From positions 3,720,001-3,784,000 of the forward strand of contig CAUJLY010000003.1 of assembly GCA_963281155.1 (NCBI GenBank): a stretch of 64,000 nt of DNA. Direction: 5' to 3'. The position numbers and the translations under genes are program-made. The notes beneath the pieces are model-generated. The model ran no database searches, was not told the DNA's origin, and worked only from the letters and a program-made list of their open reading frames with translations. Shown piece after piece: positions 1-64,000 of this stretch (positions are counted from its first letter, which is position 1; each line of letters opens with the position of its first letter). The stretch comes from Rhabditophanes sp. KR3021 (lineage: Eukaryota; Nematoda; Chromadorea; Rhabditida; Alloionematidae).

Positions 1-808
1 GGTATTAGAACGTCAATAAGGATACTCTCAACGTTTTCGGCTACTTCTTTTGAGTGACACTTCATCTTTAATACAATGATTCCCGTATCCCCAAATGACT
101 TATCATAGGTAACTTCTTTGATAAAGTTTTCCTTTCGGTTGAACCAAAGCCTTGACACATAATCGCTTCTTTTCCGCTCAAACGACGTTTGCAAAGTTTT
201 GCAGATGCGATGTTGCTCAAATGCTGTGCAGATCGCTTCTTGGTTCCCAAAGAAGTTTCACCAAAGTAATGTTTCTTTAACTCGTTGTAGAACATGTAGA
301 TTTAGGATTCACTAAGTCCTTCTAGGGGTGGCATATTCAAAGCATTTTTGATCCTTTTAACGTTCAAGACGATATCAAAGAAACATCTAGTAATAGATTA
401 TGTAATGCAATAATTGAAACTGCAGAGTAGCAGTAGTCAATCCATTCTTGGCATGTTTTAAGACATGACTATTCCCAAGTAAGAACGACGCCAAATCACA
501 TACTGTTAAGTCAGCCATAGTTTTGAGATCATCAAGAGATGGTTTCCACATATCTTTAGTCTTTTCAAAGACTCTGTTCTTACCAAGTTTTCTCTCAAAA
601 ACAAGAACATGATATCCTTTAGATGAAAGATTCGTTCGTAGTTTCTATACTTTCTGAAAGCTTGTTGTGGTAGGACATGGTACTTCAGGAGATTTTAGCC
701 AATAATTAAAGGTACAAAGCTTAGTGCGGTGGAGTTTACACTTATACAAAAAATTTAAAACATGCTATCTTTTATCTTAATATTATAATTTACAAAATGG
801 TCTTTTAG
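1..808 (-). mobile_element. Intronic GIY-YIG nuclease remnant E1 (antisense, left-truncated by the window)
   Basis: This is the 3' part of an ABCF3 intron whose start lies outside the window. On the minus strand it codes, with frameshifts, for a decayed GIY-YIG endonuclease. A YFGETSLGTKKRSAQHLSN stretch near 200-260 matches the YIG strand and following Arg/His helix. A KEVAENVESILIDVL stretch near the left edge carries the catalytic-type Glu and matches E2, E3 and E4. Upstream coding-like sequence in the element's direction reaches about 690. The intron ends in TTTTAG at 808, where a short ABCF3 exon begins. The ORF is broken, so it is probably inactive. Family assignment rests on motif similarity to the better-preserved copies E4, E6 and E7. 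Confidence 0.6.
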
Positions 809-3800
809 GAAGAAATGGAATCGGTAAGTGTAGTATGATGTAATTTTAAAATGCAACATATATTTTAGGAAAGACTACTCTTTTGAAAATGATTTCATCC
901 AAACAATTGGTAATCCCTTCAAATATTTCCATGTTGTCTGTCGAACAAGAAGTCGAAGGAGATGATACACGAGTCATTGACGCTGTACTTGCTTCTGATG
1001 TAAAACGTCAAGGTTTACTAGATGAAGAAGCTTTCATAAATGAGCTCTTGAATAACCCCGATGATAATGTTACGGAAGAAGACAAGGTCAAATTGTCAGA
1101 AAGGTTAAACTATGTCTATTCTGAATTAGAACAGATTGGATCTGATCAAGCACCCAAGGAAGCTGCTTCTATTTTGTTTGGTCTTGGCTTCACTCCTGAA
1201 GAACAACTAAGACCCACGAGCGAATACAGTGGTGGTTGGAGAATGAGGATAGCTCTTGGTAAGTGTTAGGGGGTGTTATAAAGCTTCAAAAACTTCAGAA
1301 TATTCATGGCAGTTGCCTATACACCACAAAGGGACTAAAAAATTAAGAAAAAACACAGTACTTTATAAATAAGGTGTTACACGTAGCTAAATATAAGATA
1401 GTTGGTTTTTGCAAGCCCTCTAGAATTGAAAGCTTCATTCATGACCGTTGCCTGTAAACCAAAGAGGGACTAAGAACATTCAGACACAATACTTTATAAA
1501 TAAGATATTACACGTAACTAAATATGAGATAGTAGTTTGTGAAGTTATCTAGAGTTGAAAGCTTCATTGAAATGGCTCGATTAGGCAAACCTTGTTTGCT
1601 GGGAGGTTTGTAATGAAAGAGCGCCTTCATCAGCAGTTTTATATAGAAGTATTTTGTTACCAAAGGAAAAGCGCCGAAAGGAACAGAAAAATATGATATG
1701 GTCTGCGAAAAATAGTAATCAAATCCAACATAAAAACATTTTATTTAGCAATAATTCATACTAATTGTTTTGTCTAATTTCAGCCAGAGCATTGTTTGTC
1801 AAGCCGCAACTACTTCTTCTCGATGAACCTTCGAATCATTTAGGTATGTTAAAAGAGTTTTAAAGTTTCGACAATATTCCTTTAGATTTCCGTGCCATCT
1901 TGTGGTTAGAATCAAAATTACAAAACTGGACTGGAACTATCTTCACGGTTTCCCATGATCGTAACTTCCTGAATTCGGTCTGTACCGATATTATCCACAT
2001 GCATTCGAAGCGTCTTGATTCTTACAGAGGAGACTTCGACACATACTTGAAGACCATGAACGACAAACTTAAGCAACAAAAAACTGACTATGACGCCCAA
2101 CAATTGCTCAGAAAGCATATTCAAGAATTTATCGACAAATTTAGATACAACGCCAAGAGAGCTGCAATGGTCCAATCGAGAATCAAGATGTTGGAAAGGC
2201 TACCTGTATTGGAGAACGTCGAAATAGAAGCTGAGGTCACATTTAAGTTCAATGAGTGCGAACCATTAGGGCAACAAGTTTTGATGTTAGACGAAGTTTG
2301 TTTCAAATATAACGAGAAAGACCCCCTTCTCTTCCACAACATCTGCTGCGGGTCCCATTCGGACTCTCGTATCTGTATTGTCGGAGTTAATGGAGCAGGT
2401 AAATCAACTTTGCTTAAAGTCCTGATGGGTGAACTTGAACCAACTTCCGGCCTTCGTACTATCAATCGTAAGGTGAAGATCGGTTACTTCTCACAGCATC
2501 ACGTTGATCAACTTGAAATGGATATGTCGTCAATTGCATTATTGCAACAGAGGTTCCCAAATACACCAGTAGAAGAACATCGTGCTGCCCTGGGAAGATT
2601 CGGAATTGGAGCAGATACTATTTTCCAAAGGGAAGTCATTTTCTCGTTGCCCTTATCTAATTTTATTTTTATTTTAGGTATGTAAAAACACAGTAAAGGA
2701 GAATTTATTATTAAAACACAAAAAGTGCACTAATATTTTAAAAGATATTCAACGGGTTCTCAAACTGAAAGTCGCTTAGGATTATTTCAGCGACTTGTCT
2801 GTTCTTCTCTGAATCCATAAAGCTGGCATATTGCAGGGAAGGCTTGCTGAAGTCGGAATCGATCACGAAGAGCATTGATCAGTGCTTTCGATGTTTTCAA
2901 CAATCTTTTTAGAGGACTAGGTCTTTTTTATGATAGTTAGTTGTTTCCCTGCTCTGACCAACTTATGGAAGACTCTTTCTTTTCTGTCAAAGACGAGTTC
3001 CCACTTATCAGAAAAGTTGTAGTCGTATCTATGCTGGGTCATTTTGCTTTGATACTTAGTGTTTCTTCTATGTAAAATATTCCATCCACTGTCTTAGCAA
3101 AGTCCCATTCAGATCTAACAGCTGATGAGTCGATTGCCAAATACACATCACATGGCTTGCCTCCTTCGACTGGAGTCAATTCATCCAATTGCTTCTTGAT
3201 GGTAGCTGCGTCGTTGTCAAGATTGAAGTGCTTTGTAGCTTCTACTAACTCCTTGCGTAACCTTTTCTTGCATGCTTAGCAAGCGATTTAACAACTTTTA
3301 AATACCTTCCACAAGCCGGACAGTTTAAACTAGGATTTGTTTCATTACACTCCAAATCGTAATAGTCGGGGTATCACGTTCTTCCATCTCAAAGTTACGG
3401 CCATTCAAGAGTTCTATAATCATTCCAACTCCCAAAGTTTTGATCCAGTCGGCACGGAATAGATTCAGGGAGTAATTGGCTGCGACTCCAAGTGAGAGAT
3501 TAGTCCCGTTTTGATTGGCATCAATCATACATCTCTTCCAGATCAGGGACGTTTCTTCAGAGAATCCATCCAAGAATTTCATCCCGACTTTTCTTCTTTT
3601 GAAGATGTCATATGTGTATCCGATGTATCGAGCGTAATCTTTCATAAAATAATAGACAGGACACTTGTCTTTTAAAAGATTACCAATTTTCCTCTTAGCC
3701 TCCAAATCTTCTCCAACTTTTCTCTCCAAGACGTCATAAAGAATGCTGAACTTTTCTTCCTCAGTAACACGTTTGATACGCTCCTCGACCATTTCTCTAA

Positions 3801-5073
3801 ACTCAATTGTATTTCTTTTGCTCCTGTATATACAAGATTTTCATGATGCTTTGCTGATGTAAAAATTCTAGGGCAATGATCACATGGAATTGTCTTTGAC
3901 TCAGACGACTTTCTCCTCTCTGCGATTTTAATACGACAGTAAAGGAATCTTTAAAATCTGAGACATTACACGAGTGAATCAAACTATTCAGCAAATTGTG
4001 TGTTTAGATCCAGCTGTTTTAAACTTTGATTTTCGGTAGTTACTCATTATCTCCTAGGGCCCAAACATAAAATAACCAAGGTCATAATAGCTTAGACCAA
4101 TGGAATCTAGATTTCCTTCTAATTGAATCAACGATATAGCTTTTGTTTCATACGATTGTGTAGGTGCTTAGTAAAGGCTTTTCGACGGGGAATCAAACAT
4201 TTTTGCGTGCAACACTGTCAAAGATTCACTGAACTCGAATGGTCTTTGCGTAGCTCCCTTTGGGATGTTTTTTATACTATTTTCCCTAGCTTTTCACACA
4301 TGATCAGAATTCATTTTATCATAGACTGGAGCTCTGGCAGAAACATCGTCTTTGGTAGAGGTCTTATTGGAGATTATCTTTTTCACTTCGTCCAAATGGT
4401 AAACTCTTGCCATCATTGCAACTTCTCCTCCACCGCTTCGATGTAAGTACTTTTGACTAATTGAGATAGACCATCTACATCTCCCTTTGATATCGTTGTA
4501 ATCTTTCTCTTCTTTTGGTCTTTCTTTTTAGTTTCTTCCATCCTTAGAATATCAAACTTCTTGTTGCGCAGAAATAATAAGAATGGTTAACATACGTTAC
4601 ACTTGATCTTAATATGCCACGTAAATAGCCTACAGCTTATTTAAATTTCAAATTGCAATGTTTTAAAGAACTAAGTGTTGGATCACAGTTCTTTAAATTT
4701 AGTTTTGAAAATGTAAAAACATATATTGTTAATCAAATAATTTATATTACGTCTATTTAATTCAATCTTTTTAAGTATCGCCACCTTGTCAGGAGGTCAA
4801 AAGTCTCGCGTAGCTTTTGCTTCTCTTGCACTTGAAAAACCAAACTACCTAATTCTCGATGAAATCACCAATCATTTGGATACGGCATCTGTAGACGCAC
4901 TTGCAGTAGCCATCAACGAATTCAAGGGAGGAGTCGTACTAGTTTCTCACGACGAGCGTCTTATCGAATTGGTTTGTAAGGAACTTTGGGTTCTTCAGGA
5001 CAAGAGAATCTTCACTCTAGAAGGCGGAATTGAAGAATACAAGAAGCACGTCTACAGTCAATTGTCTCTTTAA
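809..5073 (+). CDS. ABCF3: ABCF3/GCN20-like ABC-F ATPase (5' exons outside window)
   Basis: This is a twin-cassette ABC-F protein without membrane helices. Known family members act on ribosomes and in GCN2/eIF2alpha signalling. Exons read as 809-823, 869-1258, 1784-1843, 1886-2630 and 4776-5073. The first exon is only 15 nt and supplies part of Walker A (GRNGIGKTTLL across the junction). Next come signature SEYSGGW, Walker B LLLLDEPSNHLD, the ABC-F linker rich in Lys and Gln, Walker A GVNGAGKSTLL, signature LSGGQKSR, Walker B LILDEITNHLD and the H-switch VSHDER. The ending VYSQLSL lies where the family ends. The 2631-4775 intron has donor AAAG|GGAAGT, which is GG-AG, but phase and homology fit it exactly. 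Three introns are long: two hold nuclease remnants and one holds a tandem duplication. Confidence 0.9.
1290..1570. repeat. Imperfect tandem duplication inside an ABCF3 intron
   Basis: Intron 1259-1783 contains two diverged copies of a unit of roughly 145 bp. Shared blocks include ACTTTATAAATAAG, TTACACGTA and GAAAGCTTCATT, together with a GTTGCCTRTA..CCA..AGRGGGACTAA block. No coding potential was recognised. The remainder up to 1783 (for example a GGAGGTTTGTAATGAAAGAGCG segment) is unexplained. Confidence 0.7.
2640..4770 (-). mobile_element. Intronic GIY-YIG nuclease element E2 (antisense, decayed)
   Basis: The element fills the 2145-bp ABCF3 intron and is coded on the minus strand. In its own direction it has an N-terminal open segment (3792 to 3325, about 155 aa) and then, in another frame, a CPACGRYLKVVKSLAKHARK finger-like module (about 3320-3260). 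A GIY-YIG domain follows, with VYLAID, GIFYI, DRKERVFHK and VENIEST blocks down to about 2760. Several frameshifts and stops separate the parts. Near its upstream end an 11-bp inverted repeat (TTTAAAGAACT at 4662, AGTTCTTTAAA at 4687) could form a hairpin. No transposase or reverse transcriptase motif was seen. The domain order resembles E6. Confidence 0.65.
4662..4697. repeat. Inverted repeat at the upstream end of E2
   Basis: The arms TTTAAAGAACT and AGTTCTTTAAA are perfect 11-bp complements separated by 14 nt, and an inner GTG/CAC can also pair. A similar but imperfect structure lies at the equivalent end of E3. Confidence 0.7.
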
Positions 5074-5441
5074 AATATCTATTTGTTTAATGATTATTAC
5101 CTTTCAATACAATAAATAAATGTTAATTATCTTTAACTAAATATTTTTGAGCTCCTTTGTATCAATTCTCTCAATCAAAAACAAATTGGACATTTAGATT
5201 ATGACCAAGTTGCATTTGACTTTTAATTATGAATTTGCCAAAATTGTACTCATAATTTAAAATCTTTATCATAAACACCGCTTTCTAGCCGACAATTTGT
5301 TTGATTTCATGCTTTTGATAAAAATAGATTCGACACTATTGAACAATATATTATTTTAAATACTGCATGTATTTTAATAAATTTATTTAAAAATAACAAA
5401 ACTGATATAAAATAGCTCCTATATACATATACTTCGTAACT

Positions 5442-8333
5442 TTAAATACGCTGAGCAATATATCTCAAAGTAAATCGAGCCGTCCTTGCATTTGGATGAT
5501 AAATTACAAAAATTTGATTCCCATCAGAAATAGTATCTTCTTTTGGGCGATAACAACAACTTCTAAAGCCTGTAAGTCTGATATCAAGTTTATGTTTGAT
5601 TTCTACATAACTCTGACAACTGAAAAGTTAATTAATTGTATTTTTAAGAGTTAATAATGAATTGTATTTTTGACATTTAAGAATTAACATTTTTGTATTT
5701 CCCATTAGTTTAATGCCATGTTTTCACATTTGCCAAAATGTCTTAATAAGAATCGGGAAAGAGAGTCTTTTTTAAAGCATGATTAATGGTAGTTCATTAC
5801 CTTGTAATTTGCCAAAATGAGACGGAATATTTTATCAAGTAATAGGAAGATGCTGGAGGTAAGTCAGACAATTTAATCTCAACAAATATTCAAATATTTA
5901 GATGAAGACAGTATGCTTAGTCAATGAATGTCGCAATTGCTAACAGATGAAGTAGCCAAGACACCTACAACGGTTGAGCAGTACAATCTTTTAGTCCAAG
6001 AGTACGATGCTTTTTTGGAAAGTTTAATGGTCCATACTACAATTATGTATTCAAATAAAGAAGCAGTTGATCTTCATGATGCATTCTTTGAAAGTATTGC
6101 AAAGTATGGTGCGCTTCTGACTGAATATTCCGTCTTTTTGATGGGCGATGAAAATGCAATGAACAACTTCAAACAAAAATGGAATCCCCTCGCCCCTAAA
6201 GAAGTCAAATGTAATGATATTTGGAAGAGGAATCAAAAAGTGGGTGCTGTGTATCTCGACGGCTTGCACATTAACCAAGTATCAGGAATTGAATACTTGA
6301 TCATTTTTAAAATTGAAAAGCCCTTGATTAACTACAATGCTTCTGGACAATCAAATGAAATCACGTATCTCAGACATCCATCCATTGTTACTAAGTTAAG
6401 CAAGTTGCATCAGTGACCCAATTCATTGCTTTTTAATTTTATGTTTGTTCTTAATAAAGTTCTTTTTAACTTTCCCCTTTTAATAAACTTTGCATTTCTT
6501 TGTGTAAATTACCCTGAAATAAAATAATTAAATAGGGATGGAGGGGCGAAACGAACCATAAGAACAAGGAAACTCTCCATCTGACAAACGGAATCTAATC
6601 CTCATCCCTTCTGGAACAGAAACTCTCCAATAACAATGGACATTTTTTCCTTGTGGTGACCTTAATAATTGCCATTGATTTGTTGCTCTAAGTTCCATTC
6701 CACAAGCTAAAAAGATAAATTATATTGATGTTAAAGTAACTTATATTACCAGAATGCTGTAGTTGATTACATTCGATTCCTCCTAATCCTTCCGGACAAC
6801 GACAAACATTACCTAAAATTATTTAAATTATACTTTGCAAAAATTAAAAAATCTCATTTACAATTATTAGGATCCGGATAACCGCCGTTTTGACAGTTTA
6901 ATGGTCGTGAGTTGAAGCATCGATTTCTGCAATAAACATCATTCATAATTTTAGCATCGAGAAAAGCGATTTTTTCAGTTCCCATTGTTGTCACATATTT
7001 TAATTCTTTCGGTACAATAGTGAAATCTGAAACCTTAATACTAAAAAGAATGTATGATGCATTAAGAAGTAAGAGTTAGTCACTTACGCGTGTGCAACTG
7101 CGTGGTAATGGAGAATACTCTGTAGGTGACATGTATTTTATAAGTTAAATTTAAAATAACAACAACTTACACCATAATCATAAGGATATTCTGTATTTGA
7201 TACTTGTTTGATTCCAAATGCTTGCAGCATGCTTCTGTAGGGCATAAAAGAGGCCGTTGCTTCTTCCTGGACATTTCTCCAGTTTATAGATACATACTTT
7301 TCACGGTCCGGACGTTGATGTGTATGATAATATCCCAATGAATGCCCTGTTTCGTGTGCAACAACGTATTCCTAAAGAATTCAAAATCATCCCAATGTTT
7401 AAATTCTTTTTTTAATTTTAATACACTCTATTGCCATTATGCGCACATAATGGCTTAACTATATATTTATATAAGTATCCTGTTATTTTTCGGTCAATCC
7501 ACTATATGTTAACAGTCATTTTTATAAAATTGCTATGTTATTAACTGAATTGCACCATCAAATTGAAACATATACATATTATTTGTATATCATTTGTACA
7601 TTATTTACATATTATTAACCTTGAAAGTGGTTTGCTTTTTCTCACAAAACATTTTAAATTCATTTACATGATATAGTACAATACTTATCAATTTTAAAGA
7701 ATGAAAGTTAACCGCATTTGTTTCCAACTCAACTATGATGTACTTGTTTGGCGAATGAAAGGTCATCCGATAATATTAACATACCTCAGCACATTCGCTT
7801 CCGATGATAATGTCCTGAAAACCACCGTTTCGTCCAATATATTCTGTGTAACATGAATCACCTCTTTCAAGGACATATCTTATTCCATCAGTTGCTTGAA
7901 TATTTTCCTTGAAACGCAAGCAAGTTTCGGCCTCCCACATTCTAATTCCACGACGGATTAAATTTTGGAAATTTGCTAAAAATGGAAAATAATAAATGAC
8001 TTATTTTAAATACGAAAACAAAAAGATTTAACCGATGCTTGGCTACATACCGTCACCGCCCAAAATTTGAAAGGGAATATCACTAGATCTCCATTCATAC
8101 ATTGGCCCTACAATAGACTGTCTTTTGTGTCTATGTGATTTTGTTCTCGATACACTTTCAATAGTCGTGTAGTGTGTGGCAACTTTGTCTGAACTCATTT
8201 CGAGTAACCCATCCATCAAAGGAACTGAATAATTATATATAGCTGATTGAGTTAATGAAATGTAATTAATTAATAAGAATAAGGTGGACAATTGAGGAAC
8301 CAGTCCTAGATCAATTGCTTTCCTAATCATCAT
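5442..8333 (-). CDS. Secreted astacin metalloprotease with EGF-like and CUB regions
   Basis: A signal peptide (residues about 1-31) and a propeptide ending RHKRQ, a furin-type site, precede the astacin domain. The zinc site reads HETGHSLGYYHTHQRPDR, matching HExxHxxGxxHxxxRPDR. The Met-turn reads SILHYH, so the usual Met is Leu. A short EGF-like part (CRNRCFN..CQNGGYPDPNN..CRCPEGLGGIEC) and a CUB domain (CGMEL to FTLRYIAQRI) follow. This order matches nematode NAS-type astacins used in cuticle or digestive proteolysis. There are several short introns, a 410-bp one (about 7375-7786) and a 933-bp one (6552-5620) that holds a GIY-YIG remnant. The donor of that last intron (TTC|GTTTCG) is weak and was chosen because it keeps the CUB frame. 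Confidence 0.85.
5820..6440 (+). mobile_element. Intronic GIY-YIG remnant (antisense to the astacin gene)
   Basis: An open frame at 5928-6416 lies inside the 6552-5620 intron of the minus-strand astacin gene. Its last 65 residues (IWKRNQKVGAVYLDGLHINQ, then a GIEYLIIF block with the Glu, then ITYLRHPSIVTKLSKLHQ) align with the C-terminal half of the GIY-YIG protein of E7. The GIY and YIG strands are missing, because the region before NDIWKRNQ does not match them, so this copy looks deleted and nonfunctional. The N-terminal 90 residues are of unknown origin. Confidence 0.6.
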
Positions 8334-11300
8334 ATCTAAAATATTTAAAATATAAAAACTATAAGAAATGTAAAAATTACTAAAAATATTCAGATATTAG
8401 CTGTAACTATGAAAAGTACGAAATATGTTTGCAAAATATGGAGAGATATAAATAGTCGTATACTGCTGCAGGAAATTGAACGAACAATCTATATGAAAGC
8501 AACATCAATAAAACCATTTGAATGGATTTGAGGTATCGAAAGTGGCGGTGACAAATGGTATGTGACAAAAAAGAATAACAGGAAACTTTTTGAGTAAAAA
8601 TAAATCGCGAAATATGGAAACAAAGATAAAAATATGTAAAGAAGTGCAACAATATAAAAATATAGGCTTATTTGTTTATAGAATATATTTTGTAATTATA
8701 GGGGAAAAAAGCCATCGGCGCTATTCTAACCAAAGGAATAAAAATCTCGGAGAAGTCGTTTTTAAAAAAGTGATTACATCAGCTATTTAGTAGAAAAACA
8801 AGGTTTGATTAATACAGAATATATTTTTTAGATATTTTTATATAAATTCATATGCTGATTATACTCGAAGATATAGCATGTAAGAAATATAATAATTTAC
8901 ATTTAACGGAGCTTAAAGTCAATAATCGGTCTGCAATTACATATCTATAGCTCCTTTTTGTTTGTTGAATTTAACGAAAAGTGTGGTGTTATGCAAATGG
9001 TCAGTTCCAGTGGATTAACAAGATCTTTAACAAAAGCGTGAGGTATCATGGAGATGTGTATGTTTTGATTTATTGGAAATAACTATAAATCGTCTACTAT
9101 GATATTTAATAATAACAGGATATAAAGTATTTATTTTTAAATTGCTTAATATTTGGCACCTACAATTAAAGGCTATGAGGACAATTGATGTATCCAGGAA
9201 ATTTGTTTTGGTAAGAAATAATGTTAAGGCGTGTTTATTTTTCTCAAAATACAAGTTATTATAGCGGCTATGGAGAAGCTTTGAAAAATTGTGTTTGGTG
9301 ATAGAAAAGAAACTTTCAAATCGGATGCAATATGGAACAAATTTTTAAACACAGGTTTATCTTATTTTCATATTTTTTGTGCAATTTTATTATGTAAATA
9401 ATTATAGTGTTTATTACATTTATAACATACAAAGAATAAGTAAATAATACATAATAGATACAAAGTATTGTTTGGAGGCTTCCTTGTAAAGGAATAATAA
9501 AGAAAGAGCAAGGAATATTGAAGGATTGCAATTAGACATATTGCCAACAATTACTGCATAATTAAGAAACAAATAAAAATCATGATATTTTGAACAAGAA
9601 AAGATACATGTTATTGCTTAAACATGAAATTTTTAATCAAATCGTTAATGAAATTGAGAATGTTAATGAAAATTATATGCAAATGATACCTTCATTTATA
9701 TTAAGAAATAAGCTACAGATTATTTGAGCAGTAAAAAGAGTTTTTGATATTAAGTTAACTTACAAGAGGGAGTTGTAGGCAGGAAAAAAAGCTATCCGGT
9801 ATAGTTGAAGGCCAACGGCTAGTAGTCAAAGAATCATCACATCATTAAATGACTAAACTTCCATATGGCACAAGATTTATATGTTAGACATACTGGCAAG
9901 CACCTTGAAATAGTAGTAGGTACTAAATGCATTAGCGTTTAAATGATACAAACAAATGTGAGTTAATATAATTGAAGGTAATAGAATAGCTAAATTTAAG
10001 CATACTTGTTTAAATGAGATCAACCAAAATTAGCCTTGAAAAATGTTCATCATATGGTGGTGATGTATGTAGTTAGCCATATCACGAAATACTTAAACAT
10101 GAAAACATTTCATAAAGGAAGTTTATTTTGTAAAGATACCATCCACTTTCAACAGTCTTTAAATGGATCAAGTATTCACAAATATTGTAATATTCATTTG
10201 TAAAATGGAAATAAAAGAGAAGTAAAGATTGGGTAGCTTTTAATGTACTATATTGGTATCTTTTACTGAAACCAACTATATGACTAAAGATAATTAATTA
10301 TATATAATTAAGCGTATCGGCAATCTTTTATAGACAGTTATTTTTTGTGTATTGAAAGCTTTATTTCTTACTAAGAAGATGACATTTTGATTAAGCTTTG
10401 TTGTAACAAGTAAATGGAATTGCATTAGTAGTCTAGAAAGTAGTGGATGTTATCTTAAACAACGAAGATACAATATTTTTTACATATCATCCAACATGTT
10501 AACAATCTCAAAACATTATCAATTTGTTGTTTATTCGGTAGTAAAATGTTAGCCTGTGGGCATTTACATTAGCTTGTTGAAAGCTAAGATGTGTGCGATT
10601 AGCAAAATAGATTATATGGTCATAATTAAGTTGAGTTACAGCTGATTTAGTGCGTAGATATTACACACTTATACCTACAAAGGCATAAGCATGTGATTTA
10701 ATTAATTCAAAAAGTTATTGCAAAAATTGGAAATAATACCTGAGGATACTTTGATTCAACTTTAACTCGACTTATAAAGGTGTAAGAATTTATTCGAAAC
10801 AAGTCCAATTTCAATAAAGAACCAAATTTGAACAAAAGAACACGATTCCATTTAAAAGCGCATTTTCAATAGAGAACACAACTTCAAAAAAGAAAGGTTA
10901 AAATTCACATCAAATTTCTTATAAATTTGTTCGAAGTTGAATAGAAAGCTAATCTGTCCTATCCAAAAGACCAATCAAATTTGTGAAGACGTCGGAGTCA
11001 AGTCGAAAAAATGCAACTGTCTAAACGATTTGATTTGTGCTATCATAAAAAAGTGATTTTTAAAAAAATCATTAATTTTTATTGTAACAATAAAATTGAC
11101 TTTCAATTCATTATCATTTTTCAATTATTAATTGCACTCAATTCCAATTGCAGATGTCTTCAAGTAATTTCCTTTGAAAACTGGTTTGATCAATTAAAAA
11201 ACAGATATAGCTGCACACTTATAAAATAAAGAGCCAGTAATAATTTGGGAGATGGCGTAATATGTTTTAGTGAAGTTGAATGCATATCACAATTAAAGGG

Positions 11301-12081
11301 CAGTATTTCAAGGGCAAACTTATATAACTTGTAAATGCATATATCTTTATATCAATGTACAGATATGGTTTGTTAAGAAAGATATTTGACTCGTGATATA
11401 AAGTCATTTACATATTTTTAACACTGTTCTTTGGATATTCATATGACTAATCACTGATTTTCTTTGTTTGCTCAAAAACAAGCCAGTTGTCATGGATGCT
11501 TAAGGATTTACGACAAAATGATAAATACATATAAAATCTTTAAAATGTTTTACAAGTTATTTCAAAATTCATTTGCTTTTTAAAAATGCATAAAAAAAAT
11601 TACTTTATTTTGTTGTTTTATTTCCATCATTTTTGTTACTGGTAAAACATTAGGGTACATTACTTAATTAATAATTGGTAAATGATATTTTCAATTTGGT
11701 AAAAATGGCAATTGTAAAGCACTTTATACAGTGTAATTAAATACATATTCCATAGTTTAACCACTTTGAATACATACGGCTTAAAAATATTCTTTTGTAC
11801 TTAAAAAGATAATTATGTAGTTAACAATCTGTTTATACAGGTAGTTTGCAATTTGCTTATACACGTACTTAAATATTTATGACAATACATGTATAATATC
11901 AGTTAATGATGATACTGCTGATAATGGATTACGGACAAGCTTATTAATTTTTATTATAAATTACTTAGTTTCGCTTAAAAATGCATTAATTGCCTCATCC
12001 TTAAAAATAATTATCTCTGCAATGAGAAATATATTAGATTGTAAACATATTTATTATTATTGCTTTAAATTGTTACATTAG
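8334..12081. other. Gene-poor AT-rich interval
   Basis: About 3.7 kb upstream of the astacin gene. Open frames are short and AT-driven, with no recognised domain, splice pattern or RNA gene. It may hold 5' regulatory sequence for the astacin (-) and the IgGFc-like gene (+). Confidence 0.5.
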
Positions 12082-13522
12082 TTATGGAATAAAATCGGAT
12101 TCTGATGGAACAAATTTTGTCGTCACTTTCAGTGCCCTTATCTCGCAAACATGGTCTTCATTATCAACTGCCTCTTTGATAATCATACCTATTGCTCAAA
12201 CTTCAACGTGTCAAATAAAATGGTTTGATTCAAATAAAAATGATAAAAGTGTAAATTATGTTGCAAAGTTTGGGAAAGTTAATATTGTAAGCATCACTAA
12301 TACTAAAACTATTTATATTATGACACCATTCTAGTTCCAACAATTTAAAATCAACGATGTGGTGACTTTTGCAAATGTGACAAATGATTCGGCATGTGGA
12401 AATAGAATAGAAAGAGCAAGTTTTCAAGTATTTAAAAAGTTCAAAATTTTAGTTGTATGCGATAATGAAGTAAAGTTGATTGCTTCATTGCAAGATCCAA
12501 TCAATGCTGTTGGCGATTTATTTTTGGTTCCGAATTCAGCATTTACAGGCAACTATTATTCACTATTTTTTGTACCATCAGTCTATAATAATGTTAATTT
12601 ATTCTCTTTAATCTCAACTACCGAACAAAACAACATAAAAGTAATTTTTATGAACAAAGGGAAGACTTCATGTTATTCAAACATTAACGTAACCAACTCA
12701 GATGATATCATTCTTCTTACACATCAATCACAATCAGACACCGGAAGTGTTATTATTACTAGCGATCATCCAATAATTATATTGCTAACTGCACCTCAAG
12801 CAACCACTTTCAGAAGTAACAACGAATGCATTGATCAAATTTGTTATCCTGATTACGTAACTTATATGCCTCAAAGCCAAAGAGCTGTACATTGTGAAAT
12901 TAACGCACCAACGAAGTTAGATAGAAAGATGATTCTATCTCAATTTACAGATACTATTTACATATCACCTCCATCAGGGTTATGTACAAATCCAATATCT
13001 TTGGATGTATACAGAAAAACAACCTATATTAAACAAAATTCCCTTGTCATAAATGACACAGGCACATTTAGTTTAAAAATGAATGGCTCCACCGAACTTG
13101 GATTAGTTTCTTATTACGGAGGAATGCCATCTTCTCGGTTTGGCAGTTATAGAACATCAGCCTCAAGCAACGCATCTTTTGGACACATTCTTCATTATAT
13201 TCCAAGCATCTCCGAATACATAACTTTAGATACTCAATTTTTCACATTCAATCACAAATGTATACTGGAACTGTATACACATTATTCAATAGACTTGTCG
13301 GATATAACTATTGATGGAGACCCTTTAATAAATATGAGTTTTCAACAATATCAATTGTCAATTTTCGATAATGATTTTGCGCAACTTATCATTTTTATTC
13401 CGTCATATGGCATACATACTATATATGCAGAACGTTCATATACAGGATATGTCATTTGCCAGGGTGCTTTGTCGGCGTATAATACTTTTGCATATACGAT
13501 CGGCTATAATAAAAGGAGTTAA
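12082..13522 (+). CDS. IgGFc-binding-protein N-terminal-like secreted protein (5' exon unresolved)
   Basis: Exons 12082-12286 and 12335-13522 join in frame across a 48-nt GT-AG intron, giving about 460 residues. The first exon starts after a plausible acceptor (ACATTAG) and has no ATG, so the start and signal peptide lie upstream and were not resolved. The long beta-rich, Cys-poor sequence has repeating SDTGSVIITSDHPIIILL and ASFGHILHYIPSISEYI elements, recalling the IgGFc_binding family of nematode and mucosal secreted proteins. That assignment is by pattern only. The stop falls at 13520-13522. Adjacent DNA on both sides is AT-rich and empty. Confidence 0.55.
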
Positions 13523-15400
13523 ATGACATCTGTTTCATATTTATACTTTGTTCATCAATTAATTACATTCCTTAATTATTTGCATTGACTAATTACAGTG
13601 TGAAACTGTCCCGGTTACTGGTGTAAGCAGCAAGTAATTTAGTTAGATCATCAAATCTCATAACACTAAAATAAGATCTTTTATTATGGACAAGGTACGA
13701 TATACATAATAAATAATCACATATAAAATTGCATAAAATATTCAATAGAAACCAAATTGTACAATAAAGAATTCCTTATTCATTTATTTATACTTTTTTG
13801 AAGCTAAATAAACTATACAATAAATATGTGGCGAAAGCAGTTGCATTTAGAATGCGTATTATTATTAAAAGGATGCATTTAATTTTAAATGTGATGCATC
13901 GGATTTAAACACTACCATCAACACTCGTGTAAGTTTGATCGTGATTATATGGACAAAATAAATGCATTTTTCATGTTGAAGGAGGTTGCAGCATTTAAAG
14001 CGTATGTATTTGTGCTGTCTACTCATTTTGTAATTTTTAATACCTCATACAAATCACATTCAATTTTATATTCAACCTGTCTTGATTTATGTTAAGGTTC
14101 TCTTAGGAAGTGGAGTCTAATAATATCTTCAAATTCAAAGTAGTTTTAGAATTGTGCAGATGCTGAAGGATATTTTCACACTGTTGGCGATGATTATATT
14201 TTTTAAACTACAAGTTACATAAGTATTTATCTATTTTTCAGGCAACTCTCAAAGCTTTAGGATTAAAATTCTTCCTCTGTCTATTGATGAATTTAATCTA
14301 ATCTGTTGTAGAAACTTCCTCATTGCCTAATGTTGTTAACGTAAGTAACTATTATAATGTAGAATCTAGATTTTTGGCAGAAACACAAAACTCAACTATA
14401 TCATACCTTCATCCTGAGTAAATTAATTTTCTAATCTTCTTTTGTTGCTAAAGAAAATATATATTAATGGTAGATATAATAATATAACTGCTCTAGTAAA
14501 TTTATGGTTTTTAAAAAATTATTATTTCATCTTACCAAAAATCATACAAAAAGATCGAAAATGGAGTCTGTTTTCGATTTTATCTCATTTTGACGGAGAT
14601 GTAAATTTTTTTAGTAAAAACTCATTTTTTTTCAAAGAAATTCTTTTGCTCAGCTATTAAGACCAATAGAGTAGATGTAACTTTGTTATCACCTAATTGT
14701 CAAGCGGTAAGGTGCAAAAATAATGAGACATAATATGTTGAAGAACCATTAAGTTAGATAACTAATATGCAAGAAAATTAAAAGAGAGGAAGTAGTATGG
14801 TTAATTATAATGTTTAATAGATAGCGTGTAATTGAAATGGTAGTGGCACAATAATAATAATGGAAAAGCTATCAAAATGATACAAGTAGGACATTTTCAA
14901 AGGAGGATCAGCCAAAAAATGAATGGTCAAAATGTTAAAATGAAAGACGAAGAAAATATTTTGGTATTATTAGTATTACTAGCGAAATCTGTGACTTCGC
15001 CACAGTGCGCTTCCTTAAAGAATAATTATAATTTTTGAAAATTAAAACTTATATTATTTAAAAATACTAATAAAAAGGTTTGATTTACTATCTAATGATG
15101 ATAGTTTAATGGAACATTGTAAGTCTTTCTTTGGACAAAAAAATTCCCAGAGTCACAATATTTTTTATTTATTTATTATATCCAACTGATATGTCAAAAA
15201 TAGCCTTCCGAGTTCATTTTCGATACAGTTTCTACGCTCTCTTCATTAATATGAAGTTGGCACACATGAGGTGTATCATATTTTTGATTTGTCTTAACAA
15301 AATATATTGTTTAAAAAATAATTCTTTTATTTTCTGACTAGTGATTGTCGAAGGCTCAGTCCAATCAAGCTCACAAAACACTTCCCCTTGGACTTTTAAA
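13523..15400. other. AT-rich intergenic interval
   Basis: Only short open frames without recognisable domains, and no convincing gene, RNA or repeat array was seen. Confidence 0.45.
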
Positions 15401-15812
15401 TGAGTTTATCTATAAGACATAAATCCTTGTATTTTCATATGTTTTTTACCAAATTACAACGTTATGCATCCAAATCTACAAATGGTCCCACGGTTACCGA
15501 AGCACTCGCCGAAATTGGCCATACCAAAAAATACTCTCAGAATACGTCTCCTCTTTCGTATAAGTATTACTCATTTGGCCTTTCATAGAAAATGTTTTTA
15601 ACGTGACTTACATGATCTCTTCACTAAAACGACTATTCTCGACTGTTGCCCGGCCAGGAATAGGTCAAATAAAAATGCTTTTATACCATTCTTCCTCGTT
15701 TTTGATTCTCTTTCGAATGAACATAATATGGAGATTGTACGTCAACTTCTAATTTTTGACCCTACCTTTAACCTTTCGGCTACAGACTTTATAATGAAAA
15801 AATGGGTATCTT
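15400..15812 (+). pseudogene. Coding-like fragment, unrecognised, probably a remnant
   Basis: An open frame at 15400-15588 and a second in-frame stretch ending at about 15812 (HNMEIVRQLLIFDPTFNLSA, then TDFIMKKWVS before the stop) have less biased amino-acid content than the surrounding AT-rich DNA. They look like pieces of a once-coding sequence broken by stops. No family was recognised. It lies about 300 bp upstream of IFT139. Confidence 0.3.
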
Positions 15813-16107
15813 AAAATTTTTCCATGTACCCAATAAAAAGTTAAAATGAGCTATTAATTTTTAATCAGATCCAAGATTGGGACAGAATTTCTTACACCAG
15901 ACCTCGCATATTTTTCTTGAACAATCTTTTTTCGGCAAATGGCTATTAAATAATAAACCCGTATGCCGTTCTGTTTAGTCTTTATATCTCAATTTTGTTT
16001 TAATATCGAATAAATGCTAGTTTGCATACAAATGGTTGCTTAGCAACCTATAATTTTTAGATAACTTCCTAGTAATTTACAGTTTACATTTATATTATTT
16101 ATATAAA

Positions 16108-19100
16108 ATGGAAAACGATAGAAATATTCGTTCAGAAGTATTTTATAATTTTCGAGAAAAATATTATGGAACAGCTTTAAACATATGCGAAGAATACTTA
16201 CTTCATGCTACATCTAATAAAGTGTTCTTTTTGATTGCCAAGTCATATTGCTTGGTTAAATTGAGTAAGTTGGCGTATTTATTGTTGTTTGTACAATTAA
16301 TTTAGAGAGAACAGCATCTGCATTGCGCCAATTGAATTCATTGAAAGATGATCAACAATTTAAAGTCTCGCTCTTACTTGTAAACAAAATTGCTTTAGAA
16401 GCAGAAACAGAAAAAGGTAAATACATAATATCAATTTGTTGATTCCAAACATTCTTTAGATCTTAATCGGATTAAAGAAGTATCCAAGGAAATAGAAAAC
16501 TTATTTAACAAAGCCACCGAAGAAGATGTTTATACAGGGTGTATTGTTTTAATTTCTGAAAATCAATTACCAAAAGCGAAAACTTTTATTCAGAGAAATG
16601 TGAAAGATGACACTAATCAGGATATCAGTTGTTTGTTAGGTGCTTTAAACTTTCAGTGACAATATTTTATAAAATTACAAAAATTAAATATCGACCAAGG
16701 ATAATTTGTTCTTCATATTCACATTCCGAGAAGTCGTTTAGGATGAGTAGGGCAACTTCTAAGGTGACTTGAGGGTCCATGGATAATACAAAATCTAGAG
16801 AAGGCTTACCACTGTCGCTATTTGTAAGTTGATGTCTGAGTGCATTGATCAGGATACTTTCTACATTTTCCGCAATTGTTTTTGTAGGGTATTCTTTCTT
16901 TACTACAATTAACTTCTTTTCAGCTGTAACAATCTTGTTGAGAAATGCTCTTTCTTGTCAAAAACAAAATCCAATTTCACAGAGCAATTGAAGCAAGATT
17001 TGTGACTTCCCCATCTTGACTGAAAATTGAACGCTTCACCAGCATATCGTATGGCTTTCATATTTTCTTTTACTGTCCGCCTATGAGAAAAAAGTGTTGG
17101 GTTGAAGAATAAGTAAACCAGCAAGTTCTGCCTCCTTCAGTAGCATTGAGATCGTCTAATTTCTTTTTGATTGCAACAGCTTTAGGAAGAGCTTCTTCTT
17201 TACTATCTACCAATTCGATCAACTTCTTTGGTACCCCAATTCTATCTGTATCACCGCTCTTCCAATTCAGACTTATGTGCAGCTAATCTCCTGTCTTTAT
17301 TATCGCCTCTCCAATATACCAGAGACATTTCATAAAGGCATAGACAAAATGTGCTCCGATCAATGGATCGCCAACTTTTTTCAATTCTGTAAAAAGGAAG
17401 TTGTACAATACTCCCCTTTCTTCTCGTCAGCAATTTTCATTCTAAGCTCTGCTAACATTTTCTTCAACCCTTTGTAGCGAAAGAAGATAATAGGAACAGA
17501 TACATCACGAAGAACTAAAGAAGGATCCAAAAGAGTGTCCGACTTCTTTCTTGATGTAGACTCACTCAGCTTTTTGAAAGGAGCTTTAAGAGCAGTGGCA
17601 AGCAGAGATTTTAGAACCAACTTTTGGCAAAAACTTCGCCATTGGTCCTCTTTCTCTAGTACCTTCAACAACCTTGATGGTTTGGCAATCTTCATCACTC
17701 TTCATAGCTTTGTCTAAAGTAAATAGCATAAATTCAAACTTACTTGGACCGGTGTCTTTCGCACGTTTTCCAAAAGTGAGACTTTCGCCATCGGCACGGC
17801 TCCGTTTGACTACTACCGTTTTAATACCTGCACTACTTTGCAATCCTTGCGACAGTCTATTCACATCTTCTCCAGAAACGGGGAACCTTCTTTCTTTTAA
17901 GTTCGTCGGTTGCTTTCTCTTGTCCCATTTTAGAATAAATAAACACCAATTGAGGCGATGTTGGCACTAAAGTTAATAAGAATGAGTAATTACGTTAGTT
18001 TGATCATAATATACACGTAAATAACTTGAGCTAATATACAAATTTAAAAGAACGAAGTTTAAAAGAGCTGTTTTACGCAGTCTCTTTAAATTTGATACTA
18101 AATATCATAACATACAAATAACCAAAATTAAACTAAATATAGAACTAATAAAAAAAGACGAATAAACTTGTAAATTGTTTGTAGGTTGGATTGAATATTA
18201 TAATAATAACGATATAAAACTAGCTTTCAAGTATTTTGATATTGCGCGAGAGGAAAAAATGTGTGAAATGTATTTGGGGCGAGCAAAATTGTTTGAATTA
18301 ACACACCAATATGGGGAAATGATGAATTTATTGAACGACTTTCAGCAAGAATATCCTACATTCTTACCTGTTCAGATTGAACTAATTAAAGCCAACATGG
18401 TCTTAAAAAGTTGGGATAAAGTTAATGAAGCTATTCAAAACGCCTCCTTAATTAATAATGAAAGTATTGGAGTAAGACTGCTAGAAGTCATTTACAATGT
18501 GATGATACGTGGCCAATATCAGCTATACGAGAGTGTCCTGGCAGATTTATTTGAAACTGTAGATAGAATAGAGGAAAGCAATCATGATTTGACTGTTTTG
18601 ATAGCCCAGTTGCTTTTAAGCATTTCATTGGATAATCCGATTGTCATAAATTATGGCAATAAATTTATGAATAAAGCGATCGAGATGAATGATAGTGTTT
18701 ATAATTTATCCCTTCGCTGTCAATATTTGATTAAAATGAACAAAGAAAAAGAAGCTTTAACTTTGTCAACTGATATCTTAAAAGTATATACAGGAGAGTC
18801 TCCAGACGTCCTTCTAGTTTTAGTTTTGTGTTACCTCGTAAACGGCAAAAAAGTTGAAGCTAAAACACAACTGGAGTTTTTGAAACATTCACATCCGAAA
18901 ATTACCCGTCATATTGGATACTACCATTTAGAAGCAATAGTTGAGAAAAATAATAATAAACCACATGAAATTATTGTTAGTTGCACAAAAAATGGAATTG
19001 ACATTCATTTGGCTAATTTGCAAAACATGGCATATGGGAATTCCTATCTTGTGGCAATTAATTGTGATATTTTGATTTCGATGTGTCAAACTTTATTCGA

Positions 19101-22100
19101 AATTGCTCCCTTGGCGCCGTCAAAAGTGGTTGATCCTACATTAAAAGAAGTTTCTAGAATTTTGGCAATCATACATTCTAATTTTCCTGGAATAGATAGA
19201 GCTATTTATTTGTTAGCTAAAGCCAAATTCCTAGAATTTGAAATCGAAGAAGCTGAATCACTCTTAAAGAAGTGTATTGATAAACCTCAGCAAATAGCAG
19301 AAGTTTATTTGCTAATGGCTCAAATACAAATACAAAGACGTAAAATTGAAGAAGCTGAAAAGTATCTTGATAGTGGACTGAGTTTAAACTTTAAAGTTAA
19401 AGAACATCCCTTGTATCACCTGACCAAGGCTTTGTTGCTTAAACAAGAAAAGAAAATTGATGAAAGTATACTTTTGTTAAAACAGGCTCTTACTTTGCCA
19501 ACATTTAAAGAAAATAAAAATCAGTCAGATTCACTGCATGTAAGTGATAATGATAAAATATCAATTTATCTTGAGTTGATTGATTCTCTTCAAATGATAA
19601 ATAATATCAAAGAAGCAGATCAGTACATGATTCAAGCTACTGAATTTTGCAAAGGCAAACCTGAAGAACAGCAGTTATTTTTAATGAGTGCACAATTGAG
19701 AATATATCGCGGAGATGTCGATGGGGGAGTCCAAATTCTTAATAATATTGCGCCTCAACAACCAAACTACCAAATGGCTCAACTCAAATTAGCAGAAATT
19801 TATATGGATGAAAAAAAAGATCCGTCCAAATTTGCCAAATGCTACCAAAATATTCTCGAATCCAATCCAACAGTAGAAACGTACATGTTATTAGGTGATG
19901 CTTACATGTCAGTCCAAGAGCCATTGAAGGCAATTGAAGTCTATGAAACTGCAATGAAAAAAAATCCACGTAAGCTAAACGGAAGGGAAACAAAAATTTT
20001 ATTAAACTATTCATCAGTCATTGCACATGCATCGACACAATTTAGGAAATATATTTCTGGCATAGAGCACTTTCCATGTCGAAATTGGTGATCTAGTACT
20101 TGAATCTTTCCGCAAGGATGAACTCGAGATTTTCAGCTAACTCTTTTGTAGGAACTGGCAGCTTGAGATGAAGGGTTTCTGCCGGATGGTTCTTCATTTT
20201 ATCCATTCTTGACTCTTTTCTGTCAAACAAGTCACTGTTCTTAAGAATACGATTGTACTTTTGATGGTGTCCATCAATTCTGTCAACCTTTCGTGATTTC
20301 CCAACATAGAAACTTCCTTTCTTGAAACTTGGATAGTTAGAGAGAGTGCCGTCGGCTTCTCTTGGATCAAGCAAAAAGTATATATATGCTTAACGTTCTT
20401 CAAAAGTAGTTTTCCAACTAGGTCACACTCTGTCCAACCATTCATAGGCATTGAAATTGGTGTTGTATTTTTGTTCAGCAATACACAATTCTCCACATAG
20501 ACGGAATTGGATGTGATATGCTACGATGACCATTGGTAACCAACTTGCAGTGTGTACAGTGAACTTCCTTGGCGCATTCCTTTGCCTCAGTATGAGATTC
20601 GAACAGGGGTTCATTTGAAAATCTGAGAAGACATTCTTACACTCAAGCTTGGGTTTTTGAAATTTAGGGGCAGTAGATCTTGCCATTTCGTAGCCAACTT
20701 CTTCGGCATTAATAACATCTCTCAAGTGCTGACCCATTTTCTTGACTTGTCTAGGCTTGAGATTGTTGACAAATTCTGAAAAAATATTACCCATTTTCAA
20801 ATTTAGTGAATCTTCAAAAGTAGCAATGAATATTCTTTCCAGGGCAAAAGCAGCTTTGACAGGATACCACATTTGACCATTTAATTTGAAGAATCTCATC
20901 TCAACAATCTCTTTGATGCCTTCAGCTAAGCACTGGTCCCAACTATTGACAATTAGTCCTTCTTCGTTGACAAGAGACTATGACCGCGAAGTTTACAAGC
21001 AATTTTTCCTTTTGTGAACATCATACTTGGCAAATTCATTCTTAGGATTATACATCCGAACTCCACCACACTCTTTATCCTTAGTCTTGATAACGTAAAA
21101 GTTCATTTTTCCTATCCCACCAGCAGTTTCTTTAATTAAAAGATCCATCAATTGAACAGCAGTAGAGTTCCTAGCCATCTTTCTTTGTGATTTCAATACC
21201 TTGCAAGTGGCATTGGTAAAATGATCCGGTTGAGAAAAGTATTACTTGATTTGAAAATAACTAATATTCAAAAAATATTCTTTTAAAAAGATACCTTAGT
21301 ACATAGTTTACTTTATTGGGTGTAGACATAACCGGTTCCATACGAGAATTTCGTTCACCCATTATGTCTACACCCAATAAATTTACGCTTAAAAGAACGA
21401 TACAATATAACATCTAATTCTATTCGTCCAGGTGATTTTAATTTAAGTGAAAAAATTGGAAATGCATATGTCAAATGTCATATGTATCATAAAGCTATAA
21501 ATTTTTATGAATCTGCTATGAAGGATGGAAAGCAAAATAAGATGAGGTATAGCTATGCAGAACAGTTGTATAAAATGGGAAATTATGAGAAATGTGATAA
21601 GGTTATCGAAGAAGGGCTAAGTATTGACCGGGAATCAAGAGCTATACCAACAATCCGCGAAAATGTAAATTATTTGATGCTAAAAGCAAACGTATATTCT
21701 AAACAATCCAATTGGCAAGAATCTGTAAATTCTATGCATAGAGCTAAAGAATTCCAGTTAAGAATAGTTTCCTTATCAGGGGAGGAGAAGATATCCAGAT
21801 CAAATGAACGAGATATAGCTGCTACAATTGCAGCTAAAATGGGTGATATTTACTCTATTCGAAGAGAATACTCAAAGGCTATAGACTTATACAAGGAGGC
21901 GATTAGATTAAATGATTCTAATGTGGAAAACATGGCCTCTTTAGCAAAAACTCATATGGCTCTAGGAGAAACAGCAAGATGCCAACAACAATGCAAGATA
22001 ATCTTAGAAAAAGATAAAAACAACGATGATGCCACCTTACTTTTGGCAGATATGATGTATGAACAAAATGAAACTAAAGACGCGCTTCTATATTATTGCC

Positions 22101-23159
22101 AACTGTTGGAGAGAGAAACCCATGTAAGTTTAAGGACATATTCACTTTATTTAAGTTGTTTTCTAGGCCAATATTCTGCGTTAGCTAGATGCATTGAACT
22201 TTGTAGAAGAATAGGGGATATTGAAAAAGCGGTGGAATATATCCGAAATTGCATTGAAAAAGATCCGAGAGTTAAGTTTAAAGCTGGATATAATTATTGT
22301 TGTGGATTAATTGAATGGTATTCTGAAGAACCAAACGCAGCATTACAAGCGTTTTACAGAGCCAAGCGTGATCCAGAATGGGGTGAGAGAGCCATATATA
22401 ATATGGTGGACATCTGTTTAAACCCCGAAAACGAAATAATTGTAAGAGAAGATTTTGAAAGTATGGGAGAAAAAGTTGACGAAACTCCAAGTTCTGAATC
22501 CGAAAATGCAGCTAAATTTTTGCAAGAATTATCAAAAAAAGTAGCAGCTACAACAAAATACAAAATTGTTGAAAATTTGGTGCTTGCCTCGTCAAATAAT
22601 AAGAGAAATATCGAAAAGGCATTATCGTCTTTATTGCTAATAGCCGCAGAAGATGAAAAGAATAAAAAAATAAATGTTACGGCTACATATGCCTGTGGTC
22701 GAATTTATATTCTAATAAGACAAATGCAAAAGGCAAAAGACACTTTAAAGAAAATAATGAATCATCCCTGGACAATCGAAGAAGCCGAATATTTACAAAG
22801 AGCGTGGCTATTACTAGCAGACATTTATTTTATTCAAAAGAAATGGGAAAATTCAATGATTATCCTAAAAAACGTCCTTAAATATAACCAATCATGTATC
22901 AAAGCAATGGAAATATTAGGCAAGCTGAAGGAAAAAAGAGCAATTGTATGACGAAGCTGTCGTACATTTCCATAGTGCATGGATGCTCGGAAAACAAAGA
23001 AATCTGTCCACAGGAATGAAATTAGCACTTTGTTTATTAAAAAATGGAAAACACTTTGATTGCATTGATATTTGCAATTACATTTTACAAGTAAACCCAA
23101 ATTATCCTGGATTAAAAGATGGTGTTTTGTTGAAAGCAAGAATGATGTTGAGAAGTTAA
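16108..23159 (+). CDS. TTC21B: IFT139 (TTC21B-like) intraflagellar transport A subunit
   Basis: A TPR-repeat protein of about 1,220 residues, close to the family's usual length. IFT139 is a peripheral IFT-A subunit needed for retrograde transport in cilia, so the animal has ciliated cells. Exons are 16108-16264, 16306-16416, 16460-16639, 18185-19969 and 21432-23159. Recognisable landmarks are FPVQIELIK-like and FKVKEHPLYHL, LLGDAYMSVQEPLKAIEVYE, KIGNAYVKCHMYHKAINFYE and the tail IDICNYILQVNPNYP. Two introns (1545 and 1462 bp) each contain an antisense GIY-YIG element, and the codons join perfectly across both (GG|GW and NPR|D). A one-base surplus in the A run near 22938 breaks the frame between LKEK and EQLYDEA. 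A well-formed 43-nt intron at 22124-22166 is out of phase by one base. Confidence 0.92.
16645..18180 (-). mobile_element. Intronic GIY-YIG element E3 (antisense in IFT139)
   Basis: The element occupies intron 16640-18184. Its minus strand codes in broken frames. An N-terminal region lies at about 17860-17380 (FFRYKGLKKMLAELRMKIAD block), then RTVKENMKAIRYAGEAFNF and KLDFVFDKKEHF around 17050-16940, then TIAENVESILINALRHQL at about 16870. The last stretch carries the Glu of the GIY-YIG fold and matches E1, E2 and E4. Frameshifts and stops indicate decay. The upstream end (18058-18090) has an imperfect inverted repeat like that in E2, preceded by TTTAAAAGAACGA, which also occurs in E4. Confidence 0.65.
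18043..18090. repeat. Imperfect inverted repeat and shared motif at the upstream end of E3
   Basis: TTTAAAAGAGCTG and CAGTCTCTTTAAA pair with one bulge on each side around TTTTACG. The preceding TTTAAAAGAACGA recurs as CTTAAAAGAACGA at 21388-21400 in E4 and resembles TTTTAAAGAACTA in E2. Confidence 0.5.
19975..21430 (-). mobile_element. Intronic GIY-YIG element E4 (antisense in IFT139)
   Basis: The element lies in intron 19970-21431 and is coded on the minus strand from about 21196 down to 20093. An N-terminal open segment (20899-20423, about 158 aa) of unknown fold precedes a C-terminal GIY-YIG domain. That domain shows LDPREADGTLSNYPSFKKG, SFYVGKSRKVDRIDGHHQKY with the YIG-like YVG and Arg/His positions, and ELAENLEFILAERF with the Glu. 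LLDP..FYVGK..HH resembles the ANKLE1/LEM-3 type of GIY-YIG nuclease. The parts lie in different frames, so at least two indels are needed to read through. A perfect 20-bp inverted repeat sits at its upstream end (21312-21381). Confidence 0.72.
21312..21381. repeat. Perfect 20-bp inverted repeat with a 30-nt spacer
   Basis: The arm TTTATTGGGTGTAGACATAA at 21312-21331 is exactly complementary to 21362-21381. It lies within the IFT139 intron between the E4 coding region and the splice acceptor. It could be the terminal structure of E4, a separate short foldback element, or a recognition palindrome. Confidence 0.85.
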
Positions 23160-23267
23160 TTTACAAAGATTAGCAAACTACCTATAAAATAATTCATTAA
23201 TTCAAAATACACCTTGATATCGCAATTATATTTTGCAATAAAAACAATATCATTGCGAATTATAAAG

Positions 23268-23520
23268 AATGTGATTTTAATATTAAATAAAAAGGTGATT
23301 TTGATATTAAATAAAAAGTAATTTTAATATTAAATAAAGAAGGTGATTTCAATATTAAATAAAGAAGGTGATTTTAATATTAGGTAAAGAAGGTAATTTT
23401 AATATTAGGTAAAGAAGGTGATTTTAATATTAAGTAAAGAAGGTGATTCTAATATTAGGTAAAGAAGGTGATTCTAATATTAGGTAAAGAAGGTGATTTT
23501 AATATTAAGTAAAGAAGTTT
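23268..23520. repeat. Tandem array of about ten 25-bp units
   Basis: The unit is close to GTGATTTTAATATTA followed by RRTAAAGAAG and is repeated with small changes. It lies between the convergent 3' ends of IFT139 and the coiled-coil gene. No function is apparent. Confidence 0.85.
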
Positions 23521-23729
23521 ATTTATTGAAAATTGTTAACAAAATAATAATTATATTCATTCAAAATATGCCTTTCTTGTGGCAGTTCATATTTCATAAT
23601 GAAGAAAATATTATGCACTTATATATTAACTTTAAAGAAGTTGATTTATTGAAAATATTATTTATCTCCGAAAATAATGTCACCAATAAATTATTTAGAG
23701 ACCTCGTATTGGCTTTATCAAATAATAAT

Positions 23730-24357
23730 TTATTGTGCTGAAAATGAAGGATTTGAGAATTCATCCGTAACACTGATTTGTGGACTACCTCTCTTGGCAG
23801 CAGCTTCTTTTCGGCGATAGAAAGTTTGCAATCTCCGAATTTTGTTCCGTTCATACTTCTGTAACTTTTTGGCCAACATAGAGCATTCCTCGTTGACTGT
23901 CTCAATTCTATTATACATTCTTGAAACTTCGTCACATAAACTTGCATGATGCTAAAACAAATTATTAAAGAGTAGAATGTAATTTTTAACTTACAAAAAT
24001 AGAATGACGACAATATTTTGTGTATGCCTTAGTCTTAGCCCGGTATTTTTCATCCTCCGCATTTTGTCTTATCTGTGCTGCGGTTAATCTGGGTGCAGAA
24101 GGCTTCTTTTTGGTAGCAGGCTGAGATTGTGCCTTAACTGGAGTAGGAAGATCACCACTTACATCTTTAACAACTCTTTTTATAGTTTTCGCTGGCTTGG
24201 GTGGAGGATTGTCACGTGGCATATTATGTTCCTGCATTATGTGATTATTGAGAATGACTCTTACATTATTTGCAGCTTCATCGTCTATCTTTGAGTTCTT
24301 TTTAGATTGGTGGTAGTTTTTGTTTGAGGTATAATTTTTAGTTTTAGATTGGCTCAT
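23730..24357 (-). CDS. Basic coiled-coil protein, unrecognised
   Basis: Two exons (24357-23995 and 23951-23730) join in frame across a 42-nt GT-AG intron, giving about 194 residues. The N-terminal half is Lys/Pro-rich and low in hydrophobics, so probably disordered. The C-terminal half (EVSRMYNRIETVNEECSMLA, then KKLQKYERNKIRRLQ) looks like a coiled coil with a basic stretch. No family was recognised. It is convergent with IFT139 and divergent from CDC20, about 315 bp away, so those two may share an upstream region. Confidence 0.6.
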
Positions 24358-24672
24358 CTTAATAACAAAATAGGTTTATAATTAAAATACGAATGTCACA
24401 GTTGAAATTAACGGATAGATTTACCATCAAATATTCAATGATAAGTGGCTTATGATTTTGAAGCTGTTTACGCAAAATGTATGTTCAAACGCGGTATGTA
24501 TTTCTCCAATGTTGTTCCTTCTCAGACAACAAAACAATTTACCGCCCATCGCATTTAATAATTAAGTCTAACCATCCTGCTTTTATAGTACACGCATTTA
24601 TTCCAAAACGTATCTCACTTAATGCTTATTTTTTAGAATACCACTTGGAAAACTCCTTTTTAACAACAAAAT

Positions 24673-26211
24673 ATGAGACTATCAAATACTAAAAATAAAC
24701 GCTTTGGATTGCAATCGTAAGTTTCTTAAATTTCAAATTATAATGACAATATTTTAGGAGTTTAACAACATCGTTAAATGCTAGTAACGCGTCTTTCATC
24801 AATCTCTCAAATGCTCTATGCCAGGGTGATAGATACATCCAAAGAAGAGATGATTCTGCCTTTGCCTACGCAAATCATTCTCTTCAAAGCAAGCATCGCA
24901 AGAAAAAGGTAATTTATTTATTCAAAACAATTAATCTTTTGACTTTAGAATGGCTTGGGGCTTGATTCTTCCTTTTCCGCACCGACGAGTCCTCAGGCAA
25001 TGGACGAGAATACTGAAAACAGAATTCTAAAGAATTTAATTCGCGGGAAGCCTGAAACTGAGCTGAATGAAGCTGAAAAGATTTGGGTTTACAGAGGCAT
25101 TTCAGCTACAGGACCACACAGTCACCACAATAACTTACTTAATATCAATGCACATGACCCTTGTGCTGGTATGAAAAAAGCAATCAAGAAACGTGTTTAT
25201 GCTGCCTCTGAAATTCGAATTTTAGATGCTCCAAACATATTGGATGATTTCTACACTAATCCTGTTGATTGGGGTCAAAATAATTTAGTTGCCGTTGCCC
25301 TAAGTGACTCCGTTTATGTGTGGGATCCCGTAACTGGCGATGCCGAGGAATTGTTTTCTATTGAAGGCAATGGAATTGTTATCACTTCTGTTAAGTTCAC
25401 CAACACAGCTCAATATATATCCGTTGGAACAAATGATGGTAAAATCCATGTAATTGACGTTGAAGCCAAGAGGAAAACAAGAACCATCACTTCGCAAATG
25501 AGTAAAATTGGTTGCCAAACTTGGAATCACAATAACTTAACCGTTGGAACTGGGAGCGGAGGTATTTATCATCATGACGCAAGAGTGAAAGAGCATAAAA
25601 TTAGTATGACTTCTGCCCATAATGAAGAGGTTTGTGGGTTGGCTTGGTCACATGACAAGAAATATTTGGCTTCGTCTGGCGCTGATTGCAATATCCAAGT
25701 ATGGAATGGGGCTAGTGCTTACTCAAATCCGGACTTCATCTACAAGACATTGGTTGGCCATACTGGATCTGTTAAAGCTCTAGCTTTTCCTACATGGACA
25801 TATTTTTATGATTGTTTAGCGTCCGGGGGTGCCACAAACGACGGGACAGTGAAACTGTGGAACTTGGGGACTGGAGAGATTGTGCGTGAAATTGAAACTC
25901 ACTCCTCTGTCAATGGTATTTACATTAACGAAGAATATCGGGAAGTACTATCATTTCATGGGAACTCAGCTAATCGTGTTTCAGCATGGAGTTTTGATCA
26001 ATTAAAGCCACTACATTCATATGGCGCGTATCCTGAACGTATTATTTCTCATGCCATTTCCCCTGGCCATGAGTATGTGTTAACAGCCAGTGCCGATCAA
26101 GTTATCAAAATTTGGCAAATGTTCCAACCAAAGGATGAGAAGAAAAGAAGCAAAGTTGAAATGGGTTTTTATGAAAGTAGAAGAAGCAAGATGGACATAA
26201 AAATGAGATGA
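24673..26211 (+). CDS. CDC20: CDC20/Fizzy-type APC/C activator
   Basis: A seven-bladed WD40 protein that recruits substrates to the anaphase-promoting complex. Exons are 24673-24716, 24758-24908 and 24949-26211, with introns of about 40 nt. The C-box region reads GDRYIQRR, where the family has DR[FY]IPxR. Then come ILDAPNILDDFYTNPVDWG, YHHDARVKEHKISM, HNEEVCGLAWS and DQVIKIWQMF. HHHDVRV-like wording favours CDC20 over CDH1/FZR1. The C-terminus ends KMR, a possible form of the Ile-Arg tail. The start gives a short basic N-terminus MRLSNTKNKRFGLQ, shorter than vertebrate CDC20, and no obvious KEN box or MAD2-binding motif was seen. Confidence 0.9.
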
Positions 26212-26589
26212 TTTATTATTCTTAAAATAAAGCCTTTAACTTGATTGTTGTTTTTTATATTTAACTAAAAAATGTGTTGCAGATCATTTAACCTTCATCA
26301 ATGGTAAATATCACTCACTTTAAAGTATGATTTACGAAAAGCCATCTTCGAACATGTAACTTACTAACCAATTATTGTAGTATTTAATCTTCGTCAAAAT
26401 TCCGTTCCATCTCTTATCGTTTCTTCTAAATATTCATCACCAAAAGTGTTTATAGTCTCATTTGATGTGTGCAAGTGAAAATTTATTTTTTGTAATTAAC
26501 CTTTCCATCAAAGTTATTTTTAACCTAGTCACCATTTATATCAAAACAATAAAGTGAAGGAGAGATATTTCAGTTATCTGTAGACAATC
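26212..26589. other. Short intergenic interval
   Basis: CDC20 3' region with an AATAAA-like signal at about 26226, then AT-rich sequence up to the next gene. No other feature was recognised. Confidence 0.4.
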
Positions 26590-27280
26590 ATGATGCCTGT
26601 TACTTTGCATTTTATATATTTATTTATTATTTTTCATTTTTTAATAAATGTTTGCAAAAGTAAGGCACTAACAAGTAATAGCTCAAATTTAATGACCTAT
26701 TTATGCCGTAGGACAACATATCTTGCATTCTGTGAAAGTAAAGTAAAAACAAAGTCAAATGGATCATTTAGTCATAGGTAAATTATAATTTTCTTCACAT
26801 TCTGTATCCACGTTTAGATCACATAATGTAGGGCAGGAAAAGAGTTGGTCGAATGGAGTATTGAAAGAAACACAACATCCTGCTCAACAAAGTGAAAAGA
26901 AAACGGGTTGGATGGATGATTTTGACAGAGATTTCGAAATGGCCGCACAAAACAATCGTAAAACAACATCATCACCTTTCACTGAATTGCAAACAAGAGC
27001 TCCATCTTGGGCACAATCAAATGAATGGCACAATCAGCAAAGAGTAACACATGGGCCAAATAATCCATTGTCTTCCGGTGGAATTGGAATAGGCGGGAAC
27101 GTTGGGGTGGGACCAGTAAATGTGGGAACTGGCTTAGGCTTAACGATTCCCGGATTAGGTGGTTTAGGAAGTGGTAGTCCTGGAGGTAATAACTTCTTTG
27201 GAATTTCAAGTGGCATAGGAGTCGGTGTTCCCGGAGTTGGTCCGATTGGCATCAGCTCTGGTTTGGGTATTGGAAAATAA
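26590..27280 (+). CDS. Small secreted glycine-rich protein
   Basis: Exons 26590-26777 and 26818-27280 join across a 40-nt intron and code for about 215 residues. A strongly hydrophobic N-terminus (LHFIYLFIIFHFLINVCKS) is a signal peptide. The last 75 residues are a Gly/Val/Ile/Pro-rich repeat (GIGIGG, GVGPVNVG, GLGLTIPG, GIGVGVPGVGPIG), of the kind found in cuticle or structural extracellular proteins. The middle is polar (DDFDRDFEMAAQNN). No specific family was recognised. Confidence 0.6.
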
Positions 27281-27968
27281 CATAATCAACGAAATTGTTT
27301 GAGTAAGACATTTAATTTTCACTCACTGATTATATCTATTTAAATAATTTTGAAATAAAATGGATTCTCATTATTTTGTTGTTCTATTAAATTACAACAA
27401 AACAACAATATTGCCATATTCAACTTTAAAATACATTTTTTATTTATATAAATTGTCTAATTTTCAGTATTTAAAATAATGCGCACCAAATCTTTACTCA
27501 AAACAGCTCTATAACTAATGACCACGATAAAAGAACCAGCCGTTATGTGATTGTTAAGTGAAAATTGCGGGTAATTTTTAACCTTCAAATATTATCTGTA
27601 TACCATTTAGATACATATAAATAGATGTCTCCTAAACTTTGATGCTTGTAAATATGCTTTGCATGCTGATTACTTCTGGTCTTTACTATTATGCAATTTT
27701 TATTCAGTCACCAACTATTTCATTAAATTTATATCACGTACTTTTTAAAAAAATAAATTTTGTTTTGTTTATGTAAGAACATATTATTTTGTTATTCCTT
27801 TACTTAAATTAAGCTTCTAAATACACATTAGTATATGTTGTACTTCATGCACTTTCGTTAACTTGCATAAACCCTACCACGATTCCGTTTGGAATGATTC
27901 AAATTTTATAGCATTTTTTAACATTTTTAGCATTACAACGAGCATCTAATTACACCCTTTTATACGAG
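27281..27968. other. AT-rich intergenic interval
   Basis: An AATAAA signal lies near 27353. Otherwise nothing was recognised before the gp210 start. Confidence 0.4.
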
Positions 27969-30620
27969 ATGCTATTAAAAAGCGTACTGCTATGTACACT
28001 ATTTCTGACAGTCTACCATGCTATGTGTGATGTTATTTTGATGGATTCTTCCATACAAGACGACTCCTCGCAAATCAAACGAGAACCAACTCATGTTTAT
28101 GTTGTTCAGCCAGATGCTTTATCATTTTCGAATGATAAGTTTGGCGATAATTGGTACCTCCAGATAAATGAAGTGTATCGTGTTGACATCAAACTACTAT
28201 CAAGAGGAGGAAAACAAATAATGATAACTGATCAAATGCTTTTCAAGACCACATTCCCAGAACAGTATTTTGAAATTATTGAAATGTCTGACTGCGGTAC
28301 AATCGCAACAATAAGGACCAAAAAACTTGGAGAAACAAGCTTAACATCCGCGTATGTCAGCATTCGGGATCACTATACTGGAGAGATTATAAAGATAACT
28401 CCGGTTTTGGAAAAGAGGCAAGCAATTCACATTGGACATGCATTGGAGATCAGTCCAACGGATATTGTGGTTCCATTTTTACCCAAAAAAGGTTCAACTC
28501 ATCAGTTGGAAGCTATTGGAGGAAGCGGCAGTTATGTTTGGACTTCAAACGATGAAAATATTGCAACACTTGGTACTAACGATGGCGTCTTGACTCTCAC
28601 AAGCTATGGAACTACGACCGTTACTGTCTATGACGCTCTCAACAAGGTGAATACTGCTAAGGCTCTTTTGAAATCTTTAGAGTTGAATTATGTTGATATC
28701 GAAGACACGTATTTAGAAGCAATTGTTGGAGAAGAAGTTGTTTTGAAGATAAAAGTGGGAAACCGAGATAGCCACAACAAAGTTACCGAATTTATGATTT
28801 GCGAAAGGAACATGTTTGATATCCAAGTGGAAGATAGCAGTGTTTTTGAATTGGTGCAATTTACAAGTGAACAGCACGGATCGGGGTGCCATTCTGCAGT
28901 TTTGAAAGCAGTTGGCACTGGTAATACCTTTGTTGTAGTCAAGTTCAACGGGATTGCAGTGAAGAAACATATTTCTTGTTACTCACCAATCCAATCTGGC
29001 CAAGGCAGCTTATTACTAGCACTAGGAAGTGATCATGGTTTGGATTTCACTGGAGGCCCACGTCCTTGGATTGGAGACAAGTCAGGTTACTTCGTTGACA
29101 TAACATCCTCCGACGAGAATGTCAAAATAATTAGCAATGGTCAGAAATACTCAGCTTATTGTATGGGAAATGAAGGGAGTGCGGAGTTATTGATAAGAGT
29201 GGGTAACCGCAAGTCAACTTCCAATCCAATGCCGAAATCGTCGGAAACAAAAGTGCAGATCTGCTGCAGTATACCTGATCGCCTAGATATTGTGTTGGAG
29301 GAAAGAAAAGAAGAACCAAGGGAATCATTTTTACCGCCTTGTCCAAAACAGTTTCTTGCCGTACAGAAGAGTGGTAATCTGAAGTTGGGTAGAGTTGCTT
29401 ATGGACGGTGTAAACATTCTAGTGACAGTGCTGAAGTTCCTTATGATGCCTCGCATTCCATGAACATCAAATGGACATTGTCTAATAAAAAGCTGGCAAA
29501 GATCACCTCTACACAGGTGGATTCTGCTCTCTTTGAGTCTATTGGAGGAAGTGGACACGTTCAAATCACTGCAACATTGGGTTCCTTTAGTGGGTATGAT
29601 AAGAGCCACATTTCAGTTAAAAAGAGCGTCTCTTCAAGTACTTCCTTGAATATTGTAGAAGATGCAAGGGTCGAGCCGGACCAACTTGTTTTGTGGAGTT
29701 ATTCGACTGAAAAGGCTGATTTTGAATTGACTGGAGGATCAGGGCACTTCTGGCATTCGAGTGAGGACAAGAATGCCGATTTGGAGGTTTCGGAAAATGG
29801 AAAGGGTTCAGTTAGCGGAGTTAAAATTGGCAACTACTCAGTTTCCATTTACGATTTATGTGTTTGTGGAAGCAAAACCGATATCAATATTAAAGTAACT
29901 GACAAAGCCAAACTTGTCATCAACTCAATTGGCATTGTCGAAGTTGGATCTGAAATGCCGCCAAATATTGTGCTAAAGTCTGGAGATGGGGAGGACTTTG
30001 ATAATGTAAAGGTTGCTGATATGTTGATTTCGATGAATGAAGTTAATGCATTAGGAAAGCTAGCCGGTGAGGATTCTAGTAGTTGGGAAGGCAATTTCGA
30101 CGTCATTTTGAAGAATCAACCAACTGCTGATAATTCAAAGCCTCATATCATTCCCGTTCCGGTGTCTGTTGTCATTAATTATAGCAGAAAGAGTAACAAA
30201 ACTAAGGAGTATGACTCATTTGTAAGAAGTTCATTTGCACTAAATGATAAGGGAACATTCTTGATAATCTTTACGCTTTTCCTCGGAGTTGCCTTTGTTC
30301 TTTTCTACAAATGGCTCTTCCCAACACACCAAGTTGCCCCTATTCACATTCAAACTAAAATACCTCAAGGATATGATAAAAGCTACCACTATCGGGATTA
30401 TTCTGCAAGATCTGAAAGGCATTCGGTGGTGAGCAATGATGGTGAGTACTGTGGCGAATCAAATAGTTCAATCGGTTCTTCGCCATTGCATTCTTCAACA
30501 AGATCCGAACTAATCAGTAATGCGCCAAGGAAGTACCCAAATCAAAAAATTGGGAGACCTTCACTTGTTCCAACCAACAATGAAAACTATTCCTACAATG
30601 TTTACCGCAAACCTAATTAA
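27969..30620 (+). CDS. NUP210: Short gp210/NUP210-like nuclear pore membrane protein
   Basis: A single-exon gene of 883 residues. gp210 is a nuclear-pore-membrane glycoprotein built of Ig-like (BIG2) repeats with one C-terminal transmembrane helix. Here a signal peptide (LLKSVLLCTLFLTVYHAMC) is followed by sequence aligning to the middle of the lumenal part: YVVQPDALSF, HQLEAIGGSGSYVWTSND, DHGLDFTGGPRPWIGDKSGY, VEDARVEPDQ, LTGGSGHFWHSS and YSVSIYDLCV. A short segment then leads to the helix FLIIFTLFLGVAFVLFYKWL and a roughly 115-residue Ser-rich cytoplasmic tail. Usual length is near 1,850-1,900, so the N-terminal few hundred residues and most of the C-terminal lumenal half are missing. Confidence 0.85.
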   Translation: MLLKSVLLCTLFLTVYHAMCDVILMDSSIQDDSSQIKREPTHVYVVQPDALSFSNDKFGDNWYLQINEVYRVDIKLLSRGGKQIMITDQMLFKTTFPEQYFEIIEMSDCGTIATIRTKKLGETSLTSAYVSIRDHYTGEIIKITPVLEKRQAIHIGHALEISPTDIVVPFLPKKGSTHQLEAIGGSGSYVWTSNDENIATLGTNDGVLTLTSYGTTTVTVYDALNKVNTAKALLKSLELNYVDIEDTYLEAIVGEEVVLKIKVGNRDSHNKVTEFMICERNMFDIQVEDSSVFELVQFTSEQHGSGCHSAVLKAVGTGNTFVVVKFNGIAVKKHISCYSPIQSGQGSLLLALGSDHGLDFTGGPRPWIGDKSGYFVDITSSDENVKIISNGQKYSAYCMGNEGSAELLIRVGNRKSTSNPMPKSSETKVQICCSIPDRLDIVLEERKEEPRESFLPPCPKQFLAVQKSGNLKLGRVAYGRCKHSSDSAEVPYDASHSMNIKWTLSNKKLAKITSTQVDSALFESIGGSGHVQITATLGSFSGYDKSHISVKKSVSSSTSLNIVEDARVEPDQLVLWSYSTEKADFELTGGSGHFWHSSEDKNADLEVSENGKGSVSGVKIGNYSVSIYDLCVCGSKTDINIKVTDKAKLVINSIGIVEVGSEMPPNIVLKSGDGEDFDNVKVADMLISMNEVNALGKLAGEDSSSWEGNFDVILKNQPTADNSKPHIIPVPVSVVINYSRKSNKTKEYDSFVRSSFALNDKGTFLIIFTLFLGVAFVLFYKWLFPTHQVAPIHIQTKIPQGYDKSYHYRDYSARSERHSVVSNDGEYCGESNSSIGSSPLHSSTRSELISNAPRKYPNQKIGRPSLVPTNNENYSYNVYRKPN

Positions 30621-31384
30621 TTTATCGTGTTTTGCTGGTACGTACTTTAATTTCCTAGAGTTTTTTATATTTTATTTCATTTTTTAATTGTATGGGTTTC
30701 ACTATTTGCTTCATAAATTTGCAATGTAACTGCTTTCATCCAAATGAATATGGCATAATATTTGTTTCCAAATAATCCCGAATTTATTATCAAAACGGTT
30801 CTTTACTTTACAACTACCAAAAAGATTCTTTACGTTATGACTCAGAATATTCTTTTACTTTCCAATATTGTTTGAAAATTTTTTTGCTTTTATTGCAACT
30901 GAAAATAATTGAAACAAAAAAGCATGTCATATCTATTCCCTTTATCAAATTATTACAACAACATTTATCATCCATTTATTAATAATCAATTTATGATAAG
31001 TTGAAAGTGCCAAACAACTTTTATCAATTAGATATTTATTATTAATATCCATCACTTTGCTTTATAAGGTATTACATTATGTTCCCATATAATATTATAT
31101 TTAGCATTGAATCAAAGTATGGAACTAATTAGACACTTCATGAAAAGACTTATTTAATTTTGTAAGCAATTCTTTGAAAATAAACCCCACTAGGTTAATA
31201 CGTAATGTTTCTATGACAACTTTAAACTGATATCTTAAAGTAAATTAACGATCTATAATATTTAGAATTTAGTTAGAACTTATTTAAAAATACTATCTAA
31301 AAGTTATTTAAAAATATTATCTAAAAGTTATTTGAAAGTGTTATTGTAGGTTAAACCAATTTTGCTATCATTCATTGTGAGGAA
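30621..31384. other. AT-rich intergenic interval with a short tandem repeat
   Basis: Around 31278-31340 a unit of about 25 nt (TTATTTAAAAATAYTATCTA) is repeated two to three times. No gene was recognised. Confidence 0.45.
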
Positions 31385-31904
31385 ATGAAGAAAGAGATTC
31401 TTGAACTAGTAAGTAAAATTAAATTTATGTATGCAAATTCATCATTATTAGGAGGAAGGATGTATCAATCGAAACAACGAATTTATAAATAATTCCCTAT
31501 GTGTTCGAATAATTGGCTTTCAATTTACAAATGGTGATCAAATTTGCTGTTCAAGAAATAATCTACTTTCAACAAAACAAACTCTTCATTTAGACACTTA
31601 TAATGGAGGAAATAGTCGTCCTCGTTTTTTCAAAATTTGTTCCAATATTATGGAGAATAGTAAAAATGAAGGTGAAAAACATACGTGCAATGGATTATGC
31701 TTATTCAAAGAAAATAAATTACTAAATGTTGAAAATAGTGATTTAAGGAACAAATACTGGACCGACGAAGATATTAAAGAATATTACATACCACATACAA
31801 ATGTAATGCAATTTCTTGAACATGATAAAGCATTAAACGAACATTACGCCTTCATTAATATTATGTTTGATGAAATGGTAAATAAGCAAGTAACTGATTT
31901 GTAA
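31385..31904 (+). CDS. Small conserved-looking protein, unrecognised
   Basis: Exons 31385-31408 and 31452-31904 join in frame across a 43-nt GT-AG intron. The protein has about 158 residues, is polar with scattered Cys and has no signal peptide or membrane helix. The start MKKEILELEEGCINRNNEF followed by a beta-rich segment (CVRIIGFQFTNGDQICC) could suggest an OB-like fold, but this is a guess. The non-AT-driven amino-acid use and the clean intron support a real gene. Confidence 0.5.
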
Positions 31905-32059
31905 TAAATGTCATACTCCAGTTCTTTTTATTGGCACTAAGACATTACGAACAAATGAAGTAAAAGGTTTGTGTAAATAGGAAATATAGGTGAGTATTTA
32001 TTTTACGACTCTCTTATCAAAACTGCAATTAAGAAAACACATATAATACATATTAAAGT

Positions 32060-32545
32060 TTAAATAATCAGCCTGTAGTCTACTAATTCCCGTCTTACTT
32101 CATCTTTTACTATTACTTTCCAACCCATAATAATTTTGACTGGCCTTGTGTCCTTTCTTTGCAAACAAATTCCAGTGCGTCATCCAACTTAATCATTGAT
32201 TTTAGCTTCACAATGCTGTAGACTGTTCTTTGGCTTTGTCATAGATCAGCTGTCCATGACTTGTAGATCTCAATCCTTAATTTGAAGGCCGTCTTCCTTT
32301 CAAAGAGCAGTTTCTTGTCGGCATGTAAGCTTTTCAGAACTTGCCTAGTCGATGATTTAGTTCAGCTGCCACTGAGTTTTTGTTTGAGATTATTTAACCA
32401 AGGTACTCATAGCTTGTGACTTCTCCCACTTTAGTGCCAAAAAGAGTTACAGAGCAAGCAGATAGAGGTCTTTTCCTGTTTGTCTAAGTTAGTACTTTGC
32501 ATTTTTTGAGATTCATAGTCAAAATCACTTTCTTGGCTGTGTTAG
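32060..32545 (-). pseudogene. Non-LTR retrotransposon (LINE) reverse transcriptase remnant
   Basis: The minus strand translates, with frame breaks, to the C-terminal part of a non-LTR reverse transcriptase. It shows LTMNLKKCKVL, then VTLFGTKVGEVTSYEYLG with the typical YLG motif, then ELNHRLGKVLKSLHADKKLL and FKLRIEIYKSW. Stops and shifts show it is dead. It directly abuts the GST pseudogene. Confidence 0.6.
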
Positions 32546-32559
32546 TATTTGATGGCTAT

Positions 32560-33190
32560 TATAAAAATTATGTCTACTAACTACAAATTATTGTATGTAC
32601 ATGCTAGAGGTGAACCTATATGATTAACTTTTGCCCAAGCTGATGTTGATTATGAGGACTTTCATCCCATTTCTGAAATTTTGCCTTAGACCAAAGAAGA
32701 ACAATGTTTTAAAAGAGTGCCTGGTTTGGAAATTGACGGACTTAAATTGGGTCAGAGTATTGGTATTATTAGTTATGCTGGAAACGAATTTGGATTGCAT
32801 GGAGATTCAGTTCTTGAAAATGCACAAGTTTTACTTATCTTTTAGGAGTGAGTGAAGTTATAGCTGATTACCAAGATTTGGTTTTGCAGACTAGAGATGA
32901 AAGTGTCCTAATTGAGCAATGCAAAATATTTATTGACAATACATTTTGTAAATTTTTGAAAGTAATGAGGACTTTTTTACTCAAAATGGCGGCTCATATT
33001 TAATTCAAGGACTGTTGCAGATATCGCAGTTTTCCATTGGGTGTGGGTTTTTGTTAATAAATTTGATGTTGATATTTCATCATAGAAAACTTTTGATGGT
33101 TTCGGTAACAATACAAGAATAAAAGACTGCATTGGCACTAGAGGAAGATGTAGTTTGCGAAAGTGGATTTACAATAAATTTAGCTTTGCT
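32560..33190 (+). pseudogene. Glutathione S-transferase pseudogene (sigma-like)
   Basis: Translation gives NYKLLYVHARGEPI, a stop, then LTFAQADVDYEDFHPI. In other frames come VPGLEIDGLKLGQSIGIISY and AGNEFGLHGDSVLENAQV, then VIADYQDLVLQTRDE. These match the thioredoxin-like half of a sigma-class GST (YF..RG..EPIR..FA.AGVDYED, P.LE.DG..L.QS.AI..YL). Stops and frameshifts run through it, and the C-terminal helical half is barely traceable. No introns were detected, so it may be retrocopied. Confidence 0.75.
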
Positions 33191-33227
33191 TTTATGAAAC
33201 CAATTGTTTATTACCAATGAACAAATG

Positions 33228-34272
33228 CTATGCCCATGTTTTAGTTAAAGTTTGAAAATAGATATGTGTTTCCCTTAAAGCTATTAACTCTTTATTGTGA
33301 ATTGGTGTTGCCTTCAATTTGTTTAACCCTTTGGCATATTTTTTGATATATTCAATATTGACTACTAAGATCATTAAAATAAACACAATCGTAGTTCCTG
33401 TGATTCCGATATCATAAAACATCGAAAGAAGGAGTACTGATTGTTCTAGATTTCTGGTAAAATAAAGAATGGCATAGGAAATGATAGACAGTATTGCAGA
33501 AACATAGAAGTAAACTAACAAAACTTTGCCTTTTCTTTGGTTGTATATGAGTTCAAATCTATTAATTATGGTTACTATTTATTGAGTAGCTTATTACCTG
33601 TAATTAAGAGATGTCTTCAACTCCATTTCTCGAGTGTAATATCTTGAAAGTTTCAAGTAAAATATGGTATAAAGAAATGTAAATAGAATAGTAACTGCCA
33701 AAATTATTATTGAACCATTAGAGACATCAAAAAAGCCTAAAAGTAATGCTTATCGTATTTGGCATGAACGTACCGTAATAATGATTGGCAACTAGAGAAA
33801 GTGAAACAATTATTGCCATTAGATCTCCAATTATGATGTATTTTGAAAATGACATATTGTTGTAAGTTCTCACTAATTTAAATGAAATACATTTTTCAAT
33901 ACTCAAAGTATACAATTTGAAACAAAAGTAATAGTCACAAAATGTTCCAATGTAACTTAAAATAATTAAATAAATGGTGGGCTCTTTCAAAAATAAGGAA
34001 ACAACAACTTGAACAATGTGGCAAATATTGTAGACAAGGTAAATTATTGTTATATTTTGAAGGACGTACTTGAAATTGGGATGTAAAAAGGAATTTTTAA
34101 AAGTAACATAGGCTATTGGGATCAACAAAGCAATCAAAATAATAGTTAAGATTGAAAATGCAACCATAAAAAAAAGGTGATCTTGATAAAAAATAGTCCA
34201 TATAATATCTCTAATATCATCTGTGGATGTTTCGTTCATCATAACAATTAATTTCCAAATAATACTACCCAA
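33228..34272 (-). CDS. Seven-transmembrane receptor, nematode serpentine-receptor-like
   Basis: Exons 34272-33774, 33736-33598 and 33558-33228 join in frame across 37- and 39-nt introns, giving about 320 residues. Seven hydrophobic segments can be counted, for example MVAFSILTIILIALLIPIAY, FKYVLQNITIIYLVYNICHI, FTFLYTIFYLKL and LLVYFYVSAILSIISYAIL. The KLSRYYTREMELKTSLNYRF stretch after helix 5 recalls the RYQxxEN region of nematode Sre/Sra-type chemoreceptors. The likely location is the plasma membrane of sensory cells, by family inference. The match is weak, so another GPCR-like family cannot be excluded. Confidence 0.6.
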
Positions 34273-34399
34273 CTAAATGTAATTTCAATCTAGATATAAA
34301 TTCAGAATTAAAATAATTGTTGTATTTTTTGGCCAATTAAAATAGTAATTGAGGTATTTACAACAATAATAAAATATTTAAAGTATTTATTGAGACAGT

Positions 34400-36241
34400 T
34401 TAGGAAGTAATGCTTTGGATGACATGATACAATATAAGAGTTACATATGATAAAATAGAAAAAATGATAAGAAAGGGGATTGTGAAGGTTTTAGTTATTT
34501 TTTCCTGTTTTTTAAGATCTTCAAGGGAAGTATGATGGCGTTGACTAAGTTTGCTAGTCCTCGGATCATTAGGTCCAAAATAAATGATTTCCTTGTGATG
34601 AAATAAGTATTTGTGGTTACCCAATGAATATTTTGCTTCTATTTTAATGTATTCCAATCCATCCTTAAAGTCAACATCAATTGATATGTTGTCAGGATAA
34701 TCTGTTGTATTGACAGTGCCATTCATGAATGTGCGGGACCAATTGCTGTCCATGCTGCCTAAGATTGTCCCATTTTGGTCTTTCAAAACAATTTCAACAA
34801 TTTCAAAATGATGAACCAATTTCTTAGATAAGTTTGTTTGTTCGGAGCGTTTGGTAACATCCAAAACAGTTGATTCCTTCAAAATTACGTTATTTTGCTT
34901 GTAAAGAGACAACGAATGAAGGATGTTGGCGTTAAAGGATGCATTCAAGGTAGATGAAATATTTGCCTCACAAATAATAGTTCCAAATAGGAGCAAGTAC
35001 ATTGGGTCTGTCTTGGAGTATTTAAATGTTCCAACAGCATGCAAAGTCTTTTCCTTCGTCATGACAGGATACAATTTACGGTCGAATGTGAGTAGATAAA
35101 TCCTAAAAGTTAACTTGATTCCATGATTTTGGATGAAGTGATCCTTTGAATTAGGTGCTCCACAATACAAATATCCAATAGAAGCATCTTGCCTTGCAAT
35201 CATCCAGTAGTCTTTCTTCTCGCTTTGGTCGGTTTGTGAAGTTACGACGTAGACCTGTCCATTATCATTCCGTTCCTGTGAAAGGGGGCTTCGGACGAAG
35301 GAGGTTGAAATGACCAGCTGAATGTTGTTCTTGACATATTCATCAAGATTGTAAGGAATGCCTGTCACTTCGATGGAGACATCAAAGAAGGGGTAGGTTG
35401 GTTTGGATCCTTCGGCTTGAATCAACCCATAACTTAACACATAGACACCATCATTCTGGAGGGGGTCATACTTTCTAATCAGCAAGGAACTATTTGTGTA
35501 GTCGATGTTGGAGATGCAATTTGTGCCCCTATTCCAATAATGAGCCCCCCTGTAACAATTCTCCGCCTCTCTATTACTCCTGTTGTAGATGACATTTTGA
35601 TAATTGGACTTGTTTCGGAATACAATCTGGTAAATGATTGCGAGCTTTTTGCTGATTTTGACCATTGGGAGAACAAAATACTCCCGATTGACAGCTGTCA
35701 CTTTGGCATAAGGAGAGTTCAGAGGACTGATTAAGTAGAAAGGAAAGACTTCGGTGTAGTGAGCAATATTTTGAACATAGATGGTTGCCTTAATATCGCA
35801 ATACTTGGTAACATTGCCATTAATTGTAGATAGTAATTTGGATAAATTAAAGTTATGAAAAGGGTTGTCACCAATGGACTGTACTCGAACCGTCTCCATG
35901 GCAGAATAGTTTTGATTTTGGCACCGAATGGAATAGGCAGGGTTACTGCCATTCAATGTCGTTGACAAACCGAGAAGTTGATCAGATTTGTCTAAACTGA
36001 TTATCGAGGCATTGTTCGCAGTATCCTCGTGTTTCGGAGCTCCATTGTGGATAAAAAGGATTTTTGTGAGGTTCCTGTGATGTGAGGTGGCGAAGTTGAC
36101 GAAGTATAAAACTAGAATTGCAAAGAGACGACAAGGAGAAAACATGGTGGCAATGAATGATATCACTATCAAAAGCTTATTTATTATTGTTACAATATGC
36201 AAATTATCCGTTTTCTTCAATTTTTGTTTTATAACATTCAA
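34400..36241 (-). CDS. Large type I membrane glycoprotein, unrecognised
   Basis: A single exon of 613 residues. A hydrophobic N-terminal segment (about residues 19-50) could be a signal sequence or anchor. A long Cys-poor ectodomain with many N-glycosylation sequons (NNAS, NYS, NLS, NGS, NKS, NSS, NIS, NGT, NTT) follows. A C-terminal helix (TIPFLIIFSILSYVTLILYH) leaves only a few residues inside. No known domain was recognised. Base and amino-acid use is like that of the neighbouring genes. It is head-to-tail with the seven-helix receptor gene and might be functionally linked, but nothing shows this. Confidence 0.6.
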   Translation of the reverse strand: MNVIKQKLKKTDNLHIVTIINKLLIVISFIATMFSPCRLFAILVLYFVNFATSHHRNLTKILFIHNGAPKHEDTANNASIISLDKSDQLLGLSTTLNGSNPAYSIRCQNQNYSAMETVRVQSIGDNPFHNFNLSKLLSTINGNVTKYCDIKATIYVQNIAHYTEVFPFYLISPLNSPYAKVTAVNREYFVLPMVKISKKLAIIYQIVFRNKSNYQNVIYNRSNREAENCYRGAHYWNRGTNCISNIDYTNSSLLIRKYDPLQNDGVYVLSYGLIQAEGSKPTYPFFDVSIEVTGIPYNLDEYVKNNIQLVISTSFVRSPLSQERNDNGQVYVVTSQTDQSEKKDYWMIARQDASIGYLYCGAPNSKDHFIQNHGIKLTFRIYLLTFDRKLYPVMTKEKTLHAVGTFKYSKTDPMYLLLFGTIICEANISSTLNASFNANILHSLSLYKQNNVILKESTVLDVTKRSEQTNLSKKLVHHFEIVEIVLKDQNGTILGSMDSNWSRTFMNGTVNTTDYPDNISIDVDFKDGLEYIKIEAKYSLGNHKYLFHHKEIIYFGPNDPRTSKLSQRHHTSLEDLKKQEKITKTFTIPFLIIFSILSYVTLILYHVIQSITS

Positions 36242-36243
36242 AT

Positions 36244-36357
36244 GAAATCTAAATATTAGCAGTTAAACAAATTAGTTTCATGACTATAAAAAAGCATGAA
36301 ATTTAAATATTAACAATTAAACAAATTAGTTTCATGACTATAAAAAGCATGAAGTAT
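36244..36357. repeat. Tandem duplication of about 57 bp
   Basis: Two copies of a unit containing AAACAAATTAGTTTCATGAC followed by TATAAAAA-GCATGAA lie immediately upstream of the minus-strand glycoprotein gene, where they may belong to its promoter region. Confidence 0.8.
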
Positions 36358-36625
36358 ACATTTTGAAATAAATTTGCAGAGTTTGTTTAAAGAGTTCAAA
36401 GACTGTTAAAGTGTACGTTTGCAGAAAGCGGGTGTAAATATAAGATGTAGATTGAATGAACAACATCAGCTAAATATTTCAAGCAGATAAAATTTATTTA
36501 ACAAAAGACATATTTGATTAGGTCTTAAATTTGAACACTCAACTTTACACCTGCCAAATAAATTACTTCTTGAAAAAGCATAAATAGTCTGAAATCAAGA
36601 GAATGTCAAAAATAATTACACCATC

Positions 36626-36766
36626 ATGAAACAATTCAAAATCATCCTTGTTTCCGTCTTGTTAACACTTATTAGGACCCAAACTTTGCCTGCTAATCCA
36701 TGTGCTGGAAATTTATGTCCATTGGGTGATCAAACTTGTGTCGATGGAGAATGTGTCTTAATATGA
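36626..36766 (+). CDS. 46-residue secreted Cys-rich peptide
   Basis: A complete short ORF starts with a signal peptide (MKQFKIILVSVLLTLIRT). The mature part is about 25 residues with four cysteines spaced CAGNLCPLGDQTCVDGEC. TTATAT-like sequence and AT-rich DNA surround it. It resembles small disulfide-bonded secreted peptides. No family was recognised and no activity is claimed. Confidence 0.6.
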   Translation: MKQFKIILVSVLLTLIRTQTLPANPCAGNLCPLGDQTCVDGECVLI

Positions 36767-37456
36767 ACTATTCCTGTCTGTGTTGATATTGCTAATAATT
36801 GTACATCACTTAAGTAAGCTAAAATGTATAGAAAGATAATAAATGATGTTTAGAAGACGTGGATTTTGTTGAAATGATACATATGCCAGTTTAATGATCA
36901 AAAATTGTGCCAAGTAAATTTACTTCTTAATTCATATTGATGTAACTATTTTATAACTTGATTTTTTGAATCAAATAAATTGGAGAAATTATTATTTAGA
37001 TTATTGAACTTTCTAAACATTTAAATTAATCTATTTGCCTTTGATGGATTTACAAGTGAACAAAGAAATAATTCTAATTACCTAAGTTACATTTGCAAAT
37101 ACGTGGTTAAATTATTCGACGTTGATAAATTCTTTTTATTAAAAAATATAGTGTCTTAATCGAGATAAATATGTCACTTAAAACTTTATAATGATAATAG
37201 AGTAGAGTGAAGTTTTAATTTGATCAAACCACGCATTTTTTTGAATTGTTACAAAAGTGTAATGTGCTTAAAATGTTTTGGAGATAATATTTGATAACAT
37301 AAGCATAGTGGTTGTGTGAAAAATGGTATGCTGATTAAAAGGTATTTATGTGGCTAGTGATATTATAATATAGATAAGTCATTGAAAATGGTCAGTATAA
37401 AAGAGAAATTAAATATATCATTGATACCAAATTGTTTTAGAATCTATTGCAATAAA

Positions 37457-37857
37457 ATGAATACCAAATTAATCTGCCTCGTTTTATGTGCCGTTGCTTT
37501 ATCCGCTTCTGCCTTCACCTGTAACTCAAAATCTGTTGGACTCAAGTTTCTTCAAATCCCAAACAATGGTGGATCCGTTGCTACCTGCTCTGGAACTCCT
37601 CAATGCATTTCCATTACTGGAACCTACAATGGAAGTCCAGTAGCTTACAAGGGTTGTTTCCAAGATTATACGGACAATGTTGAATCTTACATCAGCCGTC
37701 CAGAACTTTTGAAGGTAACTTTACTTTTTATTGAAATTAAATATCTAAGCAATAATTATTTTAGCCAAATACCTGTGCTGCCAACAAGCTTCAAGTTGCC
37801 AATAATGCCATGACTCCAGTTACATTGTGTAGCTGTTCTCTTTCTAACTGCAACTAA
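37457..37857 (+). CDS. Small secreted Cys-rich protein ending CSCSLSNCN
   Basis: Exons 37457-37714 and 37765-37857 join across a 50-nt intron and give about 116 residues. The start MNTKLICLVLCAVALSASA is a clear signal peptide, so an upstream in-frame ATG at 37388 is less likely. The mature part has about eight cysteines and ends CSCSLSNCN, recalling the Ly6/three-finger or nematode ET-module ending (CxC...CN). Cleaner codon usage than the surroundings suggests good expression. An AATAAA-like signal lies near 37898. Confidence 0.7.
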
Positions 37858-39241
37858 TCAGATTTTGCAGTTTAATATATAATTTTCATTATATAATAAA
37901 TCCTTTTCATTCAAAATAATATCATGTTAATTTAAAAAGTATGTGCCTACTTACATACAATTTTGTATCAGAGAAACCCATTTCATCTAGTGCACAAAAA
38001 AGTTTCTCTATTTTCAGCTTATTGCTTACGTTTATATCATGTGAAAGCATCTCACCCGTTTGATCTGGGAAGTAAATCAACTTCGGACACCTTAGTAATT
38101 TTAATGGAGACATTCTGGGAATCCGTAGTGTGTAAGCTTTCTCTAAATTATTCAATATTATTCATATTTTCAAAACCAAAATTTAGCATATGTGAATTTT
38201 CCATTTCTAAAATGCCAATTAAAATATGAGCATAACTTTTTTAGCTAAGAGATTAGTCTACGTCGGATCATCTTATGCGCGTGTGTAAAAGCTAAAAATT
38301 AATAGGTTAAAATGAACCTATGTTAGCATACACACACAGCCGATATACTACTTTTTGAGCAAAAGTATTGAAACATATGGGCATTACGAATATGCTTTCT
38401 TAATGATTGCATAAAGTAATATCACCTGTTATGATGCATTGATTTAGGTTATTTATTGCAGGATATTCTTTACACAGTTTTGTATACATGTAATATTGCA
38501 ATAATTGTCATATGTTACAAAGTATATGAGTGTATGGGTGATTTTTAATTGCATTTCCAAGATTTTCGTGTCATTGTTAATCACTTATTAGCCATCAAGC
38601 GTTTTCTTGAAGATTGTTATTAATTTATTTTCCAAATATAAGTCCATTTAGTGCGTTAAAATAGTCATGATACAAAAATGGAAAAAATATTGAAATCAGG
38701 AGATTAATTACATGAACTAAATTGCAATTAGCAAGGATTTTCATAAATAAATTATCAGAGATTCCAATATTATGTTTTCGTAAGTTCTAACATTGCAAAA
38801 TCGTACAAATTTCATAAATTACAGCAAATAAAGACGCTGAAACTGCTCCAATACAAAATAAATGCATCCAAAACAATTATGTAGGCGTATCATTTCCAAA
38901 TAGAATACATAACGAATAGTGCATAGGAATTGATACAAATGACATAGTGTTGCTAAGAATATTGGAAAATATCACACTTGAAAAAGGACTGATAAATTAA
39001 TATAGATTAGGACATATAATTGCATAGAAGAACAAATAAATACATCTAAATATACATGAAATAAAAGGCATGCAGTAATTAGAACCAACACGTTCTATGG
39101 TTCCGGAATTTAAACTTTTATACACTTTGTATTAACCATTTGCTTTTAATTTAAATTAATTAAGATGCTTCTTAAATGAATTGAAAGAAAACAAATTACT
39201 TTTGTGTAAAAATAGTTAAATTTATTAAAAATATTAAATAG
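37858..39241. other. AT-rich intergenic interval
   Basis: Open frames are short and AT-driven. No gene, RNA or repeat array was recognised. Confidence 0.45.
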
Positions 39242-41095
39242 TTATATTGAATGTACACTATGAATACCATCAATGTTGCATAATTCAGTTTCGTTGCGTG
39301 TCCATACTTCAGTTGGGATATCAAATGTATAAATACCCTGCGAAGTTGCTTCATCACTCTTTCCCCCAAATAAAACAACAGTATTTTTGATTTGACAGCA
39401 TTTGGCAGCTTCTAAAGAAACTGGAAGATGATTGGTTACTCGCCATGTACTGCTTCTTGTATCAAATATTTCACAGCCACTATCGCTATCATCAAACTCT
39501 ATTTCCAAATCATCGTTCGTCATATACAAATGACCTCCTACTTTTATTATATTCAAGTCATTATATTGGGAAACGGCTGATAAGCTTAGGTCCAAATTTG
39601 AAGTGGGAAGAATATGCCATAAACCTTCTCGTAAGTCGTACCTAAAATAAGTATATGTAGACATATTAGTGAGATTATTAATTTATGTTGTATTTACCGG
39701 AATGTCTGACAAAAAGAGCCACTAATAACATATACTGCATTATTCAAAGTTACAGACGAATGTGAAAACACTTCTAATGGCAATTTACTATCTGATTCCC
39801 ATCTCATAGAAGATATGTCGAAACTGAAAGAGAAAATTAATTAGTAATTTAATTGTCTTACATAGACATCCAAGCGGTATCCGAACTATCATAACCAATT
39901 GACATTATTTTGTTATTAATGTTAACAGAAGACTCGTAATGACAAGCTGGGTGGGTTGTGGTTTGATAAATACTATTTTTCCTTGAGATAAGATTGAATT
40001 TATTAATACCAAATTTTTCGAAATCATTATCGTTTCTTTTTCCAAAAATAAACAAGTCATTATCGACTTTTTCACACCCGAAAAATTCCACATTTGTATC
40101 AATAGTTCCAAATTTACGCGTCCTCTGTGACTCACTATTATAGGCAAAGATCTCCTTATTGTAGGAAACTAGAAAAGCAATTAATTATTTGAAAACTAAA
40201 ATATCAACTTACCGATAAAAACCTCATCTGCTGTCTGATTGTTCAGATCCATGTATTTGCCTTTAATGTGCATTTTTTGGAATAGAAAAACCGCAACACC
40301 GTCAATTTCAAATATTCTTTTGTATCGTACAGCAATTTGTTGGGCAAACTCAAACGAGATAAAGCGAAAATCAATCCGCTCAATTAATTGGAGATAATAA
40401 TATTTCCTAGCACCGAAATCCGAATCAAGCCAATTAACAAAGAATTCAAACATTGTGTCTTGGCATTTAGAGAGGGTAAAATTGCGATCAAAAATAAGAA
40501 TGAAGGTGTTGTATCCAATGTTATTAAAGTGGCCAGAAATCATGTAAGCCTGAAAATGTAATAGTGTAAAGATTATATACTTTGTCTTTACCTCAAACGA
40601 CGTATAAATTCGATCTTTTACTACCTTAAGCAAGGTTGGCAAATGATTGTCACGACAATAAACAAACATTTCTGCGGGCATGAATTGGTTGTTCTGAATA
40701 AAATGTATAACGGTTCTCTAAAATCATATATGTAAAGAAGAACTTAATAAATGTGATTTACTTCAATATCAGGAAGTCTAAATACTTGATAAACATTAAT
40801 CATTTGATAAATATTTTGAGTATTAAGATCAAATTCATCTTTTGACAGTAGATATCGAAGGTATAAATTCATTTCAAGAAGTGTCAATGGGCAACTAATT
40901 TCATCTAAAAGAGAACATGAACGTTTATAACTTTCAATTACCTCTTGTTGGATGAGCGAGTAACAAATCACGAAACCAAGTATTGTGATCATGTAAGACG
41001 GATTTAGAAACGATCACAAAATCGTCTTTTAGATTAATTCTTAAATCTGCATGAGGGTTGTTAGTCAATAAGTCCTGCAGGCGTGGAAAATCCAT
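39242..41095 (-). CDS. BTB-BACK-kelch protein
   Basis: Read from an ATG at 41095 through several 37-50-nt introns. An N-terminal BTB-like part (MDFPRLQDLL, ADLRINLKDDFVIVSKSVLH, RDLLLAHPTR, LEMNLYLRYLLSKDEFDL) is followed by a BACK region (NNQFMPAEMFVYCRDNHL, then MFEFFVNWLDSDF). Kelch-type repeats come last (FGTIDTNVEFFGCEKV, MRWESDSKLPL, LWHILPTSNLDLS, STWRVTNHLPVSLEAAKCC). Such proteins are usually CUL3 ubiquitin-ligase adaptors. The repeats are diverged and the glycine pairs of kelch blades are often missing, so the exact orthologue is unknown. Confidence 0.75.
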
Positions 41096-41432
41096 CTAAA
41101 ATATAGAAACTTGTAGACAAATGAAAAAGAATTATACAATTAACACACAAAATGTCCTTAAATGATGTTTACATGTATTGGAATATAGTTGTTATTTAAG
41201 ATGAGAGTATCGTATACAGTGCGAATACCGAAGAATAAAACATTTTCTTTTAAGATTCAAATGCAACATTTTCATATTTGTAAGATTTCCTTTATAGTAT
41301 GGACAGTTCCAATCAATGTAAGGGAACTGTATATATGCTTAGTCCAACACAAATTGTTTCAACTGGTTGCAGTGATAAATTATTTACTTAATTTTGTCAT
41401 TATTAAAATAAGTATTGGTGAAACAAAAAGTT

Positions 41433-41493
41433 GGGCTCAACCGGGGCCTCTCGCACCCAAAGCGAGAATCATAACCAACTAGACCATTGAGCC
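41433..41493 (-). tRNA. tRNA-Pro(UGG) lacking the T arm, probably a pseudogene
   Basis: On the minus strand GGCTCAATGGTCTAGTTGG opens an acceptor stem and D arm. TCTCGCTTTGGGTGCGAGA then forms an anticodon stem-loop with anticodon TGG, and GGCCCCGG plus TTGAGCCC closes the acceptor stem. The 7-bp acceptor stem GGCTCAA/TTGAGCC is perfect. The T stem-loop is missing. The expected CCCGG-loop-CCCGG arrangement appears collapsed to one CCCGG, as by deletion between repeats. Total length is 61 nt. Confidence 0.75.
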
Positions 41494-42121
41494 ATATCCA
41501 TAATCAAATTACCGAAATCCCGTTTTAATTTAGAAGATATTCACCTAATTACGACAACACTAAACTTTATTTGTCACAATTTTATGATTGGTCAATAATG
41601 CTTTAAATCGGGGAATCTTCTCAAATGTCCCCATTCAAGCTTTCGATGATTGCCGGAAATCCAGAGAAATGCAAAACTTTAATAAATGTGCTGATAACCT
41701 CCAATCGGATAATAGACAAGTTGGGTGCCTTCTAAAAATGTCTTATCAATTGCTCCATGTATTGAGAAAACTCGAGTGTACCCTGGATAACAGATTCTTC
41801 AAATTGGGAAGCATGCTGGGATCCTTGAAACTGCCATTGAACAATTGTGTTACATTGGTAATATCAAGAAAATATTCTACACAACCATGTGTTTCCAAAT
41901 TAGAAATAAGAATTTTGGCTAAAGACTGATAGGAAAGAAGTTTAATGTCTTTATAATAAAATGATTCAATAATTTACTTTAAGAACAAAATGTTAGTTAG
42001 ATGAGTAAAGAAAGTAATCTTGATCAGTATAATTCTGGGCATTTCCAAGACAACCAAAAACCATTTGCATATGATTATCCTTTATCAGTTAATTTATTTT
42101 ATATTTAGTGTGTGCCTTTTG
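41494..42121. other. Intergenic interval, no supported gene
   Basis: A 113-codon frame at 41588-41929 has no ATG start and no recognised domain, so it is not called as a gene. Confidence 0.4.
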
Positions 42122-42697
42122 TTAGCTTTTATATTCCAGTACTTCAACTTTGCTATCGAAATGGTTAAAAGATGGTGGTCCATGCAACTTTTCAGCTCTT
42201 TTCAAAAAAGCTTTGACCATTGTGCGTACCACCTGATCAAAAAATAAATGGGATAGATGGGCATGGATTGAATATTTAAATTGAAAGACCAGTGAAAAAT
42301 GCAGCGTACATGTGTTTTGTTTGTCATTCTCTAGCCCAGGTCCAAATCTCCAAGTCGTATCTAGAACATCAAACAAACTTCCATCCGAACAAACTGAGTG
42401 TACTACATTTGGATATAAAGAAGTCACCCGTGACTGATAATGCTCGCTTAAAGGAGGAAAGCCAATTGTCAATTCCGCTAAAGACAAGTTTTCACTGATA
42501 ATTTTTACATTTGCCTTCTTACACCAAGGAACAAATTGAGGGTATTCTGTGACAGTGTTTACCACATGATACATCTGGTCTGCAGAATATCCAATAATTC
42601 TCCTTTCGGCATACGCTTGTTTGTTGGCAGCACCAGTTAGATTGAACAAATAACGTTTCCCATGTCTCTGTAACGTAGATATCATAATATTATGCAC
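42122..42697 (-). CDS. COQ10: COQ10 coenzyme Q-binding START-like protein
   Basis: A single exon of 191 residues, typical of the family. COQ10 is a mitochondrial matrix-side lipid-binding protein that helps deliver ubiquinone for respiration. After a basic N-terminus fitting a targeting signal come YSADQMYHVVNTVTEYPQFV and PWCKKANVK. Further landmarks are LTIGFPPLSEHYQSRVT, LDTTWRFGPG and LHFSLVFQFKYSIHAHLSHL, all hallmarks of the SRPBCC/COQ10 fold. It is convergent with nothing close and about 115 bp downstream of the zinc-finger gene on the same strand. Confidence 0.92.
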   Translation of the reverse strand: MHNIMISTLQRHGKRYLFNLTGAANKQAYAERRIIGYSADQMYHVVNTVTEYPQFVPWCKKANVKIISENLSLAELTIGFPPLSEHYQSRVTSLYPNVVHSVCSDGSLFDVLDTTWRFGPGLENDKQNTCTLHFSLVFQFKYSIHAHLSHLFFDQVVRTMVKAFLKRAEKLHGPPSFNHFDSKVEVLEYKS

Positions 42698-42812
42698 AAA
42701 CCCCTTAATGAATTAATTAATAAACTAATATTAACCAAAAATATGGATCTTGGAAAAAACCAAGCAAAAGTAGAAAATAATATAATAATGAATGATAATG
42801 TATTTTATTAAG

Positions 42813-43541
42813 TTAAAGTTCTTCTCTATATAAAACCTCTTCAATGATAACCCCGTCATCTGTTGTGTTGTAGTCATACAGGTAACCTTCTGTATTGTTC
42901 ATTTTGTTGAATCTATTGAAATAAGGCGATTTCCAAGCTGCAGTTTGTTTAACACATTGCTCATTGTGCAATTTCCTAATCTTGGAATGAGTATTGCACG
43001 CATGAACTCTTTTACCTTGTATAGTGTTGAAAGATTCTCCACAAACCAAACACATCAATTTATACTCGGAAGGCATCTGATGGTTTTGGTGGCTGTATGT
43101 CAAATGGAATGCTAGTGTAGAAATACTTTCGAAAATCCGGCTACACGATTGAATAGAACACTTTTTGCCACTCACATCACAAAATGGCAATTCTTTTAAC
43201 CGTTTAGAAATGATTTTGTCTGACTGCTGATCGGACGGTTTAATTCTATTTTTCTAAACACACCGTTTAAATTAGTATCAGTCTAGACTTACCAATCTTT
43301 TATGAAGTGATGTTTTTTGGATTAAAGATTGAACGTACTCATATTGTAAAGCTTTATTTTGTTCAAGGGAACAATTATTTGAGTGACTGCTTTTACTAGG
43401 CGAAGAATTAGGATTCGAGTCATTATCATTTGTCTCCACCTTAGCTATTACATCCCCATCTGTCTGTATTCGACGCACAAAACGTCTTTTTTCAACTGGG
43501 CCAACAGCGACGGATGATTCCAAATTAATATTTCTTTCCAT
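42813..43541 (-). CDS. C2H2 zinc-finger protein
   Basis: Two exons join in frame at HKRL|KNRIKPSDQQ across a roughly 40-nt intron near 43290-43253, giving about 229 residues. The N-terminal half is polar with an RRFVRR basic patch. The C-terminal half has CSIQSCSRIFESISTLAFHL followed by a second His, and a finger-like CLVCGESFNTIQGKRVHACN. These suggest two C2H2-type fingers in a nuclear DNA- or RNA-binding protein. No orthologue was recognised. Confidence 0.7.
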
Positions 43542-43833
43542 GACAAGTTAATATTTATCGAAATAATCCAAAATAAAAATATTGCCAAATATTTCAATTA
43601 AAAAGCGATGTTAGTTGGAAAGTAGTTGGAGGGAAGTCCCTTTTGAGAATGAAGTGATATATTTTTTATACAACGCAATGAATGCAATACTTAAGTGATC
43701 AATGGGAATAATGTAAATGTCTGCTGCACTGAAACAAGTGAGTTGTCAAAGTCTGGTGGCCAGTCTAAAAGCCTACAACAAATTAATGCCAACTCCTCGT
43801 CACTTCTATTACTAAAATTATTATATTTCGAAG

Positions 43834-45545
43834 ATGAGACTACTATTTTTAGTATTTTGTCTACTTTTGCCAACTAATGCTTTGTTTCCTGGAGCCAAAA
43901 GAGAAGATGGGGATTATAGACATTTGTATCCTATTGTTTCAATAAGTTTTAAAGTAACTGATTCTGACTTGTCCGCGTTGCCTTATTTATTGGGGACGGT
44001 TGAAAACTGGGAGTATCCTAAAGATAGAATCCATATAGACTTTTTCCTTGAACACCAATTTGAAACAGCTAAAATGGCTGTTAGTCAGTAAGTTTGTAAA
44101 TAATATGCAAATTAATAGATGATTCAGATGGCAGTATCATGTCAAGTCCCTTTTCCGTTCTGTTGATATCCATGAAAAAGTACAAATTTGGCAAGAAAGT
44201 GCATTAGTGATGGCTAGAAGAAGAAGCAGCAATTTCGTGCTCATCTCCACGATTTACAATTTATTATCAAAGAAAGCATTATCTTCAACTGACAAAACTT
44301 GATTTAATTGCCGTCACACCCTTTTTAGTGGATGCATTTGAAATTGCAACAAATGCAGACACTTTGGCCAATATTGGGGATAATTATCTAAACCAGCAAA
44401 ACAAAAGTTCAATTGTTGTAGAGAAAGTACTCGATCCCATATTGATTAATTTGAAAAAGATGGATGCTTCATACCTCACCTTTGACGATGAAAACGTCCT
44501 TGGATTGACCAAAACAGACAAAACAACTGCAAACGACGTTCTCCTTCACTCGGCAAAAGTAATGGGTATTTCAATTTACATGAATAATGAAATATCGTAC
44601 GGAGACTTGCTTGATATCAATGATTCAACTACTAAGTCGCAAATTGACGAGGTTGTGTCATTGCATGTGGCAAATCATATTTCCGAGCATGGTTTAAACA
44701 CTCTACCCGTGTCTGTCTACATAAAACCCTTTTATCCTATTCCTAAAACATTTGGTTTTGACAAAATATACCTCATTAATCTGGGGAGAAGAAAAGAAAG
44801 AATGAGGAAAATGAGAGAAATACTGAAGGTTACTGGAATTAAATACGAACGCTGGAATGCAGTTGATGGAAAAGAGTTGAGTGAAGAGGAAGTATCAAAA
44901 AGTATTACATTTTTGCCTGGGTACAAAGACCCCATTTATAAGAGACCAATGAAGATGGGTGAGATTGGGTGTTTCATGAGTCATTATGGAATATGGGCAG
45001 AAGTCATTAGCAAAGTTCTGAGCCGTGTAATTGTGTTTGAAGACGATATAAGATTTTCCAAAAATGCAATTAAAATATTGAGAGAAAGTGTAGTTGATTT
45101 GGATAAAACAAACCAAGAATGGGACTTAATTTATTTTGGAAGAAAAAAAGAAAGTAAAGGCGGAAGGGAATTTTTCGTTGCAGGCCATTCTTATTTGAGT
45201 ACTGTTACTTATTCCTATTGGACATTAGGATATGCCCTGAGTTACTCGGGAGCTTTGAAACTGGTGGCAGGCAAGCCTTTGGAAAAAATGGTGGCATTAG
45301 ACGAGTACATTCCAATAATGTTCGATTCACATCCAAATAAAGAGTGGAGTAGTCACTTCCCGAATCGTGATTTAAAAGCATTCACGACATTTCCTTTGAT
45401 TGTAACTCCACAAAGATATACAAACCAAGAAGGGTACATTAGTGATACGGAAGATTCCACCATAGTTGAATCAAATACCAGAAAAGAATATAAAAATAAA
45501 GACTTTAAAGATAAAAAAGCTACAGAAAATAAGGAAGAATTGTGA
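43834..45545 (+). CDS. COLGALT1: Procollagen galactosyltransferase-like (GT25) ER protein
   Basis: GT25 enzymes add galactose to hydroxylysine of collagen in the ER. Exon 43834-44087 encodes a signal peptide (MRLLFLVFCLLLPTNA) and the first glycosyltransferase domain. Exon 44128 onward continues it (AVSQWQYH, RRRSSNFVLIS). The second domain is well kept: FDKIYLINLGRRKERMRKM, YERWNAVDGKELSEEE, MGEIGCFMSHYGIWAE, IVFEDDIRFSK with the acidic motif, and DEYIPIMF. The C-terminus ENKEEL resembles a KDEL-type ER retention signal. Near 44250-44290 the frame must shift to pass from NFVLIS to LDLIAVTPFLVDA, so there is an indel or an unresolved intron. Confidence 0.82.
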
Positions 45546-45731
45546 ATTTGTATAAAGTAATTTTTATGAACTTAAATATTTATTTTAATTAGAATTATGT
45601 ACTTGAATTTTTTTATTTAATTGAATTTTTTATTTAATTGAATTTGTGATTTGTCTTTGCATGGTTGATGTTCCATTTGTATATTTTTCGTGTTCAATAT
45701 CTTTTATCAGACATAAAGTTATTTATCAGGA

Positions 45732-46695
45732 ATGTTTGATATTTGGTATTATTTGAATTACCTGACCTTTGGATGTTTTGGTACAAACAATATATTTAAG
45801 ATGGATTCAACTAAATATGTCACGATCAAGTTGCTTAATACAGGAGGTTTCGGACAAATATTTTTAGTCGAAAATGAAAATACAAAGTACGCGATCAAAC
45901 AAATTGAAACAAACTGCCCATCGGATATGATTAAGGTCCAAAAAGAGATTGACATTCATTTATCATTAGACCACAGGAACGTTTTGAATCTAATCAAATC
46001 TAGTAGAGATGTTAGTGATGGTCAAAACGTAGGGACATTTTTGATGCTGATGCCTTATCAAGAAAACGGATCTCTTCAGGATGACTTTGATAATAGAAAA
46101 AAGTCCAATGATTTCATTAAAAAGGATCGGATTAAAACTATATTCGGAGGTATACTGGATGGAGTGGAATATTTGCACACCAGAAATCCCATAATTATTC
46201 ACAAAGATTTAAAAGCAGCAAATATATTGCTATCACAAGATGACACACCTTTGATAATGGACTTCGGTTCTGCTGCGGAAGGAATCGAAACTGTTTTAGA
46301 TTCGATCCAAAGTCGTAGATTATTAGACGAATGCAATGAATGTTGTTCTATGCCTTACAGAGCCCCCGAATTATTTCACTGCGAAATAGGCACTCAGATC
46401 GGGGAAAAAGTTGATATTTACGTAAGATTCGTTCGTTTTTCATTAAATCGTAGTTTAGAGTGTTGGCGGCATTTTATTTGCCTTATATCATTTGCGTGGT
46501 CCATATGATTTGGAGTACGAGACAGGAGGAAGTTACGCATTGGCAAGTAATAGTGGTGTGCTCAAGTTCGGAAAAGACGTGCCGATTCCTAATCAAAATT
46601 ATATAAAAAGTTTGATGGCTGTTAATCCGGTTGAAAGATTGCCAATTAAAGTTGCAAAGGAACATTTCACAAAATTAACATTCGAAAATGTATAA
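45732..46695 (+). CDS. STK16: STK16/NAK-family Ser/Thr protein kinase
   Basis: Exons 45732 (or ATG 45801)-46421 and 46459-46695 join across a 37-nt intron at VDIY|SVGGILFALYHLRGPYD. Kinase landmarks are a Gly loop LLNTGGFGQIFLV, the VAIK Lys in YAIKQI, the catalytic loop HKDLKAANIL with HKD for HRD, DFGSA, and YRAPELF with the APE-like Glu. GGILFALYHLRGPYDLEYE matches the C-lobe of STK16/MPSK1-type kinases, membrane-associated enzymes linked to secretion and Golgi. The MDSTKY start is favoured because the 23 residues before it are hydrophobic and not family-like. Confidence 0.85.
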
Positions 46696-46739
46696 AAACA
46701 AAAATTATGCTAAATATAATAACATAAAATAAAAAATTT

Positions 46740-47060
46740 GTTTCATGTATGACAGCAACCAATACAAGTATTTATTAATTAAGAATTTCAAGTTATTAAT
46801 GAATACAAAACCTTTTGGCAATTTATAGATAGAAATCTTTTTGTAATTTATACGTATATAACTCCATTTTCAATTCATTAACCAAAAACTAAGTTTATTT
46901 ACAACTTATAAATGTAAATCTTTTTGCAATTTGTAAATACAAATCTTTTTGCAATTTATACATACATAACTTTATTTTCAATTCATTAACCAAATACTAA
47001 GTTTATTTACAATTTCTAAACAAAATAATAAGTTTATTTACTACCTTCAAATTTAAACTG
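46740..47060. repeat. Imperfect repeats in AT-rich intergenic DNA
   Basis: Blocks such as AAATCTTTTTGYAATTTAT, TTTTCAATTCATTAACCAAA and ACTAAGTTTATTTACAA recur two to four times. They separate the kinase and CPT1 genes. Confidence 0.7.
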
Positions 47061-47290
47061 TTTAATTATATAATAGAGGAATGGTGTGCGTTTTTTGTCA
47101 CATCCATATGGTTGTAGTGTGTAGTCATTTGCACTATTCTTTCACAAAGTTAATCATATTCGAATGGGCATAGTACGACATCTCGCCCTGCCTCCTAACG
47201 ACAACTATCAAAGTTCTATCCATCAGTTACTATTTCTAACGTGTCTACAAAACACCTGCATCTTAGATCATTTATTTAAAAACAAACAAG

Positions 47291-49643
47291 ATGGTCAACT
47301 CTCAATCTAAACCAATTAAAATACCTATTCCGCAACATTCAATGGATTTGAAATATCCAAACACTTCTGAATGGCTAACATACAAAACATATGTAAGTGT
47401 ATTTCATTGTTTAATTATTTGATTCGTTTTAGCTTTATTTGCAAAACAATCTTTACCCCATCCCCCCACTTGTATTCGTGGCTTCTACAATCGGAATCGG
47501 AACTTACTTGGGTAGGAACTGGCCAGATATTTTTAATGATAAACTGACTGTTTGCCAAGAAAATGGTCTCTTGAATGCCACGAAATTAGGATTGTTTGCA
47601 AGCTTAGTAACAACTGGCTCTGTTTACGGAATCAGGAAAGTGTTGAAATACACTTTCTTTTCTTACAAGGGATTTCTATTTGAGAATCCTAAGAAGCCTT
47701 CTCTTAAAACAAAGATTTGGAGTTGTATGAGATACGTTCTTCAATTGAATAAACCTCTTTTCAATTCATGCGACTCTTTGTTACCTAATCTTCCGGTTCC
47801 TCCATTAGATCAATCCGTCTACAATTACTTGGAATCTATTAAAGAAATTGTGGGCGAAGAAGAATTCGAAAATGTGAAGAAAATGGCCATTGACTTTTTG
47901 GAAAAAGATGGAAAAAACTTCAAAATTACTGCAAATTAACTGCTTTAACATCAGACAATTATGTGAGTCTTTTCTGGGTAAAGTATTGCTACCTTTTCAG
48001 TCGCGAACCACTGCTAATTAACTCCAGTGTTGGGTATTTGGACTGTTGTAAGAATGTGGGGAGTAATCAAGCACGCCGTGCCGCACATGTTATATACTTG
48101 GACGGTATGAGCATGTTGGCAATCGATCAGCAGAAACTTAAGCCGTTAGGCGAAGGAATGATGTGCATGAATCATTACAAAAAAAATTATTGCGTGAATC
48201 GAACTCCAGGCGAGACAATGGATGAGATAGTGGAGTTTGGAATAAAAAAACACGTTATTATCATGCACAAGGGTTGTATTTACAAAGTCGACGTATTTGA
48301 TGATTACGGAAAGGTGCATGATATCGAAACAATTTACGAGCAACTAGTAGACATTCTTTTGCAAGATAATAAGTTGTCTGAAGGTGAGTCGAAAATTGCA
48401 GCACTTACAACTGATAGGAGAGATAGTTGGTACAGAAATAGAAAACAGTTTATGTTGTCAAATGAATTAAATCGCAAAAATTTGGACATAATCGAGTCGG
48501 CTATAAGTGTACTTTACCTATGCGATCGCGATGACTTGACATTAGATGAGGAATCCGCTGAAAAATTTTTATATGAGAACTTAACCGGAAATGGAGTTAA
48601 CAGGTAAAATATAGTCTACTTATTCATTATTAAATTTAATAGATGGGTTGATAAAAGTGTCAACTATTCTGTTACCAAAAGTGGAGTATTCGGAGGAACC
48701 ACTGAACATTCTATCGCTGACGGAATCGAATTCGATCATCTGATGGAAGATTATCTGGCCATCGATAAGTATCATATGCCATATCCAAAGGAAATTGAAG
48801 ATATTTACCAAAGACCTGAAAAAAGAGGAAAAATGCAAGTGGAGAGACTGAAGTTTGATGTAAATGAGGATTTGTCGAAAGAAATCTTAAGATGCTACGG
48901 TAAGTAAAGTGTAGTGAATCACAAACAAAGATGAAACAATTTCAGATAACCATCAAGAGTATGCAGCAGATGTTGATTTAGCGTGTATTATGTGGAGTCA
49001 ATTCGGAAAGGGAATAATCAAGAAAGGAAAAATCTCTCCCGATGGTTTTGTACAGATGGCAATCCAATTAACATATTTTAAAGAAAATAACAAATTCGTA
49101 CTGACATACGAAGCTGCGTCACCCCGTTTTTACCAAAATGCCAGGACTGAAACATTACGAACTGTGACGAGTGATTCGTGCAATTTTGTTAGAGGAATGC
49201 TGAAAGAACAATTAAGTAAGGCTGAAAAATATGAACTCTTAAAAACTGCAACTGAGAAGCATACTGCCAATAACAAGCAATGCATGGTTGGGAATGGGTT
49301 TGATAGACACTTATTTGTGCTGACAGTTTTATCAAAAGGTCTTAATATTGAAAATGAGTTCTTGAATTACTACATTGGCCAAAAATGGACTTTATCCACA
49401 AGCCAACCTCCAACTGTTACAAATCAGTTAGATGAGGAAAACGACCCAGACGTCTCATGGAGAGGAGCTGCTTTTGGAGCAGTTGATAAAGCTGGTTATG
49501 GAGTTTGTTATAGATTTGCGGCTAATGACAGATTTTATGCATACATCACCTCATACAAAAGTGCCTCTAATACGGATTCTCAACGCTTTAAGAGACTTTT
49601 CTTGGAAAGCATCAATGAAATGATTCAAATTCTCGATCTTTAA
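47291..49643 (+). CDS. CPT1: Carnitine O-palmitoyltransferase 1-like
   Basis: CPT1 makes acylcarnitines on the mitochondrial outer membrane for fatty-acid import. Exons are 47291-47392, 47433-48603, 48643-48899 and 48946-49643. Landmarks include a membrane helix (GLFASLVTTGSVYG), NLPVPPLDQSVYNYLESIK, SDNYVSLFWVKYCYLFSREP and catalytic GGTTEHSIADG with His. LTYEAASPRFYQNARTETLR, GFDRHLFVLTVLSKGL, WTLSTSQPP and FGAVDKAGYGVCYRF follow. The N-terminus is shorter than in mammals, so part of the regulatory segment is missing. Within exon 2 the frame breaks at the A AAA AAC run near 47906. A -1 shift restores KLQNYCKLTALTSDNYVS, as homology expects. Confidence 0.9.
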
Positions 49644-50754
49644 ATTTGTAACATAACCTGCATATAGATATTATCTATAGATTATTATAATCATATTTAT
49701 GTTATATTACCATATTTATATAACCCTCTTTATTTGGTAGTAAACAATCTATCCAACAACAAACATTATTGCTAAAACATATTGTAACTATCTAATAAAA
49801 TTAATACAAAATAATACAAATATGTTTGTTACATTTAATTAAACTATCAAAACTCTCTGGAAGTTAATGCAAATTTTTAGTAAAAACAACTATTTTATTA
49901 TGCTCTTTTTTCATTGGCGAAACTATCGCTTCATTACTAAGGGTCTGAATTTTAAAACACTCGCTAAAATTTATTAAGGATTGCATTCTTTCTGGAGGGA
50001 AATAAACATACCTGTTCACAAAATTCAGTGCCCATGATCTGCTTAATACTGAAATACTGCTTTTATTAATAAACAGTCGAATCTGTATATAACGAATACT
50101 CATGGGTCGAACTTTTTGTCCGTTATACTCAATTTTTTTATTCATACCCATAAAAAGCTATATTTGATCAAATGTTTTATTGTATATGATAATAAAAGAT
50201 ATTAAAAGTTCACGGCCAATAAAGAATAAAAATTTAGCTTATTGTTAGGTTTTCCAAAAATCAGTAAGCCGTTTTTGAGTAAGAGACAAAACCATCGAAA
50301 AAGAAAGTTACTTTCTAATTCTTCAAAGCAGTTAATCAAATTAGGATTCTTTTTAAGTACATAATTTTTCATAAGATACATCTTTATTATTACTCATGTG
50401 ATTTCTCAACATGGCTTCCCCAAAATCATATTCTAATGCAAATTCATCGTGTTCATTCGTAATTACATTGTCGTCATGTAAAGAACCCTGCTTATCTACA
50501 TATTAATAATTATTGTACGCTAATTTCATCTACAATATTATATATTTATCTATGTAATTATCTACAATAAATGACTGGTTATTATTCTAACTGTTGTCAC
50601 TGATATTGTGATTGTCCTCGTAGGGTTCCTTCTCGGGCAAACTGCTGGTTCCCTGAGCAACCAAATGTGCAACAAAGGCATAGATAACAAATAGCATTCA
50701 AATAAAGTAATTTTTTGGCTTAAAAGCACCGATTTATTAAAATAAAAGATAAAA
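49644..50754. other. AT-rich interval with weak transposon-like coding traces on the minus strand
   Basis: A 95-codon minus frame (50151-49864) and nearby minus-strand fragments (a DEFALEYDFGEAMLRNHMSN piece at about 50450-50390, and SLTQKRLTDFWKT at about 50290-50250) read like pieces of a degraded protein, possibly a pogo/Tigger-type transposase tail. Evidence is weak and no intact gene is present. Confidence 0.25.
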
Positions 50755-52403
50755 TTAAACAGTTCCTCTTTGTGTGTTGTAATTCGTATTAAGGCGACCC
50801 AAAGATTGCGTGTAGATGTTTAGCCCATTTTTATCTGAAGGCATGAATTGTAAAATGTCATCGAGAATTGTGTAACTACTAAAACAAAATATTAATTAAA
50901 AATGATCTGTATGTAAAACGTACTCATTATCATTAATTCTCATCAAAAATGTTCTCTTGAATAGTTTGATATCTTCATCCTTCCAGAAGCTGCGTTCTTT
51001 TGAGAGTGTGAATCCATCATTTAAAAACCCTTGAACACTAAACATAATAATTCTTTTCTAAAACAAAATGTATGAAATATATCAAACTACTAGTTACCTC
51101 TTGGAAGCAAACATCATAAACAAATGAGTCCATGTCGTGTTTTGTAGCTGGCAACTTTCTGAGAAATTCGATTAAGTCTTCATTATTTTGGGGATTGATT
51201 TTGTCTCTAATGTGTTGCCATTTTTTAAAACGTTCTATATTTCGCGACAACTTTTGCAACAATGGACTGTTTGATTTTGTCAACCCAAATTTTTTTTGGC
51301 AATACCTCCCATCATCAATAAAATTATACGTCAAGGAAAATTTAGCCTTTTCATCGTACATTTTAATCAAGCGTGATCTTGAATTAATTGGAGCATAACC
51401 ATCATAAAACTTTAAATATTCCGTCATGAAAAGTTTAATGTGTTCTTCAATTTGAATAAACTTGAAATAAGAATTAAGAACATTGAACTTTGCAAAAGTC
51501 ACTCCAAACCCATAATGTGTTGTGTAGACTGCACTTTGTTTTTCCTAGAAAAGAGTTTTAATATCAACATTTTTAAAACATACATCAACCTCGGCATTTG
51601 GGTACAAATTCTTGATGATTTGCATACAAAATTGAGGGGATTCCTGGCAGACAAATCTATTGAAACAATTGTGCACGTAAAGTGTTTCCAAATTCCAGAA
51701 GGTTAAAGCATTGAAAACTGCAGGATTTTTCAAGTAATTATATGACAAATCCAGACTTTTTACCTCTTTTGCTGCAAATGTAAGTACGTTGCAGTAAGTA
51801 ATATCGTTTAGTCCATTAGATGACAGACTAATATGCTCAATTAAAGGGCAGTTTCTTTCAATATAATCCGCAATACACCACAGCACATCAGCTCGATCAA
51901 GTGTTACCCTGTACTTGTGGTTACCAAATTTTTCTTCAAGTTGGAAATTCGACAAATCTAAGGTAGTTCCATCATCGGTCAGTCTTCTGCTGCAAATATC
52001 ATTGATGCACTTCCTTTCTTCCCCGTACAGAATTTTGTGTTCTAAGATAGCTGGGTTGTAATTTAAAGTCAAAACAGAGCCACTATCTTCAATAACAAAA
52101 CTTGTGATAGTTTTTAACTTTAAAGCTGTATTCCAATCCAGAACTCCAAATGACAGGACATCCTCTGTTTTTTTCTTCAAAAAGATTGGAACAAAATCAA
52201 AACCTTGGGATAACAGTGCTCTCATCGCTTGGTTGATATCAATTGCATAGCAATTTCTTATCTAAAACAAATTCACTATTTAATCAACATTCGATTACAC
52301 TTACTTCGAAAATATAGACACTCTTCACCATTGTCTTTTCGTTAACTTGAAGTCCGATAGCATTATTTGTCTCATCTTGGTCCTTTTTGTCTAAGCCATG
52401 CAT
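50755..52403 (-). CDS. NXF1: NXF1/TAP-like mRNA export factor
   Basis: Five exons (52403-52315, 52261-51584, 51544-51098, 51057 to about 50930, last exon to 50755) give about 465 residues. NXF1 carries mRNPs through nuclear pores with NXT1. An N-terminal RNA-binding-like part (VYIFEIRNCYAIDINQAMRA) precedes leucine-rich repeats (CPLIEHISLSSNGLND, VKSLDLSYNYLKNP, LETLYVHNC). The NTF2-like domain follows (FMTEYLKFYDGYAPINSRSR, KAKFSLTYNF, LRKLPATKHDMDSFVYDVCF, MFSVQGFLNDG, FKRTFLMRINDN). It ends about 25 residues after this domain, so the C-terminal TAP-C/UBA-like domain that binds FG nucleoporins is absent. Confidence 0.85.
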
Positions 52404-52879
52404 TTTTTAGCCCTTCCGAAATGTATTAATCTTAAAAAGTAATCGCAATTAAATGGTTTGGGTGAACTTATTAAATTGGTGAAATGATTTTTAAAATCTG
52501 CTTACCAAAAGTAGACCATTACAACTTATAAAGTACGTTATATCATTTTAATTCTCATACTTTGCATTGTCATCTTATTCTCTTGGTGAAATGATTTGAG
52601 TAAAGTTCGTAAAAAAGAAACATGTAATGTACTAGCTAGCATGCTCCATTGTTAAATAAATTGTATCCTTAAAGGCACACTATTTCTAAATAATTTATAC
52701 TATTATAGAGCGTATGTGTGAACCAATTTTATTAAACATATCCCGTCAAAAGTTTTTTAACAATAATCAAAGCATAACTACATACATAGTTATAACAACT
52801 AAAGATAATAATGTACATATAATTAATAGAGAGAATTAAAAAATAATTTGTATCCAAGTTAAGTAAAGTATATGCTGCT
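52404..52879. other. AT-rich intergenic interval
   Basis: Nothing recognised between the NXF1-like gene and the next minus-strand gene. Confidence 0.4.
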
Positions 52880-53729
52880 TCACATTGGTTCTAGATATTT
52901 TTTACTTCCATAAACAACTGCCAAATTAGTTTTTAAATGTGTCCAAAGTTTGTTTAAGCCAGTGTTTATACTATCTATTTCAACTGTATCATCATGTTGA
53001 AGTATTACGATTGCTTTTGCTTGTTCCTGAAATATTGGTCATAAATAATTGATATTTTAAACTAACATTGTTATCAGATTGAACAATTATTACGTGAAAA
53101 TAAAGATCAAATATTTGTTTTTTATCACTCAATTTTCTCAATGAATCCTTTCTAATAGTTAATATCATCTTTTTAAAGTGGCTCTTTTTAGTTAAAGGCA
53201 AAATACTTCGTCCTGGATTCATTGCCGCAAAATATATCTTTTGTGGTATAACATTATGTGTAGTTTCAAAGTTTTTCATTGAAAATGGTCCCATAATCCA
53301 TTTAACAGAAGCTTCAATTTTCCAGTTAGCGCAACGTGAAATTGGAAACAATTGTTTTCTGATATAACTATTATTACTCTCGTCTGTTAAAACACTATCA
53401 TATGACATTACACAAGAATACTTGACATTACTTGGTATCTGATTAGATAATTTGCACGAATTAAATTGCGAAAAATGAAGATGCGATTTTAGAGCATTCT
53501 TTAGAAATATAAAAGGAAGTAATTTGTTATTTTCATCAATACATTCAGTTACTTTAATTGAAAATGATTCGATACATATATTGTTGCGAAAGTTGTCCGT
53601 TAACATTGTATGAAAGTAAACACATTTCCCTTTTTGCAATAAAATTTCTACTTGATTTAGTAAGTCGAGTTTTGGCTTGGTATAACTTCTAGCTTCCAAA
53701 ATTAGAAATGCCACTTCATACACATTCAT
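52880..53729 (-). CDS. Unrecognised conserved-looking protein
   Basis: Exons 53729-53067 and 53026-52880 join in frame (SDNN|EQAKAIVIL) across a 40-nt GT-AG intron, giving about 269 residues. No signal peptide or membrane helix is evident. The sequence alternates hydrophobic and polar stretches like a globular alpha/beta protein (KMILTIRKDSLRKLSDKKQI, FDLYFHVIIVQSDNN). No family was recognised. The protein ends GSKKYLEPM. It is divergent from PUS3 across about 570 bp. Confidence 0.55.
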
Positions 53730-54302
53730 ATCAACAATTTAGAACACACTAAAATGCATTAATATTTCAATACAATAAGGAGGATAGCTTTTGGTTAATG
53801 GAAAGTTGGTGTAACACAAAATGCTGCTAAAATTTATAAAATAAAGAAAATATGAATGACACAAATATACTATAATATAACTAAGTATAACTAAATGGAA
53901 GTGTCTATTCACGAACAAATAATTATAATATTATTTACACGTTCTTTTAAGAATGTTCGAATAATGGGAAAACTAAAATATTGATGATAGAAAAGTACGA
54001 ATCAGGTTGACGAGAGTATTTTCTTTAAAATTATTTGGCATTGAGATAAAATCATGCCACATCCCAATTGAATTAACTCCAATAAATACTATTTTATTTT
54101 AAAAATAAAGAAAACGTAATTTCTTATGAAGGAATCATTTTTCCTTCTTGGTGATATTTAAACAGCTATGAATTTATTTGCTGTCAGCTGATGACAAGTA
54201 TAGGAAATAGGCCACGCCCTCAAATTCGAACATCAAAGACACATATGTCCAAATGCTTTCTGCATAAAAGCTTTTCAAATTTGAATTGTTAATTATTTAA
54301 AA
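53730..54302. other. Shared upstream interval
   Basis: AT-rich DNA between the divergent starts of the unknown gene (-) and PUS3 (+). It probably contains both promoters, but no specific site was recognised. Confidence 0.4.
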
Positions 54303-55924
54303 ATGGATAAAAAGAAACCAAGAACTTTTGATAGTTCTGTCTATCCAAAGCGCAAGGTTGCTTTCTTATTTTACTACTTTGGATGGAAATATGATGGCCT
54401 TATTCTCCAAGATTGTACTGACAATACAATTGAGCAGGTAATTGTTTTAAGTTGTGATATAGTAATTAAATTTTTAGTATATTCGAACTGCTTTATTTAA
54501 AGCCAAATTAATTGATGACCCTTTAACCTGCGATTTGACTCGTTGTGGAAGAACTGACAAAGGCAAGTTAATTAAAAATAAAAGAGTTTATTTCAAAAAT
54601 GTAGAAGGTTTAATTAAAAAGCATTATTTAAGTAAGTTGCTGTTGTGTACTCTTTTCCATAGAAAGTTTCTAATCCTTTGCTATCACATAAGGTGTCATA
54701 ATCATTTGTGAGTTCTTGAACATGTTTAATGACGTTATTATCTTCACTGAATCCAATTCTTACAAATGACAGTCCTTTTTCGCGACAATATTTAGTTTTA
54801 TTCTGTTGTTGGCTTGTGTGTCCTTAAGTATTTCTTCGCCTTTAGGAAAACTAGTAGCTTGAAAATGCTGACGCCCGTGAATTTCGATACAGAGGCTTGA
54901 AGGAACAAATATGTCGAAAGGCAATTTGTTCTTTTTCTCTCTGCAATCATCAAATGTTTTTTCAAGCTCTACAATTTCATTTTAAAAACCAAAGTATTTA
55001 TATAATTTTTCTGATTCAGGAGTTTCTGCTTTTCAACAAGTAATCGCTTTGACTATACGGTCCACAGATGAAGATGGAAAATACGTGTTTTGGAAAGATG
55101 GGATAAAACCTGAGAGTTCACTAAAGAAAAGTTTGAAAATTGAATTACCGTTTTGTAAGATGGTCAACGTCTTTTTACCTCCTGAGATAAGAATTATGGC
55201 ATGGAGTCCTGTCAAACCAGATTTTTCCGCAAGATTTAATTGCAAAAATAGATCATATAGGTACATTTTCCCCGATATGAACTTGAATATGGAAGAAATG
55301 AAGAGGGCTTGCAAATTACTGCTAGGGAAGCACGACTATCGAAACTTTTGCCATATCGATAGAAGCAAAGCTGAAAGAGGGTTGACTCATGAAAGAACTA
55401 TTTATGTTGCTGAAATTGATGACTCTGAAAAATGTGCTGTATTGATTATCTGTGCCAGTGGGTTTTTATGGCATCAAATTAGATGTGTCGTTGCTTTGTT
55501 AGTTGAAATTGGAAAAGATCGGGAGTCAGCCGATTTGATGACTGAACTACTGGATATTGAAAAGCATCCTAGCAGACCACATTATAATATGGCTTCCGAA
55601 ATACCACTATGTCTGTATGAAAATACATACAGTGACGAAGATGTTGATTGGCAATGGGATGAAGAACCGACAACTGATTTGATAACAAACTTGCAAAGAG
55701 AACTAGCAACTTATCAGACAAAATCTAAAATAATTTCAGATATGCTGAGTGGTGTCCAAAAAATGTCAGGACTAAATAAAGAGTCTTTTACAGGAGGTTA
55801 TACGGAGTTTTTGTTAGGCAAAGATTGTTCCAGAGAATATAAGCCAATATTGAAAAGAGACGTCTGTAAAAGTATATCTGAAGTCAAACAGCGGATGCAG
55901 TCCAAACGTTCTAAAAAGGAATAA
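54303..55924 (+). CDS. PUS3: tRNA pseudouridine synthase, PUS3/DEG1 type
   Basis: A TruA-family enzyme that isomerises U38/U39 in the tRNA anticodon stem. Exons are 54303-54437, 54478-54562 and 55020-55924, about 374 residues. Landmarks are VAFLFYYFGWKYDGLILQDC, NTIEQYIRTALFKAKLID, catalytic RCGRTDKGVSAFQQV with Asp, ARFNCKNRSYRYIF, YRNFCHIDR and SGFLWHQIRCVVALLVEIG. The second intron (54563-55019) starts GCAAGT, so it is a GC-AG intron, and it is filled by an antisense nuclease fragment. Joining at K|GVSAF is exact. The Lys-rich C-terminus QSKRSKKE is usual for a nuclear or cytoplasmic tRNA enzyme. Confidence 0.92.
54580..55019 (-). mobile_element. Intronic Vsr/PD-(D/E)xK-like nuclease remnant E5 (antisense in PUS3)
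   Basis: The minus strand of the intron reads PESEKLYKYFGF, a stop, then NEIVELEKTFDDCREKKNKL. It continues FDIFVPSSLCIEIHGRQHF, then LKDTQANNRIKLN and, after a frameshift, REKGLSFVRIGFSED. Asp, Glu and QHF in this spacing match the core of Vsr-like (EDxHD) PD-(D/E)xK nucleases found in homing endonucleases and phage proteins. The coding sequence starts at the very edge of the intron, so the splice acceptor CTGATTCAG is itself the complement of nuclease codons. One stop and one frameshift indicate decay. Confidence 0.6.
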
Positions 55925-56047
55925 ATTTGAATTTAAATGTTTTCATTAATTTTAATATTAAAGTTTTTTCATATACTTTCTTAACCGCACAAGTCATTTC
56001 TTTTGCATATCTGTGTTCTTTAAATGTCATTTGATTAAATTACAGTT

Positions 56048-58064
56048 ATGTCAAACGAGGATTTCACACTTGCTCCAAATGTTAGTGTAAATCAATCAAC
56101 ACGTCTGTACATTCCCGACTTTGAATATGGAAATACCTATAAGATACGTGGATCTCTTAAGCTCGATCATCCTGCCACACGTGAACCCATTACAAAATGT
56201 GATTGTAACGAAGAGTACCTATCGCCTTCTAAAACTAAATTTTCAATGGTTTTTTTGGATGCATATAAAAGTTACGGAGACGATCCTGATGCACTGAAAC
56301 AATGTTTTTTACCTGATTGCTTCATGAAATTCGATAAGATGAAAGCAAACGCTGATAATATTCAATTTGAAATTTTTGACACAGAAAATCGTGGTTATGG
56401 GGTTAGATCTAAGAGGGATATTGAAATGGGTGAATATATCTCAGAATATATTTCGGAAGTATTTGACATTGCGGATTCTTCAATAGATTCTTTATATAAA
56501 TTTTGCGTACCTGCTGGTCAAAAAGAGATTGTGTATGACGCTGCTAATTATGGCAATGTTTCGAGATTTATTAATCATAGTTGCGAGCCAAACTGCATAT
56601 CATTAAACATTACGTCTTGCCCGGACTTTTATGTCAGAGGAAACCAAATTTATCAAATTGGATTTTTTGCAGGTTTTAAAAGAAGACAAAATATTAAAAA
56701 GAAGAAAAATATGTAAATTAGACCGAATATTTTTGAGATGTAGTATCTTTTAAAAAAATGCACTTTGTTCAGTGTAATCTCTGAGATTCTCTTACTGATT
56801 TCTGGATGTTTCTTTAACATCACATAATTAGGTTGTCCTGATCCATCGATGTTCGTCAACAGACACTTTGAAGATTCATTGCAGCGTTTTCAAAAGCAAG
56901 AGCTTCGCTTGCAGTCAATTCATTGCAATAGAAAGCAACAATTCGTCTTGTCTTTTTCAAAATATCCATAATCTTTGGTCCTTCAATGGTATGAATCTCC
57001 TAAAGTTACGTTCGGCTCCTTCGATGTGATCACGAAGTCTACTTTTCGCGCTAGTGGACATTCCAGCGTAGAAAATTTCTTTTTGAAATTGTTCAAATGA
57101 TACTTTCTTAACATCCCCATTAACAGGAAAATAAACTAAAACGTATGCAGATTCTTTTCCTTTGGCTGTAGTGCGAGATTTAGTCCTGTTCAATTCACCT
57201 ATAACTTTTCCCAGCAACTTAAGATCCGATAATTCCCTTTATCCTTCATAAGTCTCCATAACCTCAGTTCTTAACTTGTAGCACATTCTCTTTTTTAAAT
57301 GGAATGTATAATAAGAGCTATCATTGAAAGTTGCTTTGCAGCTATTGCATTTGTAAATCCCATGCTTCACAATATTAGCTGCCTTTCTCGTATGACTACA
57401 TGTTCTCATAAACCAGTGTGAAGCTGTGTAACATCCACGCTTACAATAAGGATATTCAAGTGGGTAGGTAATATCCGTAGTTTCCTCATCTTCCTTTGTC
57501 CTATTACATACATAGCAAAGGCTCCGAATTCTTCATCTTGACCTATCTCATCACTTCCATTGGCTCAATTGCAGGAAATTCATTATTTTCATTAGTTGAG
57601 ACTTTTTAAACGACTAACTTAGCTCTTCTACTACTGCAAATTTAATTATGATAGTTGTCAACTTACCTTCTGCATCAGCTTTTCCCCTTATTGTGATACT
57701 TCCTTGTTAACTGTGCACTTGTAATGGGAGTATTAATCTTCCTGAGACATTCACTACTTCCGGAATCTTTTAGTTGACGTTTCATAGTCAAAATATCAAC
57801 TTAATTGAAATATAAAATACCTTAAAAGATTAAGCAAATTTGAAAAGTAAACAAAATGCTTTATCAATCAAGCCTTTTTGAAACATAAGTCAAGTTTATT
57901 TTTTAATGCCATTAAATATGATTTTGTTATATAATAAACAGTTTTTTGCAGGTAGAGATATTAAAGCAGGAGAGGAATTGTTGCTATGCTACGAGGACGG
58001 TTATTTTTCAGACAAAATGCCTTGCAAATGTGGGGAAGAAGTGTGTAGATTTAAAGGAAAATAA
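56048..58064 (+). CDS. SET-domain lysine methyltransferase (SUV39/SETDB-like)
   Basis: Exons 56048-56672 and 57952-58064 join at FFAG|RDIKAGEELLLCY, about 245 residues. The SET domain shows NRGYGVRSKRDIEMGEYISE, VYDAANYGNVSRFINHSC with the NHSC cofactor motif, EPNC, and GRDIKAGEELLLCYEDGY. A post-SET zinc cluster CKCGEEVCRF closes the protein. YGNVSRFINHSCEPN is typical of H3K9 methyltransferases. The pre-SET part is reduced: only CDC and CFLPDC remain from the normal nine-cysteine cluster. The 1279-bp intron holds an antisense GIY-YIG element. Confidence 0.82.
56680..57945 (-). mobile_element. Intronic GIY-YIG element E6 (antisense in the SET gene)
   Basis: Coded on the minus strand from about 57785. 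A start MKRQLKDSGSSECLRKINTP is followed, after frame breaks, by a Cys/His module (CKRGCYTASHWFMRTCSHTR and YKCNSCKATFNDSSYYTFHL). Then comes a GIY-YIG domain at 57217-56760: YVLVYFPVNG, FYAGMSTSAKSRLRDHIEG with Arg and His, RRIVAFYCNELTASEALAFE with Glu, and NYVMLKKHPEISKRISEI. E7 has the same tail (MYLKHPEIVKRISDI), so they are close relatives. Several frameshifts are present. Confidence 0.7.
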
Positions 58065-58274
58065 TAACCCTTTATTTATGATTGGACAATTTACTATTTT
58101 ATTGATGGGAATATCCAGTAGCTTTCAATTACTTTATAAATGTGACTAATGATGTATCTCATTAATTTAACTAAGAATACCCTTTTGCACTATTTATTTT
58201 ATTGATGTGTATAAAGAATTACATGTATTAGTTTTATTAATATTTACAATAACATTGAAAATAATCTTTATCCT

Positions 58275-61200
58275 TTACTCGCTGTCCCAATCATTTCCAG
58301 GCAAAATCGGATCTATTTCGGCATTCCGATCCAAATTAATTGAATCGAGATCTATCCCAGCATCACTTGACTCATCTGACGATGTTGCAAATGAGTCAGT
58401 TGAGTTGGTTCTTGACCTTGTGCCATTACTAGTAGTATCATCTATCATATTAACATGACGGCGATTATTTATATTCTGTACTTGCATCAATCTTTGCATT
58501 TCTTCAGCTTCCTCCTTAGAAACTAAGCTCTTATAGCACAAGGGACATACTGAAAGTAAAAACAATATTACTAAAGTAACAAACTAATTTTCTCACCAGC
58601 TTTAATGCTTATCCATTTTTTAAGACAATATCCATGGAAAATATGCTTACAAGGGGTCATCCTCGCTTCTTTTTTCATTTCTTGCATGCAAATACAGCAA
58701 AGGTCTTCTAGATCTTCAAGTGTTTTTACGGCTACTTTTGGTAGTTGTTTAATTTGACTGACAGCTGTGTACCTAGCTTTTATTGAAGCAATGCATATCT
58801 GAGTTCGTTTCCATATATTAAAATAGGAGTGAAATATCATTATCGCAAGAGAAATTGCGCTCCAATATCCTAAGAATGAGGCGAAAATTCCGTGAATGAC
58901 AACGAACGTTGCTAGTATCAATTCAATCATACTGGTTATAGTTCTAATATAAAAAGTCAAATCTTCAACAATTTCCCATGGCTCTAGTGATTTGTTTTCA
59001 ACAATTGTTAAAAAATATATAATTGTACAGGAACAAGTTCTTAAACAGGTCAAAGCGCAATTAGCCACAATAATGACACACCACAAGTCTACCGACAATA
59101 TTTCTATTACAAAATAAATTAGAGTTGATGGGCACGAAAATTACGATATCTTTTATACAAATAATCAGGACAAATTTTTAAAGATAAACATTGGACAAAT
59201 AGTCATTTAAAGGATTTACGTCTTCATATAAACTTAGACGATTGTTTAAAATTTTAGATAGTGCAAAAAAAATAATAAACGAGAATCTAATACTTCAATA
59301 AACTTATGAAAATCCATTTTTCCTGATAAAGAATGCTTATTTTCAAAAAAAGTAAGGTGAATACTAAATAAATATAATAATCATTTGTCTTTTTAGCAGA
59401 GACTTCGGTTTCAATGTCTATTTATGGCGGGCTGTTCCAGACTTTTCAAATTACCAGCTTAGCTCACGCGGTGTTTATGTTAGAAAAGCCAAGAAGATTA
59501 ATTTACGTTATCTCGAATGGAAATACCACTTTTTGAAACGAAAGCAATAGATAATTATTTGGTACTTGTAAATTAGACTGCAAAATATTTCCTCAATTCA
59601 ATTACGTGGAAGGCGAAGAATGGAGGCCTGGGGGTATGAATGCAATATCAAGAGAAGTGCTCCAAATAAATAAAGATGGAGAAGTTGATGATGTCATCCG
59701 TGAATAATTATCTAGTGCAGCTCATTTCATTGTAGTAACAGATTCAGCTATTCGTTATTACATTAAAGTTAGGTGTATCCATCACGGATATAAATAGGAA
59801 TATTTTGATTAATCTTACGATCTCTTTTAATATTTAAGTTCTTTTTGTATTTACTTTATTAAATTAATTTATAGAACTTACGAATTTGTAAATATGACAC
59901 ATATATTGGCCCCAGAATCAAAGAAACGGCGAATATCAAGCATTTTGTATGTCTAGATCGAGAAGCATTAGTTGAAGATGATAGAGATAGCATCTGAGGT
60001 TCTAGCAAGTTGTATAAATTTTGCATCAAAGCTGACAATACGATAAAGAATATCAATTTGAGCATGAATGTTTTCTGTTCACTTTTCAATCCTAATAGTC
60101 CTGCTTGCGCGCATAGCAGTAATAATGTGAGGGCTTCCGTATAACCCTGATTGCCATCCCTTTCAGCTCCTCGTTCGTTATTAAATATAACATACTGAAC
60201 AAAAATAACAATAAATCTACATAGTTGTGAAACGGTAATGGCAAGTGATAGCAAACTGATTGGTGTACTTGTACAATCAGCTATTGTAGCAATTAAAGCA
60301 GATCCCAAGTCTTCAATCGATCTTTCTTTGCCATAGTATTCATAAGTCATTTTAGTTCCTAGCATTGTTAACCTAATTAGAATTAATTAATAAACATGTG
60401 CTTTTAAACAAATTTGCAAGTAAGTTAAATTAGAGTGTTTCAATTAAAAAGACATTTTGGAAAAAATAGTCCTATTTGACTGTTGGATGAGCATTATATC
60501 AATTTTTAATTTGATATTTACAATGAAAAGAAACGATAACTGGAGTAGTAAATTGCCCAAGAAAGTGTCAAATTTAGATGTAACTCCAAGTTTGAGAAGA
60601 GATCAAACGATAAGCCAAGATGATGGGGCAGCTGGTAAGAATCAACATATTAATTTAAATTTTGGCTCAAGTAAATACATTGTCTCAGCAATTAGCAAGA
60701 GTGTCTACAATAGAAGTCAAAGTTTTCAAGAAAAGTATGAGGATTGTGTTAAAGATTTCCAAGAAATATGCTTTGTCTGTCAAGACCATTCGTTCCAATA
60801 CTTTGGCTGCCCAATAACATGATACATTTGCAGAAGGTCTTGAAAGTTTTGGAATTGCATCACATTTATATGGTCTTGAAATTGTGGGAGATAAACAATT
60901 CATGGCATCTTTTGGAGACAATATCAATAAAAATACTAGTGGTAAGAGAGACTATAGATCGCTTAAATATTGTCAGTATGTGAGGTTGATTGAAAAGTAT
61001 CATGCCGATGATGGCTTCAATTCGAAGTAAATTAAATTTCAGCTACATGGTTCAATCTTTATTTGATAAAAGGTTTGGAAAAGCCTATAGCAACTGATCC
61101 TGAATTCAACATCAAGATGGGACGTTTCGATATTTTCTCTTGGGTTGTTCAAGATAATGAAATTCCTGATATGGATGATTATCCTGATAATTATGATTAT

Positions 61201-62880
61201 ATGCTGGATGGACTAAATGATTCTGAACATAAAAGCTATCAGCTTGCAAAATATCTTTATGGTGATGATAAAATTACAATTTTTGAATGTTATAATCAAT
61301 CGTAAAGGAGAAAAGAGGACCAACGATATTTTCAGCTGCTAGATCCACTCAGAATCAGCTCACTGCAATCGGCCAAAAGAGCATACAAGGAAAAAATATG
61401 GTAAAGATCAGAAGCTAAGTGATGAAGAGTTAATGAAAAGTGTTATGAAGAAACTCAAGGAGACCATTGCTAGAAAAACTGTTAAGAAAAATCATTCCGT
61501 CTATGTCTTGCTGCATGTTGCTGCCTCAAAGACCCTTCCTGAAATTAACCAATATTTAGGTACTCTCTCATTTCCTGAATTGAAAAAGCTTATTTTCTAT
61601 GCTGGGATATCTGATAATTTAAAAAGAAGATCAAGAGTACATTCCAATATTACTAAACGAAACATGAAAATATTGGTTCCTTTAAATCAAAAGGAACGTC
61701 GGTTTAGAAGTATTTGGAAAGAAGGCAGAAAGATAGTTGCTGTATCACTTAACGAGTTTCATATCAACCAAGCTCTTGGTCTTGAATATGCCATCATTTA
61801 TGACATGAGAAAGGTTCTGACTAACATCGATGATTCTGAGCAATTGAATCATGTTATGTATTTGAAACATCCCGAGATTGTCAAGAGAATTAGTGATATT
61901 GCTCTCAAACAAATGTTTAAAAATATATCTAATGCTTTATATTTTTAATCTTTTTGTCTTTAATTATTTTTTAATAAATTTTTATAGTCACATACCAAGA
62001 AAAAATTAGTATCTCGCTTAAACGGACTTGTTTATAAATTAGTAGAATTCCATAGGGAATACCTCTTAGGAATAAAATTGTTTTGACTCTTTTCAATCCA
62101 TTCTGAATTTCTTTGATCAGGTAAGGCACTCGTATCAGAACGTATGTTATGATCAGCACAACATTTAGAACACATGAGATATTGTGAAAGATATTTAAAC
62201 TATTTTTAGGCATCCCACTCATTCTGGCAAAAATAGGTAGAACATAAACAGGAAGAACGGGGGCTGCAAATTCTGACGTCAGTCTGAGAATACATGTTTG
62301 AAATACAGCCAAAATGACTTGTGCAGCAATAAAACTTCCGTGTCTTTCTAGTTTAACAAAATTATTCAATATTAGATATTCGTCACTTGATCTTTGTTCA
62401 CCTTCCACATAACTAATTGACATGTAGTGAGCAAAACCACTAAAGCAAATCAAAACGAAATTTGTATATATTTGGGATAATTTTTTGAGCGGCATCAAAA
62501 GGATCAGGGCGCTAATAAATAAAACTAAATTTTTTTGTTAATTAATAATCAAACGCATATGTTACTACCTGTGTAACTCAACATCATGGCTGCAGATTCA
62601 TCTAAATTTCGTGAATGAACAAATTCCAAAATTCTCGTTGAATCCAAGTACTGCAACGATTCGTCTGTAAACACATCTTCGGTCATTTGTGTAAAATTTG
62701 AATTTCTTTTCCTCCACCATAGCTCCAAAAGTAAGGGTCCCTAAGATAAAGTTACAGTTAGTGATTGAGTTTAAATGATTTTATTACCGGTAATCTTAGT
62801 GCTACTTCTAAAAAAGAAATTATCTTTTCTTTGTGCTCTTCAAGAAAACCGTTCCCAAGAGACCCAACAGCAAAATCCAT
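58275..62880 (-). CDS. RNF139: TRC8/RNF139-like multi-pass membrane RING E3 ligase
   Basis: Six exons (62880-62788, 62740 to about 62571, 62524-61996, 60372-59882, 59103-58597, 58549-58275) all join in phase. TRC8-type ligases sit in the ER membrane and ubiquitinate sterol-regulated and misfolded proteins. Many hydrophobic helices (LILLMPLKKL, VILAVFQTCILRL, LNVVLIITYVLI, LKLIFFIVLSALM, LCVIIVANCALTCL-type) precede a RING finger: CCICMQEMKKEARMTPCKHI, FHGYCLKKWISIKAVCPLCY. This is close to CAICY..ARITPCNHYFHALCLRKWLYIQDTCPMC of the family. A Ser/Asp-rich tail ends DWDSE. Introns of 1623 and 778 bp contain antisense nuclease sequences. Confidence 0.85.
59398..59770 (+). mobile_element. Intronic NUMOD4-like homing-nuclease fragment E8 (antisense in TRC8-like gene)
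   Basis: Plus-strand coding-like sequence lies in intron 59881-59104 of the minus-strand ligase gene. WRAVPDFSNYQLSSRGVYVR at about 59430-59490 fits the NUMOD4 pattern (W..V..F..Y.VS..G.VR), a DNA-binding module common in HNH and GIY-YIG homing endonucleases. A second stretch at about 59608-59706 (EGEEWRPGGMNAISREVLQI, then NKDGEVDDVIRE) may be another such module. Stops separate them and no HNH core was found. Confidence 0.45.
60457..61948 (+). mobile_element. Intronic GIY-YIG nuclease element E7 (antisense in TRC8-like gene), best preserved
   Basis: The element lies in intron 61995-60373 of the minus-strand ligase gene. From an ATG at 60523 (MKRNDNWSS, compare MKRQLKDSG in E6) it reads through three or four frames: 60523-60820, about 60822-61029, 61063-61302 and 61433-61948. 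The last is an intact 171-residue GIY-YIG domain: VYVLLHVAASK (GIY strand), IFYAGISDNLKRRSRVHSN (YIG strand, Arg, His), SIWKEGRKIVAVSLNEFHIN, and ALGLEYAIIYD with Glu. The tail VMYLKHPEIVKRISDIALK is shared with E6 and the astacin-intron copy. The fold resembles ANKLE1/LEM-3 nucleases. Frame breaks upstream suggest decay, but the catalytic domain could still be functional. Confidence 0.75.
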
Positions 62881-63577
62881 TTATACTAATACTTTTTATT
62901 TAGATAAAATAGTTGGAATAAGTTGCTAAAATATATTTAAAAATATCAAAAATGAAATGGTTCCATGGATTTTAACTAATTAACTTCAAGATAATATTGC
63001 GCCAAATAAAAACGTCGATACTTTTCCAGTCTATTATTACCTATCGGAAGATGTAAAAATAAAATGTGAAGGAGGGCTCGACCCCGATATTGATAAGGTG
63101 TGTGTGTATTTATTTTCTGAACATCATCATATGATATTAAAGGTAATAATAGTAATTAATTCATAGTGAAGCACAAATTAACATCAATTTTTTTATTTTT
63201 AACTCAGGCTTTGAAAGTCTAGTCCGATCATAAATATATTTGTTCGATCAAACATTTGTGACAAACCAATATCTGCAATTGTGACAACATGTCCCTCTCA
63301 TACCCGCGCAACTTATTCTTGTTTTTGGTGTGATCGGGGGACGATAAAGTCTTGTTAATGGTTAAAATGAAGATTACGATATTATTGACTGGATATAATA
63401 ATTTAATATGTCAATTCCAATTCACACGATTCAAATATACTAGGCTAAACAGATTAGTGCTGATGGGACATTACTATATTATATAACTCTCAGATCACTA
63501 ACTAACTTTATTGTAAGTTTCATATCATTTTTTCAATTCATATATTATTCTATTCTATCCATTTTAAGGTTTTTTAG
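62881..63577. other. Intergenic or 5' region of the next gene
   Basis: A possible exon at about 62993-63100 (NKNVDTFPVYYYLSEDVKI) ends at GATAAG|GTGTGTG and might belong to the PTB gene, but it could not be joined with confidence. The rest is AT-rich. Confidence 0.3.
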
Positions 63578-64000
63578 AAATGACATGGTTATGGGATAGA
63601 CAAAAGTTACCCAAGTCTCATTTTTACGTCTTCTATCTTGGTGCAAAAGAAACGACGGATATGAAAAGTGAAGAAAATTGCATGGAAATCATGACCACTC
63701 AATTAAGCGAATGTTTCACCCAGATTCCCAATAAGGCAACTGTTTCAATTTCCTACAAAGGATTAAAACTAACCCAGAATATCCCAATGTTATCTAAACA
63801 CGGAAATATTAAGATGAGACCTGTCCAACTATCAGTCCCAGCTCATTGCATAACATTTGCTATGCTGGGCAAGGCCCCGTTTAATGATACTTTGGCAGTA
63901 ACAATGATTGTATTAAATCCAGAACTAATCAAACCTCTTCACACTCATGTATATAGATATGATACTTGCTTAACAGCAAGTTTGATGCATGAAAAACTAC
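63578..64000 (+). CDS. PTB (phosphotyrosine-binding)-domain protein, partial
   Basis: An open frame runs off the right edge from an acceptor TTTTTTAG at 63577. It shows SHFYVFYLGAKETTDM with the YLG strand, NCMEIMTTQLSECFTQIPN, KATVSISYKGLKLTQN, HCITFAMLGKAPFND and HTHVYRYDTCLTASLMHEKL. YLG, a long helix, beta strands and a final helix following H.YR.D fit the PTB/PID fold of signalling adaptors. The exact family cannot be told from this part. Confidence 0.65.

Follow-up and report, generated by a model that had tools for sequence, protein, structure and literature searches.

In the nematode Rhabditophanes sp. KR3021, mobile nuclease genes of one large family appear, from the sequence, to have entered the coding parts of genes, nearly always backwards. 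Each lasting jump appears to have produced one new intron, for which the element brings or copies the splice signals that are needed. We consider it probable that a mobile element produced these introns, namely an introner with a nuclease gene of its own. The copies are best read as introners because they show duplications at exon boundaries, continuous coding sequence after splicing and a portable splice module.

The genome measures 44.8 Mb in six contigs, and the window, by which we mean the whole 64,000-nucleotide stretch that was analysed, is C3:3720001-3784000. The genome has 42 matches to PF01060, a nearly nematode-specific family, as fits a nematode source; none of 14 control genomes gave such a match. 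The first-pass annotation of the window had described a LEM-3-like GIY-YIG nuclease family that is dispersed, degenerate, intronic and antisense, and this description was borne out by the profile PF22945 and by matches across the 44.8-Mb genome, which contains many relics, mostly broken. The relics belong to subfamilies A and B, plus a third subfamily represented by a relic in IFT139 intron 2. Similar introns were found at many unrelated positions, as is characteristic of introners. L019 and L035 are 96.2% identical along 1029 bp; the ends of this match are sharp and the two hosts differ, and L016 and L015 come next. In the earlier view the copies are diverged and did not spread in a single recent burst, but at least one wave was fairly recent, as the 96% identity of L019 and L035 indicates.

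The C-terminal part of the encoded protein contains a C2H2-like zinc finger followed by a GIY-YIG domain at the end, and an earlier GIY-YIG-like half could be read by eye in both subfamilies. The GIY-YIG domain was recognised by the PF22945 profile, in the alignment and in the fold rows. PF22945 scored above its cut-off for L024, L058 and several genome matches; L022, L040, L045 and L065 gave no PF22945 match, and the frames of the window all scored below the cut-off of 27. A PDB profile search returned no sequence at E <0.2, Foldseek alone returned nothing significant and PHROGs nothing meaningful. A Pfam scan of twelve family frames found no transposase or reverse transcriptase domain. Judging from its fold, the predicted nuclease would be the enzyme that makes the cut.

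Contig C6 (11.2 Mb) is nearly without subfamily A, holding 2 of the 143 merged matches listed where 35.7 were expected by length (p = 2e-15); for subfamily B, it holds 3 of the 31 merged matches listed, with 7.7 expected by length (p = 0.06). Candidate explanations for this scarcity are that C6 is a sex chromosome, or a chromosome that is silent where the element moves. No telomere repeat was present at the four contig ends checked, and neither an SL2 search nor its controls gave a signal. Three loci (L004, L005 and L006) have open GIY-YIG frames with PF22945 scores of 35-44 bits and are seemingly free-standing, the frame of L005 being followed by a finger-rich frame; they are possibly source genes or a separate element. 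Two LEM-3-like loci, L002 and L003, share 98% identity across 3.4 kb, one being on C1 and the other close to where C6 starts; on sequence grounds the pair is a recent duplication.

Ten long introns of the window were compared with family members by BLASTN and TBLASTN. Strong family matches were obtained for five, short matches for three and none for two, the latter being ABCF3 1259-1783 and TRC8-like 59110-59880. The core of the earlier claim of nuclease remnants in nine introns thus stood, but these two introns had to be dropped, and the list gained the ABCF3 intron truncated at the window start, on the basis of a short match. The names ABCF3, astacin and TRC8 were taken from the first-pass annotation, and Pfam supported the assignments of IFT139, a pseudouridine synthase and SET. 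In a crude check on a noisy set (n=24), ordinary introns were 35-66 nt long. The matching introns and the features within them are as follows.

1..808, + strand: ABCF3 intron truncated at the window start; a relic on the - strand lies within 3-257, with 48% identity over 29 aa to 16670-16957, and the intron matches L027 at 88% over 52 bp
2635..4775, + strand: ABCF3 large intron with a subfamily B nuclease on the - strand; 70% DNA identity over 1207 bp to L040
2635..2677, + strand: ABCF3 mini-intron of 43 nt, which ends in TTTTAG and is followed by GTATGT
3325..3840, - strand: open nuclease frame of subfamily B in the ABCF3 large intron
5620..6556, - strand: astacin-like intron with tentative boundaries; subfamily A relic on the + strand, 46% identity over 72 aa to window:61343
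6514-6556: mini-intron-like stretch in the astacin-like intron, which ends TTTCAG|GGTAA
16640..18184, + strand: IFT139 intron 1, probably element-made, nuclease on the - strand; TBLASTN 62% identity over 55 aa and 52% identity over 81 aa on the - strand; the host frame rejoins
19970..21431, + strand: IFT139 intron 2 with the third-subfamily relic on the - strand; 72.5% over ~119 bp to L087 (E=3e-10), and a further match of 94 bp to L018; the host frame rejoins
54563..55019, + strand: PUS3 intron, GC-AG, 457 nt; a family-like match of 100 bp only, outside any placeable nuclease stretch
56673..57951, + strand: SET intron, probably element-made, nuclease on the - strand; TBLASTN up to 74% identity (35 aa) on the - strand; spliced, it leaves a full SET-domain ORF
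56725..57379, - strand: GIY-YIG nuclease relic of subfamily A with broken frames in the SET intron, from the family match
60373..61995, - strand: TRC8-like intron with the best-preserved window copy on the + strand; DNA match to 34 sequences, overlapping loci included; the host frame rejoins
61343..61945, + strand: nuclease frame of 201 aa in the TRC8-like intron; PF22945 24.9-25.2 bits, below the cut-off of 27

The host codons had been said to join cleanly across the seven best-resolved introns. This was so for SET (with no stop at the join), both IFT139 introns, PUS3 (as GC-AG) and the TRC8-like intron, all of which rejoin in frame, but not for the large ABCF3 intron (by eye) or the astacin-like intron at the boundaries chosen. 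By eye, ABCF3 2635-4775 rejoins in frame only with a GG start (CAAAG|GGAAG...AAG|TATCGCC), which may reflect a mistake in the assembly, an atypical splice site or a gene that is broken. Within IFT139 intron 2, a foldback-like 20-nt perfect inverted repeat, TTTATTGGGTGTAGACATAA, spans 70 nt end to end (window 21312-21381); it has the look of a small foldback element that lies inside the relic. A search of the 64-kb window for group I and group II catalytic RNA gave no Rfam match at gathering score.

One clue to the origin of these introns lies at their borders. In the host orientation, the element starts directly after an exon end of the form ...AG|G, and in young copies this exon end, about 10-20 nt of host coding sequence ending AG|G, is repeated at the intron end. 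The intron then consists of the element plus one copy of the target-site duplication, and its removal keeps the host reading continuous. The duplications are listed below.

56663..56674, + strand: SET duplication, 5' copy TTTTTTGCAGGT, an exact match to 57942-57953
57942..57953, + strand: SET duplication, 3' copy TTTTTTGCAGGT, an exact match to 56663-56674
16629..16641, + strand: IFT139 intron 1 duplication, 5' copy TTGTTTGTTAGGT, which matches TTGTTTGTAGGT with one gap
18175..18186, + strand: IFT139 intron 1 duplication, 3' copy TTGTTTGTAGGT; the form shared by both copies is TTGTTTGT(T)AGGT
L019: TTTAATCCATTTACAAAAGG and TTTAATCCATTTACATAGG
L047: TTTCAATGATTCCAAGG and TTTCAATGATTCCAGG
L043: ATGATTAAAGG twice
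L024: CCGGTTCAGG twice
L087: TGCTACTCCAGG and TGCTACCCCAGG
L051: CAATGTCAAAGG and CAATGTTAAAGG
L053: TAACATCCAAGG and TAACATTCAGG
L075, by eye: TTTATCGAAGG and TTTATTGAAGG

Since splice prediction with the coding model alone was too loose to place exact acceptors, candidate sets were compared with swapped pairs, the control being made by swapping the 3' sides among loci. A duplication score of at least 9 was reached by 5 of 31 loci, with 0.10 expected, and the observed mean was attained in 0 of 20000 permutations; in an overlapping locus set, duplications were found at 4 of 37 loci against 0.08 expected. At the other 26 of the 31 loci a clear duplication was absent (score <9). By score or by eye, the duplication is clear in about ten copies and most copies show none. 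The predicted spliced products are continuous, and Pfam domains cross the join in SET, in L024 (a dynein-type AAA domain) and in L043 (an RIH domain), from which it follows that the duplicated DNA is coding and that the whole intron is the element plus one duplicate; the spliced products of L047 and L087 had no Pfam match. In L019, L047, L053 and IFT139 intron 1, the duplicate on the intron side lacks one base directly ahead of the AG, as if it had been selected toward a better acceptor. As read from these borders, the duplication pattern is a signature of intron creation rather than of insertion into an older intron. The family is intronic, as had been noted, but it does not merely live in introns: the target duplication extends across the exon boundary, which means that the young copies at least probably created theirs.

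A second feature of the family is a splice module. In 31 of 61 loci that were not chosen by the module, the host strand carries a mini-intron of 40-49 nt with GTA immediately after it, some few of these 31 calls possibly being due to chance; in the other 30 the module is lacking, has been lost, or lies at an end that was not reached. The mini-intron resembles a complete small intron, often with a branch-like CTAAT and then TTTTAG abutting the donor GTA, as in L012, L016, L024, L040, L043, L047 and ABCF3 2635-2677 of the window. An acceptor abutting a donor is the layout of recursive splice sites, and the module may accordingly be described as a putative recursive-splice layout. Its sequence is nearly the same in L015, L016, L019 and L035, whose hosts are different, and the mini-intron therefore travels with the element.

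The module is also strand-specific and enriched. The motif YYYYAGGTA, counted in 60 loci, gave 51 on the host strand against 5 on the other, and AGGT preceded 32 of 50 junctions at a distance of 34-54 nt, compared with 0-4 of 50 in neighbouring intervals. Genome-wide, the pattern CTAATN{3,16}TTTTAGGTAA had 171 matches, against 9 for a control with GATA in place of GTAA. Among 100 listed module sites, 14 lay within 2.5 kb of a listed nuclease match, a number that fell to 1-6 after a shift of 20-90 kb; at 12 of these 14 sites the nuclease is no more than 200 nt downstream, and all 14 nuclease matches are antisense to the module. When 12 of the 86 listed sites without a listed match were fetched, 10 proved to hold nuclease remains, all antisense (TBLASTN E<=0.002), and TBLASTN found none at the other 2. 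A narrower module pattern had 14 matches (control 0), and 4 of 5 new sites had nuclease matches, one of them weak.

All copies in the window had been described as antisense to the host. This is correct for the 7 of the 8 window matches whose strand can be told, all except the PUS3 match. To map orientation across the assembly, we used a coding model that weighs an antisense against a sense host intron at each locus. It was applied to 53 non-redundant loci, of which the window supplied two and which represent the best-ranked family matches only. The proposed antisense bias largely held, with 22 antisense, 1 sense and 30 undecided loci under strict limits, 29, 3 and 21 under middle limits, and 38, 5 and 10 under lenient limits. 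Among the five lenient sense calls, L025 and L033 have a splice module opposite to the nuclease, and L045 and L063 were judged to have been misled by the nuclease's own coding signal. The sole genuine exception is L034, a real sense copy. It is flanked by one complete and one broken copy of seemingly the same host gene, which we take to be a tryptophan dioxygenase gene and its broken 3' duplicate, and this seems to fit the notion that sense insertions break genes. In four mid-ranking loci fetched afterwards, the strand of the module was always the expected one; the intron model called L100 and L101 antisense, and L099 (score 22) and L102 (score 14) weakly sense, both below the limit. The antisense rule is probably explained by the position of the splice signals for removal on the strand opposite the nuclease, so that only antisense exon insertions would be silent.

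These features suggest a mechanism. The nuclease would be expressed from the element's own strand and would make a staggered cut at AG|G, after which the element would be copied in by repair. With AG|G on the coding strand, the target G and the element's first T would form the donor and the duplicated AG the acceptor, and AG|G targeting thereby means that a single insertion supplies both. The mini-intron and its donor would allow a spliceosome used to small introns to remove the long insert in two steps (recursively), while insertions of the other polarity would be unspliceable and lost, leaving the antisense rule. Copying by double-strand-break repair is plausible. The variable length of the duplications is not predicted by a fixed staggered cut, and a deletion derivative seems to have been mobile (L019, L035 and L016), which makes movement in trans possible, perhaps by other machinery. 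Both observations leave room for such another machinery.

They also bear on the proposal that the introns were truly created but that the nuclease gene is a passenger, the ends of the unit being recognised by the transposase or reverse transcriptase of another element. The apparent movement of the deletion derivative, the variable duplication length and the fact that no complete intact protein was identified all speak for it; since the twelve family frames scanned with Pfam lacked both kinds of domain, we regard it as unlikely. An ordinary transposon might instead have entered pre-existing short introns, its sense copies having been selected out for their polyadenylation or splice signals. Antisense bias is common among intronic transposons, most copies here are without a clear duplication, and the mini-intron, having a branch site of its own, might be what remains of a host intron. 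However, the duplicates of the young copies are coding and end at the splice junction, and the mini-intron moves with the element in L015, L016, L019 and L035, all in different hosts, which renders this origin decidedly unlikely.

True homing of the shintron type, in which one intron spreads among intron-free alleles of the same gene and then decays by vertical descent, is highly improbable: the close copies L016, L019 and L035 lie in different host sequences with different flanking repeats, even though a GIY-YIG nuclease inside spliceosomal introns is just what is reported for mirusviruses (PMC12768974). The reading that we prefer remains that of an introner with its own nuclease gene.

How this family relates to known systems can be set out by comparison. 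LEM-3/ANKLE1 nucleases, which share the domain family PF22945, are host enzymes with ankyrin and LEM parts, whereas the worm family is mobile, combines a zinc finger with GIY-YIG and consists mostly of broken copies. A GIY-YIG endonuclease is also employed by Penelope-like retroelements, which produce target duplications, but the reverse transcriptase domain is absent from the twelve family frames scanned. Introners were described in 175 of 3325 genomes, more often in aquatic organisms, in only two animal groups and with features mostly fitting DNA transposition (PMC9860276). They resemble the worm family in that similar introns recur at many separate positions, a splice site is provided by the target-site duplication and the coding length is mostly unchanged. 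The duplications cited there are 3-9 bp and the family median lengths 30-654 nt; in the worm family, by contrast, duplications are ~10-20 nt, introns reach more than 2 kb, a nuclease is encoded and a recursive-type splice site is often present. The words "endonuclease", "antisense" and "nematode" are absent from the searched text of that paper.

For mirusviruses, the presence of nuclease genes within spliceosomal introns was presented as a new finding in 2025 (PMC12768974). Like the worm introns, which are called by sequence, these shintrons are spliceosomal introns that enclose a nuclease gene, of the GIY-YIG or another type; shintrons are viral and prefer certain genes, whereas the worm family resides in an animal nuclear genome, in many genes, antisense and with duplications. 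A preference for a single target gene was not seen, the close copies being in different hosts and at many sites. The searched text of PMC12768974 contains neither "antisense" nor "target site duplication". The [D1,2] stwintrons (PMC12403724) likewise are nested introns that spread to new positions; the worm family has, in addition, a nuclease gene, and its small intron ends exactly at a complete donor (a zero-length exon). Our search of the open-licence literature turned up no animal introner that encodes a nuclease. The worm family joins two known kinds, introners and nuclease-bearing spliceosomal introns.

The broadest form of our interpretation is that this is a self-contained class of animal transposon, mobilised by a GIY-YIG/zinc-finger/GIY-YIG nuclease that targets exonic AG|G, with a built-in recursive splice site and with every viable insertion becoming a spliceosomal intron, and that it is a major source of this worm's long introns and shows where new nematode introns can arise. 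We advance this tentatively, as a possibility slightly short of even. If true, an animal nucleus would harbour an introner with its own gene for the probable mobilising enzyme, and introners would be linked to the newly named viral shintrons. The portable mini-intron and donor suggest how a genome of small introns tolerates a long insert, and the recursive splicing of mobile DNA becomes directly testable. A study of nematode intron gain discusses the difficulty of finding the sources of gained introns (PMC9169325); the family described here may be one possible source of new nematode introns.
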